This document shows positions 1 through 64,000 of a DNA stretch of 64,000 nucleotides, piece after piece. The position numbers and the translations under genes are program-made. Positions within the stretch are counted from its first letter, which is position 1, and each line of letters starts with the position of its first letter. The notes under the pieces are model-generated. The model was not told the DNA's origin, did no database searches, and saw nothing but the letters and a program-made list of their open reading frames with translations. This DNA is from Stentor roeselii (taxonomy: Eukaryota > Ciliophora > Heterotrichea > Heterotrichida > Stentoridae). Where the stretch lies: contig RSEH01000237.1 of NCBI GenBank assembly GCA_006503475.1, positions 1 to 64,000 of the forward strand, read 5' to 3'.

Positions 1-140
1 ATGATACTTTGAAGTAAAGAACTCTTCCCGGAAGACTGGTCACCTACTACAACAATTTCTGGCAATGAAATAGACTGAGAAATTGAAGTTTTTGCAAGAA
101 GCTCATAGAGATTATTGACCAACTGCAGAAGTCCTTCCAT
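1..140 (-). CDS. Dynamin-like GTPase, N-terminal fragment cut by window edge
   Basis: Reading leftward from an ATG at 140, the first 46 codons give a dynamin-type N-terminus ending in a Walker A/G1 motif GDQSSGKSS; the rest lies outside the window. It is nearly the same protein as the start of the gene at 1470-3238, differing at a few residues (for example QSIS for PTIS). Their upstream regions are also related: about 200-300 bp before each ATG share blocks such as GAAGGAAACAAT. This is therefore a tandem duplicate of the next gene, in the same orientation. Dynamin-family GTPases remodel membranes by nucleotide-driven self-assembly. Only the P-loop is visible here, so whether the copy is complete cannot be judged. 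Confidence 0.8.
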   Translation of the reverse strand, partial: MEGLLQLVNNLYELLAKTSISQSISLPEIVVVGDQSSGKSSLLQSI

Positions 141-1469
141 TTATTGTTCCGAATTTTACCATTTTTTTAAATTTGTAGCATTTACGAATAGAGTTTGTTA
201 ATAAGAGTGAATTCTTTGAAATAATTTGATTTATTGAGAAGGAAACAATTCTTGTATCAAAAAAATTATAGAAATAATCCTTAAGGATAAAAATTTTAAA
301 ATTTTTAGATAAGACTTTGTTCAAGAGTTTAATAATTATTTATTATCGATATTAATTTTCTATATATCAGGAAACAATATTAAAGCATGAGTTAATTTTT
401 TTGTCTTAATGATTTGATCAGATTTTTGAAAATCGATTATGTTATTAGAATGAAATCTATACAAAACTATCATGCCTCTATCTTTACTGACTTGAGCGTA
501 ATTACTATTGCACTATCAGCCCAGTAACTTTTCTTGTTCCAAGATGAATGTGTTCATACTGTTAATTTTCGAATGATTTTTAGATATTACCGAATTATAT
601 TTTTCGTAAATATTCATTTCAGCTATATTTTTGTCTCAACTATTATCTGAAGTTAAAAGTTCTACGACTTGACTGACGTCCTTATATTATAAAACATAAT
701 GGGATATCTTTAAACTTCGATTCATTTCTTTGTGAGTAAAATTTTTATCCTTTCAGGTCTTCCTTATTTGATGCTTGATAATCCTTATTTTCTTCTAGAG
801 ATACAACATTACTTCAGCTCTTTCAATATCATTGAAGGTTCCATCAATAAATTATAATGTTTGCGAAAACCTCACTGAATTGTAAATTACAGTTTATTTC
901 TAAATTCTAGACAGCCTGCACAATATATTCGAGATTAAAATTACCAAATTCTTAATTTAAATTTTTATATCTCGATATAGTTACCTAATAATTTTCTTAA
1001 GACTACTATTCATTAAAACCTTCTTACAAAGTAATTTTTTTGTTGGTTCAGTAAATTTAGGCCTTTCATGTCGCATAGTTCAATTTAATTAAATAAATTA
1101 ATTCATCTATCAAAATAACCTTGATCAAGTAATTTTCATATAAAATTTTTTCTATTAGTTAATTTGATGTATTTTTCTCAGACATAAAAATTCGTATTTT
1201 ATGCAAGGAATTTCTTAGCTGTCCCTTTCTAAATAAGTGGGTGATAATTTATGCAGATTTATATTATAAATATTGTAAAATTGGGTCTTTCATCTAAAAA
1301 ATTTTCCCAATAAATGTAGTGGCTTACTTTATAAATCCAGTTTTCAATAGCACCTGGAGAAAAGGGAATGAAAGATGCCCAAATCCTTGAAAAATAAAAT
1401 ATGCATTAAGTATATTTTAACTATCTGAATCCTAATTAAACCCTAATTATTTAAAATTATCATCAATAT
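141..1469. other. Intergenic, no gene seen
   Basis: AT-rich spacer of 1.3 kb between the tandem dynamin-like genes. The part next to 140 (to about 400) is related to the 5' flank of the second dynamin gene at 3239-3470, so the duplication included upstream DNA. No open frame with a recognisable protein, no tRNA-like T-arm motif and no tandem array was seen in the rest. Confidence 0.6.
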
Positions 1470-3238
1470 CTAATTACTATCTAAATTACTTTCAAAAAAC
1501 CTTGTAATATCTCGAAACGATTGCGAAATTGAAACCAAATCTCTTTTCAAAATCACTCTTTTCGCATTGATTTTTTCTACCTCAGGAAAAAGTAGAGAAG
1601 TCTCTTTTCCATAATCTTTATACAAAGATTCAATGAGGTTCTTTTTCAATTTCTTAATACAATCTTGAACAAGATAAAATTTTACATATTTCGGAAAGTT
1701 TCTAATGATATTTTCTTTCGCATCATTATATAAATTGTAAATCAATTTATTTAATGAATTTGACGGTTCTTCATTGTTGATCATCTCTACTCTACAATCA
1801 ATTGTTTCATATTCTAAGACCAGCATATTCTTCAGCTGATCCTCAGATATCTTCCCACATTCCTCCAAAACCTCATCAAGTTTCGAAAATATAAAAGACT
1901 TAAAAGTTTTCATTTCTTTGATGGAAGCATCAAACACTAATCCAAAAATCTTATAAATTTCATCTTTGCACCTAGAGGCAGTCTTTAAAATTGCTTCTTG
2001 TTTACTAATAATTTTTTTTTTTAGAATTTCTTTACAGTCGAAGTCGAAATTGTAGGAAGCCCCTCGATACCCATTGAATATTCATATATAACTTTGCATT
2101 CTTGAACTAAAGAATCATTCTCATCCTCAGATTCCTTTTCCCCCAGAACTTCTTTTATTTCTCTCAATAAAACTCTAAAACTAAACCCTCCTATCTTTTC
2201 ATTTTTTACGTCATTAATATACTTTCCTGCTAAAATTTCATCAATTTTAATGAAGAAAGTATTAATAACTTCCTGAGCGAACATAAAATAATCAGTAATA
2301 TCTTCATATAAAGATCCAAGTAGTTCTAATTCTTTTGCTATTCGATCACGATGCTGAGAGATCTGTTGTTGAATTTCAGGAATTTTTTCCATCACATGTC
2401 TCTTAAGAACTTTTTCAAGTCTCGTCCTCAGCGAGTTAACTCCGAATATTTCAGGGTACTTCGAAAAGGGTTCTTCAGGATCATTGAAAAATTGATTCTC
2501 AAATTCGATTTGCTCCTCAAGACTGATATTTTTTTCGATGTCTTCTTGTGACCTGCATATGACTCCGAAATGGCCAAGTCCTGGATTGATTTGAGGGTTG
2601 ATGACACTTGATGGGTCTTGGCAAATGTCCATTTTCGTGAAGACTAAGAGGGTTTTAGCTAGTCTCGGATCAGCTTCACGAGCCTTTCGAAGAGATATCG
2701 AGTTGTTCAAGTCGACAGCTGAGTTACAGATTGCTAAGATGATCGTGTTCTTTTGCTTTATTCGATCTGCTACCATTCGCTCAATTTTGTCTCTGAGATC
2801 CTGTGACTGACCATCATCTACGTTTTGGATAATCCCAGGAAGGTCTACTAATGTCAAAGCAGCGATTTTACTTGTGTAGAAGTCGATCAAGATGTCTTTC
2901 GAAGAGACTCCTCCATCTTGAGAAGACTGAGTGTCATTGATTTCTTTGAGATTCACTGAAATCTCATCTCCGTAATACTTCTTATCGCCGAAACTTGGCA
3001 AAATCGCATATTCTTCACCTGGAGGAATGTTTTTGACAGTAACTCTTATAGGGCATTTTGTCACTATCCCAGTTCCTTTAGGTAAAATATCCCTCAAAAT
3101 GATACTTTGAAGTAAAGAACTCTTACCAGAAGACTGGTCACCTACCACAACGATTTCTGGTAAGGAAATAGTAGGAGATATTGAAGTTTTTGCAAGAAGC
3201 TCATAGAGATTATTAACCAAGTGAAGAAGTCCTTCCAT
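1470..3238 (-). CDS. Dynamin-like large GTPase with a frame break before the GED
   Basis: The ATG at 3238 opens a frame with the dynamin G domain: G1 GDQSSGKSS near residue 34, G3 DLPG and G4 TKMD, then the start of the stalk. This frame stops at 2021. A second frame (to the stop at 1470) carries a helical segment typical of a GTPase effector domain, and it continues upstream in frame to about position 2050, reading YNFDFDCKEILKKK. The two frames meet near 2050-2060. One missing base there (CTT CCT AC AAT instead of CCT TAC AAT) would explain the shift; no 15- or 16-nt intron fits. A run of 11 A/T lies at 2012-2022. The joined protein would be about 590 residues, near the size of short Mx- or DRP-like dynamins without a PH domain. 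It may be a recent pseudogene or carry an assembly error. Confidence 0.75.
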
Positions 3239-3971
3239 TTATTTAGATATTTAGAATATGGTCTGCTGATTTAAAGTTGATTTTTTAAATGATTTGATTT
3301 ACTCAGAAGGAAACAATACATTTATATAAAACTATTTAATAAGTTTAAAAAAATCATATAAGACATGCAACGATTTCAAATCATAATTTAATTGAATCTT
3401 TAGTGTTGATTTTCTCTATATCAGAAACAGGTTCAAAGCATAATTTCATACTCTTGATTTATTATTAGAATTTCCATTCGATTAAATATTAGACAGAAAG
3501 TATATGCTAATATCTTTGAGTATGATTTACCTTTTTAAGTTTAGCTCTTATCATCTCAACAGGTGTTTTCTTATATCTGAGATAGAAATTATGGTATCCT
3601 TTTCATTTTTAAATGTTCTTCAATGGTTAACCGGATAAAATATCTCATAAAAATACCTTTCAACAATATTTCCTCTAAACTCTGTTCTAATCAAGTGCTT
3701 TGACGATGAATTACCTCCTACACAACTATTAATAAAGAAATCTTTTGGCATAATGAAATCTTAAGTATTTCAATAATAATCCCCAAAAAACAACTCAAAA
3801 AATCCTCGTGACTCAAAAGTCGAATCTCTAAACTTCCAATAATCCCCTAAGACTAAAACGATACATCCTTTAAATTCAATATCAAAACACTAAAAACCCT
3901 AAATAAATCATCTCCACATCCTAAATCTCTTAAAATCTAATCTCAAACCACCACATCAAATCTGAATCAAT
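3239..3971. other. Intergenic, 5' flank of dynamin-like gene
   Basis: The first ~230 bp match the upstream region of the neighbouring dynamin copy (141-400) in scattered blocks, marking the duplicated 5' flank. From about 3780 to 3960 the + strand turns A/C-rich with repeated short CTAAA/AATCC words; this is the 3' side of the Cdc14 gene. No coding signal was found. Confidence 0.55.
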
Positions 3972-5183
3972 TTAATTATTGGAAGGAATCGTTAATTTTG
4001 CATAGCTGCGAATCCCAAGTCTCACCGGGTTAGCCGCAGGAATATTCGTAGGACTAGCAGGAGCTGACTTCATGGCTTGCATAAGTCTATCAGCTTGTCC
4101 AAGATCTCCAAACTTAGCCCGATACTTCTCAAAAAGCGACTTTTCCCCTCTACTAGGAACTGTCGGACTTTTAATCCTCATGACATCCGTTTTCCTTCTA
4201 CGCGCTTCTAAATTTTCTTCAAACTCACACAAAAAGTACTGCTGAGGTCCAAGTACAGACCCAGGTCTACAAATTCTGCACCATCCTAAAAACTCTAAAG
4301 CCGAGAAGCCAAACTCACTCATCACAAAACATCCAATCAAAGTTCCAGTCCTTCCTAGTCCAGCCTTGCAATGAACAGCAACAGCGCCTTTCTCTCTTTG
4401 CACAATATTTAAAAAATCCTGGACAATACTTTCATCCGGCACACTTCCATCAGTAAAGTTAAGGTCTTGAAAGTTGATTGAATTTGTGATGAATTTTGTA
4501 TGATCGTATTTTTCTTTATTCAGTTTTATCACACAAGAGACTCCTAAACTTCTGAAGAGTTGGACGTATTCTTCAACTGTCATTTCGTGAGGAGAGGCTT
4601 TTGCTGCGGGTGCTACGAATGCCAAGATTTTCTCAGGAATGATCCAGTTAAGTCCTCCATTTTCGACTTTTGCTAAGTTTTCATAAGAGGCCAAGTCGAA
4701 GTTGTCAACATCGAACCAACCCAAAGAAGTCGCTTTTGAAAGGCCTTTTAAACAGTCGATGATAAAAAGCTCGAAGTTGCTCGACTCAACACTTGCATCT
4801 CGAAAAGGAATAAATCGAGGAACTGACTGAAAAGGCTCCCAAGCCTCTTCAGCTGATCGGTGCATGCGGAGCATGACGTAACTCGCCATCAAAAAAGCGG
4901 AATTTGCCCTTTTCGCTGGGATTAAACTTGTGTAGTGATGAATCATGTGACTTGATAACTTCGGGTCGTTTAAAGTCTTGTCTAAAGTTCGGCAGAAACG
5001 AAAAACACTTCCAAGGTCTAAAGGGCCGAAGTCACTCGCGTACGGCACGTATGAAAGTTCCTAATTTTTCATTACGTTGTCGACGGAAAAGGTGAAAACC
5101 TTTCCTTTTGTGATCGGTGGACGATTGTCACAGACCCAGAAAAGCCTTCTTGGAATTATTTCAACTGACTGGCCTTGATGCAT
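3972..5183 (-). CDS. CDC14: Cdc14-family dual-specificity protein phosphatase
   Basis: Two exons (5183-5076 and 5060-3972) joined across a 15-nt intron give a 398-residue protein. The splice restores the family's N-terminal signature, SVDNELSYVPYASDFGPLDLG, read across the junction. The C-terminal catalytic domain holds the signature VHCKAGLGRTG with the nucleophile cysteine near residue 267 and a likely general acid Asp in FTDGS near residue 240. Cdc14 phosphatases remove phosphate from proline-directed CDK sites and act in mitotic exit, cytokinesis and, in many flagellates and ciliates, basal-body or ciliary functions. The C-terminal tail is short and Ser/Pro-rich. The start at 5183 is the first ATG in frame, preceded by A-rich DNA. 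Identity is well supported by the two-domain architecture. Confidence 0.92.
5061..5075 (-). other. 15-nt intron in Cdc14 gene
   Basis: Sense sequence GTAATGAAAAATTAG. Retention would put an in-frame TAG after codon 36; removal joins the conserved Cdc14 N-terminus. Confidence 0.9.
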
Positions 5184-5760
5184 TTTTTATCAATTTTTAC
5201 CTGATGAAGATTTTTGACCATGAACATGATTTTTTAAATTTTTGATGGAATTTTGATTTCGTGATGAGGGGAAGAGAGGATTTAGAGGATTTTTTTGTTG
5301 AGTGTAGGAGAAAGGGGGGATTTTTTGGGTGGGAATTTGGTTTTTTGGAGAATGGGATTTTTTTAATTAGAGGGATTGATTTTAGAGGAGATTTGGTGAA
5401 GGAGATACTTTTTCTAGAATTTTTGATGAAAAATAAGATTTTTCTGGAATTTCTGATGAAAACTGAGATTTTAGGTAAATTTTTGGAAATTTATATTAGA
5501 ATAAAAGAACTTTTTAGTATTAGATAGATGAACTGAAGAGTTTAGGGTTAGAAATGTTCTGATGGGATTTATTAATTGAGAATAGGAATGAAATATAAGT
5601 CTAGGGGCTTGAGCACAATATAAGCTTTCGCAATCATGATATAAGATCATGATCAAATTTAGATTTTAAGATAAATTAAAATCTTAGAAAACTGACATAA
5701 AAGTATCTAAAATTAAAGTTCTTCACTAATAAATATTATTATTTCTTATGAAAAACAATT
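5184..5760. other. Intergenic, strongly G-skewed patch
   Basis: Positions 5261-5520 are very poor in C and rich in G on the + strand, with a roughly 30-bp imperfect direct repeat near 5405-5465 (CTAGAATTTTTGATGAAAA and a variant). A long open frame on the + strand here is a by-product of this composition. The rest is AT-rich, with no gene seen. Confidence 0.5.
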
Positions 5761-7701
5761 TCAGTCAACTTGATCAAAATCTTGGAATTTCGAACTTAAA
5801 TCAAAGACTTTGCCTTGCAAGTTCATTAGACAAGCATCCATTTTATCAAGTAGAGCAGCAACATCTCCTTCATCAACAACTTTTTTCAACAAAGAAGTCT
5901 CTTCTAAGCAGCTATTTTTCATATCTCTCTTTATCTTTTGATATGTCTGAAATTGCATTGCTTCTATTTTATGCCTTGAATAAATCCTGCTGAGTTTTCT
6001 GAGTTTTTTTATTCTTTTTACGCTTTTTTCCATGATTTTTTTTCTGGCTATTGCTGTATTCGTCAGTTCTGACCAAATTAATGGATGATCTCTTCGAATT
6101 TTTTTCATGAGTTGATAAGAAAAAAGGAGAAGTTCTGAATTTTCTTTTGATTTTGCATGGAAATTTCTTGGGACCTTAGAAATTACTTCAATATCCCCGA
6201 AGTAATCCTTTTGCTTCACGGTATACACAGCCAAACCATCAGATTCAACATAAATCACCTTCCCCTTAACCAAAAAATAAATCTCATCAGCAAGAGCTCC
6301 AGCACAATAAACATCATTTCCCCCCATAACAAAAACAGGAGTCAAAAAAGGAACAACAGCACAAATAAAAAAATCATCCTTATCCCTAAAAAACCTTAAA
6401 GTCCTTGCCGCCCCTCGATGCATATTCAAAGCCATTTCAAACTGCAGTTCTTTCGGCAATTCCTGAAAAATTTCCTTTTTTTCCGCGAATCCAACAGCAG
6501 AAATAGTTGAATTCTGTCGAATTGATTCTCTTAACTTAATTCTAAATTGTTTTTTCAGTCCAGTTTGGACTGAAAACTCGTCAATCACTGCAAGTTTGTA
6601 CAACAAAAGGTTCTCCTTCGAGTCCAGTCCAGTCAAAAAGCTGGAAAGGGTAGCGACTGTGATTGCCAAGAAGAAATTGCAGCACATCATCCAAACGACA
6701 GACAAAATCCTTTCAAAGTCATTTCCTGCTGAGATGTCTCCATAGCCGACTGTTGAATAAGTTGAAAGTGCCCAGTAAAAACCGCTTAAGTAAAGAGAAA
6801 AGTTAGAAAAATCTTGAAGTTCATTGCGGATTATCCAAGAGTCACTTCCAAGAGTAGCTAATCCGACGAAGCACCATAAACAAGTGATTATGTGAAGCAT
6901 TGCTAGAATTGTTAGAATTGTTATCAAGGTTCGCAGAGTTGAATAGCGAAGGTTGAGAACGTCCATTGTTATGAAGAGGAAAGATGGGTTGTTTCGGAAC
7001 TTCATCCATTTGAAAGCTTTGGAAAATTTTAACAACTTGTATAGACGTGGCACTCGGACTAACTTGGCTAAGGGGTTTAAATGATATCTTGTCGTTATGA
7101 ATAGGTCGAATGGGAAAAAAGCTATCAGGTCGATTATCATCCAGGATTTAAAATATTTTAAGATGATTAGTTTCCGGTTTTTTACTATTGTTTTGTTCTC
7201 ATCTATAAAACCTTTGTTGCAATTTATAAGAAAGTCAAGTAGGTAAGTTAAAGTGAATACATTATCAAATATTTCAACAAGGTCTATATCACCCTCAACC
7301 GGAAAAGCTAAAAAAAAAGGCATCACAATAGCACTTTGAACAATAATCATTCCAATCAATAAATTCCAGAACCGAATAAAATACGAATTAGGATCAAAAA
7401 TCCAGGAGCTTTTTCCAATAAGACTAGTCGATTCACTTTTCAATAAAGAAAACTCATTCAAATTACCCTGAATCGGCATCTGAGGTTCTTTCATGAAAAT
7501 AGACCCTTTAATCATCTTTTGGAGTACAAGTCTAAATTTCAGCTTCATTTTCGCGCTTTGCCAGACATGTTTATATTTAGAATGAACTTGAAGGTCTTTT
7601 TTCCTGAAAAACTCATTTTGAGGTTGACTCTGAATCAAGCTATACTTAGCATTCATTAAATATACCCAAAGCCATAAACCACTAAATAATAATCTTTCCA
7701 T
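5761..7701 (-). CDS. Voltage-gated K+ channel with cyclic-nucleotide-binding-like domain
   Basis: 646 residues starting at the ATG at 7701 (an upstream in-frame codon is TTG, not ATG). The order is: N-terminal cytosolic region to about residue 105; six membrane segments between 110 and 355, with an S4-like segment carrying spaced basic residues (LVRVPRLYKLLKF); a pore helix and K+-selective filter TVGYGD near 317-322; a C-linker; then a cyclic-nucleotide-binding fold at about 440-560. This is the EAG/CNG/HCN superfamily plan. In the binding cassette the usual FGE is FGD and the ligand Arg-Ser/Thr-Ala pattern is degenerate (RNFHAKS), so cyclic nucleotide binding is doubtful, as in EAG-type channels. 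It is divergently arranged with the hydrolase at 7782, 80 bp away. Ciliates use such channels to set membrane potential and ciliary beating. Confidence 0.88.
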   Translation of the reverse strand: MERLLFSGLWLWVYLMNAKYSLIQSQPQNEFFRKKDLQVHSKYKHVWQSAKMKLKFRLVLQKMIKGSIFMKEPQMPIQGNLNEFSLLKSESTSLIGKSSWIFDPNSYFIRFWNLLIGMIIVQSAIVMPFFLAFPVEGDIDLVEIFDNVFTLTYLLDFLINCNKGFIDENKTIVKNRKLIILKYFKSWMIIDLIAFFPFDLFITTRYHLNPLAKLVRVPRLYKLLKFSKAFKWMKFRNNPSFLFITMDVLNLRYSTLRTLITILTILAMLHIITCLWCFVGLATLGSDSWIIRNELQDFSNFSLYLSGFYWALSTYSTVGYGDISAGNDFERILSVVWMMCCNFFLAITVATLSSFLTGLDSKENLLLYKLAVIDEFSVQTGLKKQFRIKLRESIRQNSTISAVGFAEKKEIFQELPKELQFEMALNMHRGAARTLRFFRDKDDFFICAVVPFLTPVFVMGGNDVYCAGALADEIYFLVKGKVIYVESDGLAVYTVKQKDYFGDIEVISKVPRNFHAKSKENSELLLFSYQLMKKIRRDHPLIWSELTNTAIARKKIMEKSVKRIKKLRKLSRIYSRHKIEAMQFQTYQKIKRDMKNSCLEETSLLKKVVDEGDVAALLDKMDACLMNLQGKVFDLSSKFQDFDQVD

Positions 7702-7781
7702 TATTTCCAAGATTCTCCATCAGCCCGGTATCCGATTGAAGATAAAAAAAATCAATTCAAATCTCTCCTTAACCTAATATA

Positions 7782-9680
7782 ATGTCATCATCAAATAAGA
7801 TTAGCAGAATCAAGATAATTTTAGCAGTTTCAACGCTAGTCCTAATCCTCTTCGGGATCTTCTTCGCACTTTCTCCATGGCTGACGTATTTAGGCTCTTC
7901 TATTGCAACAACTCTGATTTTTCTGTTCATTATCAGGACTTTATCCTGCACGATTCTATTTCCTGGAAGCAACTCGATTTGGTCTCGTTCTCTTCAAAGC
8001 ACTTTTTGTTCGCAGCTTTGTTTTCAGGGTGTTAGGAAAATTTCAAGTGTGAAGGACTTTCTATCGAGTCTTGGAGAACCTGAGGTTCATATGAACCATG
8101 CAACTTTGAAGTCCGCCAGCAACTTTATTAAACAGGTTTTACTTATTTACTCTAGGATTGACTTGCAACCGCAGCAGAAGGAATTGGAAAATTTGTTGAA
8201 ACAGTTGAAAGAGGAACTCATTGAGTTGAAGGTCGTGGATAGGAATAAAAAATGTGTGAATGTTTGGACAGTGATCGAGCATCCCGAAAAAGTAAGAAAA
8301 ACTCACAAACTAGACAAAATCGGTGACACAAGCCAATCAATCTCCTCCTGTTCAAAGATAATTTCAATCCTTCAAACCGACCTTCAAATCAGCTTAAAAA
8401 AGATAATCTTCGGCGGTTCTCTTCTTCTAGGAGACCTAATCTACCAACGCGAGGACTTTTTTTCCCGTTTCAAAGCAGAGTCGTTAAGAATAAAAGGCGA
8501 AGACAACCTAGAGTTCGACAGTGCTTACATCGTCCCAGAAGGTTCAAAAAAGGAAAAAACCGCCGTGATTTACTGTTGTCCAAACGGTGGGTACTTCGAA
8601 TACATTTACTACCAAACTGACTGGCTTGAGTTTTACCTTCAGCAAAGCATTCCAATCTTCCTGTGGAACTACAGAGGCTACGGCCGTAGTCAGGGCCGTC
8701 CTTCCATTGAAAACCTCAGCCGAGACGGAAAAAAACTCGTCCAGTTCGCGCGTGATGTGAAAGGCTTCAACAAAATCATTTTACATGGCGAGTCACTCGG
8801 AGGAGCCATTGCGACTAACATCGCAGCAGCCACTACTATTGACCTGCTTATCGCTGACAGGACTTTCAGCAATGTTTTCGATGTTTTCTCTTCTTATGCT
8901 GGAACTGTCATCGCTTTTCTCGCTGTTCTTGTAGGTCCTTCTAATGTCAACTGTAAGAAAAACTTTTTTGAATTTGAAAGCCCGAAAATTCTTACTTGTG
9001 ATATTAATGATGAAGTTATTCCTGCTCAAGCTTCACTTAAAGCTTCTCTTGTTAACAACTTTTCATCCAGTTTTTCAAGAAGTTCATTGAAAAAGTTTGA
9101 AAAAGGATTGAAAAACTTGTCGCAAATCAGGAAAAAACATTGTAGAGTACTTTCAAAGCAGAGTAAAAATTTGTTTCCGGATAACTCAGGGTATATTTCT
9201 TTGAATACTGAAGAAGTTGATTTGAATTTTGAGAATTTTTTCTTGAATTTTTCGGTTTTCGCTGAAAAAATGGATTCTGCCGGTCATGGAATTTTGGAAC
9301 TTTTGGAAAATTGCTCGAATTGTGAGGCTTGGCTTAAAGCTCTTGAGGTCTGGGGAAGTAGTCCGATTACTTATGGAGGAGAATTTTATGATTTGAGAAC
9401 TGCTGCTGTTGAAAGATTAAGAAATTTCATTCAGGCTAGTTCCAAGTTAGTACATGAATGTGAAAAGTCAGGGAATGAAGAATTGAAAAAGGCGGCTGGA
9501 AGTTTGAGAGATGTTGAACAGGTCTTGTCGGAAGTACTTTCTGCTTTGGAAAATAGGAGTCTGAGTGATAGGCGAAATGGAATGTTGATCATTTTGAAAT
9601 GTGGACACTGTGGGTCTTATGATACTGTTGAAAAGTACGTCCTGGAGAAGTTGATTAATAAGAATTTAATTATTGAATGA
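7782..9680 (+). CDS. Membrane-anchored alpha/beta hydrolase (ABHD12/13/17-like)
   Basis: 632 residues with two hydrophobic segments at the N-terminus (about 11-30 and 38-60), a helical region to about 150, then a serine hydrolase domain. The catalytic set is complete: GESLGG with Ser338, Asp410 in CDINDEVIP and His502 in SAGHGIL. The oxyanion-side motif NYRGYGRSQG is present near 296-305. A Ser/Lys/Phe-rich insertion of about 80 residues lies between the Asp and His strands, longer than in typical ABHD proteins, and a C-terminal helical extension of 120 residues follows. The family hydrolyses lipids, monoacylglycerols or palmitoyl thioesters at membranes; the substrate here is unknown. Third-position base use switches sharply near 8285 and again near 8960 within this one gene. 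Confidence 0.82.
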   Translation: MSSSNKISRIKIILAVSTLVLILFGIFFALSPWLTYLGSSIATTLIFLFIIRTLSCTILFPGSNSIWSRSLQSTFCSQLCFQGVRKISSVKDFLSSLGEPEVHMNHATLKSASNFIKQVLLIYSRIDLQPQQKELENLLKQLKEELIELKVVDRNKKCVNVWTVIEHPEKVRKTHKLDKIGDTSQSISSCSKIISILQTDLQISLKKIIFGGSLLLGDLIYQREDFFSRFKAESLRIKGEDNLEFDSAYIVPEGSKKEKTAVIYCCPNGGYFEYIYYQTDWLEFYLQQSIPIFLWNYRGYGRSQGRPSIENLSRDGKKLVQFARDVKGFNKIILHGESLGGAIATNIAAATTIDLLIADRTFSNVFDVFSSYAGTVIAFLAVLVGPSNVNCKKNFFEFESPKILTCDINDEVIPAQASLKASLVNNFSSSFSRSSLKKFEKGLKNLSQIRKKHCRVLSKQSKNLFPDNSGYISLNTEEVDLNFENFFLNFSVFAEKMDSAGHGILELLENCSNCEAWLKALEVWGSSPITYGGEFYDLRTAAVERLRNFIQASSKLVHECEKSGNEELKKAAGSLRDVEQVLSEVLSALENRSLSDRRNGMLIILKCGHCGSYDTVEKYVLEKLINKNLIIE

Positions 9681-9881
9681 GATTCTCGCTAAACTACTGA
9701 AAAATACTGGCTAAGACTCACTTAAAGTCGAAACCCTTCTTTTTCCCGCGCTCACCAAAAGTCATCCAACTTCCCTATCCCTCCAATTCCACCTAAAAAA
9801 ATAACCAAAACCCAAGCCCGGGCAGTAAAATCGTAAAATCAATTGATTCTTAACTTAAATTCTTATTTTAACTTCAATAAA

Positions 9882-10799
9882 ATGAGCACACAACATTCAA
9901 AACCCCAAGAAAACAAAGAAAACTCCTTACCCTGCTTAAAATCCTCAGAATCCTTAAAACTAATGCGAAAGTTCGGGACCGACATAACAAACACCTCTCA
10001 ATTAAAAACATTAGAAATTCCAAACGACCCCCAAGCCCTTCCTTACTACTCCAGCGACATTTTCAGATACTTACACGAAGTAGAAGGTAAAACCTCAGTA
10101 AAGCCGGGTTACTTGAAGTTCCAAAACGACATCAACGAGAAGATGCGAGCGATTTTAATAGACTGGCTGACTGAAGTTCATTTAAAATTCAAACTAGTCG
10201 CTGAGACTTTGTACCTCACAGTCGACATCCTCGACAGGTACCTGGAAAAAGTCCTCGTCACCAAAGCCCGTCTTCAGCTCGTCGGGGTGACTGCCTTGCT
10301 CATCGCGAGCAAGTTCGAAGACGTTTACGCTCCTGAAGTGAATGACTTGGTTTACATCACTGACAAGGCTTACGACCGAGAAAGTATCATCAACATGGAA
10401 GCAAGTATCTTGAAAACTCTTGACTTTAACATCTCTTGTCCGAGTATTTTACTTTTCTTGGAAAGGTACTGCGCGGTTTTGAACATTGAAAGGAATTACG
10501 CTTGCTTTGCCAGGTATTTGGTAGAACTCACACTTGCTGAGTATAAAATGCTTAAATTTCGTAAAAGTCTTGTCGCTGCTTCTGCTGTTTTACTCATGCA
10601 TAAAATCATGCAGGTTCAGCCTGAGTGGCCTGAAGAGATTCAAAAGAACTGCCCTTATCTACAGGATGACTTGAAAAATTGCTCTAAGGAACTTTGCATG
10701 TTGTTTCAAAGAGCACCTATGAATCAACTTGCAACTGTCAGGAAGAAGTTCATGATGCCTGTGTTTTACTCGGTTGCTAACACACATATTAAGAAATAA
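9882..10799 (+). CDS. Mitotic cyclin, A/B type
   Basis: 305 residues from the ATG at 9882. The cyclin box begins with the A/B hallmark MRAILIDWLTEVH and continues into a second cyclin fold, ending with a short C-terminus. The N-terminus (about 70 residues) has a KEN box at residues 12-14 and a degenerate destruction box RKFGTDITN, in which the usual Leu at position 4 is Gly. Such cyclins bind and activate CDK1-like kinases and are destroyed by the APC/C at mitosis; here degradation would rely mainly on KEN. No intron is needed. The gene is intact, sits downstream of the hydrolase, and converges on the orphan at 10867 with 67 bp between stops. Confidence 0.92.
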   Translation: MSTQHSKPQENKENSLPCLKSSESLKLMRKFGTDITNTSQLKTLEIPNDPQALPYYSSDIFRYLHEVEGKTSVKPGYLKFQNDINEKMRAILIDWLTEVHLKFKLVAETLYLTVDILDRYLEKVLVTKARLQLVGVTALLIASKFEDVYAPEVNDLVYITDKAYDRESIINMEASILKTLDFNISCPSILLFLERYCAVLNIERNYACFARYLVELTLAEYKMLKFRKSLVAASAVLLMHKIMQVQPEWPEEIQKNCPYLQDDLKNCSKELCMLFQRAPMNQLATVRKKFMMPVFYSVANTHIKK

Positions 10800-10866
10800 T
10801 GTTTTTATTAGGATTATGTTTGAGAGATTTTAGGGTTGGAGAAGTTATTTTAAGAGTTTTTTGGAT

Positions 10867-12069
10867 TTATTTGAGGAACTCGAGAATGAATAAATTTTCT
10901 GAGTTGTCGTCAAGGGATATGCTGATCGAGTCGTTGAATTCTTGGGATTGAGTTGGGTTTGATATTGATACTCCGAGGATTGAATAGTCGGATTCGTTTA
11001 TAAGGAAAAGGGATTCTGATAGGTACTCAAATTTTAAAGTGATTTCTGAAGATTTTGTTCTTGATAATGGCAGCTCAGGGTTTTTAGAGTTGTAGGATTG
11101 AGAAATGTTAAAGGAAATCAACCGGGATTTAAAATAACCGCATAAATATTTCACATGCACTGTTTTACACTCGAAGTTTATTGATTTTATCAGAAATTCG
11201 TTGAAATTGTCGAGTTTTATTATTGATCCGATTTGGACTACTGCAGATTCTGAAGGTTTTAACTGAGAAAATAAAGTGATTCTTCCTTTTTGCACTTTTT
11301 TCGGTTGGATTGTTTTATAAAGAGAGTCAGCCACATTGATGAAAAGTTTTTTTCCCCTAAAAAACAGGTAAATTGCGAAAGGGAACTTTTTCGAAATGTC
11401 TAAAAGAATATCGGCTTCATAGATCGATTGATAAAAAGATGCAATATAGATGATGCAGTCTTCACAATAAATATCTGAGTGAAAAAAACCTGTGAAATTC
11501 AGTCTTTCCCTGAAAATTTCTTTTTCTTCTGCATCAGTAATTTTTTTGAAAGCAATAATCGGACTATCAGGAATGTTTCTAATTTTTTCAGTCAAAGTCA
11601 AGTTCGACTCACCTGACTCAAGTAAATCAAAGTAAAACCTTTCACTGACATGAGGCCGGTGCTTCTCAAAAAACAACCCTCGATAATACTGCGATAAAAA
11701 AGAGCTTAAAGAGTAAAAAAACACCTCAATCAACTTTTCAATTCCTTCATCAACTAACCTTTCAACAAACATTGCAAGGTTCGGATAAGAAATACTAAGA
11801 TTTTCAACAACCTTCATAAAAAACTCTAATTTTTCATTTCTTTCCATTCTTTCAGTGATTTCCTGAAAAACCTTCAAAGAATTTCTAAACAAATTTTCCT
11901 TTAAAGACCTGCTGCTATCAACAATGATTTCAACTTTCTCATAATTCTTGAAAGGAATAACAATTTTCAAATAATTAAAAAGAAAATCTTGAAGATTTTG
12001 AAGAAAATTCATTTGACTGTTCAAATATTGAGACCTAACAGAGGCATGATGTTTATCCTTTTCATTCAT
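10867..12069 (-). CDS. Hypothetical protein, 400 residues
   Basis: Intact open frame from the ATG at 12069, with ordinary codon use for the window. I do not recognise a domain. The N-terminal half (to about 140) is predicted helical and rich in Lys, Glu, Phe and Asn. The C-terminal half looks like alternating beta strands, with Cys pairs (IYCEDCIIYI) and a YLCGYF segment, and ends in an acidic/Ser stretch. No signal peptide or clear membrane helix. It is divergently transcribed from the p24 gene, with 19 bp between the two start codons, and converges on the cyclin gene. Its length and clean frame in such a compact region support it being real. Confidence 0.7.
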   Translation of the reverse strand: MNEKDKHHASVRSQYLNSQMNFLQNLQDFLFNYLKIVIPFKNYEKVEIIVDSSRSLKENLFRNSLKVFQEITERMERNEKLEFFMKVVENLSISYPNLAMFVERLVDEGIEKLIEVFFYSLSSFLSQYYRGLFFEKHRPHVSERFYFDLLESGESNLTLTEKIRNIPDSPIIAFKKITDAEEKEIFRERLNFTGFFHSDIYCEDCIIYIASFYQSIYEADILLDISKKFPFAIYLFFRGKKLFINVADSLYKTIQPKKVQKGRITLFSQLKPSESAVVQIGSIIKLDNFNEFLIKSINFECKTVHVKYLCGYFKSRLISFNISQSYNSKNPELPLSRTKSSEITLKFEYLSESLFLINESDYSILGVSISNPTQSQEFNDSISISLDDNSENLFILEFLK

Positions 12070-12088
12070 TTAATAATATTTGAAATCG

Positions 12089-12673
12089 ATGCTGATTTTG
12101 TTGGCAATGTTCTTGCAAGTCCAGTCCTACGAGATCCTAATCGGGCGATACCAGCAGTACTGTCTAGGTGAAGACCTGACTTCAAACACATTGGTAGTTG
12201 GCGAGATCAAGTTACGAGACCTTCGAAGTCACGGTTCTTTTTCATTCTTCATAAAAGACAAAGACGGTGTGCAGGTTTACACGAAGACTTCAGTAAGAGA
12301 AGACAAATTCAGCTTCGTATCAACCACTGACGGGCAGCACCTTGTTTGCATTTCAAGCCAGTCACAAGGCACCATGGTTCTTTTGTTTGACTTGAAGGTC
12401 GGCGTCGCCGCCCATGATTACTCAGAACTTCCCCAGGCTAAAGACTTGAAACACTCCGAGTTTCGAGTGGAGGTCATCGTCAAGCTGATCCAGGAGATAC
12501 AAAAAGAACTGTCAGCGATAAGAGAAAGAGATGCCCAGATGTCTCATACAAATGAAACTATCAGTAATCGAGTTGTAAGTTATTCTGTTGTTACTCTTGT
12601 CCTTCTGCTGGTCCTTGCTGCCAGTCAGGTGATTTACTTGAAAGGTTTTTTAAGAAGTAAAAAAATGATATAG
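12089..12673 (+). CDS. p24/TMED (emp24/gp25L) cargo receptor
   Basis: 194 residues from the ATG at 12089; a longer frame upstream starts only with TTG. The order is a short signal peptide (MLILLAMFLQVQS), a GOLD domain with the expected beta pattern and a single Cys in QYCLGED plus a second in HLVCISS, a coiled-coil region (about 125-160), one transmembrane helix, and a short cytosolic tail ending KKMI. The tail fits a KKXX dilysine COPI-retrieval signal. p24 proteins cycle between ER and Golgi in COPII and COPI vesicles and help select GPI-anchored and other cargo. It converges on the transporter gene: the TAG at 12671-12673 is 5 bp from that gene's stop. Confidence 0.9.
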   Translation: MLILLAMFLQVQSYEILIGRYQQYCLGEDLTSNTLVVGEIKLRDLRSHGSFSFFIKDKDGVQVYTKTSVREDKFSFVSTTDGQHLVCISSQSQGTMVLLFDLKVGVAAHDYSELPQAKDLKHSEFRVEVIVKLIQEIQKELSAIRERDAQMSHTNETISNRVVSYSVVTLVLLLVLAASQVIYLKGFLRSKKMI

Positions 12674-12678
12674 AATAA

Positions 12679-14151
12679 TTAACTAAAAGTAAAAATCAAC
12701 TTTTCCACTACTACAGCGATTAATATCAACACGTTTAGGCCTGATAATATCAGACAGAACCACTAAATAAAAGATACTTTGCTGTAAAAAGGAGTGTCGT
12801 AAGGCGACTTGGCATCGATTATCTCTCGATAATAAACATGCATCACTGGAAACAAGATCTGCACAAGCAAGTACCCCACGATTCCCACCCAGTCTATTAT
12901 CTGATGAAGATTAAACGTCAGGAAACTGATGATCACTGGCACTGTCACTGCGAAAATACGGTAAAATCTCTTGTTACCTGCTTGCATAAAGTCTTCATTC
13001 GAAATTCCTTCTTTCACACTTTGCAAGTTGTCTGCTATTGTCACTGCCACGACTGGAAAACTTGAAAAAACGTCAAATGCTGGGAAAAGAACTACAATAT
13101 AAGCGATTATATAGGTCCAGGCTGGTCTTTTACTTTGGGAATAACCTGCTGAATACTTGCTGTAGTCTATTGAACATTGAGGGTTCACGTCGTGGATCGC
13201 TGTTGGGACTATCACTGAAAGTAAGGAGTAAACTGTGAAGGAGGTTAGAGAGACTAGTATCACGATTTTCTTTAGGGTTCTTTCTTTGTCTTTCATGAAT
13301 TCGATGATACTTGGAAACTGAAGCTGGTAAATAAACGCGAATGTTATGCTGGGCAAGGCACTCACAAGTTTATCAATACGAAACAAAGGAGGCATCTTAA
13401 AGCTAACATGATCATCACTATTAATATCCTTTCCAGCAACCAAAAGTGCAATACAAGTGACCAGTATCAAAAAAATGATAACAAACCTCATCAAGGTAAG
13501 AACAGCCTGCATCCATCTTTGTTCCCTCAATCCTTTAATAGTCAAATACATCATACTAGCCGAGTAAATCGCTAAATAAAACCAATAATTGATTCTACAA
13601 GCTCCAAAAAACTCTTCATCCTCATAAATATTGCAGACATCACTGAAGCCCAAAGGAACGGTAGCAGCAAAAGAACTCGCGAAAATCGAGACATAGCTAA
13701 CAAGTGCTCCAGTCAAGAACAAATAAAGCCCGACCATATACAATATTCCGACTTTATGCCCAAGAACTATTTCGCTTAATGACGTGACATCAAATCGACG
13801 ATCAACAATTTCAGGTTTAATCTCATCCGGGATCTGGACTTTGTTGAACCCTCCTTTCAACACCTGAAGAAAAGAAGGCCTGGGGACTTCAATTCCTGCT
13901 TCTTCAAGTTGCTTAATGCACTCTGCTTTACTCGTCATTTCGAGTAACTCCAGAGCCATGTAGTAGGTTTGGATTGCCACCAGGATCATTATGAACAAGG
14001 ACAACAACCACCCGCTTTGGTTGAACGAGTAAGGCAAAGCGAGGAAACCTGCACCGATCACTGAATTTATTGAAAAGAAATAACCGACCCACAAACCGAA
14101 TCGGGCTAAGTTGCTCGGTTGTTGCCTAAAAAGAAAGGAGGTAGTTGACAT
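12679..14151 (-). CDS. Amino-acid transporter, AAAP family (SLC36/38/AVT-like), intron-bearing copy
   Basis: Starts at the ATG at 14151. The continuous frame stops inside a 15-nt intron at 12763-12777; splicing it continues the protein as WFCLILSGLN and so on to a TAA at 12679-12681, giving 485 residues. About eleven membrane helices are expected; the first helix carries the family signature GAGFLALPYSF and a gate-like stretch ITFAFIYQLQFPSIIEF lies mid-protein. Members move neutral amino acids with H+ or Na+ across the plasma or vacuolar membrane. A close paralogue at 23742-25199 (opposite strand) is colinear throughout, and its C-terminus confirms the splice, but it lacks the intron. Convergent with p24, stops 5 bp apart. 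Confidence 0.9.
12763..12777 (-). other. 15-nt intron in amino-acid transporter gene
   Basis: Sense GTATCTTTTATTTAG, phase 0 between an AAA Lys codon and TGG Trp. The paralogue at 23742 reads the same junction (Lys-Trp) without any intron. Confidence 0.93.
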
Positions 14152-14241
14152 TTTTTGGAGAAATTTTGATTATATTCAGGAAACTTTGAAAATAAGGACT
14201 TGCGAATAAATCTAAATTAAAGGTTTAGAGTTTATTGTGGA

Positions 14242-15153
14242 TTAATCGAATCTATCGCTCAGTTTATCGAAGTCGAAAAGAGGCTCTTCTGGCATGATTT
14301 CAGTGAAACTTATCTCTTTGGCCTGCTCCATTTCTTTTTGTTGTCGAATAAAAATCAGGATTAAAAGAACTGGAATTATTTCAAGAAATAAAAAAAAAGC
14401 GATGATTGCTAGTCCCCTGAATAAGAATTACTTTAGCCCGTCTTCATCTGGAATGTTTCCGTTCAACTCCCAGATTGTGAACAACAAAATTGCGATTCTT
14501 GAAACAAGTATCAAGGAATAAATAAAAATAACTACATAAATATTGTTCTTGACTGTTTTTTTGAATTTGTCCTCGAATAAGTTCTGGATTCGATCTATCA
14601 ATAAAAAAGTCATGATTACTAGACCTATGGAAATTATCAGACTGAAGAAAGTTTCAACCCAAAGTTCTTTGAATTTCAAGATACTCCAAAAATTATTGAA
14701 AAAGAGCAGGAAAATTCTGATGAATAAGTTTGTTGAAATTGCAAGGATTTTATAGAGGGAAATTTTTAATTTGAATCTTTGACTGTGATTAGAGATGTAG
14801 CCTGAAAGGCTATGATAATCTTCATATGATAAAAAAAAAATAAGTATCCCAATCACAACAAGATTATTACAAGGAACAATATTCAAGATGCCATAAAGTA
14901 AGTCAGACATAGGAACGAAAATATTACAGAAAGATGCGATCCTACCTATTTTAAAGTTACACAAGCAAATCACAATAATCAAAGCACAGAACAACTGATA
15001 ATATGTCTTAAGTTTCCTATGAATTTTCTTATAGCTCCTCATCCGAACCACAGCAAAAACAAGTAATCCCGCGTAAAAAGCAAATAAAAACGCGTAAGAC
15101 ACTTCAATTTCAACAGTTCTGTCAATCAATCCTAGCAGGCTTTGGAATTTCAT
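14242..15153 (-). CDS. Seven-transmembrane protein, possibly TOM1/GPR137-like
   Basis: Two exons joined across a 15-nt intron (14417-14431) give 298 residues. The splice is supported because the downstream exon supplies a last membrane helix (LAIIAFFLFLEIIPVLLILI) followed by a basic then acidic cytosolic tail. About seven hydrophobic helices occur at regular spacing with positively charged loops. Length, seven helices and the final helix pattern (E-I-x-P-hydrophobic stretch, then R) recall the THH1/TOM1/TOM3 and GPR137 group, but I cannot confirm this by eye; it may be an unrelated ciliate membrane protein. Its ATG is 4 bp from that of the Tel2 homologue on the other strand. Confidence 0.75.
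14417..14431 (-). other. 15-nt intron in 7-TM protein gene
   Basis: Sense GTAATTCTTATTCAG; unspliced, the frame ends at a TAA formed by the intron's first bases. Splicing adds the final membrane helix and tail. Confidence 0.88.
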
Positions 15154-15160
15154 TATAATG
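15151..15160. promoter_or_regulatory. Bidirectional start palindrome CATTATAATG
   Basis: The two ATG codons of the divergent genes at 14242-15153 and 15158-16867 form the ends of a perfect 10-bp palindrome with TATA in the middle. The same 10 bases separate another divergent pair at 46072-46081. Promoter or initiator function is inferred from position only. Confidence 0.5.
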
Positions 15161-16867
15161 GAAGAAATCCTTCAAGAAATCAACTCAACCTGGCAAAGCA
15201 AATTCTTCTCCAACGAAGAATGGAATTCCTACAAACGTCACCTCCTTAAATGGCCGGATCGAGTTGCAGGTCTTGGCCCGAAGTATTTCGACTTTTTAGC
15301 AGAAAAAATCTTGACTTCTGACCTTTCAAAACCGGATCAATTCGAGAAAACAGTCGATTTTTTCAATTCTTTGTTGAGACTGAGAAAAACTGACTGCATT
15401 TTAAAGTCTTTGAAGAAAGTTGATGTTGAAACTCGAGGAAAAATTTCAGCGAAATTTGATCCGAAAAGTGTTTTTGTGTTGTCTTTATTTAAAAACTCAA
15501 CAAGTTCAGAGTTCTGTACTTTTTTTCAGTTACCTGATGAAGATTTTGAGAAAGTTATCTGTTTTCACCTGCCTTTTAAGGTAAAAGCGATATCAGATGT
15601 GGAAAAGTTGGTTTTTATTTTAAGGTTTTATAAAGTGACTAAAAAATCACTTGAATCTGTTTTGAAAGTTTGGAGTGAGGAGGAGTTTTTAATATCTTCC
15701 TTGTGGCATAACAAGCCTTTGACTGTATTTATTCACAGCTTGATGACAAAAGACCTTCCTTCATCATCGACGACTCTGCTTTACAAGGGGATTCAAAACC
15801 GCCTGAGTTCAAACAACCAAGAAATCGCTTTATCAGGACTCGTAATTTTTAATCAGGTCATCGCTTCAAGGGTCGGGCAGCTCCTTGATTCAGATGAAAT
15901 CATGAAGTACTCCATTGACGACTACCTCAAAGGCAAACAGGCTGATAACTCTGAAGACGAAGACAACAGCGAAGAACAAGTGCCAGCCAAAGTCAATTAC
16001 TTAGAAGAAGTCCTCAATTCCTTAGTTTCCGCTGATCGGGAAAGGTTTTTAGCAGGTTTTGAGTCATGTCCTGAAATCATTCTTGAAGAACTTGTCGACC
16101 TTGACTTGCATTTTGAAAAACTCGCTGAAATTTTAATGAAACTTGAAAATAAGTTCGCCGTTACGAGATTTGAAGAAAAAAGGTTTCAGGCTATTGTTAA
16201 TCTCACTTTTGTAAGGCCAAAGGAAATGGCTGAGGTTTTAGTTGAAAGAGTTAAAAAAAACTGCTCAACTGGAGATTTTTTGATGGTTTTAGATGTTTTT
16301 AGAGAGACCAGCAGAAAACTTGCGAATTTTGAAGAGAAAAAGTCTATTTTTTTAACGAAGGGTTTGAAAAATGAGGAGAAAAAAGAGAGCAGGTTTAAGG
16401 TTATCCATGAAAGACTTGAGAAAAAGACTAGAAGATTTTTTATCAGGGAAAAAAAGCAGAAGATTTTCACTCAAAACTTGTTTTTACCGCTTTTTAGTGA
16501 CTGGGTTGGGAAAATTTTAAAAAATTTGAATGAAAAATTCGGGTATCTTGGGATTTCGAAGGTTTTTTACACACTTGGAGAATTGGTTGAAAACACTGGA
16601 GGAACTTGTGACTTTCACGTGGTGCAGCAATGCGTTTATATTATCAAAGCTTTAAAGCCTTTCATTTCAAGTCAAAAGCGAGAAATCTCCGAGTCCGCGA
16701 TTTACCTTCTGATAAACATCTCTTCTAAAATCAACGGTTCTCCACTTTTATCAGAGTTCGAATCACTGTTCTTCGATCTTCAAGAGATTTCAACTGCTTT
16801 AGAAAAGGTGTGTCTGGAGTTAGAAGAGCTTGCAACAAAAGCACTTCTTTTAATAGCTTATTCATGA
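15158..16867 (+). CDS. TELO2: TELO2/Tel2 homologue (TTT complex subunit)
   Basis: 569 residues, alpha-solenoid-like. The N-terminal two thirds are poorly conserved helices with an acidic loop near 265-275 (NSEDEDNSEE). The C-terminal part resembles the Telomere_reg-2 domain: a basic TRRFF/KKQK stretch, then QNLFLPLFSDW (the FFFPLL-like motif of Tel2 proteins), followed by helices matching the segment where a gene-wide check of cells along the chain reads LGELVENTGG..VVQQCVYIIKAL. Tel2 with Tti1 and Tti2 brings newly made PIK kinases (mTOR, ATM, ATR, DNA-PK, SMG1) to Hsp90 for maturation. Assignment rests on this C-terminal pattern, not on a search. Start codon is 4 bp from the divergent 7-TM gene. 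Confidence 0.68.
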   Translation: MEEILQEINSTWQSKFFSNEEWNSYKRHLLKWPDRVAGLGPKYFDFLAEKILTSDLSKPDQFEKTVDFFNSLLRLRKTDCILKSLKKVDVETRGKISAKFDPKSVFVLSLFKNSTSSEFCTFFQLPDEDFEKVICFHLPFKVKAISDVEKLVFILRFYKVTKKSLESVLKVWSEEEFLISSLWHNKPLTVFIHSLMTKDLPSSSTTLLYKGIQNRLSSNNQEIALSGLVIFNQVIASRVGQLLDSDEIMKYSIDDYLKGKQADNSEDEDNSEEQVPAKVNYLEEVLNSLVSADRERFLAGFESCPEIILEELVDLDLHFEKLAEILMKLENKFAVTRFEEKRFQAIVNLTFVRPKEMAEVLVERVKKNCSTGDFLMVLDVFRETSRKLANFEEKKSIFLTKGLKNEEKKESRFKVIHERLEKKTRRFFIREKKQKIFTQNLFLPLFSDWVGKILKNLNEKFGYLGISKVFYTLGELVENTGGTCDFHVVQQCVYIIKALKPFISSQKREISESAIYLLINISSKINGSPLLSEFESLFFDLQEISTALEKVCLELEELATKALLLIAYS

Positions 16868-17142
16868 TAAAACAATGAAAGAATGATGAGAAAATTTTAT
16901 TCTAAGACAAAGGTCGTAAAAACTTCCGAACATTGAAAGATTTGAATTCGGAAAATAATTATTTAACTTCAAATTGAATCAAATTAATCAGAGCACCTTG
17001 AACCAAAGAGTTAAACCAAGCAATTATCTAAATTCCCTAAACATTCAGCAGTCTTTCAACAATCTTGAACTATCCGCGTTACTTTCCCAATAATCCTCTC
17101 CAAACTTAAGAAATAAAACAAAATAATTCATATTTAAATAAA

Positions 17143-17805
17143 ATGAGTACCGGTAAAGAGTTTGAAGCTTTAGAGATTAACACACTCTCTCAAAAGAAGA
17201 TCTTTTCAGAGAAGACCCGTTTTCAAGGAAAAAAGTCAAACGTCCGATATTCAAACGGCAAAGAAAACGCCGAGCCAGGTCTAAATCCGCCCTCGAGGCC
17301 AAGCCATCGTCGTTCAGGTTCGCATCATCGTCAACAAAGCATTTATTTTCCGCCTGAAACCGCTCTGGACACAGTGATCAGTTCACTGAAGCCTCCAGAG
17401 AAGTGCCAAAAGCACAGAAACTTAAGCGACGCGGACTCAGTGATCTTTCTAGGACCATCGGACCAAGAAGTAACAAAACCGCATTCTGAAGCGACAGAAA
17501 AGAAAAGCGAGTTCCAGCTGAGCATCGTCGAGACAGCAACTGGAAGTCTTCTCAGCACTGAAAAGCCTCCAGTCTCGCCGAGAAAAAAGCAAATGCCTTG
17601 TTTGGGAAACACGGCAACGACTTCTTTTTGCAGGTTTTGTAAACGTGACGTCCATACCAAGGTCGAATTCAACTCTTGCTATAACAGCAAACTTTTAACG
17701 GCTTTTTCTTCTTTGATTGGATGCTGCAGTTACCCGAATTGGATGGCTTCTTACATTGTTCATAAATGTCCGAATTGTTCTTTGGTCTTGGGAAAGAGTA
17801 GGTAA
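17143..17805 (+). CDS. LITAF-domain protein
   Basis: 220 residues. The first 140 are low-complexity, rich in Ser, Lys, His and Arg (RRSGSHHRQQ), and probably disordered. The last ~70 form a LITAF-like zinc domain: a first knuckle FCRFCKRDVHTKVEF, a hydrophobic middle that dips into the membrane (LLTAFSSLIGCCSYPNWMASYIV), and a second knuckle HKCPNCSLVLGKSR. In LITAF/SIMPLE and CDIP1 this arrangement anchors the protein to the cytosolic face of endosomes and lysosomes, with both Cys pairs binding one zinc. All four Cys ligands are present. ATG context is ATAAAATG, common in this window. Converges on the kelch receptor gene, stops 43 bp apart. Confidence 0.85.
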   Translation: MSTGKEFEALEINTLSQKKIFSEKTRFQGKKSNVRYSNGKENAEPGLNPPSRPSHRRSGSHHRQQSIYFPPETALDTVISSLKPPEKCQKHRNLSDADSVIFLGPSDQEVTKPHSEATEKKSEFQLSIVETATGSLLSTEKPPVSPRKKQMPCLGNTATTSFCRFCKRDVHTKVEFNSCYNSKLLTAFSSLIGCCSYPNWMASYIVHKCPNCSLVLGKSR

Positions 17806-17848
17806 TTTGTTTTATTTTTTTTGAATGATTTAAGGATTTATTTAATTT

Positions 17849-20800
17849 TTAGGGTTCTTCGTTTCTTGTGTTTTCGTTGATTTTTTCGTCGTCTTCTTCT
17901 TTTGGCCAGAAGGATGATAGGATTATGCCCCTTTCATGTTTTACTTTTTGAGCGAAAATCTTTCGTTTGCGACGAAGTAGGAGTCTTTCGTAGAGACCTT
18001 CGAAGAGACCCATTGTCCAGCCGAAAATTTCAAGAAAACCAAAAACACTGCCTACCATTGAGCTGAAGAAGGTGATGAAGTTAAAATTTAACTTTCTTTG
18101 GATCATGAAAGCATTGTGACTATACTTGAAATGTATTTCGCATAGCAGAAACGCTGTAGTTGTAATCCTTTTTATATTTTACAATTCCTGTCTGGTAACC
18201 GAGCCCAAAACATGGCTTTTTAAATCAAAAATATGAAACCCAGTTGAACTAGAAGGCCACTTCGATGACTCAGACGAGAAAAGCTGTATAATTTTTACTG
18301 AAGGAATCATTTCAAAGTAAAACTGATTTGGGATAGAGCCCTTAAGTACAGTGGAATTTTCAGCTGGACGTAAATATGTGGCAGTCTCGCTGTTCTTATC
18401 AGGGATCGAAGAAGAAACAGAGATATTAATTGAAATTAAACTGGCAAAAGTACCTTGTTCTTCGAAGTAAACTAAAACTTTCGAATCTGAAACCATCGAA
18501 AAGTCAGTGAAAACCAAGTTAACATAGCAATTTCCATTTGCTTTATTACAGCTTTTCTCTAATTTGCTGCAGTTGATGCCTTCGATTGTAAAGTTGTTTG
18601 TTATTGTGCAGATATTGCTAGAGTTTATGCATGATCCTCCGTAGGCATAGTAAATCATTTCTATTGAAAGAAATTCAGCGGTTATGTCATTCTTTAGGAC
18701 TACCTGTGGGATCAAAGCTCTTGTTTCGTAGATGTTGTCTGATTGATAGGACAGGATTGCTCGGGAGATCATGAAGATTGCGAAGAGAATAAAAAAAAAA
18801 CTGAAAATTCCTCCGATTAAAGTTTTTCGGTGAATGATTGGCTTTGTTAACACTTGGGAATGCTTGTCCACAAATATGTCTATTTTTTCGATTTTTTTTC
18901 TTAGATATTGCCTGCTTATGGCAAAAGTAATAATAAAAAATAATATTGGGAAGCCAATCAAGCACATAGTATTAAAAGTTTCAGAAATTGATTCTGAATT
19001 TCCCTGATATTCTTGAGGATGGTTATTAGATTTTACAAAAGTAGGGTAACTTTCTCTAACCATAGATGATCCAACTGGGCAATAGTAAAGATCCATACAC
19101 TGTTTGCACATTGTAGACCCCAATTTATCAGAAAAGGTGCCAAACCCACAAGGAATGCAATCATTAGCAGAAGATACACCTTTCATTTTTGAATATCTCC
19201 CTTTAGGGCATGGTAGGCAGTCTGTTGAATTAAAGTAGGTTCCAGCCTTGCAAGGCTGACATATTCCATTTATCATCATTCCATTATTGCAGGTTAAAGT
19301 AACATTTTCTGTTGTATTGAACTTAAGCTTATAAAAACTGTTAGATCCAACTAGCGAAACTTTCAAAGATTTTGAAGAGAGTCCACCTCCAAATGTATAA
19401 ATCTGGTCTCCGAGATGAATACTACGGTGGCTGTGGATACCCAGTTGGGGTTCAATTACGTAAGACTTTTCTACGACCATATCAGTTACTCTGATTTTGG
19501 AGATAGTATTTATCACAAGCTCTCTGTAAAGTGACCCTCCTATTAAATAAAAGTAGTTTTTATCGTAGATCACTGAATGTTCAGAAGTAAGAGGCCAATC
19601 CAATTTGAAACTTTCAATACTGACATCGAAGTTAGATTTTGTTGTAACTATCATTGAAAGCTTCAAATTATAAAAATAAGGCATACCTTGATTGTATCTT
19701 CCTCCGAAGATGTAGATGTTCAGGGTGTTCCCATCGTCGATGCAATAGCAGTTGTAGTCGAATACTCCTTCTGGTAGAATAGGTTTGCTCACATAAACAT
19801 TTCCTCTCAGAAAATCATAAACAAGTATATTTAGGAATATCTTGTAGTTGTCTCGTCCTCCGATTATTATAAACTTCAGCTTTGATGCACATAAGCAAGT
19901 AGAATATCTTGAATATCCTGATAAAACTTCAGTTGAATAATCAATCCACATCTCCAATGATTGAGCGAAATAAAATGCATCTCCAAAGATTCTATCATCG
20001 GTTCTTCCTCCAAACATCAAGAATCCACCCTGAACTAAAGTGTAATACCCCATTAATTCCCTTCCTTGAGGAATATTCCCAGAAGCTTGAACCTGAATCC
20101 AGGAGTCTTGTTCGACATCATATTTCCAAAAGTCGTTCAAAAAGTCATCATTTTCTCCTCTTCCACCAAAAATATAAATAATATTATTTAAAGCAAAAAT
20201 CGCATGATTTTTTCTTTTGGGAGGAAAATCAAGTGACTTATGAATCAATGTAAGATCAATTTCTTCTCTGATCTGGTAAGAATACAATGAGTTTTCGTAA
20301 TTATTTTGTGAAACACCGCCAAAAACATAAAGATTATCATTGATCAAAAGAAAAGCTGATCGAACTAAATCAATTTTATTCTCAACTTCATCTATTTTTT
20401 GAGTTTTAATTGAAAACTTAAAGATTTTCCTGTTTTCCTTGGTATCATATCCGAAAAACACAAAAAGAGTATCATTCATGATGCAGGTGAAAGAAGTTTT
20501 AAGAGATTTTAAGTTATTTTCAGTATTGATCTTATTCCACAAGTTCAAATCAATGTCATAAACGAAGACATCTCCATTCTGATCATTACCGTAAAGGTAA
20601 AGTAGTCCAGAATAATAACTTAAACTTGCAGCATAACTTTTATCAGGACTTTCTCCATCATTTCCAGCTTTTCTGACAGTAAGCTCTGAAATCGAGATTC
20701 TATTTAAATCTTACATAAACAAATTGCCATCAACCCCATCATTCGAAATGCCTCCGAATACAGCGAAGTACCTGCTTCCCTGATGTTTATACTCACAATA

Positions 20801-21229
20801 AGCACTTTCAAAAGTCGCAGGAAGGTCATCACCTTCAAGTTGCAAGTAACTCCAAGACTTGCTCGGCAAGTCGAATGAAAAAACGTCGGAAGAAACAGAA
20901 GAAGTTGTTTTTCCATGAAAAACTACCAAATTTTTCTCATCTCCTAAAAACATCTTCGGGGTGAAAAGACCTGCAGGACGAAGCAAAGACTGAGGAATGA
21001 TTTCTTCCCAGGAAATGGATGAAAGGTTAAATGCGTAGAGAGTGTTTGAAAGGGTCATCGAGTCTTCTAAGATTCCTCCAAAGAGAAAGATCTGGTTTGT
21101 TTCTTCTGAATAAGTTAGAGTTGAACTTGCCATTCTAGGAGGAAGAGAACCGAGCTTGCTGATGCTTTCAAAACTTGCTGATAGGACATGGTTGGATGAT
21201 AGGAATAGAATGAAGACTAAGGCTAACAT
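17849..21229 (-). CDS. Kelch-repeat, Cys-rich, multi-pass membrane receptor-like protein
   Basis: Three exons joined by two 15-nt introns (20700-20714 and 18168-18182) give 1116 residues. The order is a signal peptide (MLALVFILFLSSNHVLSA), a long run of kelch repeats (FGG and YxFGG blades, likely two propellers, to about residue 610), a Cys-rich stretch with GCC2/GCC3-type repeats (CKAGTYFNSTDCLPCPKGRY, CIPCGFGTFSD), a first membrane helix (LIGFPILFFIITFAIS), a second (GGIFSFFFILFAIFMISRAIL), a second lumenal Cys-bearing region, and a final hydrophobic segment followed by a basic then acidic cytosolic tail. Function is unknown; the design suggests a cell-surface or secretory-pathway adhesion or sensing protein. 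Both splices restore continuous protein, including the kelch blade between exons 1 and 2. Confidence 0.87.
18168..18182 (-). other. 15-nt intron 2 of kelch receptor gene
   Basis: Sense GTAAAATATAAAAAG; unspliced the protein ends at RQEL. Splicing adds the last hydrophobic segment and cytosolic tail. Confidence 0.85.
20700..20714 (-). other. 15-nt intron 1 of kelch receptor gene
   Basis: Sense GTAAGATTTAAATAG; unspliced it gives an immediate stop after GNLFM. Splicing joins two kelch-containing frames. Confidence 0.9.
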
Positions 21230-21852
21230 TTTAATTTAATCAAATTATTGCATTCTAGTGATTAGGTTATTGAGTTCGAATTGAGAGAAATGGCTTTTGA
21301 TAGAATTCGGTATTTTAAAGTGAAGAATTTAGATATTTTTAGAGTATTTAAGAGGCTTTTTCTGCTCTTTGTGGTAAGAATCCTTCAAAATCCTTGAAAA
21401 TATATTTAAATAATAGCCAAAAATTTCAAGGTAAATTCTCAATAGCTTAGATTTAGTAATTGAGATTAAAATTAATTATGCTAAATATGCATAGTTAGTT
21501 AAATCACTATGAAATAAAAGAAGATAAATATTGTAGAGTAAAGAATGTAAAATTTCATAAGTAATTATTGATTCATTTTAATTAAAAGCTTCAAATTCCA
21601 GAAAGGTTTTCAACTGTCAAGATAGACTTGAATTCTTTGATAATATTACGCTGATTAAGTTAATTCTCAGCATTTAATTATTATTGGCATAACCTAAAAT
21701 ATAAAACTATTTAATTTTCCTATCATCTCTTTAAACTTCTCAAGCCAAATAAACGAATGATTAAAGTTCTTTAATTCAAATTAAAGTCATTTTTCAACAA
21801 TATTCCAAACTTTAACCCCATGAAAATAATCCGCTAATACTACAAACATTCA
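21230..21852. other. Intergenic, no gene seen
   Basis: AT-rich spacer upstream of the kelch receptor gene. The ~60 bases before its ATG are A/T-rich (AATTAAAATG). No coding relic, RNA gene or repeat array was recognised. Confidence 0.5.
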
Positions 21853-23190
21853 TCATGAGTGATTCAAACTTTCCAAAGCATCTTTCAAATTTTCCTGAAA
21901 CTCTATTAAGATTTCCTTTTCAATAAATCCAAGACAACAACTTTCAATCAAGTCCACCTCAAACAACCACAGACCGACTCTTGTTGAACTTGACAGAATA
22001 CACTTTTGATTATTCACTTTTTTTTCACAAATCGCAGTCAAAAGTCCTTAAGTTCCAGATCCTTACAAACCCTTTGGAGTCTCCTGATGCTGTGAATTTT
22101 TAGTCTTCAGATATTTCGACATAAAAGACCGATGAATCGTGGCCAAAAAGCTCAGCGATTTTTTTTTATGTTGAAAATTAGAGATTAGAAGATTTTTAGA
22201 TGCTCTCTTGATCCGTTAATTAATAAGGAGAGGTTTGATCAGATGCAGAATGATTAAATGAATTTAGATGCTGTTCGAGTTGGATTTAGTTTTGGTGAAG
22301 ATAATTTTTTTTTTTACATCGTTTGAAGTCCCTTGAGCCATCCAGTATCCTTTAAGGTACTCAGACGCATAATAAAAGTCTTTGAATGCATGAAAGAATC
22401 GAAAGACATAGTCGACTGTCTAAGCAATTCGAGAACCTCGAAAGGCGGAAGTAATCAAATAATTAAAGCAATTAACTGATAAATTTTCGAACTGATCTCT
22501 AAACTTCTAAGAATTAAAGTGGATTCTTCTGAACTGGAAACAATTTGATAAGCTAAAGATGTAGCAGAAACATAAGAAACAGCCTGACTATAACAACAAC
22601 CCGCGCATGAAGCACTTTCGAATCATTTTCCTAGATCTTAACAAGTCTATCAGTTGATCCTGTCTTTATAAACCTAGAACATCTAGACAAAATAGATGAT
22701 TTTCACTGCAGAATCATGAGCTTTATCGAAGATACTTATCTGAAGTCCTGCAGATCCCAAAACCAAAACATTTTGCAATACCATCAAAGATAAGGTTACC
22801 AAAAGACTGACGCAACAAAGCACGTCCTAAGCAGTAATCTCTTTAATAGATTGATTTTCAGCATACCAAACAAAAATTTAGCCCTTCTTCCAGAAATGAC
22901 AAAATTCGACTGACTTCCAAATGTAATAGCATTCGCCTCTTTCGAGTGCTTACAAAAAGTGTTTTTCATTGTCTTTCTGAAAATCTCAAACAAAATGGTC
23001 TTATCAAACAACCCAGAAGCTGTGAGAAGACCGACATGAGACAGAGCTAAACTGTTAAAAGACTTGTGGAGATTGAGATAACCTGTCTGGGCTTTTCGCT
23101 CAATGTCCAAGATGTTGACAGAGAAGTCATCGGAGCCGGTGACCAGGATATTTGCGTTTTTGTTGATTAATGCGCATGTGAATCTGAATT
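21853..23190 (-). pseudogene. Decayed WD40-repeat protein gene
   Basis: On the minus strand, separated frames still show WD40 blades: ILVTGSDDFSVNILDIE near 23110-23150, GLLTASGLFDKTILFEI near 22990-23040, a degraded GSTDRLVKI near 22650, and GHDSSVFYVEISED then FTASGDSKGFVRIWNL near 22080-22145. Stops and frame changes separate these blades, so no full protein can be made. The parent was probably a cytosolic beta-propeller scaffold of about 400 or more residues. It does not look like a copy of the WD40 gene at 27329. The extent is approximate, since ends fade into AT-rich DNA. Confidence 0.7.
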
Positions 23191-23741
23191 ATGGGTCTGG
23201 AGACTCTAATTGATTATTCTTGGCTATAGAGACTGTTTATTGAATTGATTACTTCGCTCGTATTGAATTCGATCATCAGTATCAGCTTGAGGACTAGATT
23301 AACTTCAGCTCTTCATAAAAAATTCCTGGAACTTTTATCTAATACAAAAATGAAAGCTTTCTTAAGAATGTGCTGATCTTGGTTTTTCTTTCTTTTTGGA
23401 CTCTAGGGATTAGATAATTTTAAGGTTTCTGATGAGATTTTTTATTTGAGTGCTCTAGAAGGGATACCTGAAAGTTTATTTTTAGGTTAAATTTTTGATT
23501 GTCTAGGATTTGAAGGATTTTTAGTTTCATGACTTCCTTCTGTTGCTAGATGATCACCAAGATGGGATGAGCAAAGGTAAACATTCGAACATTACATCTA
23601 AAAACTGTTTCTTTGTCGCAATTACATCAGCTCATAAAAATACATCTGTATAAAAATTATTAAATTTTCAATAAATTAACTTATTTCACTTAAACTAATC
23701 TAACCTATAAAATCTTTATCACCAAAAAATTTCTATTAGAA
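23191..23741. other. Intergenic, no gene seen
   Basis: AT-rich spacer between the WD40 relic and the second amino-acid transporter. The last ~120 bp before the ATG are A/T/C-rich. No recognisable feature. Confidence 0.5.
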
Positions 23742-25199
23742 ATGTCCACGAATTCATTTCTATATCGTCAACTCCCAAGTAACTTATCCCGATTCGGTCT
23801 ATGGACTGGTTACTTTTTCTCAATAAACACCGTGATCGGAGCAGGTTTTCTGGCACTTCCTTATTCATTCAACAGGAGTGGGTGGCTTTTATCACTAGTG
23901 ATAATGATCCTGATGGCGGTGCAAGCTTACTACATGGCTTTAGAACTTATTGAAATGACAAGCAGAGCAGAGTGCATAAAACAACTGGAGGAGGTCGGAA
24001 TATCCGTAGAAAGACCATCATTAATCAATTTATTGAAAGGCAAGTTCAACAAGGTGCATATTCCAGAAGAGATCAGTCCTGAAATAGTAGACCGTCGATT
24101 TGACGTGACTTCTTTATTCGAACTGGTTTTCGGCCATCGTCTTGGCGTTGTTTACATGTTTTTCTTGTACCTGCTGTTAACAGGAGCCCTCGTGAGTTTC
24201 GCTTCTATCTTTGCAAGTTCATTCGCTGCCGCTGTTCCTCTGGGCTTTTCAGGAGTCTGCAACATCTACGAAGACGAAGAGTTTTTCGGGGCTTGTCGTG
24301 TGAACTACTGGTTTTATTTAACGATTTACTCGATCTGCATGATGTACTTGACGTTAAAAGGACTTCGAGAACAGCGATGGATGCAGGCAGTTCTGACTCT
24401 GATGCGATTCGTCATCATTTTCTTGATAATCGTTACAAGCCTTGCACTGATCATCACAGGAAAAGACATTCGCAGTTCTAAAGACGTGGGGTTCAAAATG
24501 CCTGTGATGTTTCGAGCTGACAAGTTGGTGGCTTCTCTTCCTAGCATCACCTTCGCCTTCATTTACCAGCTGCAGTTCCCGAGCATCATCGAGTTTATCA
24601 AAGATAAAGAAAAGAACCTTAAGAAAATCGTGGTCCTGGTAACAGTCACTTGCCTTTTGGTTTATTCTTTGCTCTCTTTAATTGTTCCCATCGCCATTCA
24701 TGATGTCGACCCTCAGTGCTCGATGAACTTCAGAAGCTACTCGGCTGGGTATTCGCAAAGCCAAAGACCTGCCTGGACTTATATCGTCGCTTATGTCGTT
24801 GTTTTGTTCCCGGCTTTTGATGTCTTTTCAAGCTTCCCTGTTGTTGCTGTCTCTGTTTCGGATAATCTTCAGAGCTTGAAGGAAGGAGTCTCGAATGAAG
24901 ATTTGATGAATGATGGAAGGAAAAAGTTTTATCGAATTTTTGCTGTTGCTGTCCCGATAATCGTCAGTTTCATTACTTTTAACTTGAGTGAAATTGTAGA
25001 CTGGGTTGGAATTTTTGGGTATTTGTTGATTCAGATTGCTTTTCCTATCATGCATGTTTATTTTAGGGAAATTTTACAGGTTCGGTCTTGTTTTGATGTA
25101 CCTTTTTATAGTAAGTGGTTTTGTGTTGGACTTTCGGCAGTGAATTGCTTGATTCTAATAGCAGTATTAATTGAGAAAATCATCATTCAAGTTAGCTGA
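23742..25199 (+). CDS. Amino-acid transporter, AAAP family, intronless paralogue
   Basis: 485 residues, colinear from end to end with the gene at 12679-14151 and close to it in sequence. It has the same first-helix motif GAGFLALPYSF, the insert after helix 2 (MTSRAECIKQLEE), the long loop with PEIVDRRFDVTSL, and the mid-protein ITFAFIYQLQFPSIIEF. About eleven helices; likely proton- or sodium-coupled amino-acid symport. It lies on the opposite strand 9.6 kb away, so the pair arose by inverted duplication or a later inversion. Where the paralogue carries a 15-nt intron this gene reads straight through (AGT AAG TGG), so an intron was cleanly lost here or gained there. No regulatory signal is evident beyond the A-rich start context. 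Confidence 0.9.
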   Translation: MSTNSFLYRQLPSNLSRFGLWTGYFFSINTVIGAGFLALPYSFNRSGWLLSLVIMILMAVQAYYMALELIEMTSRAECIKQLEEVGISVERPSLINLLKGKFNKVHIPEEISPEIVDRRFDVTSLFELVFGHRLGVVYMFFLYLLLTGALVSFASIFASSFAAAVPLGFSGVCNIYEDEEFFGACRVNYWFYLTIYSICMMYLTLKGLREQRWMQAVLTLMRFVIIFLIIVTSLALIITGKDIRSSKDVGFKMPVMFRADKLVASLPSITFAFIYQLQFPSIIEFIKDKEKNLKKIVVLVTVTCLLVYSLLSLIVPIAIHDVDPQCSMNFRSYSAGYSQSQRPAWTYIVAYVVVLFPAFDVFSSFPVVAVSVSDNLQSLKEGVSNEDLMNDGRKKFYRIFAVAVPIIVSFITFNLSEIVDWVGIFGYLLIQIAFPIMHVYFREILQVRSCFDVPFYSKWFCVGLSAVNCLILIAVLIEKIIIQVS

Positions 25200-25461
25200 G
25201 AAATAATAAGATTTAAATATGATAGAACTGCGAGATTTGTGGTTAATTTGGAGATTCGATTAAGATTAATTGTTGGAGATTTTAATAATTTAACATGTTA
25301 TGATATTTTGATATCCAGATCTATTTACTTTTCCGTAAAAATTAAAGGTGTTTCTCTGGATTGTCATAAAAATTTTCATCAACTTTTGAGTAATCAAATT
25401 CTGATACTCAAATCACAAATAATTTCCAAACTATTTATCCTTAATACTTAATTTTATGACG

Positions 25462-26493
25462 CTAGTGAATATATCCTAATTCTTCTCTAAGAACAACTTC
25501 AGAATCAAGTTCGAAATCCGAGCAGTCCTTAATCTGATCATTTTCAAAAATTTTAATTTTTTTCGAGGTATGTTCTTCATTTTTCTTCAAAAAAGGATGA
25601 TTGATAATTTGATAAAACTCCTGGCGCTCTTTAGGGTTAATATTCAAGCAAGTTCGAATAAAGCTCTCTGCTTTGCTACTAACTTGAAAATCTTGTTGAT
25701 CAGTAAACTGAGGAAAGGAAAGTTCCTTTTTTGTAAACTTCGGGTATTTTCCATATATTAAAACATGAGTGATAACTCCAAGACTCCAAACATCACAGTT
25801 AAACGAGTACTTTTTAAGTTTCCTCACCTCAGGAGCAGCATATTCTAAAGTTCCCACATGACTCAATTTTTCCTCAACAGGGTTCCCCCCTTGAACTGTT
25901 GCTCCAACTTCCCGAATTAATCCAAAGTCGCATATCTTGACTTTTGCGTCTTCAGAGTTAGAAGTAAGAAGAATATTATCAGGTTTTAAGTCTCGATGCA
26001 TGAGATCTTGACTGTTTAAGTAAATCATGGCTTTGGTTATTTGCTTAACCCATCTTTTAACAGTTTTTTCAGGAATTCTGTTATTTGGGGAGTCTTTAAG
26101 GTATTTCAGAAGGTCGATTGGGTAGTGCTTATAAAAAATGTAGGAGTGGTGGTCTTTTTTAGTTTTTTTATCGATTATATCAACAATCTCTACCAAGTAT
26201 TTGTGTTTGAGTTTGTTTTTTAGTGTTTTTTCACGAGTGAATAGCTTTAAATAGTCTTTTCTTTTATTGTTTATCCGCTTTAGAATCAGAGTTTCCGTAT
26301 TTGATTCATTTTCAGAGGAGTTTGGCCTGTTTAATTCACATTTTTTTTTACCTTTTGTTGATTCTAATTCAAAATGATTAGGCTGGGTGCTTGATGATTG
26401 ATCTTCCTTTATGACGACCCAAATTGAACCTTGGGTGCCTTTGGCTATCTTTTCGATCATTCGGTAGTCTTCTATGAATCTGATTTCTTGCAT
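25462..26493 (-). CDS. Serine/threonine protein kinase
   Basis: 343 residues, essentially a lone kinase domain. Visible motifs: a glycine loop GTQGSIW, the ATP-lysine in LILKRI, HRDLKPDN in the catalytic loop, DFG with Mg-binding Asp, the APE-like AAPEV, and DVWSLGV in subdomain IX. All catalytic residues are present. An unusual loop of about 35 residues rich in Ser, Asn and Glu sits between the glycine loop and the lysine strand. The activation segment contains VQGGNPVEEKLSHVGTLEY. Group placement is uncertain (CAMK- or ULK-like general features); the substrate is unknown. The ATG at 26493 is the first in frame. Confidence 0.9.
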   Translation of the reverse strand: MQEIRFIEDYRMIEKIAKGTQGSIWVVIKEDQSSSTQPNHFELESTKGKKKCELNRPNSSENESNTETLILKRINNKRKDYLKLFTREKTLKNKLKHKYLVEIVDIIDKKTKKDHHSYIFYKHYPIDLLKYLKDSPNNRIPEKTVKRWVKQITKAMIYLNSQDLMHRDLKPDNILLTSNSEDAKVKICDFGLIREVGATVQGGNPVEEKLSHVGTLEYAAPEVRKLKKYSFNCDVWSLGVITHVLIYGKYPKFTKKELSFPQFTDQQDFQVSSKAESFIRTCLNINPKERQEFYQIINHPFLKKNEEHTSKKIKIFENDQIKDCSDFELDSEVVLREELGYIH

Positions 26494-27328
26494 TTATCTA
26501 TTTTTAAAACTCTAATATTGACCGCAAAATTCCAAGAGTATCTATACTACTTACAAGATTTGAGAAAAATGGAACTTTGACTTTATATTCAGTAGATTAG
26601 ATGATGCCTTGGAAATTTTGATGCTCAACACTTTAACTAACAAGCAGTGAGTTCAATCGTTTTTACTTCATGAAAATGACTCCATGTTTAAGGATCATGA
26701 ACCTAATTCAAATGTTATGAGATTAAAATCTAGAATAAAATATTCATTCTGTATTATCGAAGCAAGCTATATTCACTGAAGCCTTATCATGAAATTTAAT
26801 GTGTTACAAATCAATTGTCCTAATATTCTAGTTGAGTCGACCTTGTTACTTACGAGAATGTAAAAATTGTGTGGAAAAATTAATATTTTTCAGCATTTTG
26901 CTATAAATTAATAAGCAAGCCTTAAAGATTATAAGAGAAGATTCTATTATTGAAATCTCATGAATTATTTTACTCGAAGATATTGAAAATTCCAAATGAT
27001 TTACTTCATGGTTTTAATTATTTGAATAAATAAGGAAACTGGAAAATAGTATCATAAATAACTACATTCAAATAATAAATATGAAAACTTCGATCAATAT
27101 TACAAGTCTTGCACCAAATCTCAATTTTATGTATTTAATTTCATTTTTTCCCTAATTTCTTACTTAAATATAGCAAAAAATTCAAAACCCTAATAAAAAT
27201 ATCAGATTATAATTATATGTATAATTAGCATTACATCTAAAATTATTCAAGTAATAGATGCTAGACTGTTTATTTAAATTCTAGAGTTATAAAAATAAAG
27301 AAATTTATATCCTGAAAACATGTAATAA
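26494..27328. other. Intergenic, no gene seen
   Basis: AT-rich spacer of 0.8 kb upstream of the kinase and downstream of the WD40 gene. No coding signal, RNA-gene motif or repeat array was recognised. Confidence 0.5.
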
Positions 27329-29416
27329 CTAATTAATATGTCTTGAGACCTCATCCATCAATTCTATATTAGCGCAAATCCATTCCGAAGATTCTTCCAA
27401 AGTTTCAAATTTAAATTTTTCTTCTTTCTCAGAGATGCTCCACACTCTAAGTTGAGAAAATCTGTCTATAAAAACAAAGTATTTATCATCAGGAGTTACT
27501 AAAATCCTGTTAAAAGCCCTGTCATTACCAACAAATAATGAATATAAACAAACATTATCAATAGCCCAAATAATAATCTTCTTATCATAACCACATGATG
27601 CAGCAAACTTGGCATCTTGTGTGAACTTAACTGAAAAAACTTCTTCAGTATGGCCAGTTAAGACTTTTTTTACTTGTTTTTGAACTAAATCCCAAAGTAT
27701 GACAACTCCAAAGATATCACCTGATATTGCAAATTTTTCATTGATTGAAACATCAAAGCATAGAATTTTCTTCTTGTGACCCTCAAGATAAGAAATAATC
27801 TGATGATTACTGAGATCCCAAAGAATGAAGTTATGTTGTGTTCCATTAGATGAGCTCAAAATCATCTTCATGTTATAAAAAATGAAAGTCTTGTTAACTG
27901 GATCATCATGACCGTTTAGATTTATAAATTCTTTATTATAAATATCGTAGATAATAATTTGATTGTTGCTTCCATAAGAACATAAATCATTTCTGAAAAA
28001 ATTGCTATTCATATTGAATTTCTGTAAAGTTAATGAAAATTCATGTGATTTTGAAGATATATGAGAAATGCCTATAGTTTTATCTAATGAACTCGAAAAT
28101 ATTTTATCTCTAAAAACAACTATTCCAGTTACACTGCTAGTATGAAAATCATATTGATGAATATTGGTGTAATTTTTTATATCCCAAATTATTATTTTAT
28201 TGTCACCTGAACCTGAGATAAGGAATTGGTCATCTGAAGTCGAAGATAATGATGTAATAGTGGATTTATGTACTGAAAGTGTTTTTTGAAGGTCTCCATT
28301 CGGTAATGCTCGGATTTGAATACTATTCAAACTGCTTAAGAAAATTTGTTTTTTTCCTAATGCAGCGCATCTTGTAATAGTGGGTTCAGTATTTATTAAT
28401 TTAGAAATTCCTTTATTTAAATCGAATATTTCGATACTTTGATCAGCCACTGCGTAAAATTCATTATGTGAACTCATGACACCACACTTTACTTTATCCG
28501 TAACTGTTATGAATTTAAATGGAATTTTTATGCCAGTTTTCCATATGAGTATTTCTTGTTGGATACTAAGTGAGGTGATAAAATCGTTATTTTTACTTAT
28601 TCCAACTGCGATTATTCTCCCTTTATGCCCAGTATAAACAATTTTTGAATAATTTTCCTTTATATTCCAAGAAACCAAAGTTTTATCCCATGAGCCAGAG
28701 ACTACTAATGAATCATTATTAGAATATGTGATGCAAGAAACTTCATCTTTGTGTTGAGCAAAGCATTTTACTTGCATTTTTTCGGGAATATCCCAGAATC
28801 GAACTGAGCCATCATCTGAACCTGTTACTAGCATTTCACCCTTACTCGATATTGAAAGGCATTTAAAACCAGGATTATGAGTATTAAGAAAGTTTTTGTT
28901 TTTCATAACTTGTAGCGCACTTGAATCAATAAAAATTTTAAACTTTTTTGGGTGATCTATTTTAAATTTTTCTTTCAAAAAATGATATCTGAATTCATAT
29001 TCTATTTTATATCTCATAGGGTTTAAGACCATATTTGATCTAAGTAAATTTTCAGCATCTTCTTTGCTTAATGCATTTAAATCAGTCATAAGTAATAGAT
29101 CTTGATAACGCGTAAGCAAAAAATTTATTTTAGTAGTTACTTTTTGGATATCTTTTATAAAATCTTTCGTCAATTTTAAAAGGTTTTTTCTGTATATTAC
29201 CAGTGATTCTATTCTTGATTTTAATTCTTTATTTATTTGAAGCTTTTTGGTTTTTTCAAAATTATAATTCTCTATATCAGTACCTTTAAAATTTGGATAA
29301 TTTCGATTGTGGTTTTCTGGTTGAATTAAGTGTTCACTAAGATGAGCTCCACAAATATAAACATCCTTGCAACTGCAGAAAAAAGTTGGTCGGCGAATAC
29401 AATCATAGCAATCCAT
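27329..29416 (-). CDS. WD40-repeat protein with N-terminal Cys/His zinc motif
   Basis: 695 residues from the ATG at 29416; the frame continues upstream only from a GTG. The N-terminus MDCYDCIRRPTFFCSCKDVY followed by ICGAHLSEHLIQ spaces Cys and His like a B-box-type zinc finger. A coiled-coil of about 100 residues follows (LKSRIESLVIYRKNLLKL), then ten or more WD40 repeats fill the rest, for example VTGSDDGSVRFWDI, VSGSWDKTLVSWNI, ISGSGDNKIIIWDI and AASCGYDKKIIIWAI. The number suggests two beta-propellers. Zinc/coiled-coil/WD40 proteins usually act as scaffolds or ubiquitin-ligase parts, but there is no RING here. The C-terminus ends shortly after the last blade. No intron is needed. Confidence 0.88.
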   Translation of the reverse strand: MDCYDCIRRPTFFCSCKDVYICGAHLSEHLIQPENHNRNYPNFKGTDIENYNFEKTKKLQINKELKSRIESLVIYRKNLLKLTKDFIKDIQKVTTKINFLLTRYQDLLLMTDLNALSKEDAENLLRSNMVLNPMRYKIEYEFRYHFLKEKFKIDHPKKFKIFIDSSALQVMKNKNFLNTHNPGFKCLSISSKGEMLVTGSDDGSVRFWDIPEKMQVKCFAQHKDEVSCITYSNNDSLVVSGSWDKTLVSWNIKENYSKIVYTGHKGRIIAVGISKNNDFITSLSIQQEILIWKTGIKIPFKFITVTDKVKCGVMSSHNEFYAVADQSIEIFDLNKGISKLINTEPTITRCAALGKKQIFLSSLNSIQIRALPNGDLQKTLSVHKSTITSLSSTSDDQFLISGSGDNKIIIWDIKNYTNIHQYDFHTSSVTGIVVFRDKIFSSSLDKTIGISHISSKSHEFSLTLQKFNMNSNFFRNDLCSYGSNNQIIIYDIYNKEFINLNGHDDPVNKTFIFYNMKMILSSSNGTQHNFILWDLSNHQIISYLEGHKKKILCFDVSINEKFAISGDIFGVVILWDLVQKQVKKVLTGHTEEVFSVKFTQDAKFAASCGYDKKIIIWAIDNVCLYSLFVGNDRAFNRILVTPDDKYFVFIDRFSQLRVWSISEKEEKFKFETLEESSEWICANIELMDEVSRHIN

Positions 29417-30356
29417 AATGCTATATAAGCTAATTAAAAATGTAGACACTTAAATGGGGAAGTCCCAAAGTAAGAAATATTTTTTCAAAAATTTTAATTT
29501 TTATTGTTATTGGGATTATAACTTTAGTGCAGTTTCTAAATCATTATCATCTTAAATTTCAACCAATCTAATAGATAAGCCGAATCCTTGAGAGATAATT
29601 TTGATAGTATGGTTATTCAAATTTAAAGGTAGAGTTAATAATAAAATTTTTTACTATTTATTCTAAATTATAATTTTGGGATAGATATTTACTAGTCCAA
29701 CTATCATCATGATAGACCAAATTTAAAAATATTTATATGAATGATGAAATCTCTAATGAATAAGCACATTATCTAAATTTTTATTTTTAGTTTCCTCAAT
29801 TCATAAGTTTGAATCATTTAGCTAAAGTATTGAGTAGGCATCATATAATCCTTGAATTTTTAAAGTAATAATTAGAGTCTTTCTAATTTCAGGAAATTAT
29901 TTATCAAAGATTCAAAAAGTTGGTAAGTAATAGTTTGAGTTTTAAACTATAAAATCTTTTGAAATGATTATCAACACTTTGTTTGCAATAATTTAAGGTA
30001 ATCTTGGTTAGGCTACTGCATAATCCTTTCTCATTCATAACCAAGCACCTTATAGGCTGTGAGAAACTCATAAAATTATTTATTTCAAGATAGTTACTGT
30101 CTGTCTTGAGCCTGGGTATGCCCCTCTCCCAGTCTTTAGTGTCTGATCGATCTGAATGATTAAAAAGTACGGAAAAGGTCTAATTTATCAGATTTAAAAA
30201 TTCTATTTGAAATTCAACAGCAAATTATTGGATCACACACTCATCAAAGATGATTCTCATCACAACAAACCTCATTCATAAATAGTCTAAATTTACTAAA
30301 TTACTCCTTCTATCTGTCTCTAATTTTCATAATCTATCTAAAAATAACTAATAAAA
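29417..30356. other. Intergenic with one GC-rich island
   Basis: AT-rich spacer between divergent genes. One stretch at about 30100-30155 is conspicuously GC-richer than its surroundings and contains a CTGGG...CTCCCAG inverted repeat with an 11-nt loop. No coding frame or tRNA fold was recognised in it. The last ~120 bp before 30357 are C/T/A-rich, like other 5' flanks here. Confidence 0.45.
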
Positions 30357-32657
30357 ATGCTTTGCTGTTTATGTTGCAGTTACCGACCTTTCCCGATACG
30401 TAAAGAACAATGTAAAATTCCACTAACTTCAGTTTCGTTCAAGACAATAATCCAAAACGCAATCGGATCTCTATCAATCCTTCAAACCTTCGAAAACCAA
30501 GAAGCCAAGCCAATCGAATGTGAGTACATCTTCACCATTCCAGAAGATTCATTAATCCAATCTCTTAAAGTGCATCTTTCAAGTGGTTTAACCCTGAATG
30601 CCCATGTAGAGGCTGCGGAAGAAGCTTTAGAAACATATCAAGACTCGATATCTTCTGGTAACACAGTCGCATTAGCCAAACAAGAAAAAGACAACAAAAT
30701 GAACCTGTTGATCGGAAACTTGGCACCAGGCGAGTCTTTAAAAGTCGAGTTTTCACTTGTTTTTCCTTTGAACACCGACGAGTCTTACTGGAAGTTTTCA
30801 ATTCCAGCAGGTTTTTTGCCTGTTTCCGAGAACAGAAGACTAGATTTTGACTTTTCAGTTCTGATTCTTTCACAGAGCCCTATCAAAGATTACTCAAGCA
30901 ACTGCAAACTTGACTGGCAAGTCTCTTCTGACAATCAACGACTGGAAGGAAACGTCGGAGGTGATGTCTTTCGAAGGTTTACAGATAAGCACTTCTGGGT
31001 CAAGTTCAAGTCAGAAGACACCAACCAGCCAACTTGTTTATATCAAGAAGTCGATGGGCAGGTCTATGCAATGCTGAGTTTTATCCCTTTTCATGAAGAA
31101 GTCACAAGTTTAGAAGATGTTGAAGGCAAAGGCGAGTTTTTGTTCGTGCTTGACAGAAGTGGCTCAATGAGAGGAGACCGAATTGAAACGGCGAAAAAAG
31201 CAGCTGTTTTGTTTTTGAATAGCTTGCCAAGCGGTTCTTTATTCAACGTTGTGAGTTTCGGATCAAGATTCGAAATGCTTAACAAGACTTCAATAAAAAA
31301 TACTTCAAATAACGTGCAAAACGCAGTGAAAAGAATTTCTTCATTCAACAGCAACATGGGAGGTACGAATATTTATCAGCCTCTTGCTGAGATCTTCTGT
31401 CAAAAAGTCAATCAAGACTACCCCAAGACCGTCTTTTTAATCACTGACGGGCAGGTTTCAAACAGCAGCGAAGTCGTCAGCCTCATTGAAAACAACTCGG
31501 GTATCGCCAGGGTTCACGGCTTTGGAATAGGAGAAGATGTTGACTCGAATCTTATCAAGTTATCTGCTAAAGCTGGCAAAGGAAGTGCGAATTTCATCAC
31601 AGATTCTAAAGAAATAGGGAAAAAAGTCATCTCAGCTCTACAGAAATGCATCTTTCCTTGTATAAACTCCTGGGGAATCGACTGGCAAGGCGAGTGCTAC
31701 CCAAGTACAGAGAAACTTGGCAGTGTTTATTATGGAGAAAGATGTGTTCAGTTTATTCTTCTGAGTGAAAAACCCACAAAGCCTGTGACAGTTAGATTCT
31801 TTGATAATTTCAAGAAAGAAATGAAAGAATTCGTGGTTTCTGATTTTCAGCAAATTCAAGGAGACTCTTTGATGAAACTTTGGAATAAAGCGAAAATCGA
31901 TTTTTTGATGCTTAACTCAGAAGCAAATCATGCAGAGATAAAAAATATTAGCGTAATGACTGGTATTCCTACTAGTTTGACTTCTCTTGTTTGTGTCGTT
32001 GAAAATGAGGAAGCAGTTTCTGGAGAAATGGTTACGAGAAAGGTTGTTAAAACAACTAACTCGTTTATTAGACCATTTTTACTTCCTATTCGAAGTTGCG
32101 CCAAATTTGTTTCATATTTCCCTGAAAAAAGATCTTTAAATACTTGCTCATCGAACCAAGTAGAAAAAAGCTCAAAAAAAAGTATCTGCGCTACGGGCCA
32201 GATCCTTCGACGCGCAACTCTTTGTTCTAGTTCTTCAGCTCTTGAGAGCAATAAAGTTAAAAACGTGAAAATTGAAGAGATTAAGGAAAGACCTTCTAAA
32301 GAACTAAATATCAAGAAAGATTGCACAAGTCAATTAAGAAGTACTAAAAAAGATGATAAAAATCAAGGAAACAATTTATATATTCAGATAATTTCTGAAG
32401 TACAAAGCGAGGGTTTTTGGAAATATGAATCTTTCAAGAAAATCTTTCCTAAAATTGATAGCTTATCTCAAATTATCCATGAAAAGTTAGAGAACCATGA
32501 TCTTATTTGCACTTTGTATATCTTAGCAACGCTTCATAAGAATTATCAAGATAAATTCGAAGAGTGGATATTGTTAGAGAGAAAAGCTTCAAGATGGCTG
32601 AAGTCAAAAGGCCAGGACTATAAATCTCAACTTGAACTAGTTCTTCCTTTAATCTAG
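30357..32657 (+). CDS. VIT- and von Willebrand A-domain protein
   Basis: 766 residues. It opens with MLCCLCC, a Cys cluster that could be palmitoylated. Residues about 15-150 match a VIT domain (IPLTSVSFKTIIQNAIGSL, then YIFTIPEDSLIQSLKVHL). The vWA domain at about 258-430 has a complete MIDAS: DRSGS at 266-270, the Thr in GGTNIY near 343 and the Asp in TDGQVS near 378. A linker and a Ser/Lys-rich segment follow, and the last 90 residues resemble the C-terminal helical module of VWA5A/PARP4-like proteins (YILATLHKNYQDKF). Such cytosolic VIT-vWA proteins bind partners through the MIDAS metal; specific roles are poorly known. No signal peptide, so it is not a secreted inter-alpha-trypsin inhibitor chain. 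Confidence 0.92.
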   Translation: MLCCLCCSYRPFPIRKEQCKIPLTSVSFKTIIQNAIGSLSILQTFENQEAKPIECEYIFTIPEDSLIQSLKVHLSSGLTLNAHVEAAEEALETYQDSISSGNTVALAKQEKDNKMNLLIGNLAPGESLKVEFSLVFPLNTDESYWKFSIPAGFLPVSENRRLDFDFSVLILSQSPIKDYSSNCKLDWQVSSDNQRLEGNVGGDVFRRFTDKHFWVKFKSEDTNQPTCLYQEVDGQVYAMLSFIPFHEEVTSLEDVEGKGEFLFVLDRSGSMRGDRIETAKKAAVLFLNSLPSGSLFNVVSFGSRFEMLNKTSIKNTSNNVQNAVKRISSFNSNMGGTNIYQPLAEIFCQKVNQDYPKTVFLITDGQVSNSSEVVSLIENNSGIARVHGFGIGEDVDSNLIKLSAKAGKGSANFITDSKEIGKKVISALQKCIFPCINSWGIDWQGECYPSTEKLGSVYYGERCVQFILLSEKPTKPVTVRFFDNFKKEMKEFVVSDFQQIQGDSLMKLWNKAKIDFLMLNSEANHAEIKNISVMTGIPTSLTSLVCVVENEEAVSGEMVTRKVVKTTNSFIRPFLLPIRSCAKFVSYFPEKRSLNTCSSNQVEKSSKKSICATGQILRRATLCSSSSALESNKVKNVKIEEIKERPSKELNIKKDCTSQLRSTKKDDKNQGNNLYIQIISEVQSEGFWKYESFKKIFPKIDSLSQIIHEKLENHDLICTLYILATLHKNYQDKFEEWILLERKASRWLKSKGQDYKSQLELVLPLI

Positions 32658-34140
32658 CTAATATTTTACAATCAATTGTTTCGATCTAAATTTTTTCTTA
32701 TTTTTTACTAATTAAGCATTCCTAATATAACTTTCTAATTTTTAAAGAAGTTTATTATCCTTAAATCTATTTTGTTATCAAAATTTTGGTTATTTTTAAT
32801 GCTTTCTAAGCTGAGGAAAGAGCACTTAAGATTGGTACCTGAATTTCCAAGAGTGTAAAAAATGCACGAAATTTAATCTTGCATTTAATTTATAGAAATA
32901 TACTAAAAGTTCTATTTAAAACAATTGAAGTTGCTCGAAAATGCAGAAGTGCTACTGATAAAACTTGAGTGAATCTTAAGGACAGGCCAAAAAAAAAATA
33001 TTTATTTCAAGATTATTCAGGAGTCGAAAGCGATGGTACTGAAACTATTTGGAATTTGAGTCTTTCATACCGAAAGTTGGCCTTGTTAAGATATTTTGGG
33101 AATTGTGAAGATATTGATTTGATTTGAAATTAACTATTCTAGGACTTTGAAGAAAAATTCATTCAATGATAATGATGATAAGTATGATAAATGGCTTTTA
33201 TTGAAAGAAATGCTATCAGATACTTTTTTAACAAATGCTTTTAAGTTTTACATGCCTTGGTTGCTTCTTTTTCCAGTGAAAACCTATAATTGATTTGATA
33301 TCATTTCAGAGTCTTTCATAAACGCTAAAGTTTTAAATGAATACAAATGGCCTATGACATCCATTATGTGCCGCTTCGACTCTTTTAATAAGATTTTCTT
33401 AAACGCCGAAAATTCGCTAATTTATGTTAAAGCCATGAGTTTTTCTTATATATACTATAGTAAACTAAAGTAACCTGGGTAGTAATTCAAATGGATTTTG
33501 AGATAATTACTGCTTTTTGATAACTGACTACTGTCAAAAATACAAGATACATAATGAGACCACATGATCATGTTTCTTTTCAATTGATTATAATTGTTGT
33601 TTTTGAGTTTTAGCCGGCTCAATGCAAAATAGAAATGTATAAAACTGAAAAATAGTACTACCATCTTGGTTAATTTACAATATTAGAATTATTAAAGCCT
33701 TTTGACCTTAATGATTTTTAAAACTCCTATTCCTTACCCTTAGAACCGAAGATGCTCTGAAAAATTAATTGGTTAAAAATATGATATCGATTGTAAGAGT
33801 AAATAAGATTGCTTAATTTTAATATATTTAAAAACAGATAATATGTTCAAAAAGATGCTATACAGTTTTAATAAATGACATTGTTAAAACATAATATAGT
33901 AATATTTTACGAGCATGAATAAGGTTTAAGGATTAAGAATTACAGATGTTTAAAAATAATTTTTTTCATTAAAAGTTTCAAGAAAATTTAAAATCTTGAA
34001 CGAAGGTTTAAACTAAATGACAACATAACAAAAATATCTAAATTTACCAAAAAATTTTCAGTTAAGCTTATTTAATAATACAACCTAATAAGTTTCAAGT
34101 CATGTTGTCTATCTTTACATATTTAAACATAGGCGCAGAT
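32658..34140. other. Intergenic, no gene seen
   Basis: 1.5 kb of AT-rich DNA. Occasional less AT-rich stretches, such as 32810-33060, might be old coding DNA, but no domain could be read in any frame. No repeats or RNA genes were recognised. Confidence 0.45.
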
Positions 34141-36240
34141 ATATAATGGAAGATAATCAATTACGCTTATTTCAGGCGACGGGCAATTCAAATCTAAACA
34201 CATGGGTATTACAAAACTCCAGTTACTTTGAAAAAGCATCAAAGTATTGAATCGATAGAGAAGCAGCTATTCGAATTTATGAATGATTTAAGTAAGGGAA
34301 ATGTGAAAAGAATCTTAAAAACAAACTCTATATAAAAATGAGAAAGAAATTAGAAGAAAAAGAGTAAAATATAATAATTGCAATCTCTGGATTTCTTTAT
34401 AGAGAGATAGTTAACTCAAAAATAATTATTGTGGAATTTTCAATGATAACAAAAGAAAGAATTATAAGTTATCGTTTAAGGAACTAAGCTCTTAAAATAA
34501 GGAAATCAAGTGGATACCAGTTTATTATTAAAGAAGGTAGGATATTTCCTTCTATTGAAAACAATAAATTAAGAAATCAACGAGAAAAATTTGAAATTAG
34601 AACCAAAGACGTATTTGAATTGAAAGTCTCAAATATTACTTAGGATAATTATTGTGAGATTAATGAGTTTCTTAGAAAGTTCTTACAAATCTAAGTAGAC
34701 CTAAAGGCTTTATGATAAAATATATCCAAAATTATAAAAATCAGATAAACAAAAGAATCAACTGTTTTCTGAAAAATTCAACCCTTTTAAATCCTTTGAG
34801 TTTAAAAATGAAAGAGAATTAGATTTTCATAAATCTTTTTACAAATTTATTCAAATTCACAAAATTGGTCTGGACAATCTTTAATTGGATTTTTCGTATT
34901 GACTCAGGAGGCTACTCAATTCATTCACCAGATATCGAAGTTAAGCGAGATATTATTATATTTACTAAATATTTCGATCGAAAAACTGTTTTTACTGCTA
35001 TTGCCTTGAATTCAGGTCGAGTTATTCATATCAAAATTTGTACGTAGATTATAATTATTATCTAGTAGTTACAGCTGATAAAACTTATATCGAAGAATTA
35101 GAAAGATTAAAGAAGGTTTATAATTTTCCATATCCATTAATAATTGATACTCGGACCATTCAAACAGGGCTCAGCTTATTAGTAAATGTTATATCATAAT
35201 TTTTTTCAAATTCTAAACTTTCCTCTGAAATTTAAAAGAAAAATAAATATGTTAGAGATTTTTATTTTTAAATAAATCATAAGAAGTTAATAAATTTATT
35301 TTTATACCTACTGGTTATTTGGGAAATTCTCTAGTTTATCACAACAGGTCTTCAATTATATTTCTGCAGTTTTTAAATATTATAGATATTTTTAGAGTAT
35401 TTATTACTGCAGCTTGGGTAATTGTAAATGCTGTTGGATACCAAATCATAAAGATTGATTGGATCGTTGTGATTCTCAGTAGTGTCCGAGGAGTTACAGG
35501 TTCCAGGTCATTTGACATGATGAGGTATTATATCAAGCTAATAGTTGAGTCATTAAAGAAGATTTTACCGTTTCTTAGTATTTTTATTTATACAACTCTC
35601 TGCTTTGGACTTCTTAGTGCTACTTCTAATGGAGATAAAGTTAACTTCAAGACCGTCCGGATAGATTCTTTTGCTTTGGTCACTGAAAGACGACTACGAT
35701 TTGAGCAGATTAGTTTCTTGTATGTCACTTTCTTTTTGGTAACTATATTGAATGTTTTTCTTATGCTGAACATGATCATTTCTATTCTGGGTGATTCTTT
35801 TAATGAATTTCAAGTCCTTGCTATTTATTACGATCGAAAAGAGATAATTGAAGTAATATTGGAAGTTGAGCAGGTCTTTTCGCTTTTTATTATGAGAGAA
35901 GAGCCAGGTATATTATTTTTGCGAAAATTATTATAGAGGGCATGAAGAAGGCTGGGAAGGAAAAGTAATTGATATTAGAACTACAATTACGAAAGCTAAA
36001 GAGGAAATAATCAAGGAAAATATTAAAAAAATTAGCAGTGTTTGAAGGAAATTTCAAGGCTATTATGGGAGAAATCAAGACTAATTCTAAAAATTTAGAA
36101 TTAAATTAAAAAAATTAGAAGAAAAAGTACCATTTTTTCAAGATGGTTTGAGTACTTTGGAGGGATAATTTGATTATTTTCAATAAAATATAGAATCTAT
36201 CGACTCGAAGTTTGATTCTATTTTAATCAAATTTTGAAAA
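34141..36240 (+). pseudogene. Decayed TRP/polycystin-like ion-channel gene
   Basis: The best-preserved part, 35319-35936, encodes the end of a six-helix cation channel: a voltage-sensor/linker stretch with IVVILSSVRGVTGSRSFDMMRYY, the S5 helix (KKILPFLSIFIYTTLCFGLL), a pore-region loop and the S6 helix (FFLVTILNVFLMLNMIISILGDSF). Upstream, fragments in shifting frames read TADKTYIEELERLKKVYNFPYPLIID, and near 34147 a frame starts MEDNQLRLFQATGNSN. Downstream, another frame gives a coiled-coil tail (TTITKAKEEIIKENIKKIS). Several stops and frame changes break it, so it is a relic. The length and plan suggest a large N-terminally extended channel of the kind common in ciliates. Confidence 0.7.
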
Positions 36241-36639
36241 AAAAAAACAGCAAGTGATTAGTTTAGTTAATATTAGAGTTCTTTTTTATTAAGTTATCAT
36301 ATAATAATAAAGATTATTTTAAATATGAAATTTCATCAAACTCTTGTTTTCCAAAAATGAAATTGAATTAAATTTATTTTTGTGTCATTCTATAGACAAG
36401 AGTTTTAAGAGATTAATATTGAAAGTTTATTTGGTTATATGATAAACTTACAGATAAATAATTAAAATTATTTGAAAAATTAAGAATGGAAATTTGTATA
36501 ACTTTTCTACCATTTGATCAAACAAATGACCATGATAATTGCTACCAAAACCAATTGACTCTGAAAAAGTTAAACTTTCTCTAGATATTAGGTTAAACTA
36601 AAACATTCCAACCATTTTTCAACAAAATTCTGAAAAACT

Positions 36640-37260
36640 CCTCTCCTTTTAATCGAGTTCTACTTATTCCCGAAAAGAAGTAGAATATATTCGCTGCGTT
36701 GAATCACTCAAAAATTCGCAGATTTTCTATACGAACTACTGTGAATAACTCAGAATTATTTCTCAAAGCTCTTTTCCGAAGAATTGGCGCTTTTTATGTA
36801 TGGTAGTCTGAATAAAAAAACTAAGAATAAAGGAATTCTGGCCAAGTGAGCTATGAAAATAAGTAGGACCAGTCCAGACCCACAATTACTTATGAAATAC
36901 TTAGTTTTTATCTATTAATTTTCAAGGTTCACTTGAAATTAGTGAAGATTAAATTAGTTTAAATTGCGAGATCAACTTAAAAGTTATTCATTTATAAAGA
37001 CTGACCACATGGTTATCGATGTACGGTACACAAGGAATGCTCATACTTGGGCCAATTGTTTTTGCTTTTTTTACTAATGCGTCCCATCGGCTTCGAGAGC
37101 TGCTCGATGTGGAAGGTTGTGCATCGCGTATAAATAATTACTTTTTGCTGCGTCTTTTTGATATTGAAGAGCTTGGTCGAACGCTACTGGGTCGATTTCA
37201 TTGAGAATGACTTTCAAAGCTTTGAAACTTTAGAGAAGAATTTTGTGCCAGTGAGTTTCT
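36640..37260 (-). pseudogene. Unidentified coding relic
   Basis: On the minus strand, two stretches have coding character in different frames: LNEIDPVAFDQALQYQKDAA (about 37140-37210) and VKKAKTIGPSMSIPCVPYID (about 37015-37080). The DNA here is also GC-richer than its surroundings. I cannot identify the parent protein. It lies directly left of the first AAA/PD-(D/E)XK gene, so it may be debris from an insertion or duplication event. Confidence 0.35.
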
Positions 37261-37534
37261 GCAAGATCAACAATAATAGGCATTATCATAGGAAAAATAA
37301 TTTGTTTGAAAGCCCTTAGAATACCTAAAATGTACTCATTATTCAAGAATTGGATTGCTAGATCTTAAACCTGCACCTGGGGTCCTGAGATCCAGCGAAT
37401 AAGTAGTTTGATTAGAAAATATTTCAGTTATGAACAAAAATTTTTAGTATATTCTGCATGTGGCCTAGTTTATTATAATACTCTTCTATTTAATCTCATA
37501 AAAACTAATTATTCTTAAATATTGATCTAATTAC

Positions 37535-39628
37535 TTAACTGTAAAAGTTGCTGATAGTAAACTTCTTTAAATCTTCGAATATGTTTTTACTAATTAGACC
37601 TTCTTTTCCTTTATCATCTTGAATTTTTTTAACTGATTCTTTTGTTTGAACAAACCAATTGATTGCTTTAATCAAGTTATCTCTTGTAAACTTGAGCTCA
37701 GCTATTGAAATGCTCCATTTTGAAGCTTTTGGATCACTTGAAAGTTTTGAAAGTTTTGAATCTTTTGAACCTTTTGAACCTTTTCCCTTTCCGAAATAAA
37801 TTACCCTGATAACAAAAGTTGTATATTGTTCATTTGTATCGATTATATATTTTGAATAATCTTTTTCAAAAATTTGACTCAAGCCTTTATTTATCGCATA
37901 ATTCTTGTTGTTGTTACCTTGTTTTTTAACTTCGATAATATAAATAGTATCCTTACTGTTTTTAGGCTTTATTAAAAGGTCAATTCTTTTGCCAACCAAG
38001 GTCCTGTGTTCCATTTCCGCATTAAATTCTGCTGTAATTACACTAAAATAAAGCATGACTTGAAAATAAAACTCTGGATAATGCTTTTCTTTAGAGTTTT
38101 TTAGAACCCTTTCTTGAAAAACTTTTATTAAGGTTTTTGGATTTTTAAATTCATTTTCTTTGAGAGTTACATCAAAGAGACTGAATTCTTCTTCGGTTAA
38201 CCAAGCACGAGCCAAATGTTTATAGTATTCATGTCTCACCTCGTTATTTGGGATGCGGAATACATTTTCCAGATCAGTTGAAGTTAAATACCCTGCATCT
38301 AGCATGAGTGTTAAGAGTGAATCTTCACTAAAATGAAGCTTATTAAGTATTATTCCTTCAGTAGGTATGAAGGAGACTTCTTCTGATTTGATTAGAGTAT
38401 CAATTTTACATTTTGTATGCTCATTTTTTGTTTCTTGTTTATTTTTTCTATTTTGTTGAAGCGCTTTTATCAGAAATTGCGGATTACCACTATTCAACCA
38501 ATATTTCTCATAAGGCAATGAATTTTTGGTGGCGATGCTGCTGAGGCAATTCATCACTGACCAAGGATTATATATCATAGTCTTACTAATCCTATACCCA
38601 TTATACAGCCGAGCTATATTTTCTTTTATAATTTCTTCACTTTCAATATCATTCGAGATTTTTTTAACTTTTTTTATCAATTCATTAACTTCTGGTTCAG
38701 TGAACCCATAATGTTGACTATTAGGCGAGTGCTGAACTGAATCGTGGTAGAAATTATTAAGCTCAGAAAATATATCTTCCTTCACGATTCGAGTGATTCC
38801 GGTGAAAACTGACAGTTGAACTAGTTTAGCCCGATATTTAATGAATTTAAAAAGGCTCAAAAACTGGTTAAGTGCAAATTGATATAGCTCAGGTTTTATT
38901 GTTTTTACTTTGAGCAATAAACTATCGTATTCGTCCACAAGAATGATCGGGCTCCTATTATGATGCTTATATAAAGATACTACGAGATAAAGAAGATGAT
39001 CATTAATGATATTTCCTAGTAAAAGTTCCTTATTTTTAGTCAGATACAATTGAAATATTTCTTTATGGTCAGAGTTCTTTACTTTCGGTGAATCAATCAA
39101 GTATTCATGAGCCTGGATTCCGAATTTTATTGCTTCTATAAATCTTAATTTAATAAGATTTTCAGATATTTCTTGGATGCCATCAAAAGTAATAGGAATC
39201 ACGGGTATTGTTCCTTGTAAATCAATAATCTTGGTTTTTCCTAACTCTTTTGTAATTGGAGTTAAAGGTAATTCTTTATCATGAATTAACATCTTAGAAA
39301 AGCATTTTTTTTTTATAGGATCTTCGATAATATCCCCTTTTAATGAGAATTTCGGCTGAAAAAAACTCTCTAGCATCTGTAGGTTAAGTGATTTACCCCA
39401 CCTTCTTGGCCTTGTTATTAGCACAGTTCTATATTTGATTATATCCTTTATCAGCAGCGATTTATCTACACTAAGGATGCTCCCATCAAGCATATCATCA
39501 AACCTATCAATGTTAGGTAATATTTCTAAAGGCGCATCAGGGTTCGCATCATTTGTTGAGAAGGTCCTTCTGATGGCTTGCACAGAGGAGATCGCCTTCC
39601 TTGTATGCCTAGTCAGCCAATTAATCAT
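37535..39628 (-). CDS. AAA-ATPase-like / PD-(D/E)XK nuclease-like protein, copy 1
   Basis: 697 residues, intact. A basic N-terminus (MINWLTRHTRKAISS) resembles a mitochondrial presequence. The leader to the ATPase (IDRFDDMLDG..VDKSLLI) and the Walker A region ITRPRRWGKS (73-80) match the AAA-ATPase_like family known mostly from bacteria (TRPRRFGKS). Walker B is VDEYD at 231-235 and a sensor-like FTGITRI lies near 275-281. The typical LDAGYLT link near 443-449 precedes the C-terminal PD-(D/E)XK-like module: RIDLLI with Asp550, then YIIEVKK with Glu566 and Lys568. An SK-repeat segment (617-636) follows. The combination predicts an ATP-dependent nuclease-like protein, but its role in eukaryotes is unknown. 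Same orientation as three more copies to the right. Confidence 0.85.
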   Translation of the reverse strand: MINWLTRHTRKAISSVQAIRRTFSTNDANPDAPLEILPNIDRFDDMLDGSILSVDKSLLIKDIIKYRTVLITRPRRWGKSLNLQMLESFFQPKFSLKGDIIEDPIKKKCFSKMLIHDKELPLTPITKELGKTKIIDLQGTIPVIPITFDGIQEISENLIKLRFIEAIKFGIQAHEYLIDSPKVKNSDHKEIFQLYLTKNKELLLGNIINDHLLYLVVSLYKHHNRSPIILVDEYDSLLLKVKTIKPELYQFALNQFLSLFKFIKYRAKLVQLSVFTGITRIVKEDIFSELNNFYHDSVQHSPNSQHYGFTEPEVNELIKKVKKISNDIESEEIIKENIARLYNGYRISKTMIYNPWSVMNCLSSIATKNSLPYEKYWLNSGNPQFLIKALQQNRKNKQETKNEHTKCKIDTLIKSEEVSFIPTEGIILNKLHFSEDSLLTLMLDAGYLTSTDLENVFRIPNNEVRHEYYKHLARAWLTEEEFSLFDVTLKENEFKNPKTLIKVFQERVLKNSKEKHYPEFYFQVMLYFSVITAEFNAEMEHRTLVGKRIDLLIKPKNSKDTIYIIEVKKQGNNNKNYAINKGLSQIFEKDYSKYIIDTNEQYTTFVIRVIYFGKGKGSKGSKDSKLSKLSSDPKASKWSISIAELKFTRDNLIKAINWFVQTKESVKKIQDDKGKEGLISKNIFEDLKKFTISNFYS

Positions 39629-39685
39629 TATAAAGATGTCTGATCTCTGAAATTATATTTTTCTACCGTATATAAGTGTTAGGGT
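39629..39685 (-). repeat. Shared 5' flank of AAA/PD-(D/E)XK copy 1 (short)
   Basis: About 55 bp upstream of the ATG, including CTTTATAATG at the start and CTACCGTATATAAGT on the + strand, match the same place in copies 2-4. Beyond it copy 1 diverges, while the other three stay similar for several hundred bases. Likely core promoter of the family. Confidence 0.75.
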
Positions 39686-39732
39686 TTATAGGGGGGGCTT
39701 TAAATTTTGGAAAAAAATGAAAAAATGATGTA

Positions 39733-39857
39733 ATGTTGTCCAGCTGAACTGCTTAAGTATAATCTCTGTTTTCGTCCAGAATTAAAGCTGTATATGAAGT
39801 TGGTTTATTTTTAAAACGAGTCACCAGATGTACCATTTCATTGAAATACAAAAGCCT
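39733..39857 (+). repeat. ~120-bp interspersed repeat, copy a
   Basis: Contains GAACTGCTTAAGTATAAT, CGTCCAGAATTAAAG and CACCAGATGTACCATT. The same sequence occurs inverted at 55950-56092 and 50606-50708. It lies 5' of AAA copy 1, whereas the inverted ones lie 3' of copies 3 and 4, so the three can be read as ends of a family unit, or as independent short insertions. Confidence 0.75.
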
Positions 39858-40330
39858 ATATTATCTATTTTCTGATGGAAAATAGAAAACTCATCTCATG
39901 TATTCCTTGAAAATTCGAACTAAAATAGTCAGAATCGACTTGACTTAGTTAATCCTTTCTCAAAGAATATATCTAAAAGTATAAATAATTACTCTTCAGG
40001 TGATTTATCATTCTTCACTGTTCTAACTAATACGAACATAATCTCCAATAAATTAACGAGATCATTATAAGTGGTCTTTAAAAGAGAAGTTCAAAACTTG
40101 ACTATCCTTAAATCATTCTCATTCTTCATCAATTCTAAATCTATTATAAAATTATCTCTAAAACCAAATCTAAACATCTCTAAAACTAACCAATTTAAAA
40201 CCTATAAAAATCCTTCATTTTTCATTTAACCGAAACTTATAAATCCTAACCTCCTATAAAAATCCCAAACATCCCAAACAAAAACCTCTAAAAATCCCAA
40301 ATTCCCAAATCAATCATTCATTAATATTTT
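39858..40330. other. Intergenic, A/C-rich 5' flank
   Basis: The right part (about 40130-40325) is A/C-rich on the + strand with repeated CTAAAA/CCCAAA words, as before other + strand genes here. No gene seen. Confidence 0.45.
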
Positions 40331-41062
40331 ATGTCATCACGAATCTTTTCTCCCCTGAAAAGAAAAGACCATTGGAACCTCGAAAAGTTCAGCACATCTC
40401 TTCTAGAAAAAGAAATCGAACTAGAAAAAAGTTACAGTCAAGAAGTAATCGAAGAATTAATCACTCTCTACTCAGAGGCAATAGAACATTACAACGAACT
40501 CTCAGACCCCAGGTTCTACGACTTCCAAGACAAGCTCCATTCACTCCTACTTCGTCCTGAGGTTTCATCAGTTCTAAACCGTAAAAACCTGTCATCCCTT
40601 TACAGTTTCTCCAAACGCACCTCTAAACAATCTCAACAACTAGCAATACAAAAGATCTTAGAAAGGTCAAAAACTCCAAAAATCCAAATTTTTTCAAGTC
40701 CTTCAAATCTCTCGAAATCAATTCACCAAAACATGAAAGTTCAAGACTTGAAACTAGTCGAAAAGTTATCATTAAGGAAATCTCAAAGACAAAAAAGAAA
40801 CAGTGAAAGTTTCACATCTTCAACAAATTCAAGTTATTCCCATGAACACAAAAATCAACTCGAAAAAATCATGGAAAAATCGTTTTCTGAAAAATCAAGA
40901 GAAATTTCTGATGTCACTCTTGAGTACCTCTGTAAAATCGATGAGGCTTCTGAAGGGTCTAAAAAGGTTCTAGCTGATGAGATGAAGACTAAAATTATTC
41001 AAATCTCGAAAGTTTATGATGATAAAAGAAGAATGCTTTTGAGGAATTTAAAGTCTTTATAA
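40331..41062 (+). CDS. Hypothetical coiled-coil, Ser/Lys-rich protein
   Basis: 243 residues, no recognised domain. The N-terminal ~110 residues look helical and acidic/basic (LLEKEIELEKSYSQEVIEELI), the middle is a basic, Ser-rich linker (LRKSQRQKRNSESFTSSTNS), and the C-terminal ~70 residues are a probable coiled coil (EKIMEKSFSEKSREISDV). No signal peptide or membrane helix. It converges on the STPG gene with only 3 bp between the stops. Placement in a compact run of intact genes, ordinary codon use and a clean frame support a real gene. Confidence 0.7.
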   Translation: MSSRIFSPLKRKDHWNLEKFSTSLLEKEIELEKSYSQEVIEELITLYSEAIEHYNELSDPRFYDFQDKLHSLLLRPEVSSVLNRKNLSSLYSFSKRTSKQSQQLAIQKILERSKTPKIQIFSSPSNLSKSIHQNMKVQDLKLVEKLSLRKSQRQKRNSESFTSSTNSSYSHEHKNQLEKIMEKSFSEKSREISDVTLEYLCKIDEASEGSKKVLADEMKTKIIQISKVYDDKRRMLLRNLKSL

Positions 41063-41065
41063 ATA

Positions 41066-42076
41066 TTAAACCCACTTATTGTTTGGCTTTAAATGAAAGG
41101 ATTTTTTCTTTGTTTGGATCACTGGCTTGTAAAAAGCGGGACCTGGAGGCTTTTTCTCGGTTTTTAACCAAATTCGCTCGCTTTCTGACATGAATACTGC
41201 TCCTGAAACGTTTATCTTGTGAGGAGAGTAGTTTGGTTCATAGTCTCCTGGAGCTGGTAATGCTTGGATTACTTTTGGCTGCTTGCTTTTACCGAATCGG
41301 TCTTTTCCGCTGTTGGCGAACATTGAACTTGGACGGGATGCATCGAAACGGTCTTTGGAATTTATTTGCTTTAGAGCTTCCATTGGCTCGGGTTGGTATT
41401 CTCCAGGGCCTGGAGTGATTACTGGTAAATGTTGGGCGTGCGGGTCATAGAGATTTCCTTGATATCTCTTAGCATTCACAGGCATCTTAAAAACTGATGT
41501 CAAAGCAGCAGAAGAACTTCTAGTTAATGCATAATTCGGAGTATACTGCCAAGGAGCAGGAGACTCTTTGCTCATCACTTCTAATCTTTTCGAGTTACTT
41601 TTAAAAACAGAGGTCAATTCTTTTGTTGAAAACTGAATGGCAGGGTCGTATTGTCCAGGAGCTGGCATTTCTTGAACCTTTTTCAAACTCTTTGTTTTCC
41701 CAAGGGTAATCGTGAAGCCACTCGAGACAGTTGAAGCGGGCTGGTTGTAACTACCAGGACCGGGATTAGTGTTCACATATTGATACTTCTTAAACCTGGG
41801 TGCTGAGTTAGTCAATCCCCCAAACCCCTTCTTACTAACCGAAGGGTTATCCCCCAAGTTATTACTATACGCTCCCGGTCCAGGCAATCTCGAAGCACTA
41901 GAAGTAAACCTCGACGCAGAGCTTCCAAACCCTTCTTTTTTCTCATCCGATTTCAAAAGTGACTCTCCCTTGGTCGGAATAGAAGCCTGAGTAAGTCGAT
42001 TATAAGCATCAACAACCGACCCTCTACACAATTTTCCAAAAACTTCTTTCCCAGCCTGCCTAAAAGAAGTATCCAT
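41066..42076 (-). CDS. SHIPPO/STPG-repeat (sperm-tail PG-rich) protein
   Basis: 336 residues with seven PG-rich repeats: LPGPGAYSNN, NPGPGSYNQP, MPAPGQYDP, SPAPWQYTP, TPGPGEYQPE, LPAPGDYEPN and PPGPAFYKP, spaced by 30-50 residues. The C-terminus KKSFHLKPNNKWV is also typical. STPG/ODF3-type proteins bind ciliary and flagellar microtubules, several as microtubule inner proteins, which suits a heavily ciliated cell. The fourth repeat has lost the central PG (APW). Start at 42076 follows TATAA directly; the upstream Rab stop on the same strand is 22 bp away. A related fragment occurs as a relic at 55632-55725. Confidence 0.85.
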   Translation of the reverse strand: MDTSFRQAGKEVFGKLCRGSVVDAYNRLTQASIPTKGESLLKSDEKKEGFGSSASRFTSSASRLPGPGAYSNNLGDNPSVSKKGFGGLTNSAPRFKKYQYVNTNPGPGSYNQPASTVSSGFTITLGKTKSLKKVQEMPAPGQYDPAIQFSTKELTSVFKSNSKRLEVMSKESPAPWQYTPNYALTRSSSAALTSVFKMPVNAKRYQGNLYDPHAQHLPVITPGPGEYQPEPMEALKQINSKDRFDASRPSSMFANSGKDRFGKSKQPKVIQALPAPGDYEPNYSPHKINVSGAVFMSESERIWLKTEKKPPGPAFYKPVIQTKKKSFHLKPNNKWV

Positions 42077-42098
42077 TTATAATCTAATTAATTATTAC

Positions 42099-42701
42099 TC
42101 AGCAACACTTCTTCTTCTTACGAGATATCGATTTCGATCGATCCTTAACAGTCACAGTGTCTCTTCTCACAGGAATCACTTCCTGTTCATCAGGAAATAA
42201 TTTAAAAGCAAGTTCTTTGAAAATTTGTTCTACTCCAAAGTTAGTCTTCGCTGAGGTTTTTTTAAAAACAGCTCCAATCGACTTGGCCCAAGTAGAAACT
42301 TCATCAGGCGACACTGCTTCAGACTCGACTAAGTCTTCCTTGTTGCCAGCGACGACGACTGCCATTTCTTTGGGGCCGGATTCGGTCAGTTCTCGATGCC
42401 ATTTCTTGAGGCCTTCGTAGCTGCCTCGCTTGGTGATGTCGTAAACCATGATGGCGGCGTTTGCATCGCGATAGTACATTTTGGCTAAGCTGTGGTATCG
42501 CTCTTGGCCGGCAGTGTCCCAGATATTGAACTTTATTGTTTTATCTCCCACTTGGAGACTCTTACCCATATATGATGCACCTAATGTTGCTTCTGGGTCT
42601 GATTTGAAGTTGTCCGCGACGAAACGGACTACGATACTTGACTTGCCGACACCTGAGTCTCCCAGAAGTACGACCTTGATTTGAATTGGAGCTTTGCTCA
42701 T
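42099..42701 (-). CDS. Rab GTPase, Rab5/22-like
   Basis: 200 residues with all G motifs: GDSGVGKSS (P-loop), a switch I Thr in EATLGASYMGK, WDTAGQERY (G3), GNKEDL (G4) and SAKTN (G5). The C-terminus is basic and ends KKKKCC, a dicysteine site for geranylgeranylation. The switch I and G3 regions (TLGASYMGKSLQ, AKMYYRDANAAIMVYD) best resemble the Rab5/Rab21/Rab22/31 group of early endosomes, but fine placement needs a tree. All nucleotide-binding residues, including the switch II Gln, are present. It is divergent from the pseudo-hydrolase at 42724 with 22 bp between starts and is followed after 22 bp by the STPG gene. Confidence 0.93.
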   Translation of the reverse strand: MSKAPIQIKVVLLGDSGVGKSSIVVRFVADNFKSDPEATLGASYMGKSLQVGDKTIKFNIWDTAGQERYHSLAKMYYRDANAAIMVYDITKRGSYEGLKKWHRELTESGPKEMAVVVAGNKEDLVESEAVSPDEVSTWAKSIGAVFKKTSAKTNFGVEQIFKELAFKLFPDEQEVIPVRRDTVTVKDRSKSISRKKKKCC

Positions 42702-42723
42702 TTTATATTGCTCCTAATGAAAA

Positions 42724-43653
42724 ATGTCAAATCTCTCAAAGAAATACGAGGAAGTAATCCAAAGCATCATCCGACCATTCCGTGAAACATACTCAATTTC
42801 CGATTTAGGACCAGATCTATTCGAAATATCCGGAAAGTCCTTCACTCGTCGAGACTTAATCCTACTAAACTCAAGTAACCAGCGACTTCAATGTTCATTT
42901 TACACCCAGTCCGTTCCAGTGATCCTTCCTTGCGTAATTTATTTACACACCCACAACAGTTCAAGACTAGAAGCTCGAGAGATACTTCCAGTTCTTCTCC
43001 CCAGCAATATAAATGTTTTTACTTTCGACTTCTCAGGATCTGGACTATCAGAAGGTGAATTCGTGACTTTAGGGTGGAACGAAAAAGAAGACCTGAAGAC
43101 TGTGATTGAATTTATTAGAAATGAAGAGAAAGCTACTTGTATTGGACTCTGGGGAAGAGGCATGGGAGCTGTCACAAGCCTTTTATATGCTGATCAAGAC
43201 CCTTGCATAGGAGGCATCGTTTTAGACAGTCCTTTTTTGTCTTTAAAGATGCTGGCTGAGGAGGAACTAGAGAAAAGAAGCAGTCTTCCAGGTTTTATCA
43301 AATCCTCTGCTTTTGCCTTTGTCAGAAAAACTATTCTTGCCAAAGCGAAATTCGACGTCAATGATATTAACACCCTGGAACATGTGATGCATACTTTTGT
43401 CCCAGCAATATTTTCAAGGGCTTCAGAAGACGAGTGCATCAGTGAACATCATCTTCAAGACTTATACTCTGCTTACTTAGGTGAGAAAAAACTTGTGAAA
43501 TTTTCAGGAAATCACAACAGTAGACGTCCGAATTACTTTTTAGATTCAGTGGCGATATTTTTTTATAACTGTCTTCAATGTGAAAGTATTTTCATCCCTG
43601 CAGGATTGACTGAAAACAAAGAAAATTCAGACGACAGTTATGAAATCTTGTAA
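42724..43653 (+). CDS. Alpha/beta-hydrolase-fold protein lacking the nucleophile Ser
   Basis: 309 residues. The fold matches protist alpha/beta hydrolases of the ABHD17-like/serine aminopeptidase type: VIYLHTHNSSR, FDFSGSGLSEGE and GLWGRGMGAVTSLLY. The nucleophile elbow should read GxSxG (family GRSMGA); here it is GRGMG, with Gly146 (GGC) in place of Ser. The Asp (RASEDE, residue 236) and His (SGNHNSRRP, residue 264) positions remain. The rest is well kept and the frame is open, so this looks like a catalytically dead scaffold or binding protein rather than a broken gene. Convergent with the EF-hand gene, stops 6 bp apart. Confidence 0.85.
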   Translation: MSNLSKKYEEVIQSIIRPFRETYSISDLGPDLFEISGKSFTRRDLILLNSSNQRLQCSFYTQSVPVILPCVIYLHTHNSSRLEAREILPVLLPSNINVFTFDFSGSGLSEGEFVTLGWNEKEDLKTVIEFIRNEEKATCIGLWGRGMGAVTSLLYADQDPCIGGIVLDSPFLSLKMLAEEELEKRSSLPGFIKSSAFAFVRKTILAKAKFDVNDINTLEHVMHTFVPAIFSRASEDECISEHHLQDLYSAYLGEKKLVKFSGNHNSRRPNYFLDSVAIFFYNCLQCESIFIPAGLTENKENSDDSYEIL

Positions 43654-43659
43654 GCTTAG

Positions 43660-44205
43660 TTAAATGTTTGATAAGATTCTTTCAAGCCTGGATAAGTTTT
43701 ACTGTTTGAAGTCATTTGGAGTTATTGAGTTTCCATGATGAGCACCTAACAAGCACTTGATTTCTTCGATGTCTTCATCTGTGATTGGAAGGTCAATTCG
43801 AGAATGAAGAACATTTTTCACTTCTTCCATGGAAGTCACGCCTTTGTCTTTTTTGTCAAATAATCGAAAGACGTCTTTTGCTTCTTGTTCAAAACCAGTG
43901 TCGATCCAGACCCCATAAGCGATTTTTTCAGCTTCTTTTAGTTCAACAGTAGGACTATCCCCAATTTCCTTTAAAACTCTTTCCAGGTCTTTCCGGGCAT
44001 AGCTTCCTCCAGCGATGTACTGTAAAAGAGTCTTCAATTGTGAAACTGTGATAAACCCAGTGTTCAAAGGATCAAAAAAGGCAAAAGCGTCTTTGATATC
44101 AATTATCACTCTTTCAGGAACTTGAGTATTTTTAAAGATTGTTGGTTTTTTCTTCTGAGTGGCTGATTAAATACTACCAAGAAGAGACCTTCTAGCTGAA
44201 AGCAT
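43660..44205 (-). CDS. EF-hand protein, centrin/calmodulin-like
   Basis: Three exons with two 15-nt introns (44163-44177 and 43688-43702) give 171 residues. Splicing the first adds the N-terminus MLSARRSLLATQKKK before the helices; splicing the second adds QLERILSNI at the end. Four EF-hand-like helix-loop-helix units are arranged in two halves: the first loop (DPLNTGFITVSQL) and third (DKKDKGVTSMEEV) look able to bind Ca2+, while the second and fourth are degenerate. Basic N-terminal tail and total length resemble centrins and centrin-like calmodulin relatives of ciliate cortex. The upstream same-strand gene's stop (44215) is only 9 bp from this start. Confidence 0.87.
43688..43702 (-). other. 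15-nt intron 2 of EF-hand gene
   Basis: Sense GTAAAACTTATCCAG. Unspliced the protein ends at NDFKQ; spliced it continues LERILSNI and stops at 43660. Confidence 0.8.
44163..44177 (-). other. 15-nt intron 1 of EF-hand gene
   Basis: Sense GTAGTATTTAATCAG. Splicing supplies an ATG-initiated N-terminus in frame with the EF hands. Confidence 0.88.
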
Positions 44206-44214
44206 TTTTTATTA

Positions 44215-46074
44215 TTAAGAAAGATGAGGTACTTTAAACATCAGGTTTCGAGAGGCTCTTTCAGAGTTAAGAGACATTCTTCTTGCTTTGAACTGTTCTG
44301 ACTGCATTTCAAGTTTTATACGATTTTCAGGTTTTCGGACTTGGTCGAAACTTTGAAGACTTTCTCGACTTGTTCTTTTTTCTACTGTTTTTCCAGTACC
44401 TTGACGCTTTGGACTTTTAAATGTTTGAGAAAATTGATCTGAACAGAAATAATCGAATTTTAAATGATTGATCGTTGTTAAAAGATGGTTGAACTGGTCA
44501 ACTCTTGTATTTTCCTCATTTCGAAGACGGGCTTCTAAGGTGTAAAGACGGGCTTCTGAAGGCGATTTTCCTTTGATTTCTGTTAAAGTCATTGGAAACC
44601 ATTGGAATTTTTCTGTTATTTCTTTTAGGAGAAAAGAAGTTTCTAGTCTTTCTGAATCGATTTTTTCTTGAAGTTTGAAGAATTTTTCTTGGGTTTCTGA
44701 TAATTTTGAATCGATTTGCTTTAGTTGATTAGAAAGGTCTGGAGTGTCTTTTGGAGTGTTTTCTGAGAAGGATGCTGAGGCGTTGGAGAAGAAGGAACTG
44801 CTTAGAAGGCTTGGAGCAAGGTCTAAGGGCTTTAGGTTTGCTGCTGGAGTCTGGGAAAGTGTCGAGTCTCCTGCTGTTTGATCTGGGGGAGGTGAAGCTA
44901 TTTTTATTCGAAGTTTGCGATGGTCCACTTTCATTTCTCCAATATTTTCATTCTTCTGTTTTTCACTCCTCGAAACCTCTTCAACCCCTTCCACACCCTC
45001 TCCTATTTCATCACAATAATTTTTTCCACTTTTTTCTTCTCCCAATTCCTCCTCAAATTTACCCTCTTCCCTTTTCTTCTGAAGTTCAGCAAGTTTTTTC
45101 TCTTTTTTCTGATTTTTTAAAATCAAGTTATTTTTATTTTCGCTCTGAATCAAATTAACAGCTTCAACAATTTTTAAAGTTTCCTTCAACGAAAGATCAA
45201 TTTTTTTCTTTAAGACTTTTATTTCATTGAAATTTCCTTTATTTGCTTGTTCAACCTCAGCAAGTTTTTCTTGAAAAGTTTTGAAACCTGTGAAGACTTT
45301 AGCTTGTTTATTGTCTAATTTTAATTCGAGTCCTTCTAATTCTTTTGAGAGATCCGTGATATGAGAATCACTTTTGACGGCCAAATCACGGAATTCCTTG
45401 TCGCAGTTATTGAGAAATCTCTCAAAACTTACGAATTTTTCATTAAATTGCTCGTTTAGAACTTTTATTGAAGTTCCGTAAACTTCCATCATTTCTTGGA
45501 TACGGATTAAGGAATTATCGAAGTATTCTTTGGTTTCGCGGATTTTGGTGTTTATTGAGGATATTTCAGGCGAGAACATGTAGTCATGGATTTCTTTTTT
45601 GAGTGACTTGCGAAGTGAAATGCATGAGTTGTTTATTAGATTCTCGATTTCTTGAAGGAATGGTAGAGTGTTTACCGTTTTTTTCAAAGCAAAAAGCTGC
45701 TCCTGAACCGAATGAATTTTCCCATCAGTTGACTTCTGTTTAAAGTCCAAATCCTTCCCTAATCCAATTTTAAACACATTCAAATCATCCGCAGCCTTAA
45801 ACTTAACATTTTCAACTTTCTCAATAAATTCCGCTTCTAAAGAAGAAACCGAATTTTTAACAATCGGTAAAAAGCATTCAACATCCCTAACTTTTTTCCT
45901 ATTTTCTTCAACAGCCTGAAAGCACTTCCCAGCGACTTCTTCAACCCTATCACGAGTAACAGAAATACATCGTTGCATACAAATAACAAGTAACAAAAGA
46001 GGTCTAGGAATATTCGGCCATTCTCCAGGTTCAAAACTCGTTAACATTAAAAAAGGGTCAATTTCTTCATCCAT
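44215..46074 (-). CDS. Coiled-coil protein, function unknown
   Basis: 619 residues from the ATG at 46074; the frame upstream of it lies over the neighbouring gene and starts without ATG. After a short hydrophobic segment (LLLLVICMQRC) nearly the whole N-terminal half is coiled coil, with heptads such as FIEKVENVKFKAADDLN and ELEGLELKLDNKQAKV. A highly charged segment (about 345-400, Lys/Glu runs) and a Ser/Pro-rich linker follow, then a second coiled coil (LKQIDSKLSETQEKFFKLQ) and a basic, Ser-rich C-terminus (KARRMSLNSERASR). No enzyme motif. It could be cytoskeletal. Divergent from the acyl carrier protein gene with start codons 4 bp apart. Confidence 0.8.
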   Translation of the reverse strand: MDEEIDPFLMLTSFEPGEWPNIPRPLLLLVICMQRCISVTRDRVEEVAGKCFQAVEENRKKVRDVECFLPIVKNSVSSLEAEFIEKVENVKFKAADDLNVFKIGLGKDLDFKQKSTDGKIHSVQEQLFALKKTVNTLPFLQEIENLINNSCISLRKSLKKEIHDYMFSPEISSINTKIRETKEYFDNSLIRIQEMMEVYGTSIKVLNEQFNEKFVSFERFLNNCDKEFRDLAVKSDSHITDLSKELEGLELKLDNKQAKVFTGFKTFQEKLAEVEQANKGNFNEIKVLKKKIDLSLKETLKIVEAVNLIQSENKNNLILKNQKKEKKLAELQKKREEGKFEEELGEEKSGKNYCDEIGEGVEGVEEVSRSEKQKNENIGEMKVDHRKLRIKIASPPPDQTAGDSTLSQTPAANLKPLDLAPSLLSSSFFSNASASFSENTPKDTPDLSNQLKQIDSKLSETQEKFFKLQEKIDSERLETSFLLKEITEKFQWFPMTLTEIKGKSPSEARLYTLEARLRNEENTRVDQFNHLLTTINHLKFDYFCSDQFSQTFKSPKRQGTGKTVEKRTSRESLQSFDQVRKPENRIKLEMQSEQFKARRMSLNSERASRNLMFKVPHLS

Positions 46075-46081
46075 TATAATG
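46072..46081. promoter_or_regulatory. Bidirectional start palindrome CATTATAATG (second copy)
   Basis: Same 10-bp palindrome as at 15151-15160, again made of two ATG codons with TATA between them, here for the coiled-coil and acyl carrier protein genes. Confidence 0.5.
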
Positions 46082-46354
46082 TTTTTGATACGAAGACTTC
46101 CAATGAGGTTAACTTCAACTTTTTCCGAGCATTCCTTGTTAGCCCTGAAGACTTTAGACCATTTCGACATATCAAAATACTCTCCTGAAAAGAACCCTGA
46201 AGAATATGGTTTAGACTCTTTGGACTTCGTCGAATTTGTGATAACTTTAGAACTCGACCTGAAAGTTGAATTAACAGACGAGGAAGCTTTAAGTATTACA
46301 ACAGTTGACTCTGCTTACCAGATATTTTCAAAATATAAAAAACTAGATAAATAA
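46079..46354 (+). CDS. Mitochondrial acyl carrier protein
   Basis: 91 residues. A basic leader MFLIRRLPMRLTSTFS suggests mitochondrial import. The ACP core follows: a three-helix fold with the phosphopantetheine attachment Ser47 in the canonical GLDSLDFVEFV motif, then ELDLKVELTDEEA and a final helix SAYQIFSKYKK. Mitochondrial ACP (NDUFAB1) carries the growing chain in type II fatty-acid and lipoate-precursor synthesis and is a subunit of respiratory complex I and of Fe-S assembly. Being intronless and short, it is easily missed. Start codon lies 4 bp from the divergent coiled-coil gene; the kelch-BTB gene begins 36 bp after its stop. Confidence 0.92.
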   Translation: MFLIRRLPMRLTSTFSEHSLLALKTLDHFDISKYSPEKNPEEYGLDSLDFVEFVITLELDLKVELTDEEALSITTVDSAYQIFSKYKKLDK

Positions 46355-46390
46355 TCTAAAGTTCTTAGAACTTCTTAATAATCTCTTCAA

Positions 46391-47791
46391 ATGAAATGGA
46401 ATCGAATAGAATTCAACAACATTCCAATCAGTCGAGTTAAAAATCATGCAGCTGTTTGCACAACGACAGGAATTTTTATATTTGGAGGATATGACGGGAC
46501 TTCTCATCAGAGCAACTTGTTTAAACTTGATTTGAAAACTCGTAGTTTCACTTATGTCAAGACTCAAGGCGAGTTACCCTGTGGAAGAAATGGTCATACC
46601 GCGACTTTATATAAAAACGAGATTTTTGTTATTGGCGGGTGGAACAGCAACAATCCAACAACGACTAAAGACATCTATAAGTTGAATCTCGATAGTTTTG
46701 AATGGAAAAAAATTCATCCAACAGGTGACGCGATGGTTCCTTGCAACATGCACACTGCGAATTTATATGAAAATCAAATCTTTGTCTTTAGAGGAGGCGA
46801 TGGGACTAACTACCTGCATGATCTTCATTGTTACGATTTAAAACTCAATAGTTGGCATTTAGTTCATACTACAGGAATCATGCCTTCAGCAAGAGCGAAC
46901 CACTCTTCCTCCGTCTTCAAGTCCTTTTTATTTATCTTCGGAGGGTGGAACGGCTGCGACCGTCTTCGAGACTTGTACCGACTCGATTTAAATTTAATGT
47001 CCTGGGAAATGATTGACAATAAATTCAACTGTCCAAGGCCCAGGGCAGGAATGTCACTTGTTCCTTTCAGACAAGGTTTACTGTTATTCGGGGGATCAGG
47101 AGAATCTTCTGAAAGTTACTCTGATTTATGGCATTTTGACACTGATGCAAATTCTTGGAAACAAATCAACTTTGAACTGTGTCCTAGTCCTAGAGCTGGA
47201 CATACTTTTACTCAGTTGAATTGTAGAGAGTTTCTTTTGTTTGGAGGGTCTTCTGGGAACTCTTTTGCTGGGGAAAACTTTTTACTTGATACTTGCCCGA
47301 GACCTGATCCGCCTTCGTCGATTTTGGCTGAAGAGTTGAATTTTTCAGGGTTTTTTAATAATCCGGAATTTAGTGATTTGCAGATGGTTGTGGAAGGAAG
47401 GGTTTTTTATGCACATCGGGTTATTATTACAAGAAGGTCTGAGTATTTCAAACAAATGCTTAGTTTGAATATGAGGGAATGCTTTGAAGGGAAAATTGAA
47501 ATAAAAGATGTGAAATTTGAAATTTTTAAGATTTTGATGAAGTATTTGTATACTGGGAATGCGGAAATTGGCGCTGGTACTGAAGGGCAGGAACTCGCTC
47601 TTGGGTTTATTTTGGATGTGATTATTGCTGCTGATCGATTTTTACTTAGTCCTGTTGTTAGGAATTGTGAGTTGCTGCTTTGGAATAAACTTGGAAAGGA
47701 AAATGCACTTGCTGTTTTGGAGGTTATTGAAAATATTCCTTCGTGTAGGGTTAAAGATCTTTGTTATTGGCTTGACCAGAATGAGGATTGA
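46391..47791 (+). CDS. Kelch-repeat protein with C-terminal BTB domain
   Basis: 466 residues. Six kelch blades fill residues 1-310 with the usual GG and Trp signatures: IFIFGGYDGTSHQSNLFKL, IFVIGGWNSNNPTT, IFVFRGGDGTNYLHDL, LFIFGGWNGCDRL, LLLFGGSGESSES and LLFGGSSGNSFAG. A BTB/POZ domain follows at about 335-450 (SDLQMVVEGRVFYAHRVII, then YFKQMLS and YLYTGNAEIG), ending in a short helical tail. Order is kelch then BTB, the reverse of classical BTB-BACK-kelch proteins but the same as in LZTR1- and RCBTB/protist-type proteins. Such proteins commonly act as Cullin-3 adaptors; partner unknown. Confidence 0.92.
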   Translation: MKWNRIEFNNIPISRVKNHAAVCTTTGIFIFGGYDGTSHQSNLFKLDLKTRSFTYVKTQGELPCGRNGHTATLYKNEIFVIGGWNSNNPTTTKDIYKLNLDSFEWKKIHPTGDAMVPCNMHTANLYENQIFVFRGGDGTNYLHDLHCYDLKLNSWHLVHTTGIMPSARANHSSSVFKSFLFIFGGWNGCDRLRDLYRLDLNLMSWEMIDNKFNCPRPRAGMSLVPFRQGLLLFGGSGESSESYSDLWHFDTDANSWKQINFELCPSPRAGHTFTQLNCREFLLFGGSSGNSFAGENFLLDTCPRPDPPSSILAEELNFSGFFNNPEFSDLQMVVEGRVFYAHRVIITRRSEYFKQMLSLNMRECFEGKIEIKDVKFEIFKILMKYLYTGNAEIGAGTEGQELALGFILDVIIAADRFLLSPVVRNCELLLWNKLGKENALAVLEVIENIPSCRVKDLCYWLDQNED

Positions 47792-48035
47792 TCTTTAGTT
47801 TAAGGCTGTTAAATAATATTTTAGATTTAAGAATTAATTTGAAGCTCAATGCCATAAGAAATTTGATTAGGAATGGTTTAATGTCTAGTTATTCTATAAG
47901 AAAATTTTATTAATGATTACTAATCACAAACTTACAAGTAATTATTTCTCTAAATTTCTATAATCATAACTATTCTTCATATCCTTACTCATTTCCTTAA
48001 TTACTCTTCTATTTAATCTCATAAAACCTAATTAC

Positions 48036-50123
48036 TTAACTGTAAAAGTTGCTGATAGCAAACCTCTTCAAATCTTCGAATATGTTTTTACTTTCCAGAA
48101 CCTCTTTTCCTTTATAATCTTGAATTTTTTTAACGGATTCTTTTGTTCGAACAAACCAATCGATTGCTTTAATCAAATTTTCTCTTTTAAACCTCACCTC
48201 TGCTATTGAAATATTCCATTGTAAATCTGTTGGATCATTTGAAACTTTTGAAAATTTTGAATCTTTTGAAAATTTTGAAACTTTTTCCTTTTCGAAGTAA
48301 ACTAACCTGATAACAAAAGTTGTATATTGTTCATTTGTATCGATTATATATTTTGCGTAATCTTTTTCAAATATTTGAGTCAAGCCTTGATTTATGTCAT
48401 AATTCTTGTCGTTGCTACCTTGTTTTTTAACTTCGATTATATAAATAGTATCCTCATTGTTTTTAGGCTTTATTAAAAGATTGATTCTCTTACCAACCAA
48501 GGTATTATATTCTAATTCCGCAGTAAATTCTGTAGTTATTACACTAAAATAAACCATGACTTGAAAATAAAACTCTGGATAATCCTTTTCTTTAATATTT
48601 TTTAAAACTCTTTCTTGAAAAACTTTTCTTAATGTTTCTGGATTTTCAAATTCATTTTGTTTGAGTTTTACATCAAAGAGTCTGAATTCTTCTTCAGTTA
48701 ACCAAGCACGAACAAAATGTTTATAGTAATCATCTCTCACTTCATTATTTGGTATGCGGTATATTTTGTTTCTATCAGTTGAAGTTAAATACCCTGCATC
48801 TAGCATGAGTGTTAATAGTGAATCTTCAGTAAAATGAAGGTAATCAGTTTCCATTCCTTCAGAAGGTATGAAGTACACTTCTCCTGATTTGACTAAAGTA
48901 TCAATTTTACATTGCTCATTTTTTGTTTCTTGTTTATTTTTTCTATAATCTTGAAGCGCTTTTATCAGAAATTCCTGATAATCGGTACTCAACCAATATT
49001 TCTGATAAGGTGATGATTTTTTGGTGGCTAGACGGCAGAGGCAATTCATCACTGACCAAGGATTATATATCATAGTCTTATTAATCTTATAACCATAATA
49101 CAGCCGAGTCATATTTTCTTTGATAATATCTTCACTCTCAATATCATTTGTAATTTTTTTCACCTTTTTTATCAATTCGTTCACTTCGAGTTCAGTAAAT
49201 CCAAAATGTTCAGTATGGTATGGGTCCAGAACTGAATCGTGATAGATATTATTGAGCCCAGAAAACATATCCCCATCCGTGAATCGAGTTATTCCGGTGA
49301 ACACTGAGAGTTGAACTAGTTCAGCACATTTTTTAGTAAATGAAAAAACCCTAAGAAACAGGTTAATTGCATATTCATATAGCTCAGGTCTCATTGTTTT
49401 TATTTTGACGAATAAACTGTCGTATTCGTCCACAAGTATAATTGGTTTCTTATTATGATGCTCATTTAAAGATTCTACGAGGTACAGCAGATGATCACCA
49501 ATCTGTTCGCTAAGAATAAATTCATTATCTTGATATAAATACATTTTAAATATTTCTTGATGGTGAAGGTAATTTAATTTTGGTGAATCCTTCAAGTATT
49601 GATGATGCATGAATCCTTTTCTGATTGCCTTTATAAGTTCCAATTTAATCCCGTGTTTTGATATTTCATTGATGGTATCAAAAGTAATAGTAATCACGGG
49701 TATTGTTCCTTGTAAATCGATAATCTTGGTATTTTCTAATTTTTTTGTAAGTGGATTTATGAAAAATTCTTGATCACCAATTAACATATTAGAAAATTTT
49801 TCTTTTTTTATAGGATCTTCGATAATATCCCCTTGTAATGAGAGCTTTGGCTGAAAAAAACTCTCTATCATCTGTATATTAAGTGATTTACCCCACCTCA
49901 TTGGCCTTGTTATTAGCACAGTTTGATGATTGAGTATATCATTTATCAGCAGTGATTTATCAACATGAAGGATGTTCCCATTAAGCATATCATCAAACCT
50001 ATCAATGTTAGGTAATATATCGAAAGGTTTATCGAGGTTAGCATCATTCGTTGAGAGGGTCCTTTTGATGGCTTCTACAGAGGAGATCGCCTTCCTTGTA
50101 TGCCTAGTCAGCCAATTAATCAT
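48036..50123 (-). CDS. AAA-ATPase-like / PD-(D/E)XK nuclease-like protein, copy 2
   Basis: 695 residues, intact, same design as copy 1: presequence-like N-terminus (MINWLTRHTRKAISS), Walker A variant RPMRWGKS (Arg to Met), Walker B VDEYD, FTGITRF, LDAGYLT link, and a nuclease-like core with RINLLI then YIIEVKK. Here the first acidic residue of the core is Asn (RIN for RID), which may weaken metal binding. The SK-repeat linker differs from copy 1 (FSKDSKFSKVSND). The 3' end shares about 35 bp of flank with copy 1; upstream, several hundred bases match copies 3 and 4. Confidence 0.82.
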   Translation of the reverse strand: MINWLTRHTRKAISSVEAIKRTLSTNDANLDKPFDILPNIDRFDDMLNGNILHVDKSLLINDILNHQTVLITRPMRWGKSLNIQMIESFFQPKLSLQGDIIEDPIKKEKFSNMLIGDQEFFINPLTKKLENTKIIDLQGTIPVITITFDTINEISKHGIKLELIKAIRKGFMHHQYLKDSPKLNYLHHQEIFKMYLYQDNEFILSEQIGDHLLYLVESLNEHHNKKPIILVDEYDSLFVKIKTMRPELYEYAINLFLRVFSFTKKCAELVQLSVFTGITRFTDGDMFSGLNNIYHDSVLDPYHTEHFGFTELEVNELIKKVKKITNDIESEDIIKENMTRLYYGYKINKTMIYNPWSVMNCLCRLATKKSSPYQKYWLSTDYQEFLIKALQDYRKNKQETKNEQCKIDTLVKSGEVYFIPSEGMETDYLHFTEDSLLTLMLDAGYLTSTDRNKIYRIPNNEVRDDYYKHFVRAWLTEEEFRLFDVKLKQNEFENPETLRKVFQERVLKNIKEKDYPEFYFQVMVYFSVITTEFTAELEYNTLVGKRINLLIKPKNNEDTIYIIEVKKQGSNDKNYDINQGLTQIFEKDYAKYIIDTNEQYTTFVIRLVYFEKEKVSKFSKDSKFSKVSNDPTDLQWNISIAEVRFKRENLIKAIDWFVRTKESVKKIQDYKGKEVLESKNIFEDLKRFAISNFYS

Positions 50124-50590
50124 TATAAAGATGTCTGATCTCCGAAATTATATTTTTCTACCGTATATAAGTAGAGCTAAATAAAATTGGTTCTTAAGGA
50201 ATGCAACAATAATAAAAATTTGAGTTAAGTATTAGTTCTTGATTAAGTATTTTAAGTTTTCTAGTTTATTGAATGGACTTTGGAAAAATTTTGAATTTAT
50301 TTCCAGATTTAAAGTTTTAAAATTTGATTGATTCACATATCCTTATATTATAATCAGTTTAACTAGTCAAGTCTTAATCACTACAAGAATTCAATTCTTC
50401 AGTTAGAGGAAAATCATTTAAGGGTAAAATTACTTCAAATAAAATTTTTATTTGTTCTATTTTATATACTTGCGAATTTTATAAAACTAAAGTACTAGCC
50501 TATATATTTCAATAAAATAAATTTATTCGATTTATCATAAGATATTATTCAACTCCAAAATTCAAAAGTACATCAATCTTGTATATCTCC
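50124..50590 (-). repeat. Shared 5' flank of AAA/PD-(D/E)XK copy 2
   Basis: First ~170 bp nearly identical to the flanks of copies 3 and 4, then increasingly diverged (still alignable to about 50590). Contains the common CTACCGTATATAAGTAGAGCTAA block. Suggests duplicated promoter DNA. Confidence 0.8.
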
Positions 50591-50605
50591 ATAAGCGCCT
50601 TATTT

Positions 50606-50708
50606 CGTCTAAACCTGGCGACTCTTTATAAATTAAAGCAAGTTCATGTACAGCCTACCTCTAAACACTTTAATTCTGGACGAAGACAGGTATTATTCTT
50701 TAAAATTT
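50606..50708 (-). repeat. ~120-bp interspersed repeat, copy c
   Basis: Inverted relative to 39733-39857: on the minus strand it reads CTTCGTCCAGAATTAAAG, GTAGGCTGTACATGAACTTG and AAGAGTCGCCAG. It lies about 270 bp left of the 3' end of AAA copy 3, within DNA also shared with the region left of copy 4. Confidence 0.75.
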
Positions 50709-50978
50709 GAGATAAAAAAATGTTGATAAACATTTGAAGAGGGTAGTTAACTAAATATTGAACTGAGATACACAGAACTTATAAAGATCAACCTGAAATT
50801 GGAGAGTAAGAGTCAGATGTGATAAATTGACAAAGTCATTACGAGACTCATACTTAAGTCGTCCATCTAGCTAGTGAACTACAATTTTCAGTATATACTG
50901 CATGTGGCCTAGCTTATTGTAATACTCTACTATTTTATCTCAAAAAAACCTAATTATTCTAACTGCTGATCTAATTAT

Positions 50979-53080
50979 TTAACTGTAAAAGTAGCTGATA
51001 GCAAATTTCTTGAAATCTTCGAATATGTTTTTACTAATTAAAACTTCTTTTCCTTGATCATCTTGATTTTTTTTAACTGATTCTTTTGTTTGAACAAACC
51101 AATCGATTGCTTTAATCAAGTTATCTCTTGTAAACTTAAGCTCAGCTATTGAAATACTCCATTGTGAATTTTTTGAATTTTTTGAAAATTTTGAAAATTT
51201 TGAAACCTTTGAAACTTTTGAATCTTTTGAATCCTTTGAGTCTTTGTTCATTTCGAAATATACTACCCTAATAACAATAGTTGTAAATTGTTTCTTTATA
51301 TTGATAACATAATCTGCATATTTTTCAAAAATTTGATTCAAGCCTTTATTTATGTCATAATCCTTGTCATTGCTACCTTTTTTTTTAACTTCAATGATAT
51401 AAAAAGTATCCTCACTGTTTTCAGGTTGTATTAGCAGATCAATTCTTTTGCTATCCGAAGTTTTTTGTTCCAATTCCGCATAAAAATCTTCTGTTCCGAT
51501 ACTAAAATAAAGCATGACTTGAAAATAAAACTCTGGATAATGCTCTTCTTTAAGATGTTCAAGAACTTTTTCCTGAAAAACTTTTATCAAGATTTTTGGA
51601 TTTTCAAATTCATTTTGTTTGATTTTTACGTTATAGAATGTGAATTCTTCTTCGGTTAACCAAGCAGCAGCCAAATTTTTATAGTAATCATATCTCACCT
51701 CGTTATTTGGAATGCGAAATACATTTTCCCTATCAGTTAAAGTTAAATACCCTGAATCTAGCATGAGCGTCAAGAGTGAATCTTCACTAAAATGAAAATT
51801 ATTAAGTTCTATTCTTTCAGAAGGTATGAAGTACACTTCTCCTGATTTGATTAAAGTATCAATTTTACATTCCTTATTTTTTGTTTCTTCTTTATTTTTT
51901 CTATATTCTTGAAGAGCTTCTATCAGAATTCCCAGATTACCACTCTTTAACCAGTATTTCTTATAAGGTGATGGAGTTTGATTAAACAGATGATATAAAC
52001 AATTCATCACTGACCAAGGATTATAAATTATAGTATTTTGTTTTCTATATCCGTTATAAACTCGAACCATATTTTCTTTGATTGTTTCTTGACTATCAAT
52101 AACATTCTTCGAGAATTTTTTAACTTTTTTTATTAATTCGTCAACTTCGAGTTCAGTGAACCCATAATGTTCACTATAGGATCCTTGTGAAACTGAATCG
52201 TGAATGAAATTATTGAGTCCAGAAAAAAAATCCTCATTCGCTATTCTAGTTATACCAGTGAACACTGAGAGTTGGATTATTTCAGCACAATTTTTAATAA
52301 ACGAAAAAACCCTCACAAACAGGTTAATTGCATATTGATAGAGTTCAGGATGCATAGTCTTTATTTTTACCAATAATCTGTCGTATTCGTCGACTAGGAT
52401 TATCGGTTTTCTGTTATGGTGAATGTTTAAAGATTCTACGAGATACATTAGATGATTACCAATCTGTTCGCTAAGAATAAATTCATTATCTTGACCTAAA
52501 TACATTTTAAATATTTCTTGATGGTGAGGGTACTTTAATTTTGGTGAATACTTCAAATATTGATGATGTCTAATTGCCTTTTTGATTGCCTCTATAAATT
52601 CTAATTTGATTCCGTCTTCAGATATTTCTTGAATGGTATCAAAAGTAATAGGAATCACGGGTATTGTTCCTTGTAAATCGATAATCTTGGTATTTCCTAA
52701 TTTTTTTGTAAGTGGATTTATGAACAATTCTTGATCACCAATTAACATATTAGAAAAGCTTTCTTTTTTTATAGGATCTTCAATAATATCCCCTTCTAAT
52801 GAGAACTTCGGCTGAAAAAAACTCTGTAGCATCTTGAGGTTTAGTGATTTGCCCCACCTCCTCGGCCTTGTTATTAGCACAGTTTGATGATTGATTATAT
52901 CCTTTATCAGCAGTGATTTATCTACATGTAGGCCTCATCGAGAATATAATCATAGGTCTGAATGTCAGCTATTATATTGAAAGGTTTATAGAGGGTTGCA
53001 TCATATGTTGAGAAGGTCCTTTCGATGGCTTTTACAGAGGAGATCGCCTTCCTTGTATGCCTAGTCAGCCAATTAATCAT
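50979..53080 (-). pseudogene. AAA-ATPase-like / PD-(D/E)XK protein, copy 3 (N-terminal frame break)
   Basis: The N-terminus MINWLTRHTRKAISS is present from the ATG at 53080, but after about 60 codons the frame is lost. Relative to copy 2, about 4 bases are missing near 52923-52935, just before VDKSLLI. The downstream frame is then open for over 630 codons with Walker A RPRRWGKS, VDEYD, FTGITRI and the nuclease-like RIDLLI/YIIEVKK core; there is no in-frame ATG before Walker A. Copy 4 carries the same deletion, so it predates their duplication or spread by conversion. A long SK-repeat (about 12 units) lies near the end. Whether any protein is made is unclear. Left and right flanks are shared with copy 4. 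Confidence 0.7.
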
Positions 53081-53812
53081 TATAAAGATGTCTGATCTCC
53101 GAAATTATATTTTTCTACCGTATATAAGTAGAGCTAAGTAAAATTGGTTCTTAAGGAATGCAACAATAATAAAAATTTGAGTTAAGTATTGGTTCTTGAT
53201 TAAGTATTTTAAGTTTTCTAGTTTATTGAATGGACTTTGGAAAAATTTTTGAATTTATTTGGTTCTTTTCGAGATTTAAAATTCAATTGATTTAAATATC
53301 CTTCTATTTTAATCAGTTTAAGTAGTCAAATCTCAATAAGTACAAGAATTTAATTCTTAAGTTAGAGAAAATCATTTGAGGGTAAAAAGTTGCTTCAAAA
53401 TAAATTTTTATTCGTATATGAATTCATTCTGTTTTGGATGCATACAAATTTTATTAGACTGAAGTAATAGTGTATTCAATGAAATAAAATAAATTTATAC
53501 AATTATTATGAGGATTCAACTTCAAAATTCAAAAGTGCATCAATCTTGGAGTATCTCCAATCTTTCAATTATGAGCCTATATTTCAATGAAATCTCATTA
53601 TTGAATCGCATTTTTAATAGTAGAGTATGTCAAGATGAGCATGTCCAACTGTTGAACACCTTTTAACAGGTGAATAATTTTTATGATAAATTTAGATATT
53701 TTATAAGTAGGATAGCTGAGTAAGAATAGAATTTTTTAGAATAAACTACCTTTAAATAAATCGTTCATATCCATCAACTCTAAAACTATAAACTTTACAT
53801 TACTAGATTTTC
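53081..53812. repeat. Duplicated 5' flank of copy 3 (near-identical to 58438-59176)
   Basis: About 480 bp from 53101 appear identical to 58461 onward, then a few substitutions and small indels appear up to the lipase relic. Compared with about 4-5% difference in the adjoining N-terminal coding part and more further along, the flank is unusually conserved. Confidence 0.85.
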
Positions 53813-54261
53813 CTATTCAAAAATAAGTTGCCTTAGGATAAAAACACTATCATCAACACATACCAAATGAGCAGGGATTTCTAAATGATTCCCAAAGCAA
53901 AGTGTTCCATGAATAAACCCAGGATACTCAAAAATCTCGACATCAACCCCATTCCCCAGAAGTCTATCAACAAACTCTAAAGTATCATAAGCCAAAGGGT
54001 CATCTAAAGTAAGCAATACCCTAGTTCTTGGGAATTTTTTAAGTAATTGATCATGAGCATATTCCAAAGGCGAGACAAGAAAATTCCTCATTCTTTCAGA
54101 TCATTCACATAATATCTGGGAAACTCTTTAAAAAGCTTGTAATGCAGTTGGTCATCCTGGAGACTTCTGAGTAATCCTAAAGAGACTCGAGACATATCCC
54201 AATTAATACAAGGATAAGAAGCGAGTAAGTTTGAGCAAGTCGATATTCGACTGAAAAGACC
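53813..54261 (-). pseudogene. Relic of hormone-sensitive-lipase-like gene (C-terminal part)
   Basis: Minus-strand frame 53813-54091 is a near copy of the last ~90 residues of the intact gene at 59177-60781 (with the Asp and His of the triad), and the rest of the relic follows it base for base. Two deletions remove the remainder: one of about 185 bp after the GCGAG at 54210, and one of about 1.7 kb that runs through the lipase N-terminus and the neighbouring gene's 5' part. At about 54261 it joins directly to the leucine-rich-repeat relic. Confidence 0.85.
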
Positions 54262-55631
54262 GGTGCTTACCTGCCTGCTTGGGTCTTCTTATCCTCTGAT
54301 GAACCTGAGCCTATCCCACATTCAGTTCAAGGTCTTCTCGTTCGCGCAGCCCTTATGAAAGAAAAAGTTTTGCATTCATTCGGCATCTGGAACAACCCTC
54401 TGGACTTTGCGAAGCTAATATCGATAGAGGGAGCTGACATTAAGCAAGACCCTGCGCCAATAAAAGAGAACCTTTCAGTTCGCTCAATATAAAGAGGCAG
54501 TCACTATAAGACTGGCAAAGGTGCTTCGGTCCTCATAAATCGCCACTATCGAAATCGACCCGATATGAATGATGCACCTGAAGAATGGAGATTTATATTG
54601 AAAAGCACAATCAGCAGCCCTTTGATTAAATGGAGCAACTCCTCGCCCGTCATTCAAGGCATCCAAAAACTTTAAAACAGCACAGGTCCCAAGAAGTACC
54701 TAAAGACCTGAAAGACTTAAGTTCCGCGAAACTTGGCCGAGGGATCAACGAGTCGTTTCGCACTTCTCCAGAACAAGACTCCTCACAAGACCATGACTCG
54801 CAAGGACTCCAGGTAAGGAAAATGTCTGATAATTGTGGAAAACAAGAACACCAAAGAAATCAACTTCTGTAAATCAACTTTTTTGAAGTAACTGAAAAGA
54901 CGATCGTTGAGCAAGTTTTGACGGTATGATCAAGAAAAAAAAGAACTTGAAGAAATGTTTAATTTTTACATGAACCAAACTGATATTCATATGGAAAGAA
55001 TGAGCAGAAAATTACTGCTAGTCGAAGAGGCGAACGATGCAGAGGACTATATTAAAAAATCGAAGGTCTTGAATTCAAAGAACTTTACCAGCTCAGCTCT
55101 AGAGGCTCAAGTCTCACCAGAGTGTCGGAAAAAGCATGAAAATAGCTTAGAAATCAGCAAGTTCAAGAATTCAACGATAATGAACAGTCTATCAACTCAG
55201 ACTCCATAAGGGAAGAATCAATAATTTAGAAAAAAAGATAAAAAAATGAAAAAAAATTAAGAAATTTGCATAGAACTGTTAAGCGCTATGATATGAAATA
55301 TTCAGGGAAAAGTTCCAAGGTTTTGAGGGCATTCTCAAGACTTTGCACATACTCCTAAAAAATTTTCGGCTTAAAAATACGAAATCGACCCAGAAAAAAA
55401 GGATCGGTTTTTTAATTTACTTGTTTATGCTTTAAGTGTTGCTATCAGTGCTTTGATGGAAAAGCTAAAAATATGTAATAATATGACTCGTTTTATATAA
55501 ATCGCAATCGTTTTAAAAGCTCTGCTGAAGGTAAAAGTTCATGAAGTGCTAAACTGAGACAGGGCTCGAAGTCTACAGGCTTTACTATTGAAGGGGATAG
55601 GCCTTTTATTAGAAAGTTCAGACTTGACTAA
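54262..55631 (+). pseudogene. Relic of the leucine-rich-repeat gene
   Basis: Aligns with the intact gene at 61062-63068 from its LRR part to its last codons (GGGGATAGGCC..TTAGAAAGTTC near 55600-55620). It has many frame changes and stops, and even the region equivalent to the third 15-nt intron (GATATGAAATATTCAG near 55290) can be seen. The 5' part, including both first exons, is deleted. Clearly non-functional; more diverged from its parent than the flanking 53.1-54.1 kb DNA is from its duplicate. Confidence 0.85.
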
Positions 55632-55725
55632 GAAACCGGTTTGAAGAAACCAGGCTAAGTTCAATTTTCGCCAACAGCGAAAAACAGATACAGTAAAAAC
55701 AAGCAGCCTAAGTAATACAAGCACT
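55632..55725 (+). pseudogene. Fragment resembling the STPG-repeat gene
   Basis: The stretch reads TTCGCCAACAGCGAAAAAC then AGTAAAAACAAGCAGCCTAA, closely matching the STPG gene's sense strand (41210-41330, minus strand) around FANSGKDRFGKSKQPKVIQA. It carries in-frame stops. It directly follows the end of the LRR relic, with nothing similar after the intact LRR gene at 63068, so it arrived by a separate event or from a paralogue elsewhere. Confidence 0.65.
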
Positions 55726-55949
55726 CTCTGTTAAACTAATTGGGGCTCCCAAGAGATCCTCGAAGAGCACTTAAGTGGCCCCAAGTTGTCCTCGATGAGT
55801 CCCGAGTATTAATTTTCTGCAATTTTAACTAAATTCTTCAAGACTGGATTGATTAATCAGGTCAGATTCTTACAACTTTAAATCATTAGTTCCAAGTTTT
55901 CAAGCGACATGAGTATTTATATGCAAATCTTGAAAGATTTACGATAATA
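55726..55949. other. Intergenic with a short GC-rich direct repeat
   Basis: At about 55740-55800 two imperfect units occur in tandem (GCTCCCAAGAGATCCTCGAAGA and GGCCCCAAGTTGTCCTCGATGA, each shown in part), GC-richer than the rest. Origin unknown. Remaining sequence AT-rich. Confidence 0.4.
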
Positions 55950-56092
55950 CAAACTTCTGTATTTCACTGAATGGTACATCTGGTGGCTCTTTATAAATTA
56001 AGCCAAGTTCATGTATAGCCTACCTCTAAAAACTTTAATTCTGAACGAAACAGATATTATACTTAAGCAGTTGAGCTGGATAATTATTTTGA
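55950..56092 (-). repeat. ~120-bp interspersed repeat, copy b
   Basis: Minus strand reads CTCAACTGCTTAAGTATAAT, CGTTCAGAATTAAAG, GTAGGCTATACATGAACTTG and GCCACCAGATGTACCATT. Inverted copy of 39733-39857, about 250 bp left of the 3' end of AAA copy 4. Confidence 0.8.
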
Positions 56093-56344
56093 CTGAAATT
56101 TAAAATAGCCGTAGATTCAAGATTGAGCTTAGGTACACAACTGACAAAGATTATTTTTAATTTTTAAGAGTCAGGTGTGATTCAATTGACAAAGTCTTTA
56201 CGAGACTCATACTTAAATCGTCCATCTAGCTAGTGAGATATAAATAGCTCTTAATTAATTTCAGATTTCCATAAATAACTCATTATAATACTCTTTTATT
56301 TAATCTCATAAAAACCTAATTATTCTAAATATTGACCTAATTAC

Positions 56345-58437
56345 TTAACTATAAAAGTTGCTGATAGTAAAATTCTTCAAATCTTCGAATATGTTTTTAC
56401 TAATCAGATTTTCTTTTTCTTTATGATCTTGAATTTTTTTAACTGATTCTTTTGTTTGAACAAACCAATCGATTGCTTTAATCAAGTTATCTCTTGTAAA
56501 CTTGAGCTCAGCTATTGAAATACTCCATTGTGAATTTTTTGAATCATTTGAAAATATTGGAAATTTGGAATCTTTTGAAATATTTGAAACTTTTGAATCT
56601 TGGTTCATTTCGAAATAAACTACTCTAATAACAATAGTTGTAAATTGGTTATTTTTCTTGATGATATAATCTGCATATTTTTCAAAAATTTGATTTAAGC
56701 CTTTGTTTATGTCATAGCCCTTGTTGTTGCTACTTTTTTTTTTAACTTCGATTATATAAATAGTATCGTCTCTGTTTTTAGGCTGTATTAATAGATCAAT
56801 TCTTTTGCTGTCTGAGGTTTTGTGTTCCAATTCTGCATCAAAATCTGCTGTTTCGATACTAAAATAAAGCATGACTTGAAAATAAAACTCTGGGTAATGC
56901 AGTTCTTTAGAGTAATTAAGAACTTTTTCTTGAAAAACTTTTATTAATGTTTCTGGATTTTCAAATTCATTTTGTGTGAGTGTTACATTAAAGAATTTTA
57001 ATTCTTCTTCGGTTAACCAAGCACTAGCCAAATGTTTATAGTAATCATATCTCACCTCGTTATTTGGGATGCGAAATACATTTTTCCTATCAGTTAAAGT
57101 TAAATACCCTGAATCTAGCATGAGCGTCAAGAGCGAATCTTCAGAAAAATGGAGCTGATTAAGTTCTATTCCTTCATTAGGCATGAAATGCACTTCTCCT
57201 GATTTGATTAAAGTATCAATTTTACATTCCTTATTTTTATTAACTTCTCTATTTTTTCTATATTCTTGAAGCGCTTTTATCAGAACTTTCGGACTACCAC
57301 TATTCAACCAAAATTTCTTATAAGGTGATGGAGTTTTATTAACCAGATGATATAAACAATTCATCACTGACCAAGGGTTATAAATCAATGTATTGTTTAT
57401 TCTATACCCGTTATAAAGCCGAGCCATATGTTCTTTAATTGTTTCTTGACTATCAGTGACATTTTTCGACATTTTTTTAACTTTTTTTATCAGTTCGTCA
57501 ACTTCTGGTTCAGTGAACCCATAATGTTTATTATAGGATCCTTCAATTACTGAATGGTGAAATAGGTTATTCAGTCCAGAAAAAAAGTCCTCTTTCCCGA
57601 TTCGGGCTATCCCGGTGAATACAGTTAGTTGAACTACTTCAGGATACTTTTTGATAAAAGAAAAAACTCTCACAAACATGTTAAGTGCATATTGATATAA
57701 CTCAGGATGCGTAGTCTTTATTGTTACTAGTATTCTATCGTACTCGTCGACTAGGATTATCGGTTTTCTGTTGTGGTGGATGTTTAAAGCTTCAACGAGG
57801 TACAGCAGATGATCATAGATATCTTCTCTAAGAATAAATTTTTTATTTTTACCTAAATACATTTCGAATAGTTCTTGATGGTCAGGGTACTTTAATTTTG
57901 GTGAATTCTTCAAGTATTGATGATGCATGATTCCCCTTTTGATTGCCGCTATAAATTCTAATTTAATATTTTTTTTAGATATTTCTTGAATGGTATCAAA
58001 AGTAATAGGAATTACGGGTATTGTTCCTTGTAAATCGATAATCTTGGTAATTTCTATTTTTTTTGTAAGTGGATTTATGAACAATTCTTGATCACCAATT
58101 AACATATTAGAAAAGCTTTCTTTTTTTATAGGATCTTCAATAATATCCCCTTCTAATGAGAACTTCGGCTGAAAAAAACTCTGTATCATCTTGAGGTTTA
58201 GTGATTTACCCCACCTCCTTGGCGTTGTAATTAGCACAGCTTCATGATCGATTATATCCTTTATCAGCAGTGATTTATCTACATGTAGGCCTCATCGAGA
58301 AGATTATCATAGGTCTGAAGGTCAGATAATATTTTGAAAGGTTTATAGAGGTTTGCATCATATGTTGAGAAGGTCCTTTTGATGGCTTTTACAGAGGAGA
58401 TCGCCTTTCTTGTATGCCTAGTCAGCCAATTAATCAT
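56345..58437 (-). pseudogene. AAA-ATPase-like / PD-(D/E)XK protein, copy 4 (N-terminal frame break)
   Basis: Same arrangement as copy 3, with the ATG at 58437, the shared ~4-base deletion before VDKSLLI, and a downstream frame open for about 630 codons. Walker A is TPRRWGKS, Walker B VDEYD, the sensor-like FTGIARI, and the nuclease-like core RIDLLI/YIIEVKK is kept. The SK-linker is shorter than in copy 3. Protein identity to copy 3 is roughly 80% by eye, lower than nucleotide identity of the neighbouring flank. Also sits immediately left of the intact lipase gene, forming duplicated block B. Confidence 0.7.
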
Positions 58438-59176
58438 TATAAAGATGTCTGATCTCCTAAATTATATTTTTCTACCGTATATAAGTAGAGCTAAGTAAAA
58501 TTGGTTCTTAAGGAATGCAACAATAATAAAAATTTGAGTTAAGTATTGGTTCTTGATTAAGTATTTTAAGTTTTCTAGTTTATTGAATGGACTTTGGAAA
58601 AATTTTTGAATTTATTTGGTTCTTTTCGAGATTTAAAATTCAATTGATTTAAATATCCTTCTATTTTAATCAGTTTAAGTAGTCAAATCTCAATAAGTAC
58701 AAGAATTTAATTCTTAAGTTAGAGAAAATCATTTGAGGGTAAAAAGTTGCTTCAAAATAAATTTTTATTCGTATATGAATTCATTCTGTTTTGGATGCAT
58801 ACAAATTTTATTAGACTGAAGTAATAGTGTATTCAATGAAATAAAATAAATTTATACAATTATTATGAGGATTCAACTTCAAAATTCAAAAGTGCATCAA
58901 TCTTGGAGTATCTCCAATCTTTCAATTATGAGCCTATATTTCAATGATAGCTCATTATTGAATCGTATTTTTAATAGTAGAGTTTGTCAAGATGAGCATT
59001 TCCAACTGTTGAACACCTTTTAACAGGTGAATAATTTTTATAATAAAATTGGATATTTTATAAGTAGGATAACTGAGTAAGAATAGAATTTTTTAGAGTT
59101 CAAAATAAACTACCTTTAAATAAATCGTTCATATCCATCAACTCTAAAACTATAAACTTTACATTACTAGATTTTC
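58438..59176. repeat. Duplicated 5' flank of copy 4 and intergenic DNA
   Basis: Counterpart of 53081-53812. Contains CTACCGTATATAAGTAGAGCTAA near the start. No gene; right end is the 3' flank of the lipase gene. Confidence 0.85.
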
Positions 59177-60781
59177 CTATTCAAAAATAAGTTGCCTTAG
59201 GATAAAAACACTATCATCAACACATACCAAATGAGCAGGGATTTCTAAATGATTCCCAAAGCAAAGTGTTCCATGAATAAACCCAGGATACTCAAAAATC
59301 TCGACATCAACTCCATTCCCCAGAAGTCTATCAACAAACTCTAAAGTATCATAAGCCAAAGGGTCATCTAAAGTAAGCAATATCCTAGTTCTCGGGAATT
59401 TTTTAAGTAATTGATCATGAGCATATTCCAAAGGCGAGACAAGAAAATTCCTCATTTCTTTCAGATCATTCACATAATATCTGGGAAACTCTTTAAAAAG
59501 CTTGTAAGGCAGAAGGTCATCCTGGAGACTTCTAAGTAATCCTAAAGAGACTCGAGACATATCCCAATTAACACAAGGGTAAGAAGCGAGTATTCCGTCA
59601 GGTACACGGATTCCTGATTGAATAGCTTTGAGACATATGGCGATTATGATGTTCCCACCGGCTGAATCTCCTGTTAAGATGACTTTTCGGGGTTTTATTT
59701 GAAGACAAGATTCTGAGTGGCTTATCAGCCAACGATATGCCTGCCAAGCGTCTTCAAGTCCTGATGGGAACTTGTAAGTTGGAGCAAGTCGATATTCGAC
59801 TGAGAAGACCGGCAGTTCAAGTTGGTTCGCCCATTTAATAGAGTAGCTTTGATGAGAAAAAGTGCTTTGAGCCATCATAGCCCCTCCATGGAATTCAATG
59901 ATTATAGCCTCAATTTCTTTAACCTCTGTCTTTATCTCCTTAAGAACAAGATTCCAAGGACTCAATACCCTTATTGGCACTTCAACTTCAATTGAATCTG
60001 AAAATAATCTAAAAGTCTTAAACGTCTTCAAATGATTCAACTGGTCTTCCTCTAATATTGATGGAAAAATACGAGGAATGAATATAAAAATATTTTCAGT
60101 GATACTTGGAAAGGTCAATGAAAAGATCTTTTTGTTTAGACTTGTTTCATTTGCATTCCAGACTAAAATCAAACTTTCCAGTTCTTTAGTCATCTCAAAT
60201 TCACGGAAAGCCTGCTTCAGCTCTCTTGGGTGGAGAAGGTAGTAAATTACGTTGAAACCTGTCATCATGAAGGAGAAGTTTGAAGTCTTGTATTTGAGAA
60301 AAGATATGAAAGAAGCTAAAGCACTTTTGTAAAGCTTGAAAAATCGAATTTCTTGAGATTTTACTAGTTTTTTGTCGTGGATTCTTGTTTTGGTTATTGA
60401 ACGAATCGCCTTTTTACGAGGGTGGTCCTCGGTTAAACATCTGAAATCGTCTTGGTCTAAAGAAAAAACTGCTGGAAGATGGTCTAGGATTACTTTTAGC
60501 TTAAATAACCTGTTTTTTAATTTAACTTCTTCGTATTTCGTAAAAGATTTTTGAGGATGGAGTGCCTTTTCTGCTGATTTTAGATATTTCAAGAAATATT
60601 CCAGGAATTGTTGAGAGATTATATTACTTCTAGATTGAAAAATCTGGGATTCTGTGAATTGCTCGAATTTATCTAAAATTTCTTGTATCTCGATTGAGAA
60701 TTTTTGCTTTAAAGTATGAAGTCTGGATAGGAGTACAGATGCCTTCAAAATATATTTGGCTTCATCTATGATATCAGTCAT
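59177..60781 (-). CDS. Hormone-sensitive-lipase-family esterase
   Basis: 534 residues with an HSL-type N-terminal helical region (about 1-240) and an alpha/beta hydrolase domain of the HSL/bacterial esterase class: oxyanion HGG at 298-300, GDSAGG with Ser373, Asp in LDDPLAYD (472-473) and His503 in GFIHGT. All catalytic residues present. Hormone-sensitive lipases split diacylglycerol, steryl esters and similar lipids; here likely a cytosolic lipid-droplet or ester hydrolase. Intronless. Its C-terminal part is repeated as a relic at 53813-54261. The ATG context is AATAAAATG. Confidence 0.93.
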   Translation of the reverse strand: MTDIIDEAKYILKASVLLSRLHTLKQKFSIEIQEILDKFEQFTESQIFQSRSNIISQQFLEYFLKYLKSAEKALHPQKSFTKYEEVKLKNRLFKLKVILDHLPAVFSLDQDDFRCLTEDHPRKKAIRSITKTRIHDKKLVKSQEIRFFKLYKSALASFISFLKYKTSNFSFMMTGFNVIYYLLHPRELKQAFREFEMTKELESLILVWNANETSLNKKIFSLTFPSITENIFIFIPRIFPSILEEDQLNHLKTFKTFRLFSDSIEVEVPIRVLSPWNLVLKEIKTEVKEIEAIIIEFHGGAMMAQSTFSHQSYSIKWANQLELPVFSVEYRLAPTYKFPSGLEDAWQAYRWLISHSESCLQIKPRKVILTGDSAGGNIIIAICLKAIQSGIRVPDGILASYPCVNWDMSRVSLGLLRSLQDDLLPYKLFKEFPRYYVNDLKEMRNFLVSPLEYAHDQLLKKFPRTRILLTLDDPLAYDTLEFVDRLLGNGVDVEIFEYPGFIHGTLCFGNHLEIPAHLVCVDDSVFILRQLIFE

Positions 60782-61061
60782 TTTATTACTATTGATTATA
60801 AACAGAATTTTTATTCATTCATTCTCTTCTGGGTTTTATTTAAATTGATTCTTTAAAAATATTTTCAACTGATTTTTTTGCAACTCTTCTAATTGATTGA
60901 ATAAATTCCTTAAATATTTTATTTTCAAAGAAAATTTTAGATGTTTTCACATTCTTGAGCTAACTTCTCTTAACCCTTGATACAATAATTAAATCAACAT
61001 CAAATTATCTTGAAATCTCATCCCAGTGAAATCCATATTCCATAACAATCTAAATATTTAA
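60782..61061. other. Short intergenic region between divergent genes
   Basis: 280 bp of AT-rich DNA separating the starts of the lipase and LRR genes; presumably carries both promoters. No distinct motif besides A-rich start contexts. Confidence 0.5.
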
Positions 61062-63068
61062 ATGGAATCAGCTTACACAGTACGTTCCACTTAGTCAGCC
61101 TGCCAAAAGCAAGGAATCAAGCCACTGCTGCAAGTGGTAGAATCTCTATCGAATGAATCCGAGTCATTGACAATCACAGGTGACCAGCATCCAGTGGTAA
61201 AAGCTATTTAGACAGATAACGATTTTTTCGGAATAGGCCATCTTCTGAAACTTTCCCCTCCTCACCTTCAAGTATTGACAATATCCTCATTTCCGATCTC
61301 AGAGTTATCCTTAAACTGTTTATCCGAAGGTCTCGAAAGTTCAAAGTACTTAAAAAAGCTAATCCTCTCCAACCTTTCTCTAACATGCAGCAAGTCCTTC
61401 ATAGTTTTCCTGTCAGCGATTCAAGAGTCCGAATCTCTCGAGTGCCTGGATTTAAGCCACAACCATCTAGACGACGATTCAGGTGCTTACCTTGCCTGTT
61501 TACTAGAGTCATCCTATCCTCTACTATCCCTGAGTCTATGCCACAACCAATTCAAAGACTTTTCATTCGCTTTGCCTTTATCAAAAAACAAGTTTTTACT
61601 TTCTTTCGACATCGGGAACAATCCTTTGGACTTCGCGAATTTGATCTCAATGTTAGAAATGCTTACAATAAACAAGACCCTTCAGCACCTCGGCCTTAGT
61701 GGAATGGCCAATCGAAGCCCGGCGCCAATAAAAGAGAACCCTTCAGGTCTTCTTAACATAAACGAGGCAGTTACTATAAAACTTGCAAATGTCCTGCGGT
61801 ATTCATACATCGCTTCAGTTGATATCGATATTGACCCCACGTGTATCATGCAGTTGAAAGAACTGGAAATTTCTATTTCAAAACATAATCGCACACTTGT
61901 TCATCTCAGCAGTCCTTTAATTAATTGGAATAACTCATCACCTGTTATTCAAGGTATTCAAAAAGCTTTAAAAGCAAACAGCTGGCTCAGTGATAGGACT
62001 CAAGAAATTCCTGAAGATTTAGAAGATTTGATTTCTGCGAAACTCGGCAGAGGGACTAATGAGTCGTTTAGGACTTCACCGAATAAGACTCCTCATAAGA
62101 CCATGACTCGTAAGGACTCTTGGGAAAGTAAAACATCTGACACGACAATTGTGGAAAATAAGAATATTAAAGAAATGAGTTTTGGGAAATCAGCGATTTC
62201 GAAGTACCTGAAAAAAGATGATTCTTTAAGTAAGTTTTTGACGGGAATATCAGGAAAAATGAATGACCTTGAAGAAAAGTTTAACCTTTATACGAATAAA
62301 ACTGATATTTATATGGAAAGAATTGAACAGCAGATCACAGCTAGTCGAAGAGGGGAAGACTTGGCAGGACTCACTCATTCGATACAAGAAATTCAGAATA
62401 AACTGGAAAGACTAGAATCTGACAAAAGCAATCAGCAGAATGTCGTTGAAGACTACATCAAAAAACTTGAAGCTCTTAAATTTAAAGAACCTAATCAACC
62501 TAGCTCTAGAAGATCCTCTAGAAGGCTTAGGTCTCAACAAAGAGTTGAAAAAAGCATGGAAAATAGCTTTGAAAGTAGTAAAATTCAAGGATTTAACGAT
62601 ACTGAACAATCTATTAACTCTGATTCTATCAGGGGAAGAATCAATCATTTAGAGCAAAAGATACAAAAACTTGAAAATGATTCAGAAAAAGTTGATAAAT
62701 TTGGACAAAAGCTTAAAAGTACGATGGTATGAAATATTTAGGGAAAAGTTGCAAGACTTGAAGGAGCTGTTCAAGATTTTGCACATACTCCGAAGAAAGT
62801 TAAGGAAGGTGATATGAAATCGACTCAGAAGAATAAGGATGGACTTGTCAATTTACCTGGTGATGCTGAAAGTGTTGTTATTAGTGCTTTGATGGAAAAA
62901 GCTAAAAATATGAAAGTTAATGACCCGTTTTATAGAAGTCGCAATCCTTTAAATAGCTCTGCTGAAGGTAAAAGGGCACCGAGTGCTGAGTTGAGACAGT
63001 GCTTGAGGTCTAGAGGATTTACTATTGAAGGGGATAGGCCTGTATTTAGAAAGTTCAGACTTGACTAA
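61062..63068 (+). CDS. Leucine-rich-repeat protein with C-terminal coiled coils
   Basis: Four exons (61062-61079, 61095-61196, 61212-62726, 62742-63068) with three 15-nt introns give 653 residues. The N-terminal ~45 residues come from exons 1-2. An RI-type LRR array follows (LECLDLSHNHLDDDSGAYLACLL, shown in part as LSHNHLDDDSG; LSLCHNQFKD; FDIGNNPLDFANL). Then a linker with Ser/Thr phosphosite-like stretches, coiled coils (about 370-440 and 510-560) and a conserved-looking C-terminus DPFYRSRNPLNSS. The short introns all interrupt the frame if kept. The domain order is reminiscent of centrosomal or ciliary LRR/coiled-coil proteins, but the function is unknown. A relic copy lies at 54262-55631. 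Confidence 0.87.
61080..61094 (+). other. 15-nt intron 1 of LRR gene
   Basis: GTACGTTCCACTTAG after codon 6 (ATG GAA TCA GCT TAC ACA). Contains an in-frame TAG. Confidence 0.85.
61197..61211 (+). other. 15-nt intron 2 of LRR gene
   Basis: GTAAAAGCTATTTAG, phase 0, ends in an in-frame TAG. Splicing joins exon 2 to the LRR frame. Confidence 0.85.
62727..62741 (+). other. 15-nt intron 3 of LRR gene
   Basis: GTATGAAATATTTAG after ACG ATG. Contains TGA in frame; splicing adds the last 108 residues. Confidence 0.9.
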
Positions 63069-63548
63069 GTAATTATAGCTAAACGTTTATGTAATGTTTT
63101 ATATTTTCTTTTAGTTTTATCTTGTTGTTAAGTATATTTTTTGTTGATATTTTCATATTTATTTGGAAATTTTTGTTTTTTAGTCCCAGGTCTTCTGATT
63201 ATTTCTTTTTGCATTGAGTGATATAAAGATTTGATTTTCAAAATAATCAATTCAAATCCAATAATTTAGAATGGATAGCTAACAGTTACTTTCTCTGTTT
63301 TCTAGAAGTATAAAAATCATAGAGAAAGACTAGTATATTCCTCAGCTTCTACGATAACAAAAATATCTGATTCAAAAATCCTTATTTTCTCTCAAATCAA
63401 TCTAATCTTTCCTAAAGACTAATCAATATATTAATTTCTATATATATACAAATATAAAACTATATTAAAATCAACAAATATATCAAAAAACTCAATATCT
63501 AATCATTTCATCATTTTCTTTCCTTCACCACTTTCAAATTTCTCATAA
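63069..63548. other. Intergenic, no gene seen
   Basis: G/T-rich 3' flank of the LRR gene to about 63230, then A/C-rich towards the next start. No feature recognised. Confidence 0.45.
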
Positions 63549-64000
63549 ATGGACGCCATCAGTCAAACAACTCATGCACAGTGGCTTCTAAATTACACCT
63601 TCAAAGGCAACTGGGTATACGCCTTGATAATCTCTGCCTTATACATCGCAGAAATCGTGATGATGATCTTAAAATACCTCGACAGATACGAGTCTTTCAG
63701 AAACCGTCCAACATACGAAGTGATCCAAATCTCTAAAACCTCAGGGCTCATCAAAACCGTTTCTAAGAAAAATTCCTTAAAAGACTGTGGAGATTATGGA
63801 GATAACGCTGATGATGTAAAAGACTTTGTAAATGATTTTCCTGATTGGATCAGTGTGATTTTTTTTGCTTACATAATTTTTGCAACTTTCAGTGCATTAG
63901 TAGATGTTTTCAAGAGATTCCTCTTTTTAGTGAGAAAACCGAAAGTTTATAACTCTTCAAAAGATCGAGATGATGGACTTTTAAGAAGAGATCCAGGAAG
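63549..64000 (+). CDS. Membrane protein, N-terminal part (runs off window)
   Basis: Open frame from ATG 63549 to the window end, 150 codons without a stop. Two hydrophobic helices are visible: VYALIISALYIAEIVMMIL near residues 19-37 and VIFFAYIIFATFSALVDVF near 100-120, separated by a basic/acidic loop (RNRPTYEVIQISKTSGLIK, then DYGDNADDVKDF). After the second helix the chain is basic. The family is not recognisable from this part. The CATAAATGG start context and C-rich 5' end fit other genes here. Confidence 0.75.
   Translation, partial: MDAISQTTHAQWLLNYTFKGNWVYALIISALYIAEIVMMILKYLDRYESFRNRPTYEVIQISKTSGLIKTVSKKNSLKDCGDYGDNADDVKDFVNDFPDWISVIFFAYIIFATFSALVDVFKRFLFLVRKPKVYNSSKDRDDGLLRRDPG

What the first reader, a model, noticed from the sequence alone, without database searches (positions are those of the whole stretch)
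37535..58437. Four-copy family of AAA-ATPase-like/PD-(D/E)XK proteins in a ciliate
Four same-strand genes share a degenerate Walker A (RPRRWGKS type), VDEYD Walker B, FTGI(T/A)R sensor-like motif and a C-terminal RIDLLI...IIEVKK nuclease-like core. This domain pair is known mostly from bacteria and a few eukaryotes with large expansions. Locally clustered copies with shared promoters and repeats suggest recent amplification; it may be a selfish or defence-related module, or a bacterial acquisition.
Basis: partly seen in the sequence, partly recalled or inferred. Interest (0 to 1): 0.75.

Follow-up and report, generated by a model that had tools for sequence, protein, structure and literature searches.

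The report
Mitochondrion-targeted bacterial-type nuclease family in ciliate
A single-celled ciliate carries dozens of related genes for a bacterial-style, ATP-driven DNA-cutting protein; they appear to have gained an address tag for the mitochondrion, and about half seem to have lost the ability to cut, which hints at a mitochondrial defence or selfish gene system.

Summary
In detail: four minus-strand genes at 37535-58437 encode PF09820 ATPase / PF08011 PD-(D/E)XK (DUF1703) proteins. They are part of a larger family: 51 loci on 30 contigs of a 44.4 Mb genome, about 26 with full-length ORFs. The host is a ciliate, probably a heterotrich.

New here: (1) members start with a ~23-residue Arg-rich, acid-poor presequence like those of Hsp60 and ATP synthase of the same genome; bacterial relatives lack it. 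(2) The nuclease residues D-E-K are complete in 93 of 93 scorable bacterial relatives but 14 of 29 long ciliate copies, with at least 9 changes on the tree, while the P-loop GK[ST] is kept in 27 of 27 scored. (3) A family promoter is conserved, and copies 3 and 4 share a 4-nt deletion inside a 93-100% identical 5' tract, a sign of gene conversion.

The ciliate clade is old; its nearest sampled relatives are Rickettsiales-type. The ATPase fold is STAND/ORC-like. Best guess: mitochondrion-imported, NTP-gated nucleases plus nuclease-dead partners used in genetic conflict. Import, cutting and role are inferred.

The parts
37535..39628 (-). Copy 1: full-length DUF1703 protein, 697 aa; the only one of the four with start codon, P-loop and nuclease residues all in place
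39557..39628 (-). Copy 1 codons 1-24: predicted mitochondrial presequence MINWLTRHTRKAISSVQAIRRTF|S
   Evidence: for control proteins
39389..39412 (-). Copy 1 degenerate Walker A RPRRWGKS (73-80)
38924..38938 (-). Copy 1 Walker B VDEYD (231-235)
37922..37987 (-). Copy 1 PD-(D/E)XK core: RIDLL (D550) to IIEVKK (E566, K568)
48036..50123 (-). Copy 2: full-length 695 aa; the catalytic Asp position is Asn (RINLL, 48474-48488) and Walker A reads RPMRWGKS
50052..50123 (-). Copy 2 codons 1-24: presequence (one acidic residue)
50979..53080 (-). Copy 3: 5' part (53080-52925) and long frame (52931-50982) lie in different frames because of a 4-nt deletion against the siblings at the 52932/52933 junction; nuclease residues present
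56345..58437 (-). Copy 4: same 4-nt deletion, junction 58289/58290; long frame 58288-56348; nuclease residues present
50615..54227 (.). Segment duplicated at 55980-59592 (90% overall); upstream region and gene start 93-100% identical in 150-base steps, rest of the coding part 81-94%, 3' flank 73-79%
55980..59592 (.). Partner segment of the duplication
39629..39688 (-). Copy 1 conserved upstream sequence (family promoter, inferred): ...ATACGGTAGAAAAATATAATTT...ATCAGACATCTTTATA directly before ATG
50124..50183 (-). Copy 2 conserved upstream sequence
53081..53140 (-). Copy 3 conserved upstream sequence
58438..58497 (-). Copy 4 conserved upstream sequence

Best explanation
A nuclear multigene family of bacterial-type DUF1703 proteins (STAND/ORC-like AAA+ NTPase plus C-terminal PD-(D/E)XK nuclease) that was probably acquired once from an intracellular, Rickettsiales-like bacterium, given an N-terminal mitochondrial presequence, and amplified by duplication and gene conversion. 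Shown: domains, copy number, presequence features, conserved upstream sequence, repeated loss of nuclease residues with the P-loop retained, dN/dS below 1. Inferred: the proteins enter mitochondria and the presequence is cut near F|S/T; the NTPase works as a nucleotide switch that assembles the protein and releases the nuclease on foreign or damaged DNA in or near the organelle (a conflict or defence role); nuclease-dead members act as sensors, scaffolds or brakes in mixed complexes.
Against: No localisation, expression or activity data. The strict acid-free test is met by only 1 of 4 mitochondrial controls (3 of 4 with one acidic residue allowed), and the 75 background ORFs are mechanical ORFs, not verified genes. 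Amphipathicity does not clearly exceed shuffles in L006, L010, L016, L035 and L036 of 12 members tried. The ATPase is not untouched either: the Walker B Glu is replaced in 5 of 29, and the Walker A arginines 75 and 76 in 4 and 3 of 27. The predicted nuclease region has low confidence (pLDDT mostly 38-67). ORC/Cdc6, TnsC and a mitoribosome protein match the ATPase nearly as well as NLRs. No neighbouring gene points to defence; PADLOC has no match. Donor placement rests on a long stem, and no eukaryotic homologues could be sampled.
Confidence: 0.5

Rival explanations
1. Selfish toxin-antidote genes: nuclease-competent members poison cells or progeny, and nuclease-dead paralogues neutralise them by joining their oligomers; amplification and gene conversion follow from drive.
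For: About half of the long copies have broken nuclease residues but kept P-loop and long ORFs. Neighbouring competent/dead pairs occur in the window (copies 1 and 2) and on C379, head to head (L027 competent, L014 with Lys for the catalytic Glu). The Cardinium paper states that a bacterial DUF1703 homologue is part of the Tribolium Medea selfish element (PMC6387759 section 14), and a review says Medea's Tc1 insertion holds a gene apparently of bacterial origin (PMC3144190 passages).
Against: With half of the copies dead, such neighbours are expected by chance; I did not test this. Dead members arose many times and are no single antidote lineage. No drive data.
Confidence: 0.15
2. A cellular mitochondrial DNase: the family supplies the DNase used in programmed nuclear death or mtDNA turnover.
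For: Tetrahymena mitochondria hold a strong DNase that works with AIF and is unidentified; no EndoG homologue was found there (PMC2829475 passages). A mitochondrial presequence on a predicted nuclease fits.
Against: A housekeeping nuclease is not expected to lose its catalytic residues in half of its copies or to leave so many broken copies. No link to Tetrahymena was testable.
Confidence: 0.12
3. A decaying repeat family without present function: an old bacterial gene spread by duplication, with copies at various stages of loss; the N-terminus only resembles a presequence.
For: About 25 of 51 loci are broken, fragmentary or cut by contig ends, the nuclease is often dead, GC is low (0.30 vs 0.39 in nine other window CDS).
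Against: About 26 full-length ORFs, dN/dS below 0.7 in all 33 close pairs, P-loop kept in 27 of 27 scored, upstream boxes shared by paralogues only 40-50% identical, presequence features in members of both deep clades.
Confidence: 0.15
4. Genes of an endosymbiont assembled into the host genome.
For: Rickettsiales-type relatives carry many copies (29 matches in one Rickettsia genome).
Against: In the window the copies sit between Rab, kelch-BTB and other eukaryotic genes, the sampled ciliate copies form one clade, and they carry the added N-terminus. Neighbours of copies on other contigs were not examined.
Confidence: 0.02

Closest known systems
DUF1703 / PF09820-PF08011 proteins of bacteria (PMC1913061; Cardinium cCpun expansion, PMC6387759)
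   Same: Same domain order, RPRR[FW]GK[ST] Walker A, DEYD Walker B, PD-(D/E)XK core; large expansions in intracellular bacteria; recombination between paralogues
   Different: Presequence, an insert between the P-loop helix and the next strand, a longer C-terminus, nuclease residues lost in half of the long copies, ciliate nuclear genes with common upstream boxes
Bacterial gene in the Tribolium Medea element (Lorenzen 2008 as cited in PMC6387759 section 14; original not read)
   Same: A DUF1703 homologue of bacterial origin in a eukaryotic nuclear genome
   Different: There a gene inside a composite Tc1 element; here dozens of copies with a mitochondrial presequence and no transposon seen
STAND NTPases: NLRs, CED-4/Apaf-1, Avs
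   Same: Predicted fold of about residues 34-480; NTPase joined to an effector domain
   Different: Nuclease at the C-terminus, no repeat sensor domain found, variant Walker A; ORC/Cdc6 and TnsC score close behind
Ciliate mitochondrial DNase of programmed nuclear death (PMC2829475)
   Same: A nuclease expected in ciliate mitochondria
   Different: That activity is described as EndoG-like and is unidentified; no test connects them

Membership tests
DUF1703 (PF09820 + PF08011) | PF09820 ATPase domain over the curated cut-off | tested here: met
   4 of 4 window copies; 45 of 46 genome matches over the cut-off
DUF1703 (PF09820 + PF08011) | PF08011 nuclease domain over the curated cut-off | tested here: met
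   3 of 4 window copies; 17 genome matches; 0 of 5 divergent members scanned
DUF1703 (PF09820 + PF08011) | Catalytic D, E and K of the nuclease | tested here: inconclusive
   Complete in 14 of 29 long ciliate copies, in 93 of 93 bacterial rows with residues there (97 rows in all)
Mitochondrial presequence proteins | Arg-rich, acid-poor N-terminus with a processing-site-like motif | tested here: met
   33 of 43 and 37 of 43 vs 5 of 75 and 11 of 75 background ORFs; both rules set after seeing the sequences
Mitochondrial presequence proteins | Amphipathic helix | tested here: inconclusive
   Moment mean 0.49 family, 0.50 four controls, 0.29 in 75 ORFs; not above shuffles in several members
Mitochondrial presequence proteins | Import and cleavage | not testable with these tools
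   needs an experiment
STAND NTPases | NBD-helical-winged-helix fold | tested here: inconclusive
STAND NTPases | Signal-driven oligomerisation | not testable with these tools
   -
Anti-phage defence families (PADLOC) | Match to a PADLOC model | tested here: not met
   0 matches for the 4 proteins tried at E up to 0.1
DNA transposon | Terminal inverted repeats around the copies | tested here: inconclusive
   No inverted pair of 60 nt or more in 34000-64000; shorter ones not sought
Medea-type toxin-antidote | Linked toxin and antidote with segregation distortion | not testable with these tools
   -

The most novel reading that the evidence does not exclude
A mitochondrion-resident, NLR-like conflict system: a bacterial STAND-nuclease family domesticated by a ciliate, in which nuclease-competent and nuclease-dead paralogues, driven by one type of promoter, assemble into mixed complexes that police DNA of mitochondria or of bacteria that enter them (or drive as toxin and antidote).
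Probability: 0.2. Interest if true: 0.88.

Novelty: new variant of a known kind. Interest (0 to 1): 0.62.

Why it matters
DUF1703 proteins are scattered over bacteria, multiply in intracellular bacteria and turn up in a beetle selfish element, yet their role is unclear (PMC6387759 section 14). A eukaryotic branch that gained a mitochondrial address and repeatedly shed its nuclease gives a direct way in: localise it, knock it down, compare competent and dead members. It also bears on an open ciliate question, the identity of the mitochondrial DNase (PMC2829475 passages), and on whether eukaryotes place NLR-like machines inside organelles. Bacterial-like inclusions in mitochondria are reported from Spirostomum minus (PMC11678095 passage), and a Rickettsiaceae symbiont was found in the macronucleus of a Spirostomum (PMC3748036 passages); that Spirostomum is a heterotrich is recalled.

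Tried and rejected
Subtelomeric clustering: copies lie near contig ends more often than uniform, but the 14 contig ends printed there show no telomere-like repeat by eye and several contigs begin or end inside a family copy (C144, C337, C368, C379, C393), so I read this as assembly breakage.

15-nt introns as the cause of in-frame stops: one clear and one probable 15-nt intron in an Hsp60-like control gene (read by eye). For family copies L003, L020, L038 and L041 no 15- or 16-nt GT..AG covers the stop; L005 has one, but it would remove residues that its siblings keep.

Programmed frameshift or intron in copies 3 and 4: not needed. The deletion lies in a tract of 93-100% identity, which suggests conversion and can explain why the long frames still show dN/dS 0.36. 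I did not test conversion with a formal method.

My first cleavage pattern (Arg exactly at -3, no acidic residue) was too strict: 10 of 44 family vs 2 of 84 ORFs (the two are Hsp60 and ATP synthase beta). The looser patterns were chosen after seeing that, so their counts are exploratory; both rules together: 28 of 43, 1 of 75, 1 of 4 controls.

Donor: with the long Simkania branch in, that sequence joins the ciliates (96/96); without it ciliates plus Rickettsiales-type sequences are one side of a branch at 100/96. Unrooted, and the bacterial set is mostly the best 80 of at least 490 by similarity to copy 1.

Also looked at: plasmids (49 records) and phage records (25), identity 21-28% in the rows listed; viral contigs, 8 loci at 24-28%. 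No match in NCBIfam (4 proteins) or PADLOC (4 proteins); PDB by sequence gave 0 rows and 4 rows at E 0.025-0.14; one weak PHROG for copy 1. Structure matches in viral models were weak. In print: searches for PF09820, DUF1703 (17), PDDEXK_9 (55), 'AAA-ATPase like' with ciliate (56) and 'AAA-ATPase-like domain-containing' (76) listed no paper on such a ciliate family; subscription journals are mostly not held.
Full report
OBSERVATION. Pfam finds PF09820 in all four and PF08011 over its cut-off in three. A translated self-search shows copy 2 72% and copies 3 and 4 about 69% identical to copy 1. Copies 1 and 2 have full ORFs. The long frames of copies 3 and 4 begin without ATG; their start region (ATG at 53080 and 58437) runs into a stop because both lack four nucleotides that the siblings have. 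Of the four, only copy 1 has start, P-loop and nuclease residues in place; copy 2 has Asn at the catalytic Asp.

LOCAL HISTORY. Segment 50615-54227 is duplicated at 55980-59592. Identity in 150-base steps is uneven: 95-100% over most of the upstream region (450 bases identical), 93-98% over the gene start, 81-94% over the rest of the coding part and 73-79% downstream. Noncoding DNA more alike than coding DNA suggests a recent conversion of the 5' tract, which would have carried the deletion from one copy to the other. Between copies 3 and 4 the long frame has dS 0.275 and dN/dS 0.36, like other family pairs, so it was probably under selection before the lesion spread.

WHOLE GENOME. The window is contig C158:1-64000 of a 44.39 Mb, 522-contig genome. 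PF09820 gives 46 matches there, 45 over the cut-off, PF08011 17; copy 1 as query gives 69 matches, which I grouped by hand into 51 loci on 30 contigs (list). The tool calls its counts lower bounds. There are 29 ORFs of 600 aa or more; leaving out window copies 3 and 4 and L005, which a stop cuts short, 26 look full length (one, L018, runs off its contig). The other 25 are broken, fragments, cut by contig ends, or in one case (L030) without a nuclease hit. Clusters sit on C144, C476, C158, C379 and C337. Control searches of 14 well-known prokaryote genomes found neither domain.

HOST. TAA ends all four long frames, seven of the eight CCT genes and the ATP synthase genes fetched are long open frames from an ATG under the standard code (L052 lacks an ATG near its start), and an Hsp60-like gene carries one clear and one probable 15-nt GT..AG intron (by eye). 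Tiny introns are known from Stentor (PMC9371601 passage citing Slabodnick 2017). With Rab, kelch-BTB and cNMP-gated channel genes in the window this fits a ciliate, most likely a heterotrich. The species was not identified.

PRESEQUENCE. In 6 of 7 annotated plasmid records the bacterial protein begins within 16 residues of the aligned ATPase region; Butyrivibrio has a longer, unlike start (alignment). Over 92 of 97 bacterial ORFs the median from the first Met to the conserved Asp-Lys is 24 residues against 54 in copy 1; Rickettsia- and Wolbachia-type frames can start about as early as the ciliate ones, but without the Arg-rich stretch. The ciliate addition is M[FI]xWLxRNxxSSxKxIRKRF|ST in the main clades and MFAR..RN..K.I..RNF|T in the deepest one. 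It resembles the N-termini of Hsp60 (MLSRISSTFSRSLIRSF|GAK) and ATP synthase beta (MVMRSLSRVFSNPVSRFF|SEA) of the same genome, not those of CCT or V-ATPase (one CCT, L058, has an RHFS stretch). Counts: at least three K/R and no D/E in residues 1-21 in 33 of 43 family N-termini, 5 of 75 other ORFs, 1 of 92 bacterial ones and 1 of 4 mitochondrial controls; with one acidic residue allowed 42 of 43, 15 of 75, 3 of 4. R-x(0-2)-[FLYIV]-[STAG] at 13-30: 37 of 43, 11 of 75, 6 of 92, 4 of 4. Mean hydrophobic moment: 0.49 family, 0.50 controls, 0.29 other ORFs. Against it: in L006, L010, L016, L035 and L036 of 12 members tried, 31-74% of shuffles reach the observed moment. The presequence is as conserved as the ATPase inside the family (0.45 vs 0.46) but less across the deepest split (0.24 vs 0.37), as expected for a signal kept for its properties. 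That presequences end in such motifs is recalled knowledge.

UPSTREAM BOXES. ATACGGTAGAAAAATATAATTT about 25-45 bases upstream and TCAGACAT[CA]TTTATA directly at the ATG recur in the main clade; the C144 group keeps a variant of the first and the second nearly unchanged; the deep clade has CAGCCATATATATAA or less, L010 and L030 neither; nine control genes lack both (by eye). In the window the second box occurs only at the four genes. That it is a promoter is inferred.

NUCLEASE LOSS. In an alignment of 97 bacterial and 29 ciliate proteins, D550-E566-K568 (copy 1 numbering) is complete in 93 of 93 bacterial sequences that have residues there and in 14 of 29 ciliate ones; replacements are N, E, G or Y for D, K or Q for E, I or M for K. 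Counting D-to-E as intact leaves 12 broken. On the family tree the state changes 10 times (9 with D-to-E as intact; starred branches force 9). P-loop GK[ST] is kept in 27 of 27 (copies 3 and 4 were not scored because the listed protein starts after it), Walker B Asp in 29 of 29; but the Walker B Glu is replaced in 5 of 29 and the Walker A arginines 75 and 76 in 4 and 3 of 27, so some ATPases may be impaired too. The bacterial set was found with patterns on the P-loop and a mid-region motif, so its P-loop conservation is partly by selection, its nuclease conservation is not. All 33 pairs above 60% identity have NG86 dN/dS 0.27-0.69 (the pairs overlap).

ORIGIN. Best bacterial hits are an alphaproteobacterial MAG (31%), Wolbachia wTex (30%) and a Rickettsia of Bradysia (29%), then mostly Clostridia. 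The genomes behind these three hold 10, 4 and 29 matches. Sixteen sampled ciliate sequences form one clade at 100/99 with a long stem. Without the long Simkania branch, eight ciliate and seven Rickettsiales-type sequences form one side of a branch at 100/96. I call the alphaproteobacterial MAG Rickettsiales-type only because it groups there. One old acquisition from such a bacterium is the simplest reading; the trees are unrooted, no other eukaryote could be sampled and the reverse direction is not excluded.

MECHANISM AND RIVALS. I favour import into mitochondria and an NTP-gated DNA-cutting role in conflict, with dead members as partners or brakes. Toxin-antidote drive has a precedent in the DUF1703 gene of Tribolium Medea (PMC6387759 section 14); competent and dead copies sit side by side in the window and on C379, which chance could give. 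A mitochondrial DNase for nuclear death is a live question in Tetrahymena (PMC2829475 passages). Plain decay is argued against by dN/dS, upstream boxes and presequence. Endosymbiont contamination is argued against by context and the added N-terminus.

STANDING. The proteins are DUF1703 members by domain tests. As a eukaryotic, presequence-bearing, half nuclease-dead branch with its own upstream boxes they are a new variant of a known kind; five literature searches listed no description.

Noticed in passing
54262-55635 vs 61482-63072: A second stretch of the local duplication (70-76% identical) covers part of the ORF at 61275-62732 and its downstream region; between it and copy 3 only the 3' end of the hydrolase gene (59177-60781, Abhydrolase_3) was kept, so the duplicated block lost part of that gene.
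   Followed up: partly
12625-14151 (-) and 23613-25199 (+): Two inverted, 70% identical genes for transmembrane amino acid transporters (PF01490).
   Followed up: no
1-145 and 3099-3243: A 145-bp direct repeat, 91% identical, at the contig start.
   Followed up: no
L060 (C108:9228-10727): A second, divergent Hsp60-like gene with one clear and one probable 15-nt intron, beside the Hsp60 gene on C19.
   Followed up: partly
L031 and L032 (both ends of C393): Closely similar family genes run off both contig ends in opposite orientation, and the two contig ends are reverse complements of each other; probably an assembly break at a repeat.
   Followed up: partly
L030 (C121:64894-66150): A divergent ATPase-only member of 453 aa without a nuclease domain hit, with a presequence-like start.
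   Followed up: no
C379:12183-14276 (-) and 15530-17623 (+): A head-to-head pair of family genes, 81% identical, one nuclease-competent (L027) and one with Lys for the catalytic Glu (L014).
   Followed up: no
L170, L179 and the genome of L094: The Rickettsia endosymbiont of Bradysia coprophila holds at least 29 DUF1703 matches in about 2.3 Mb.
   Followed up: no
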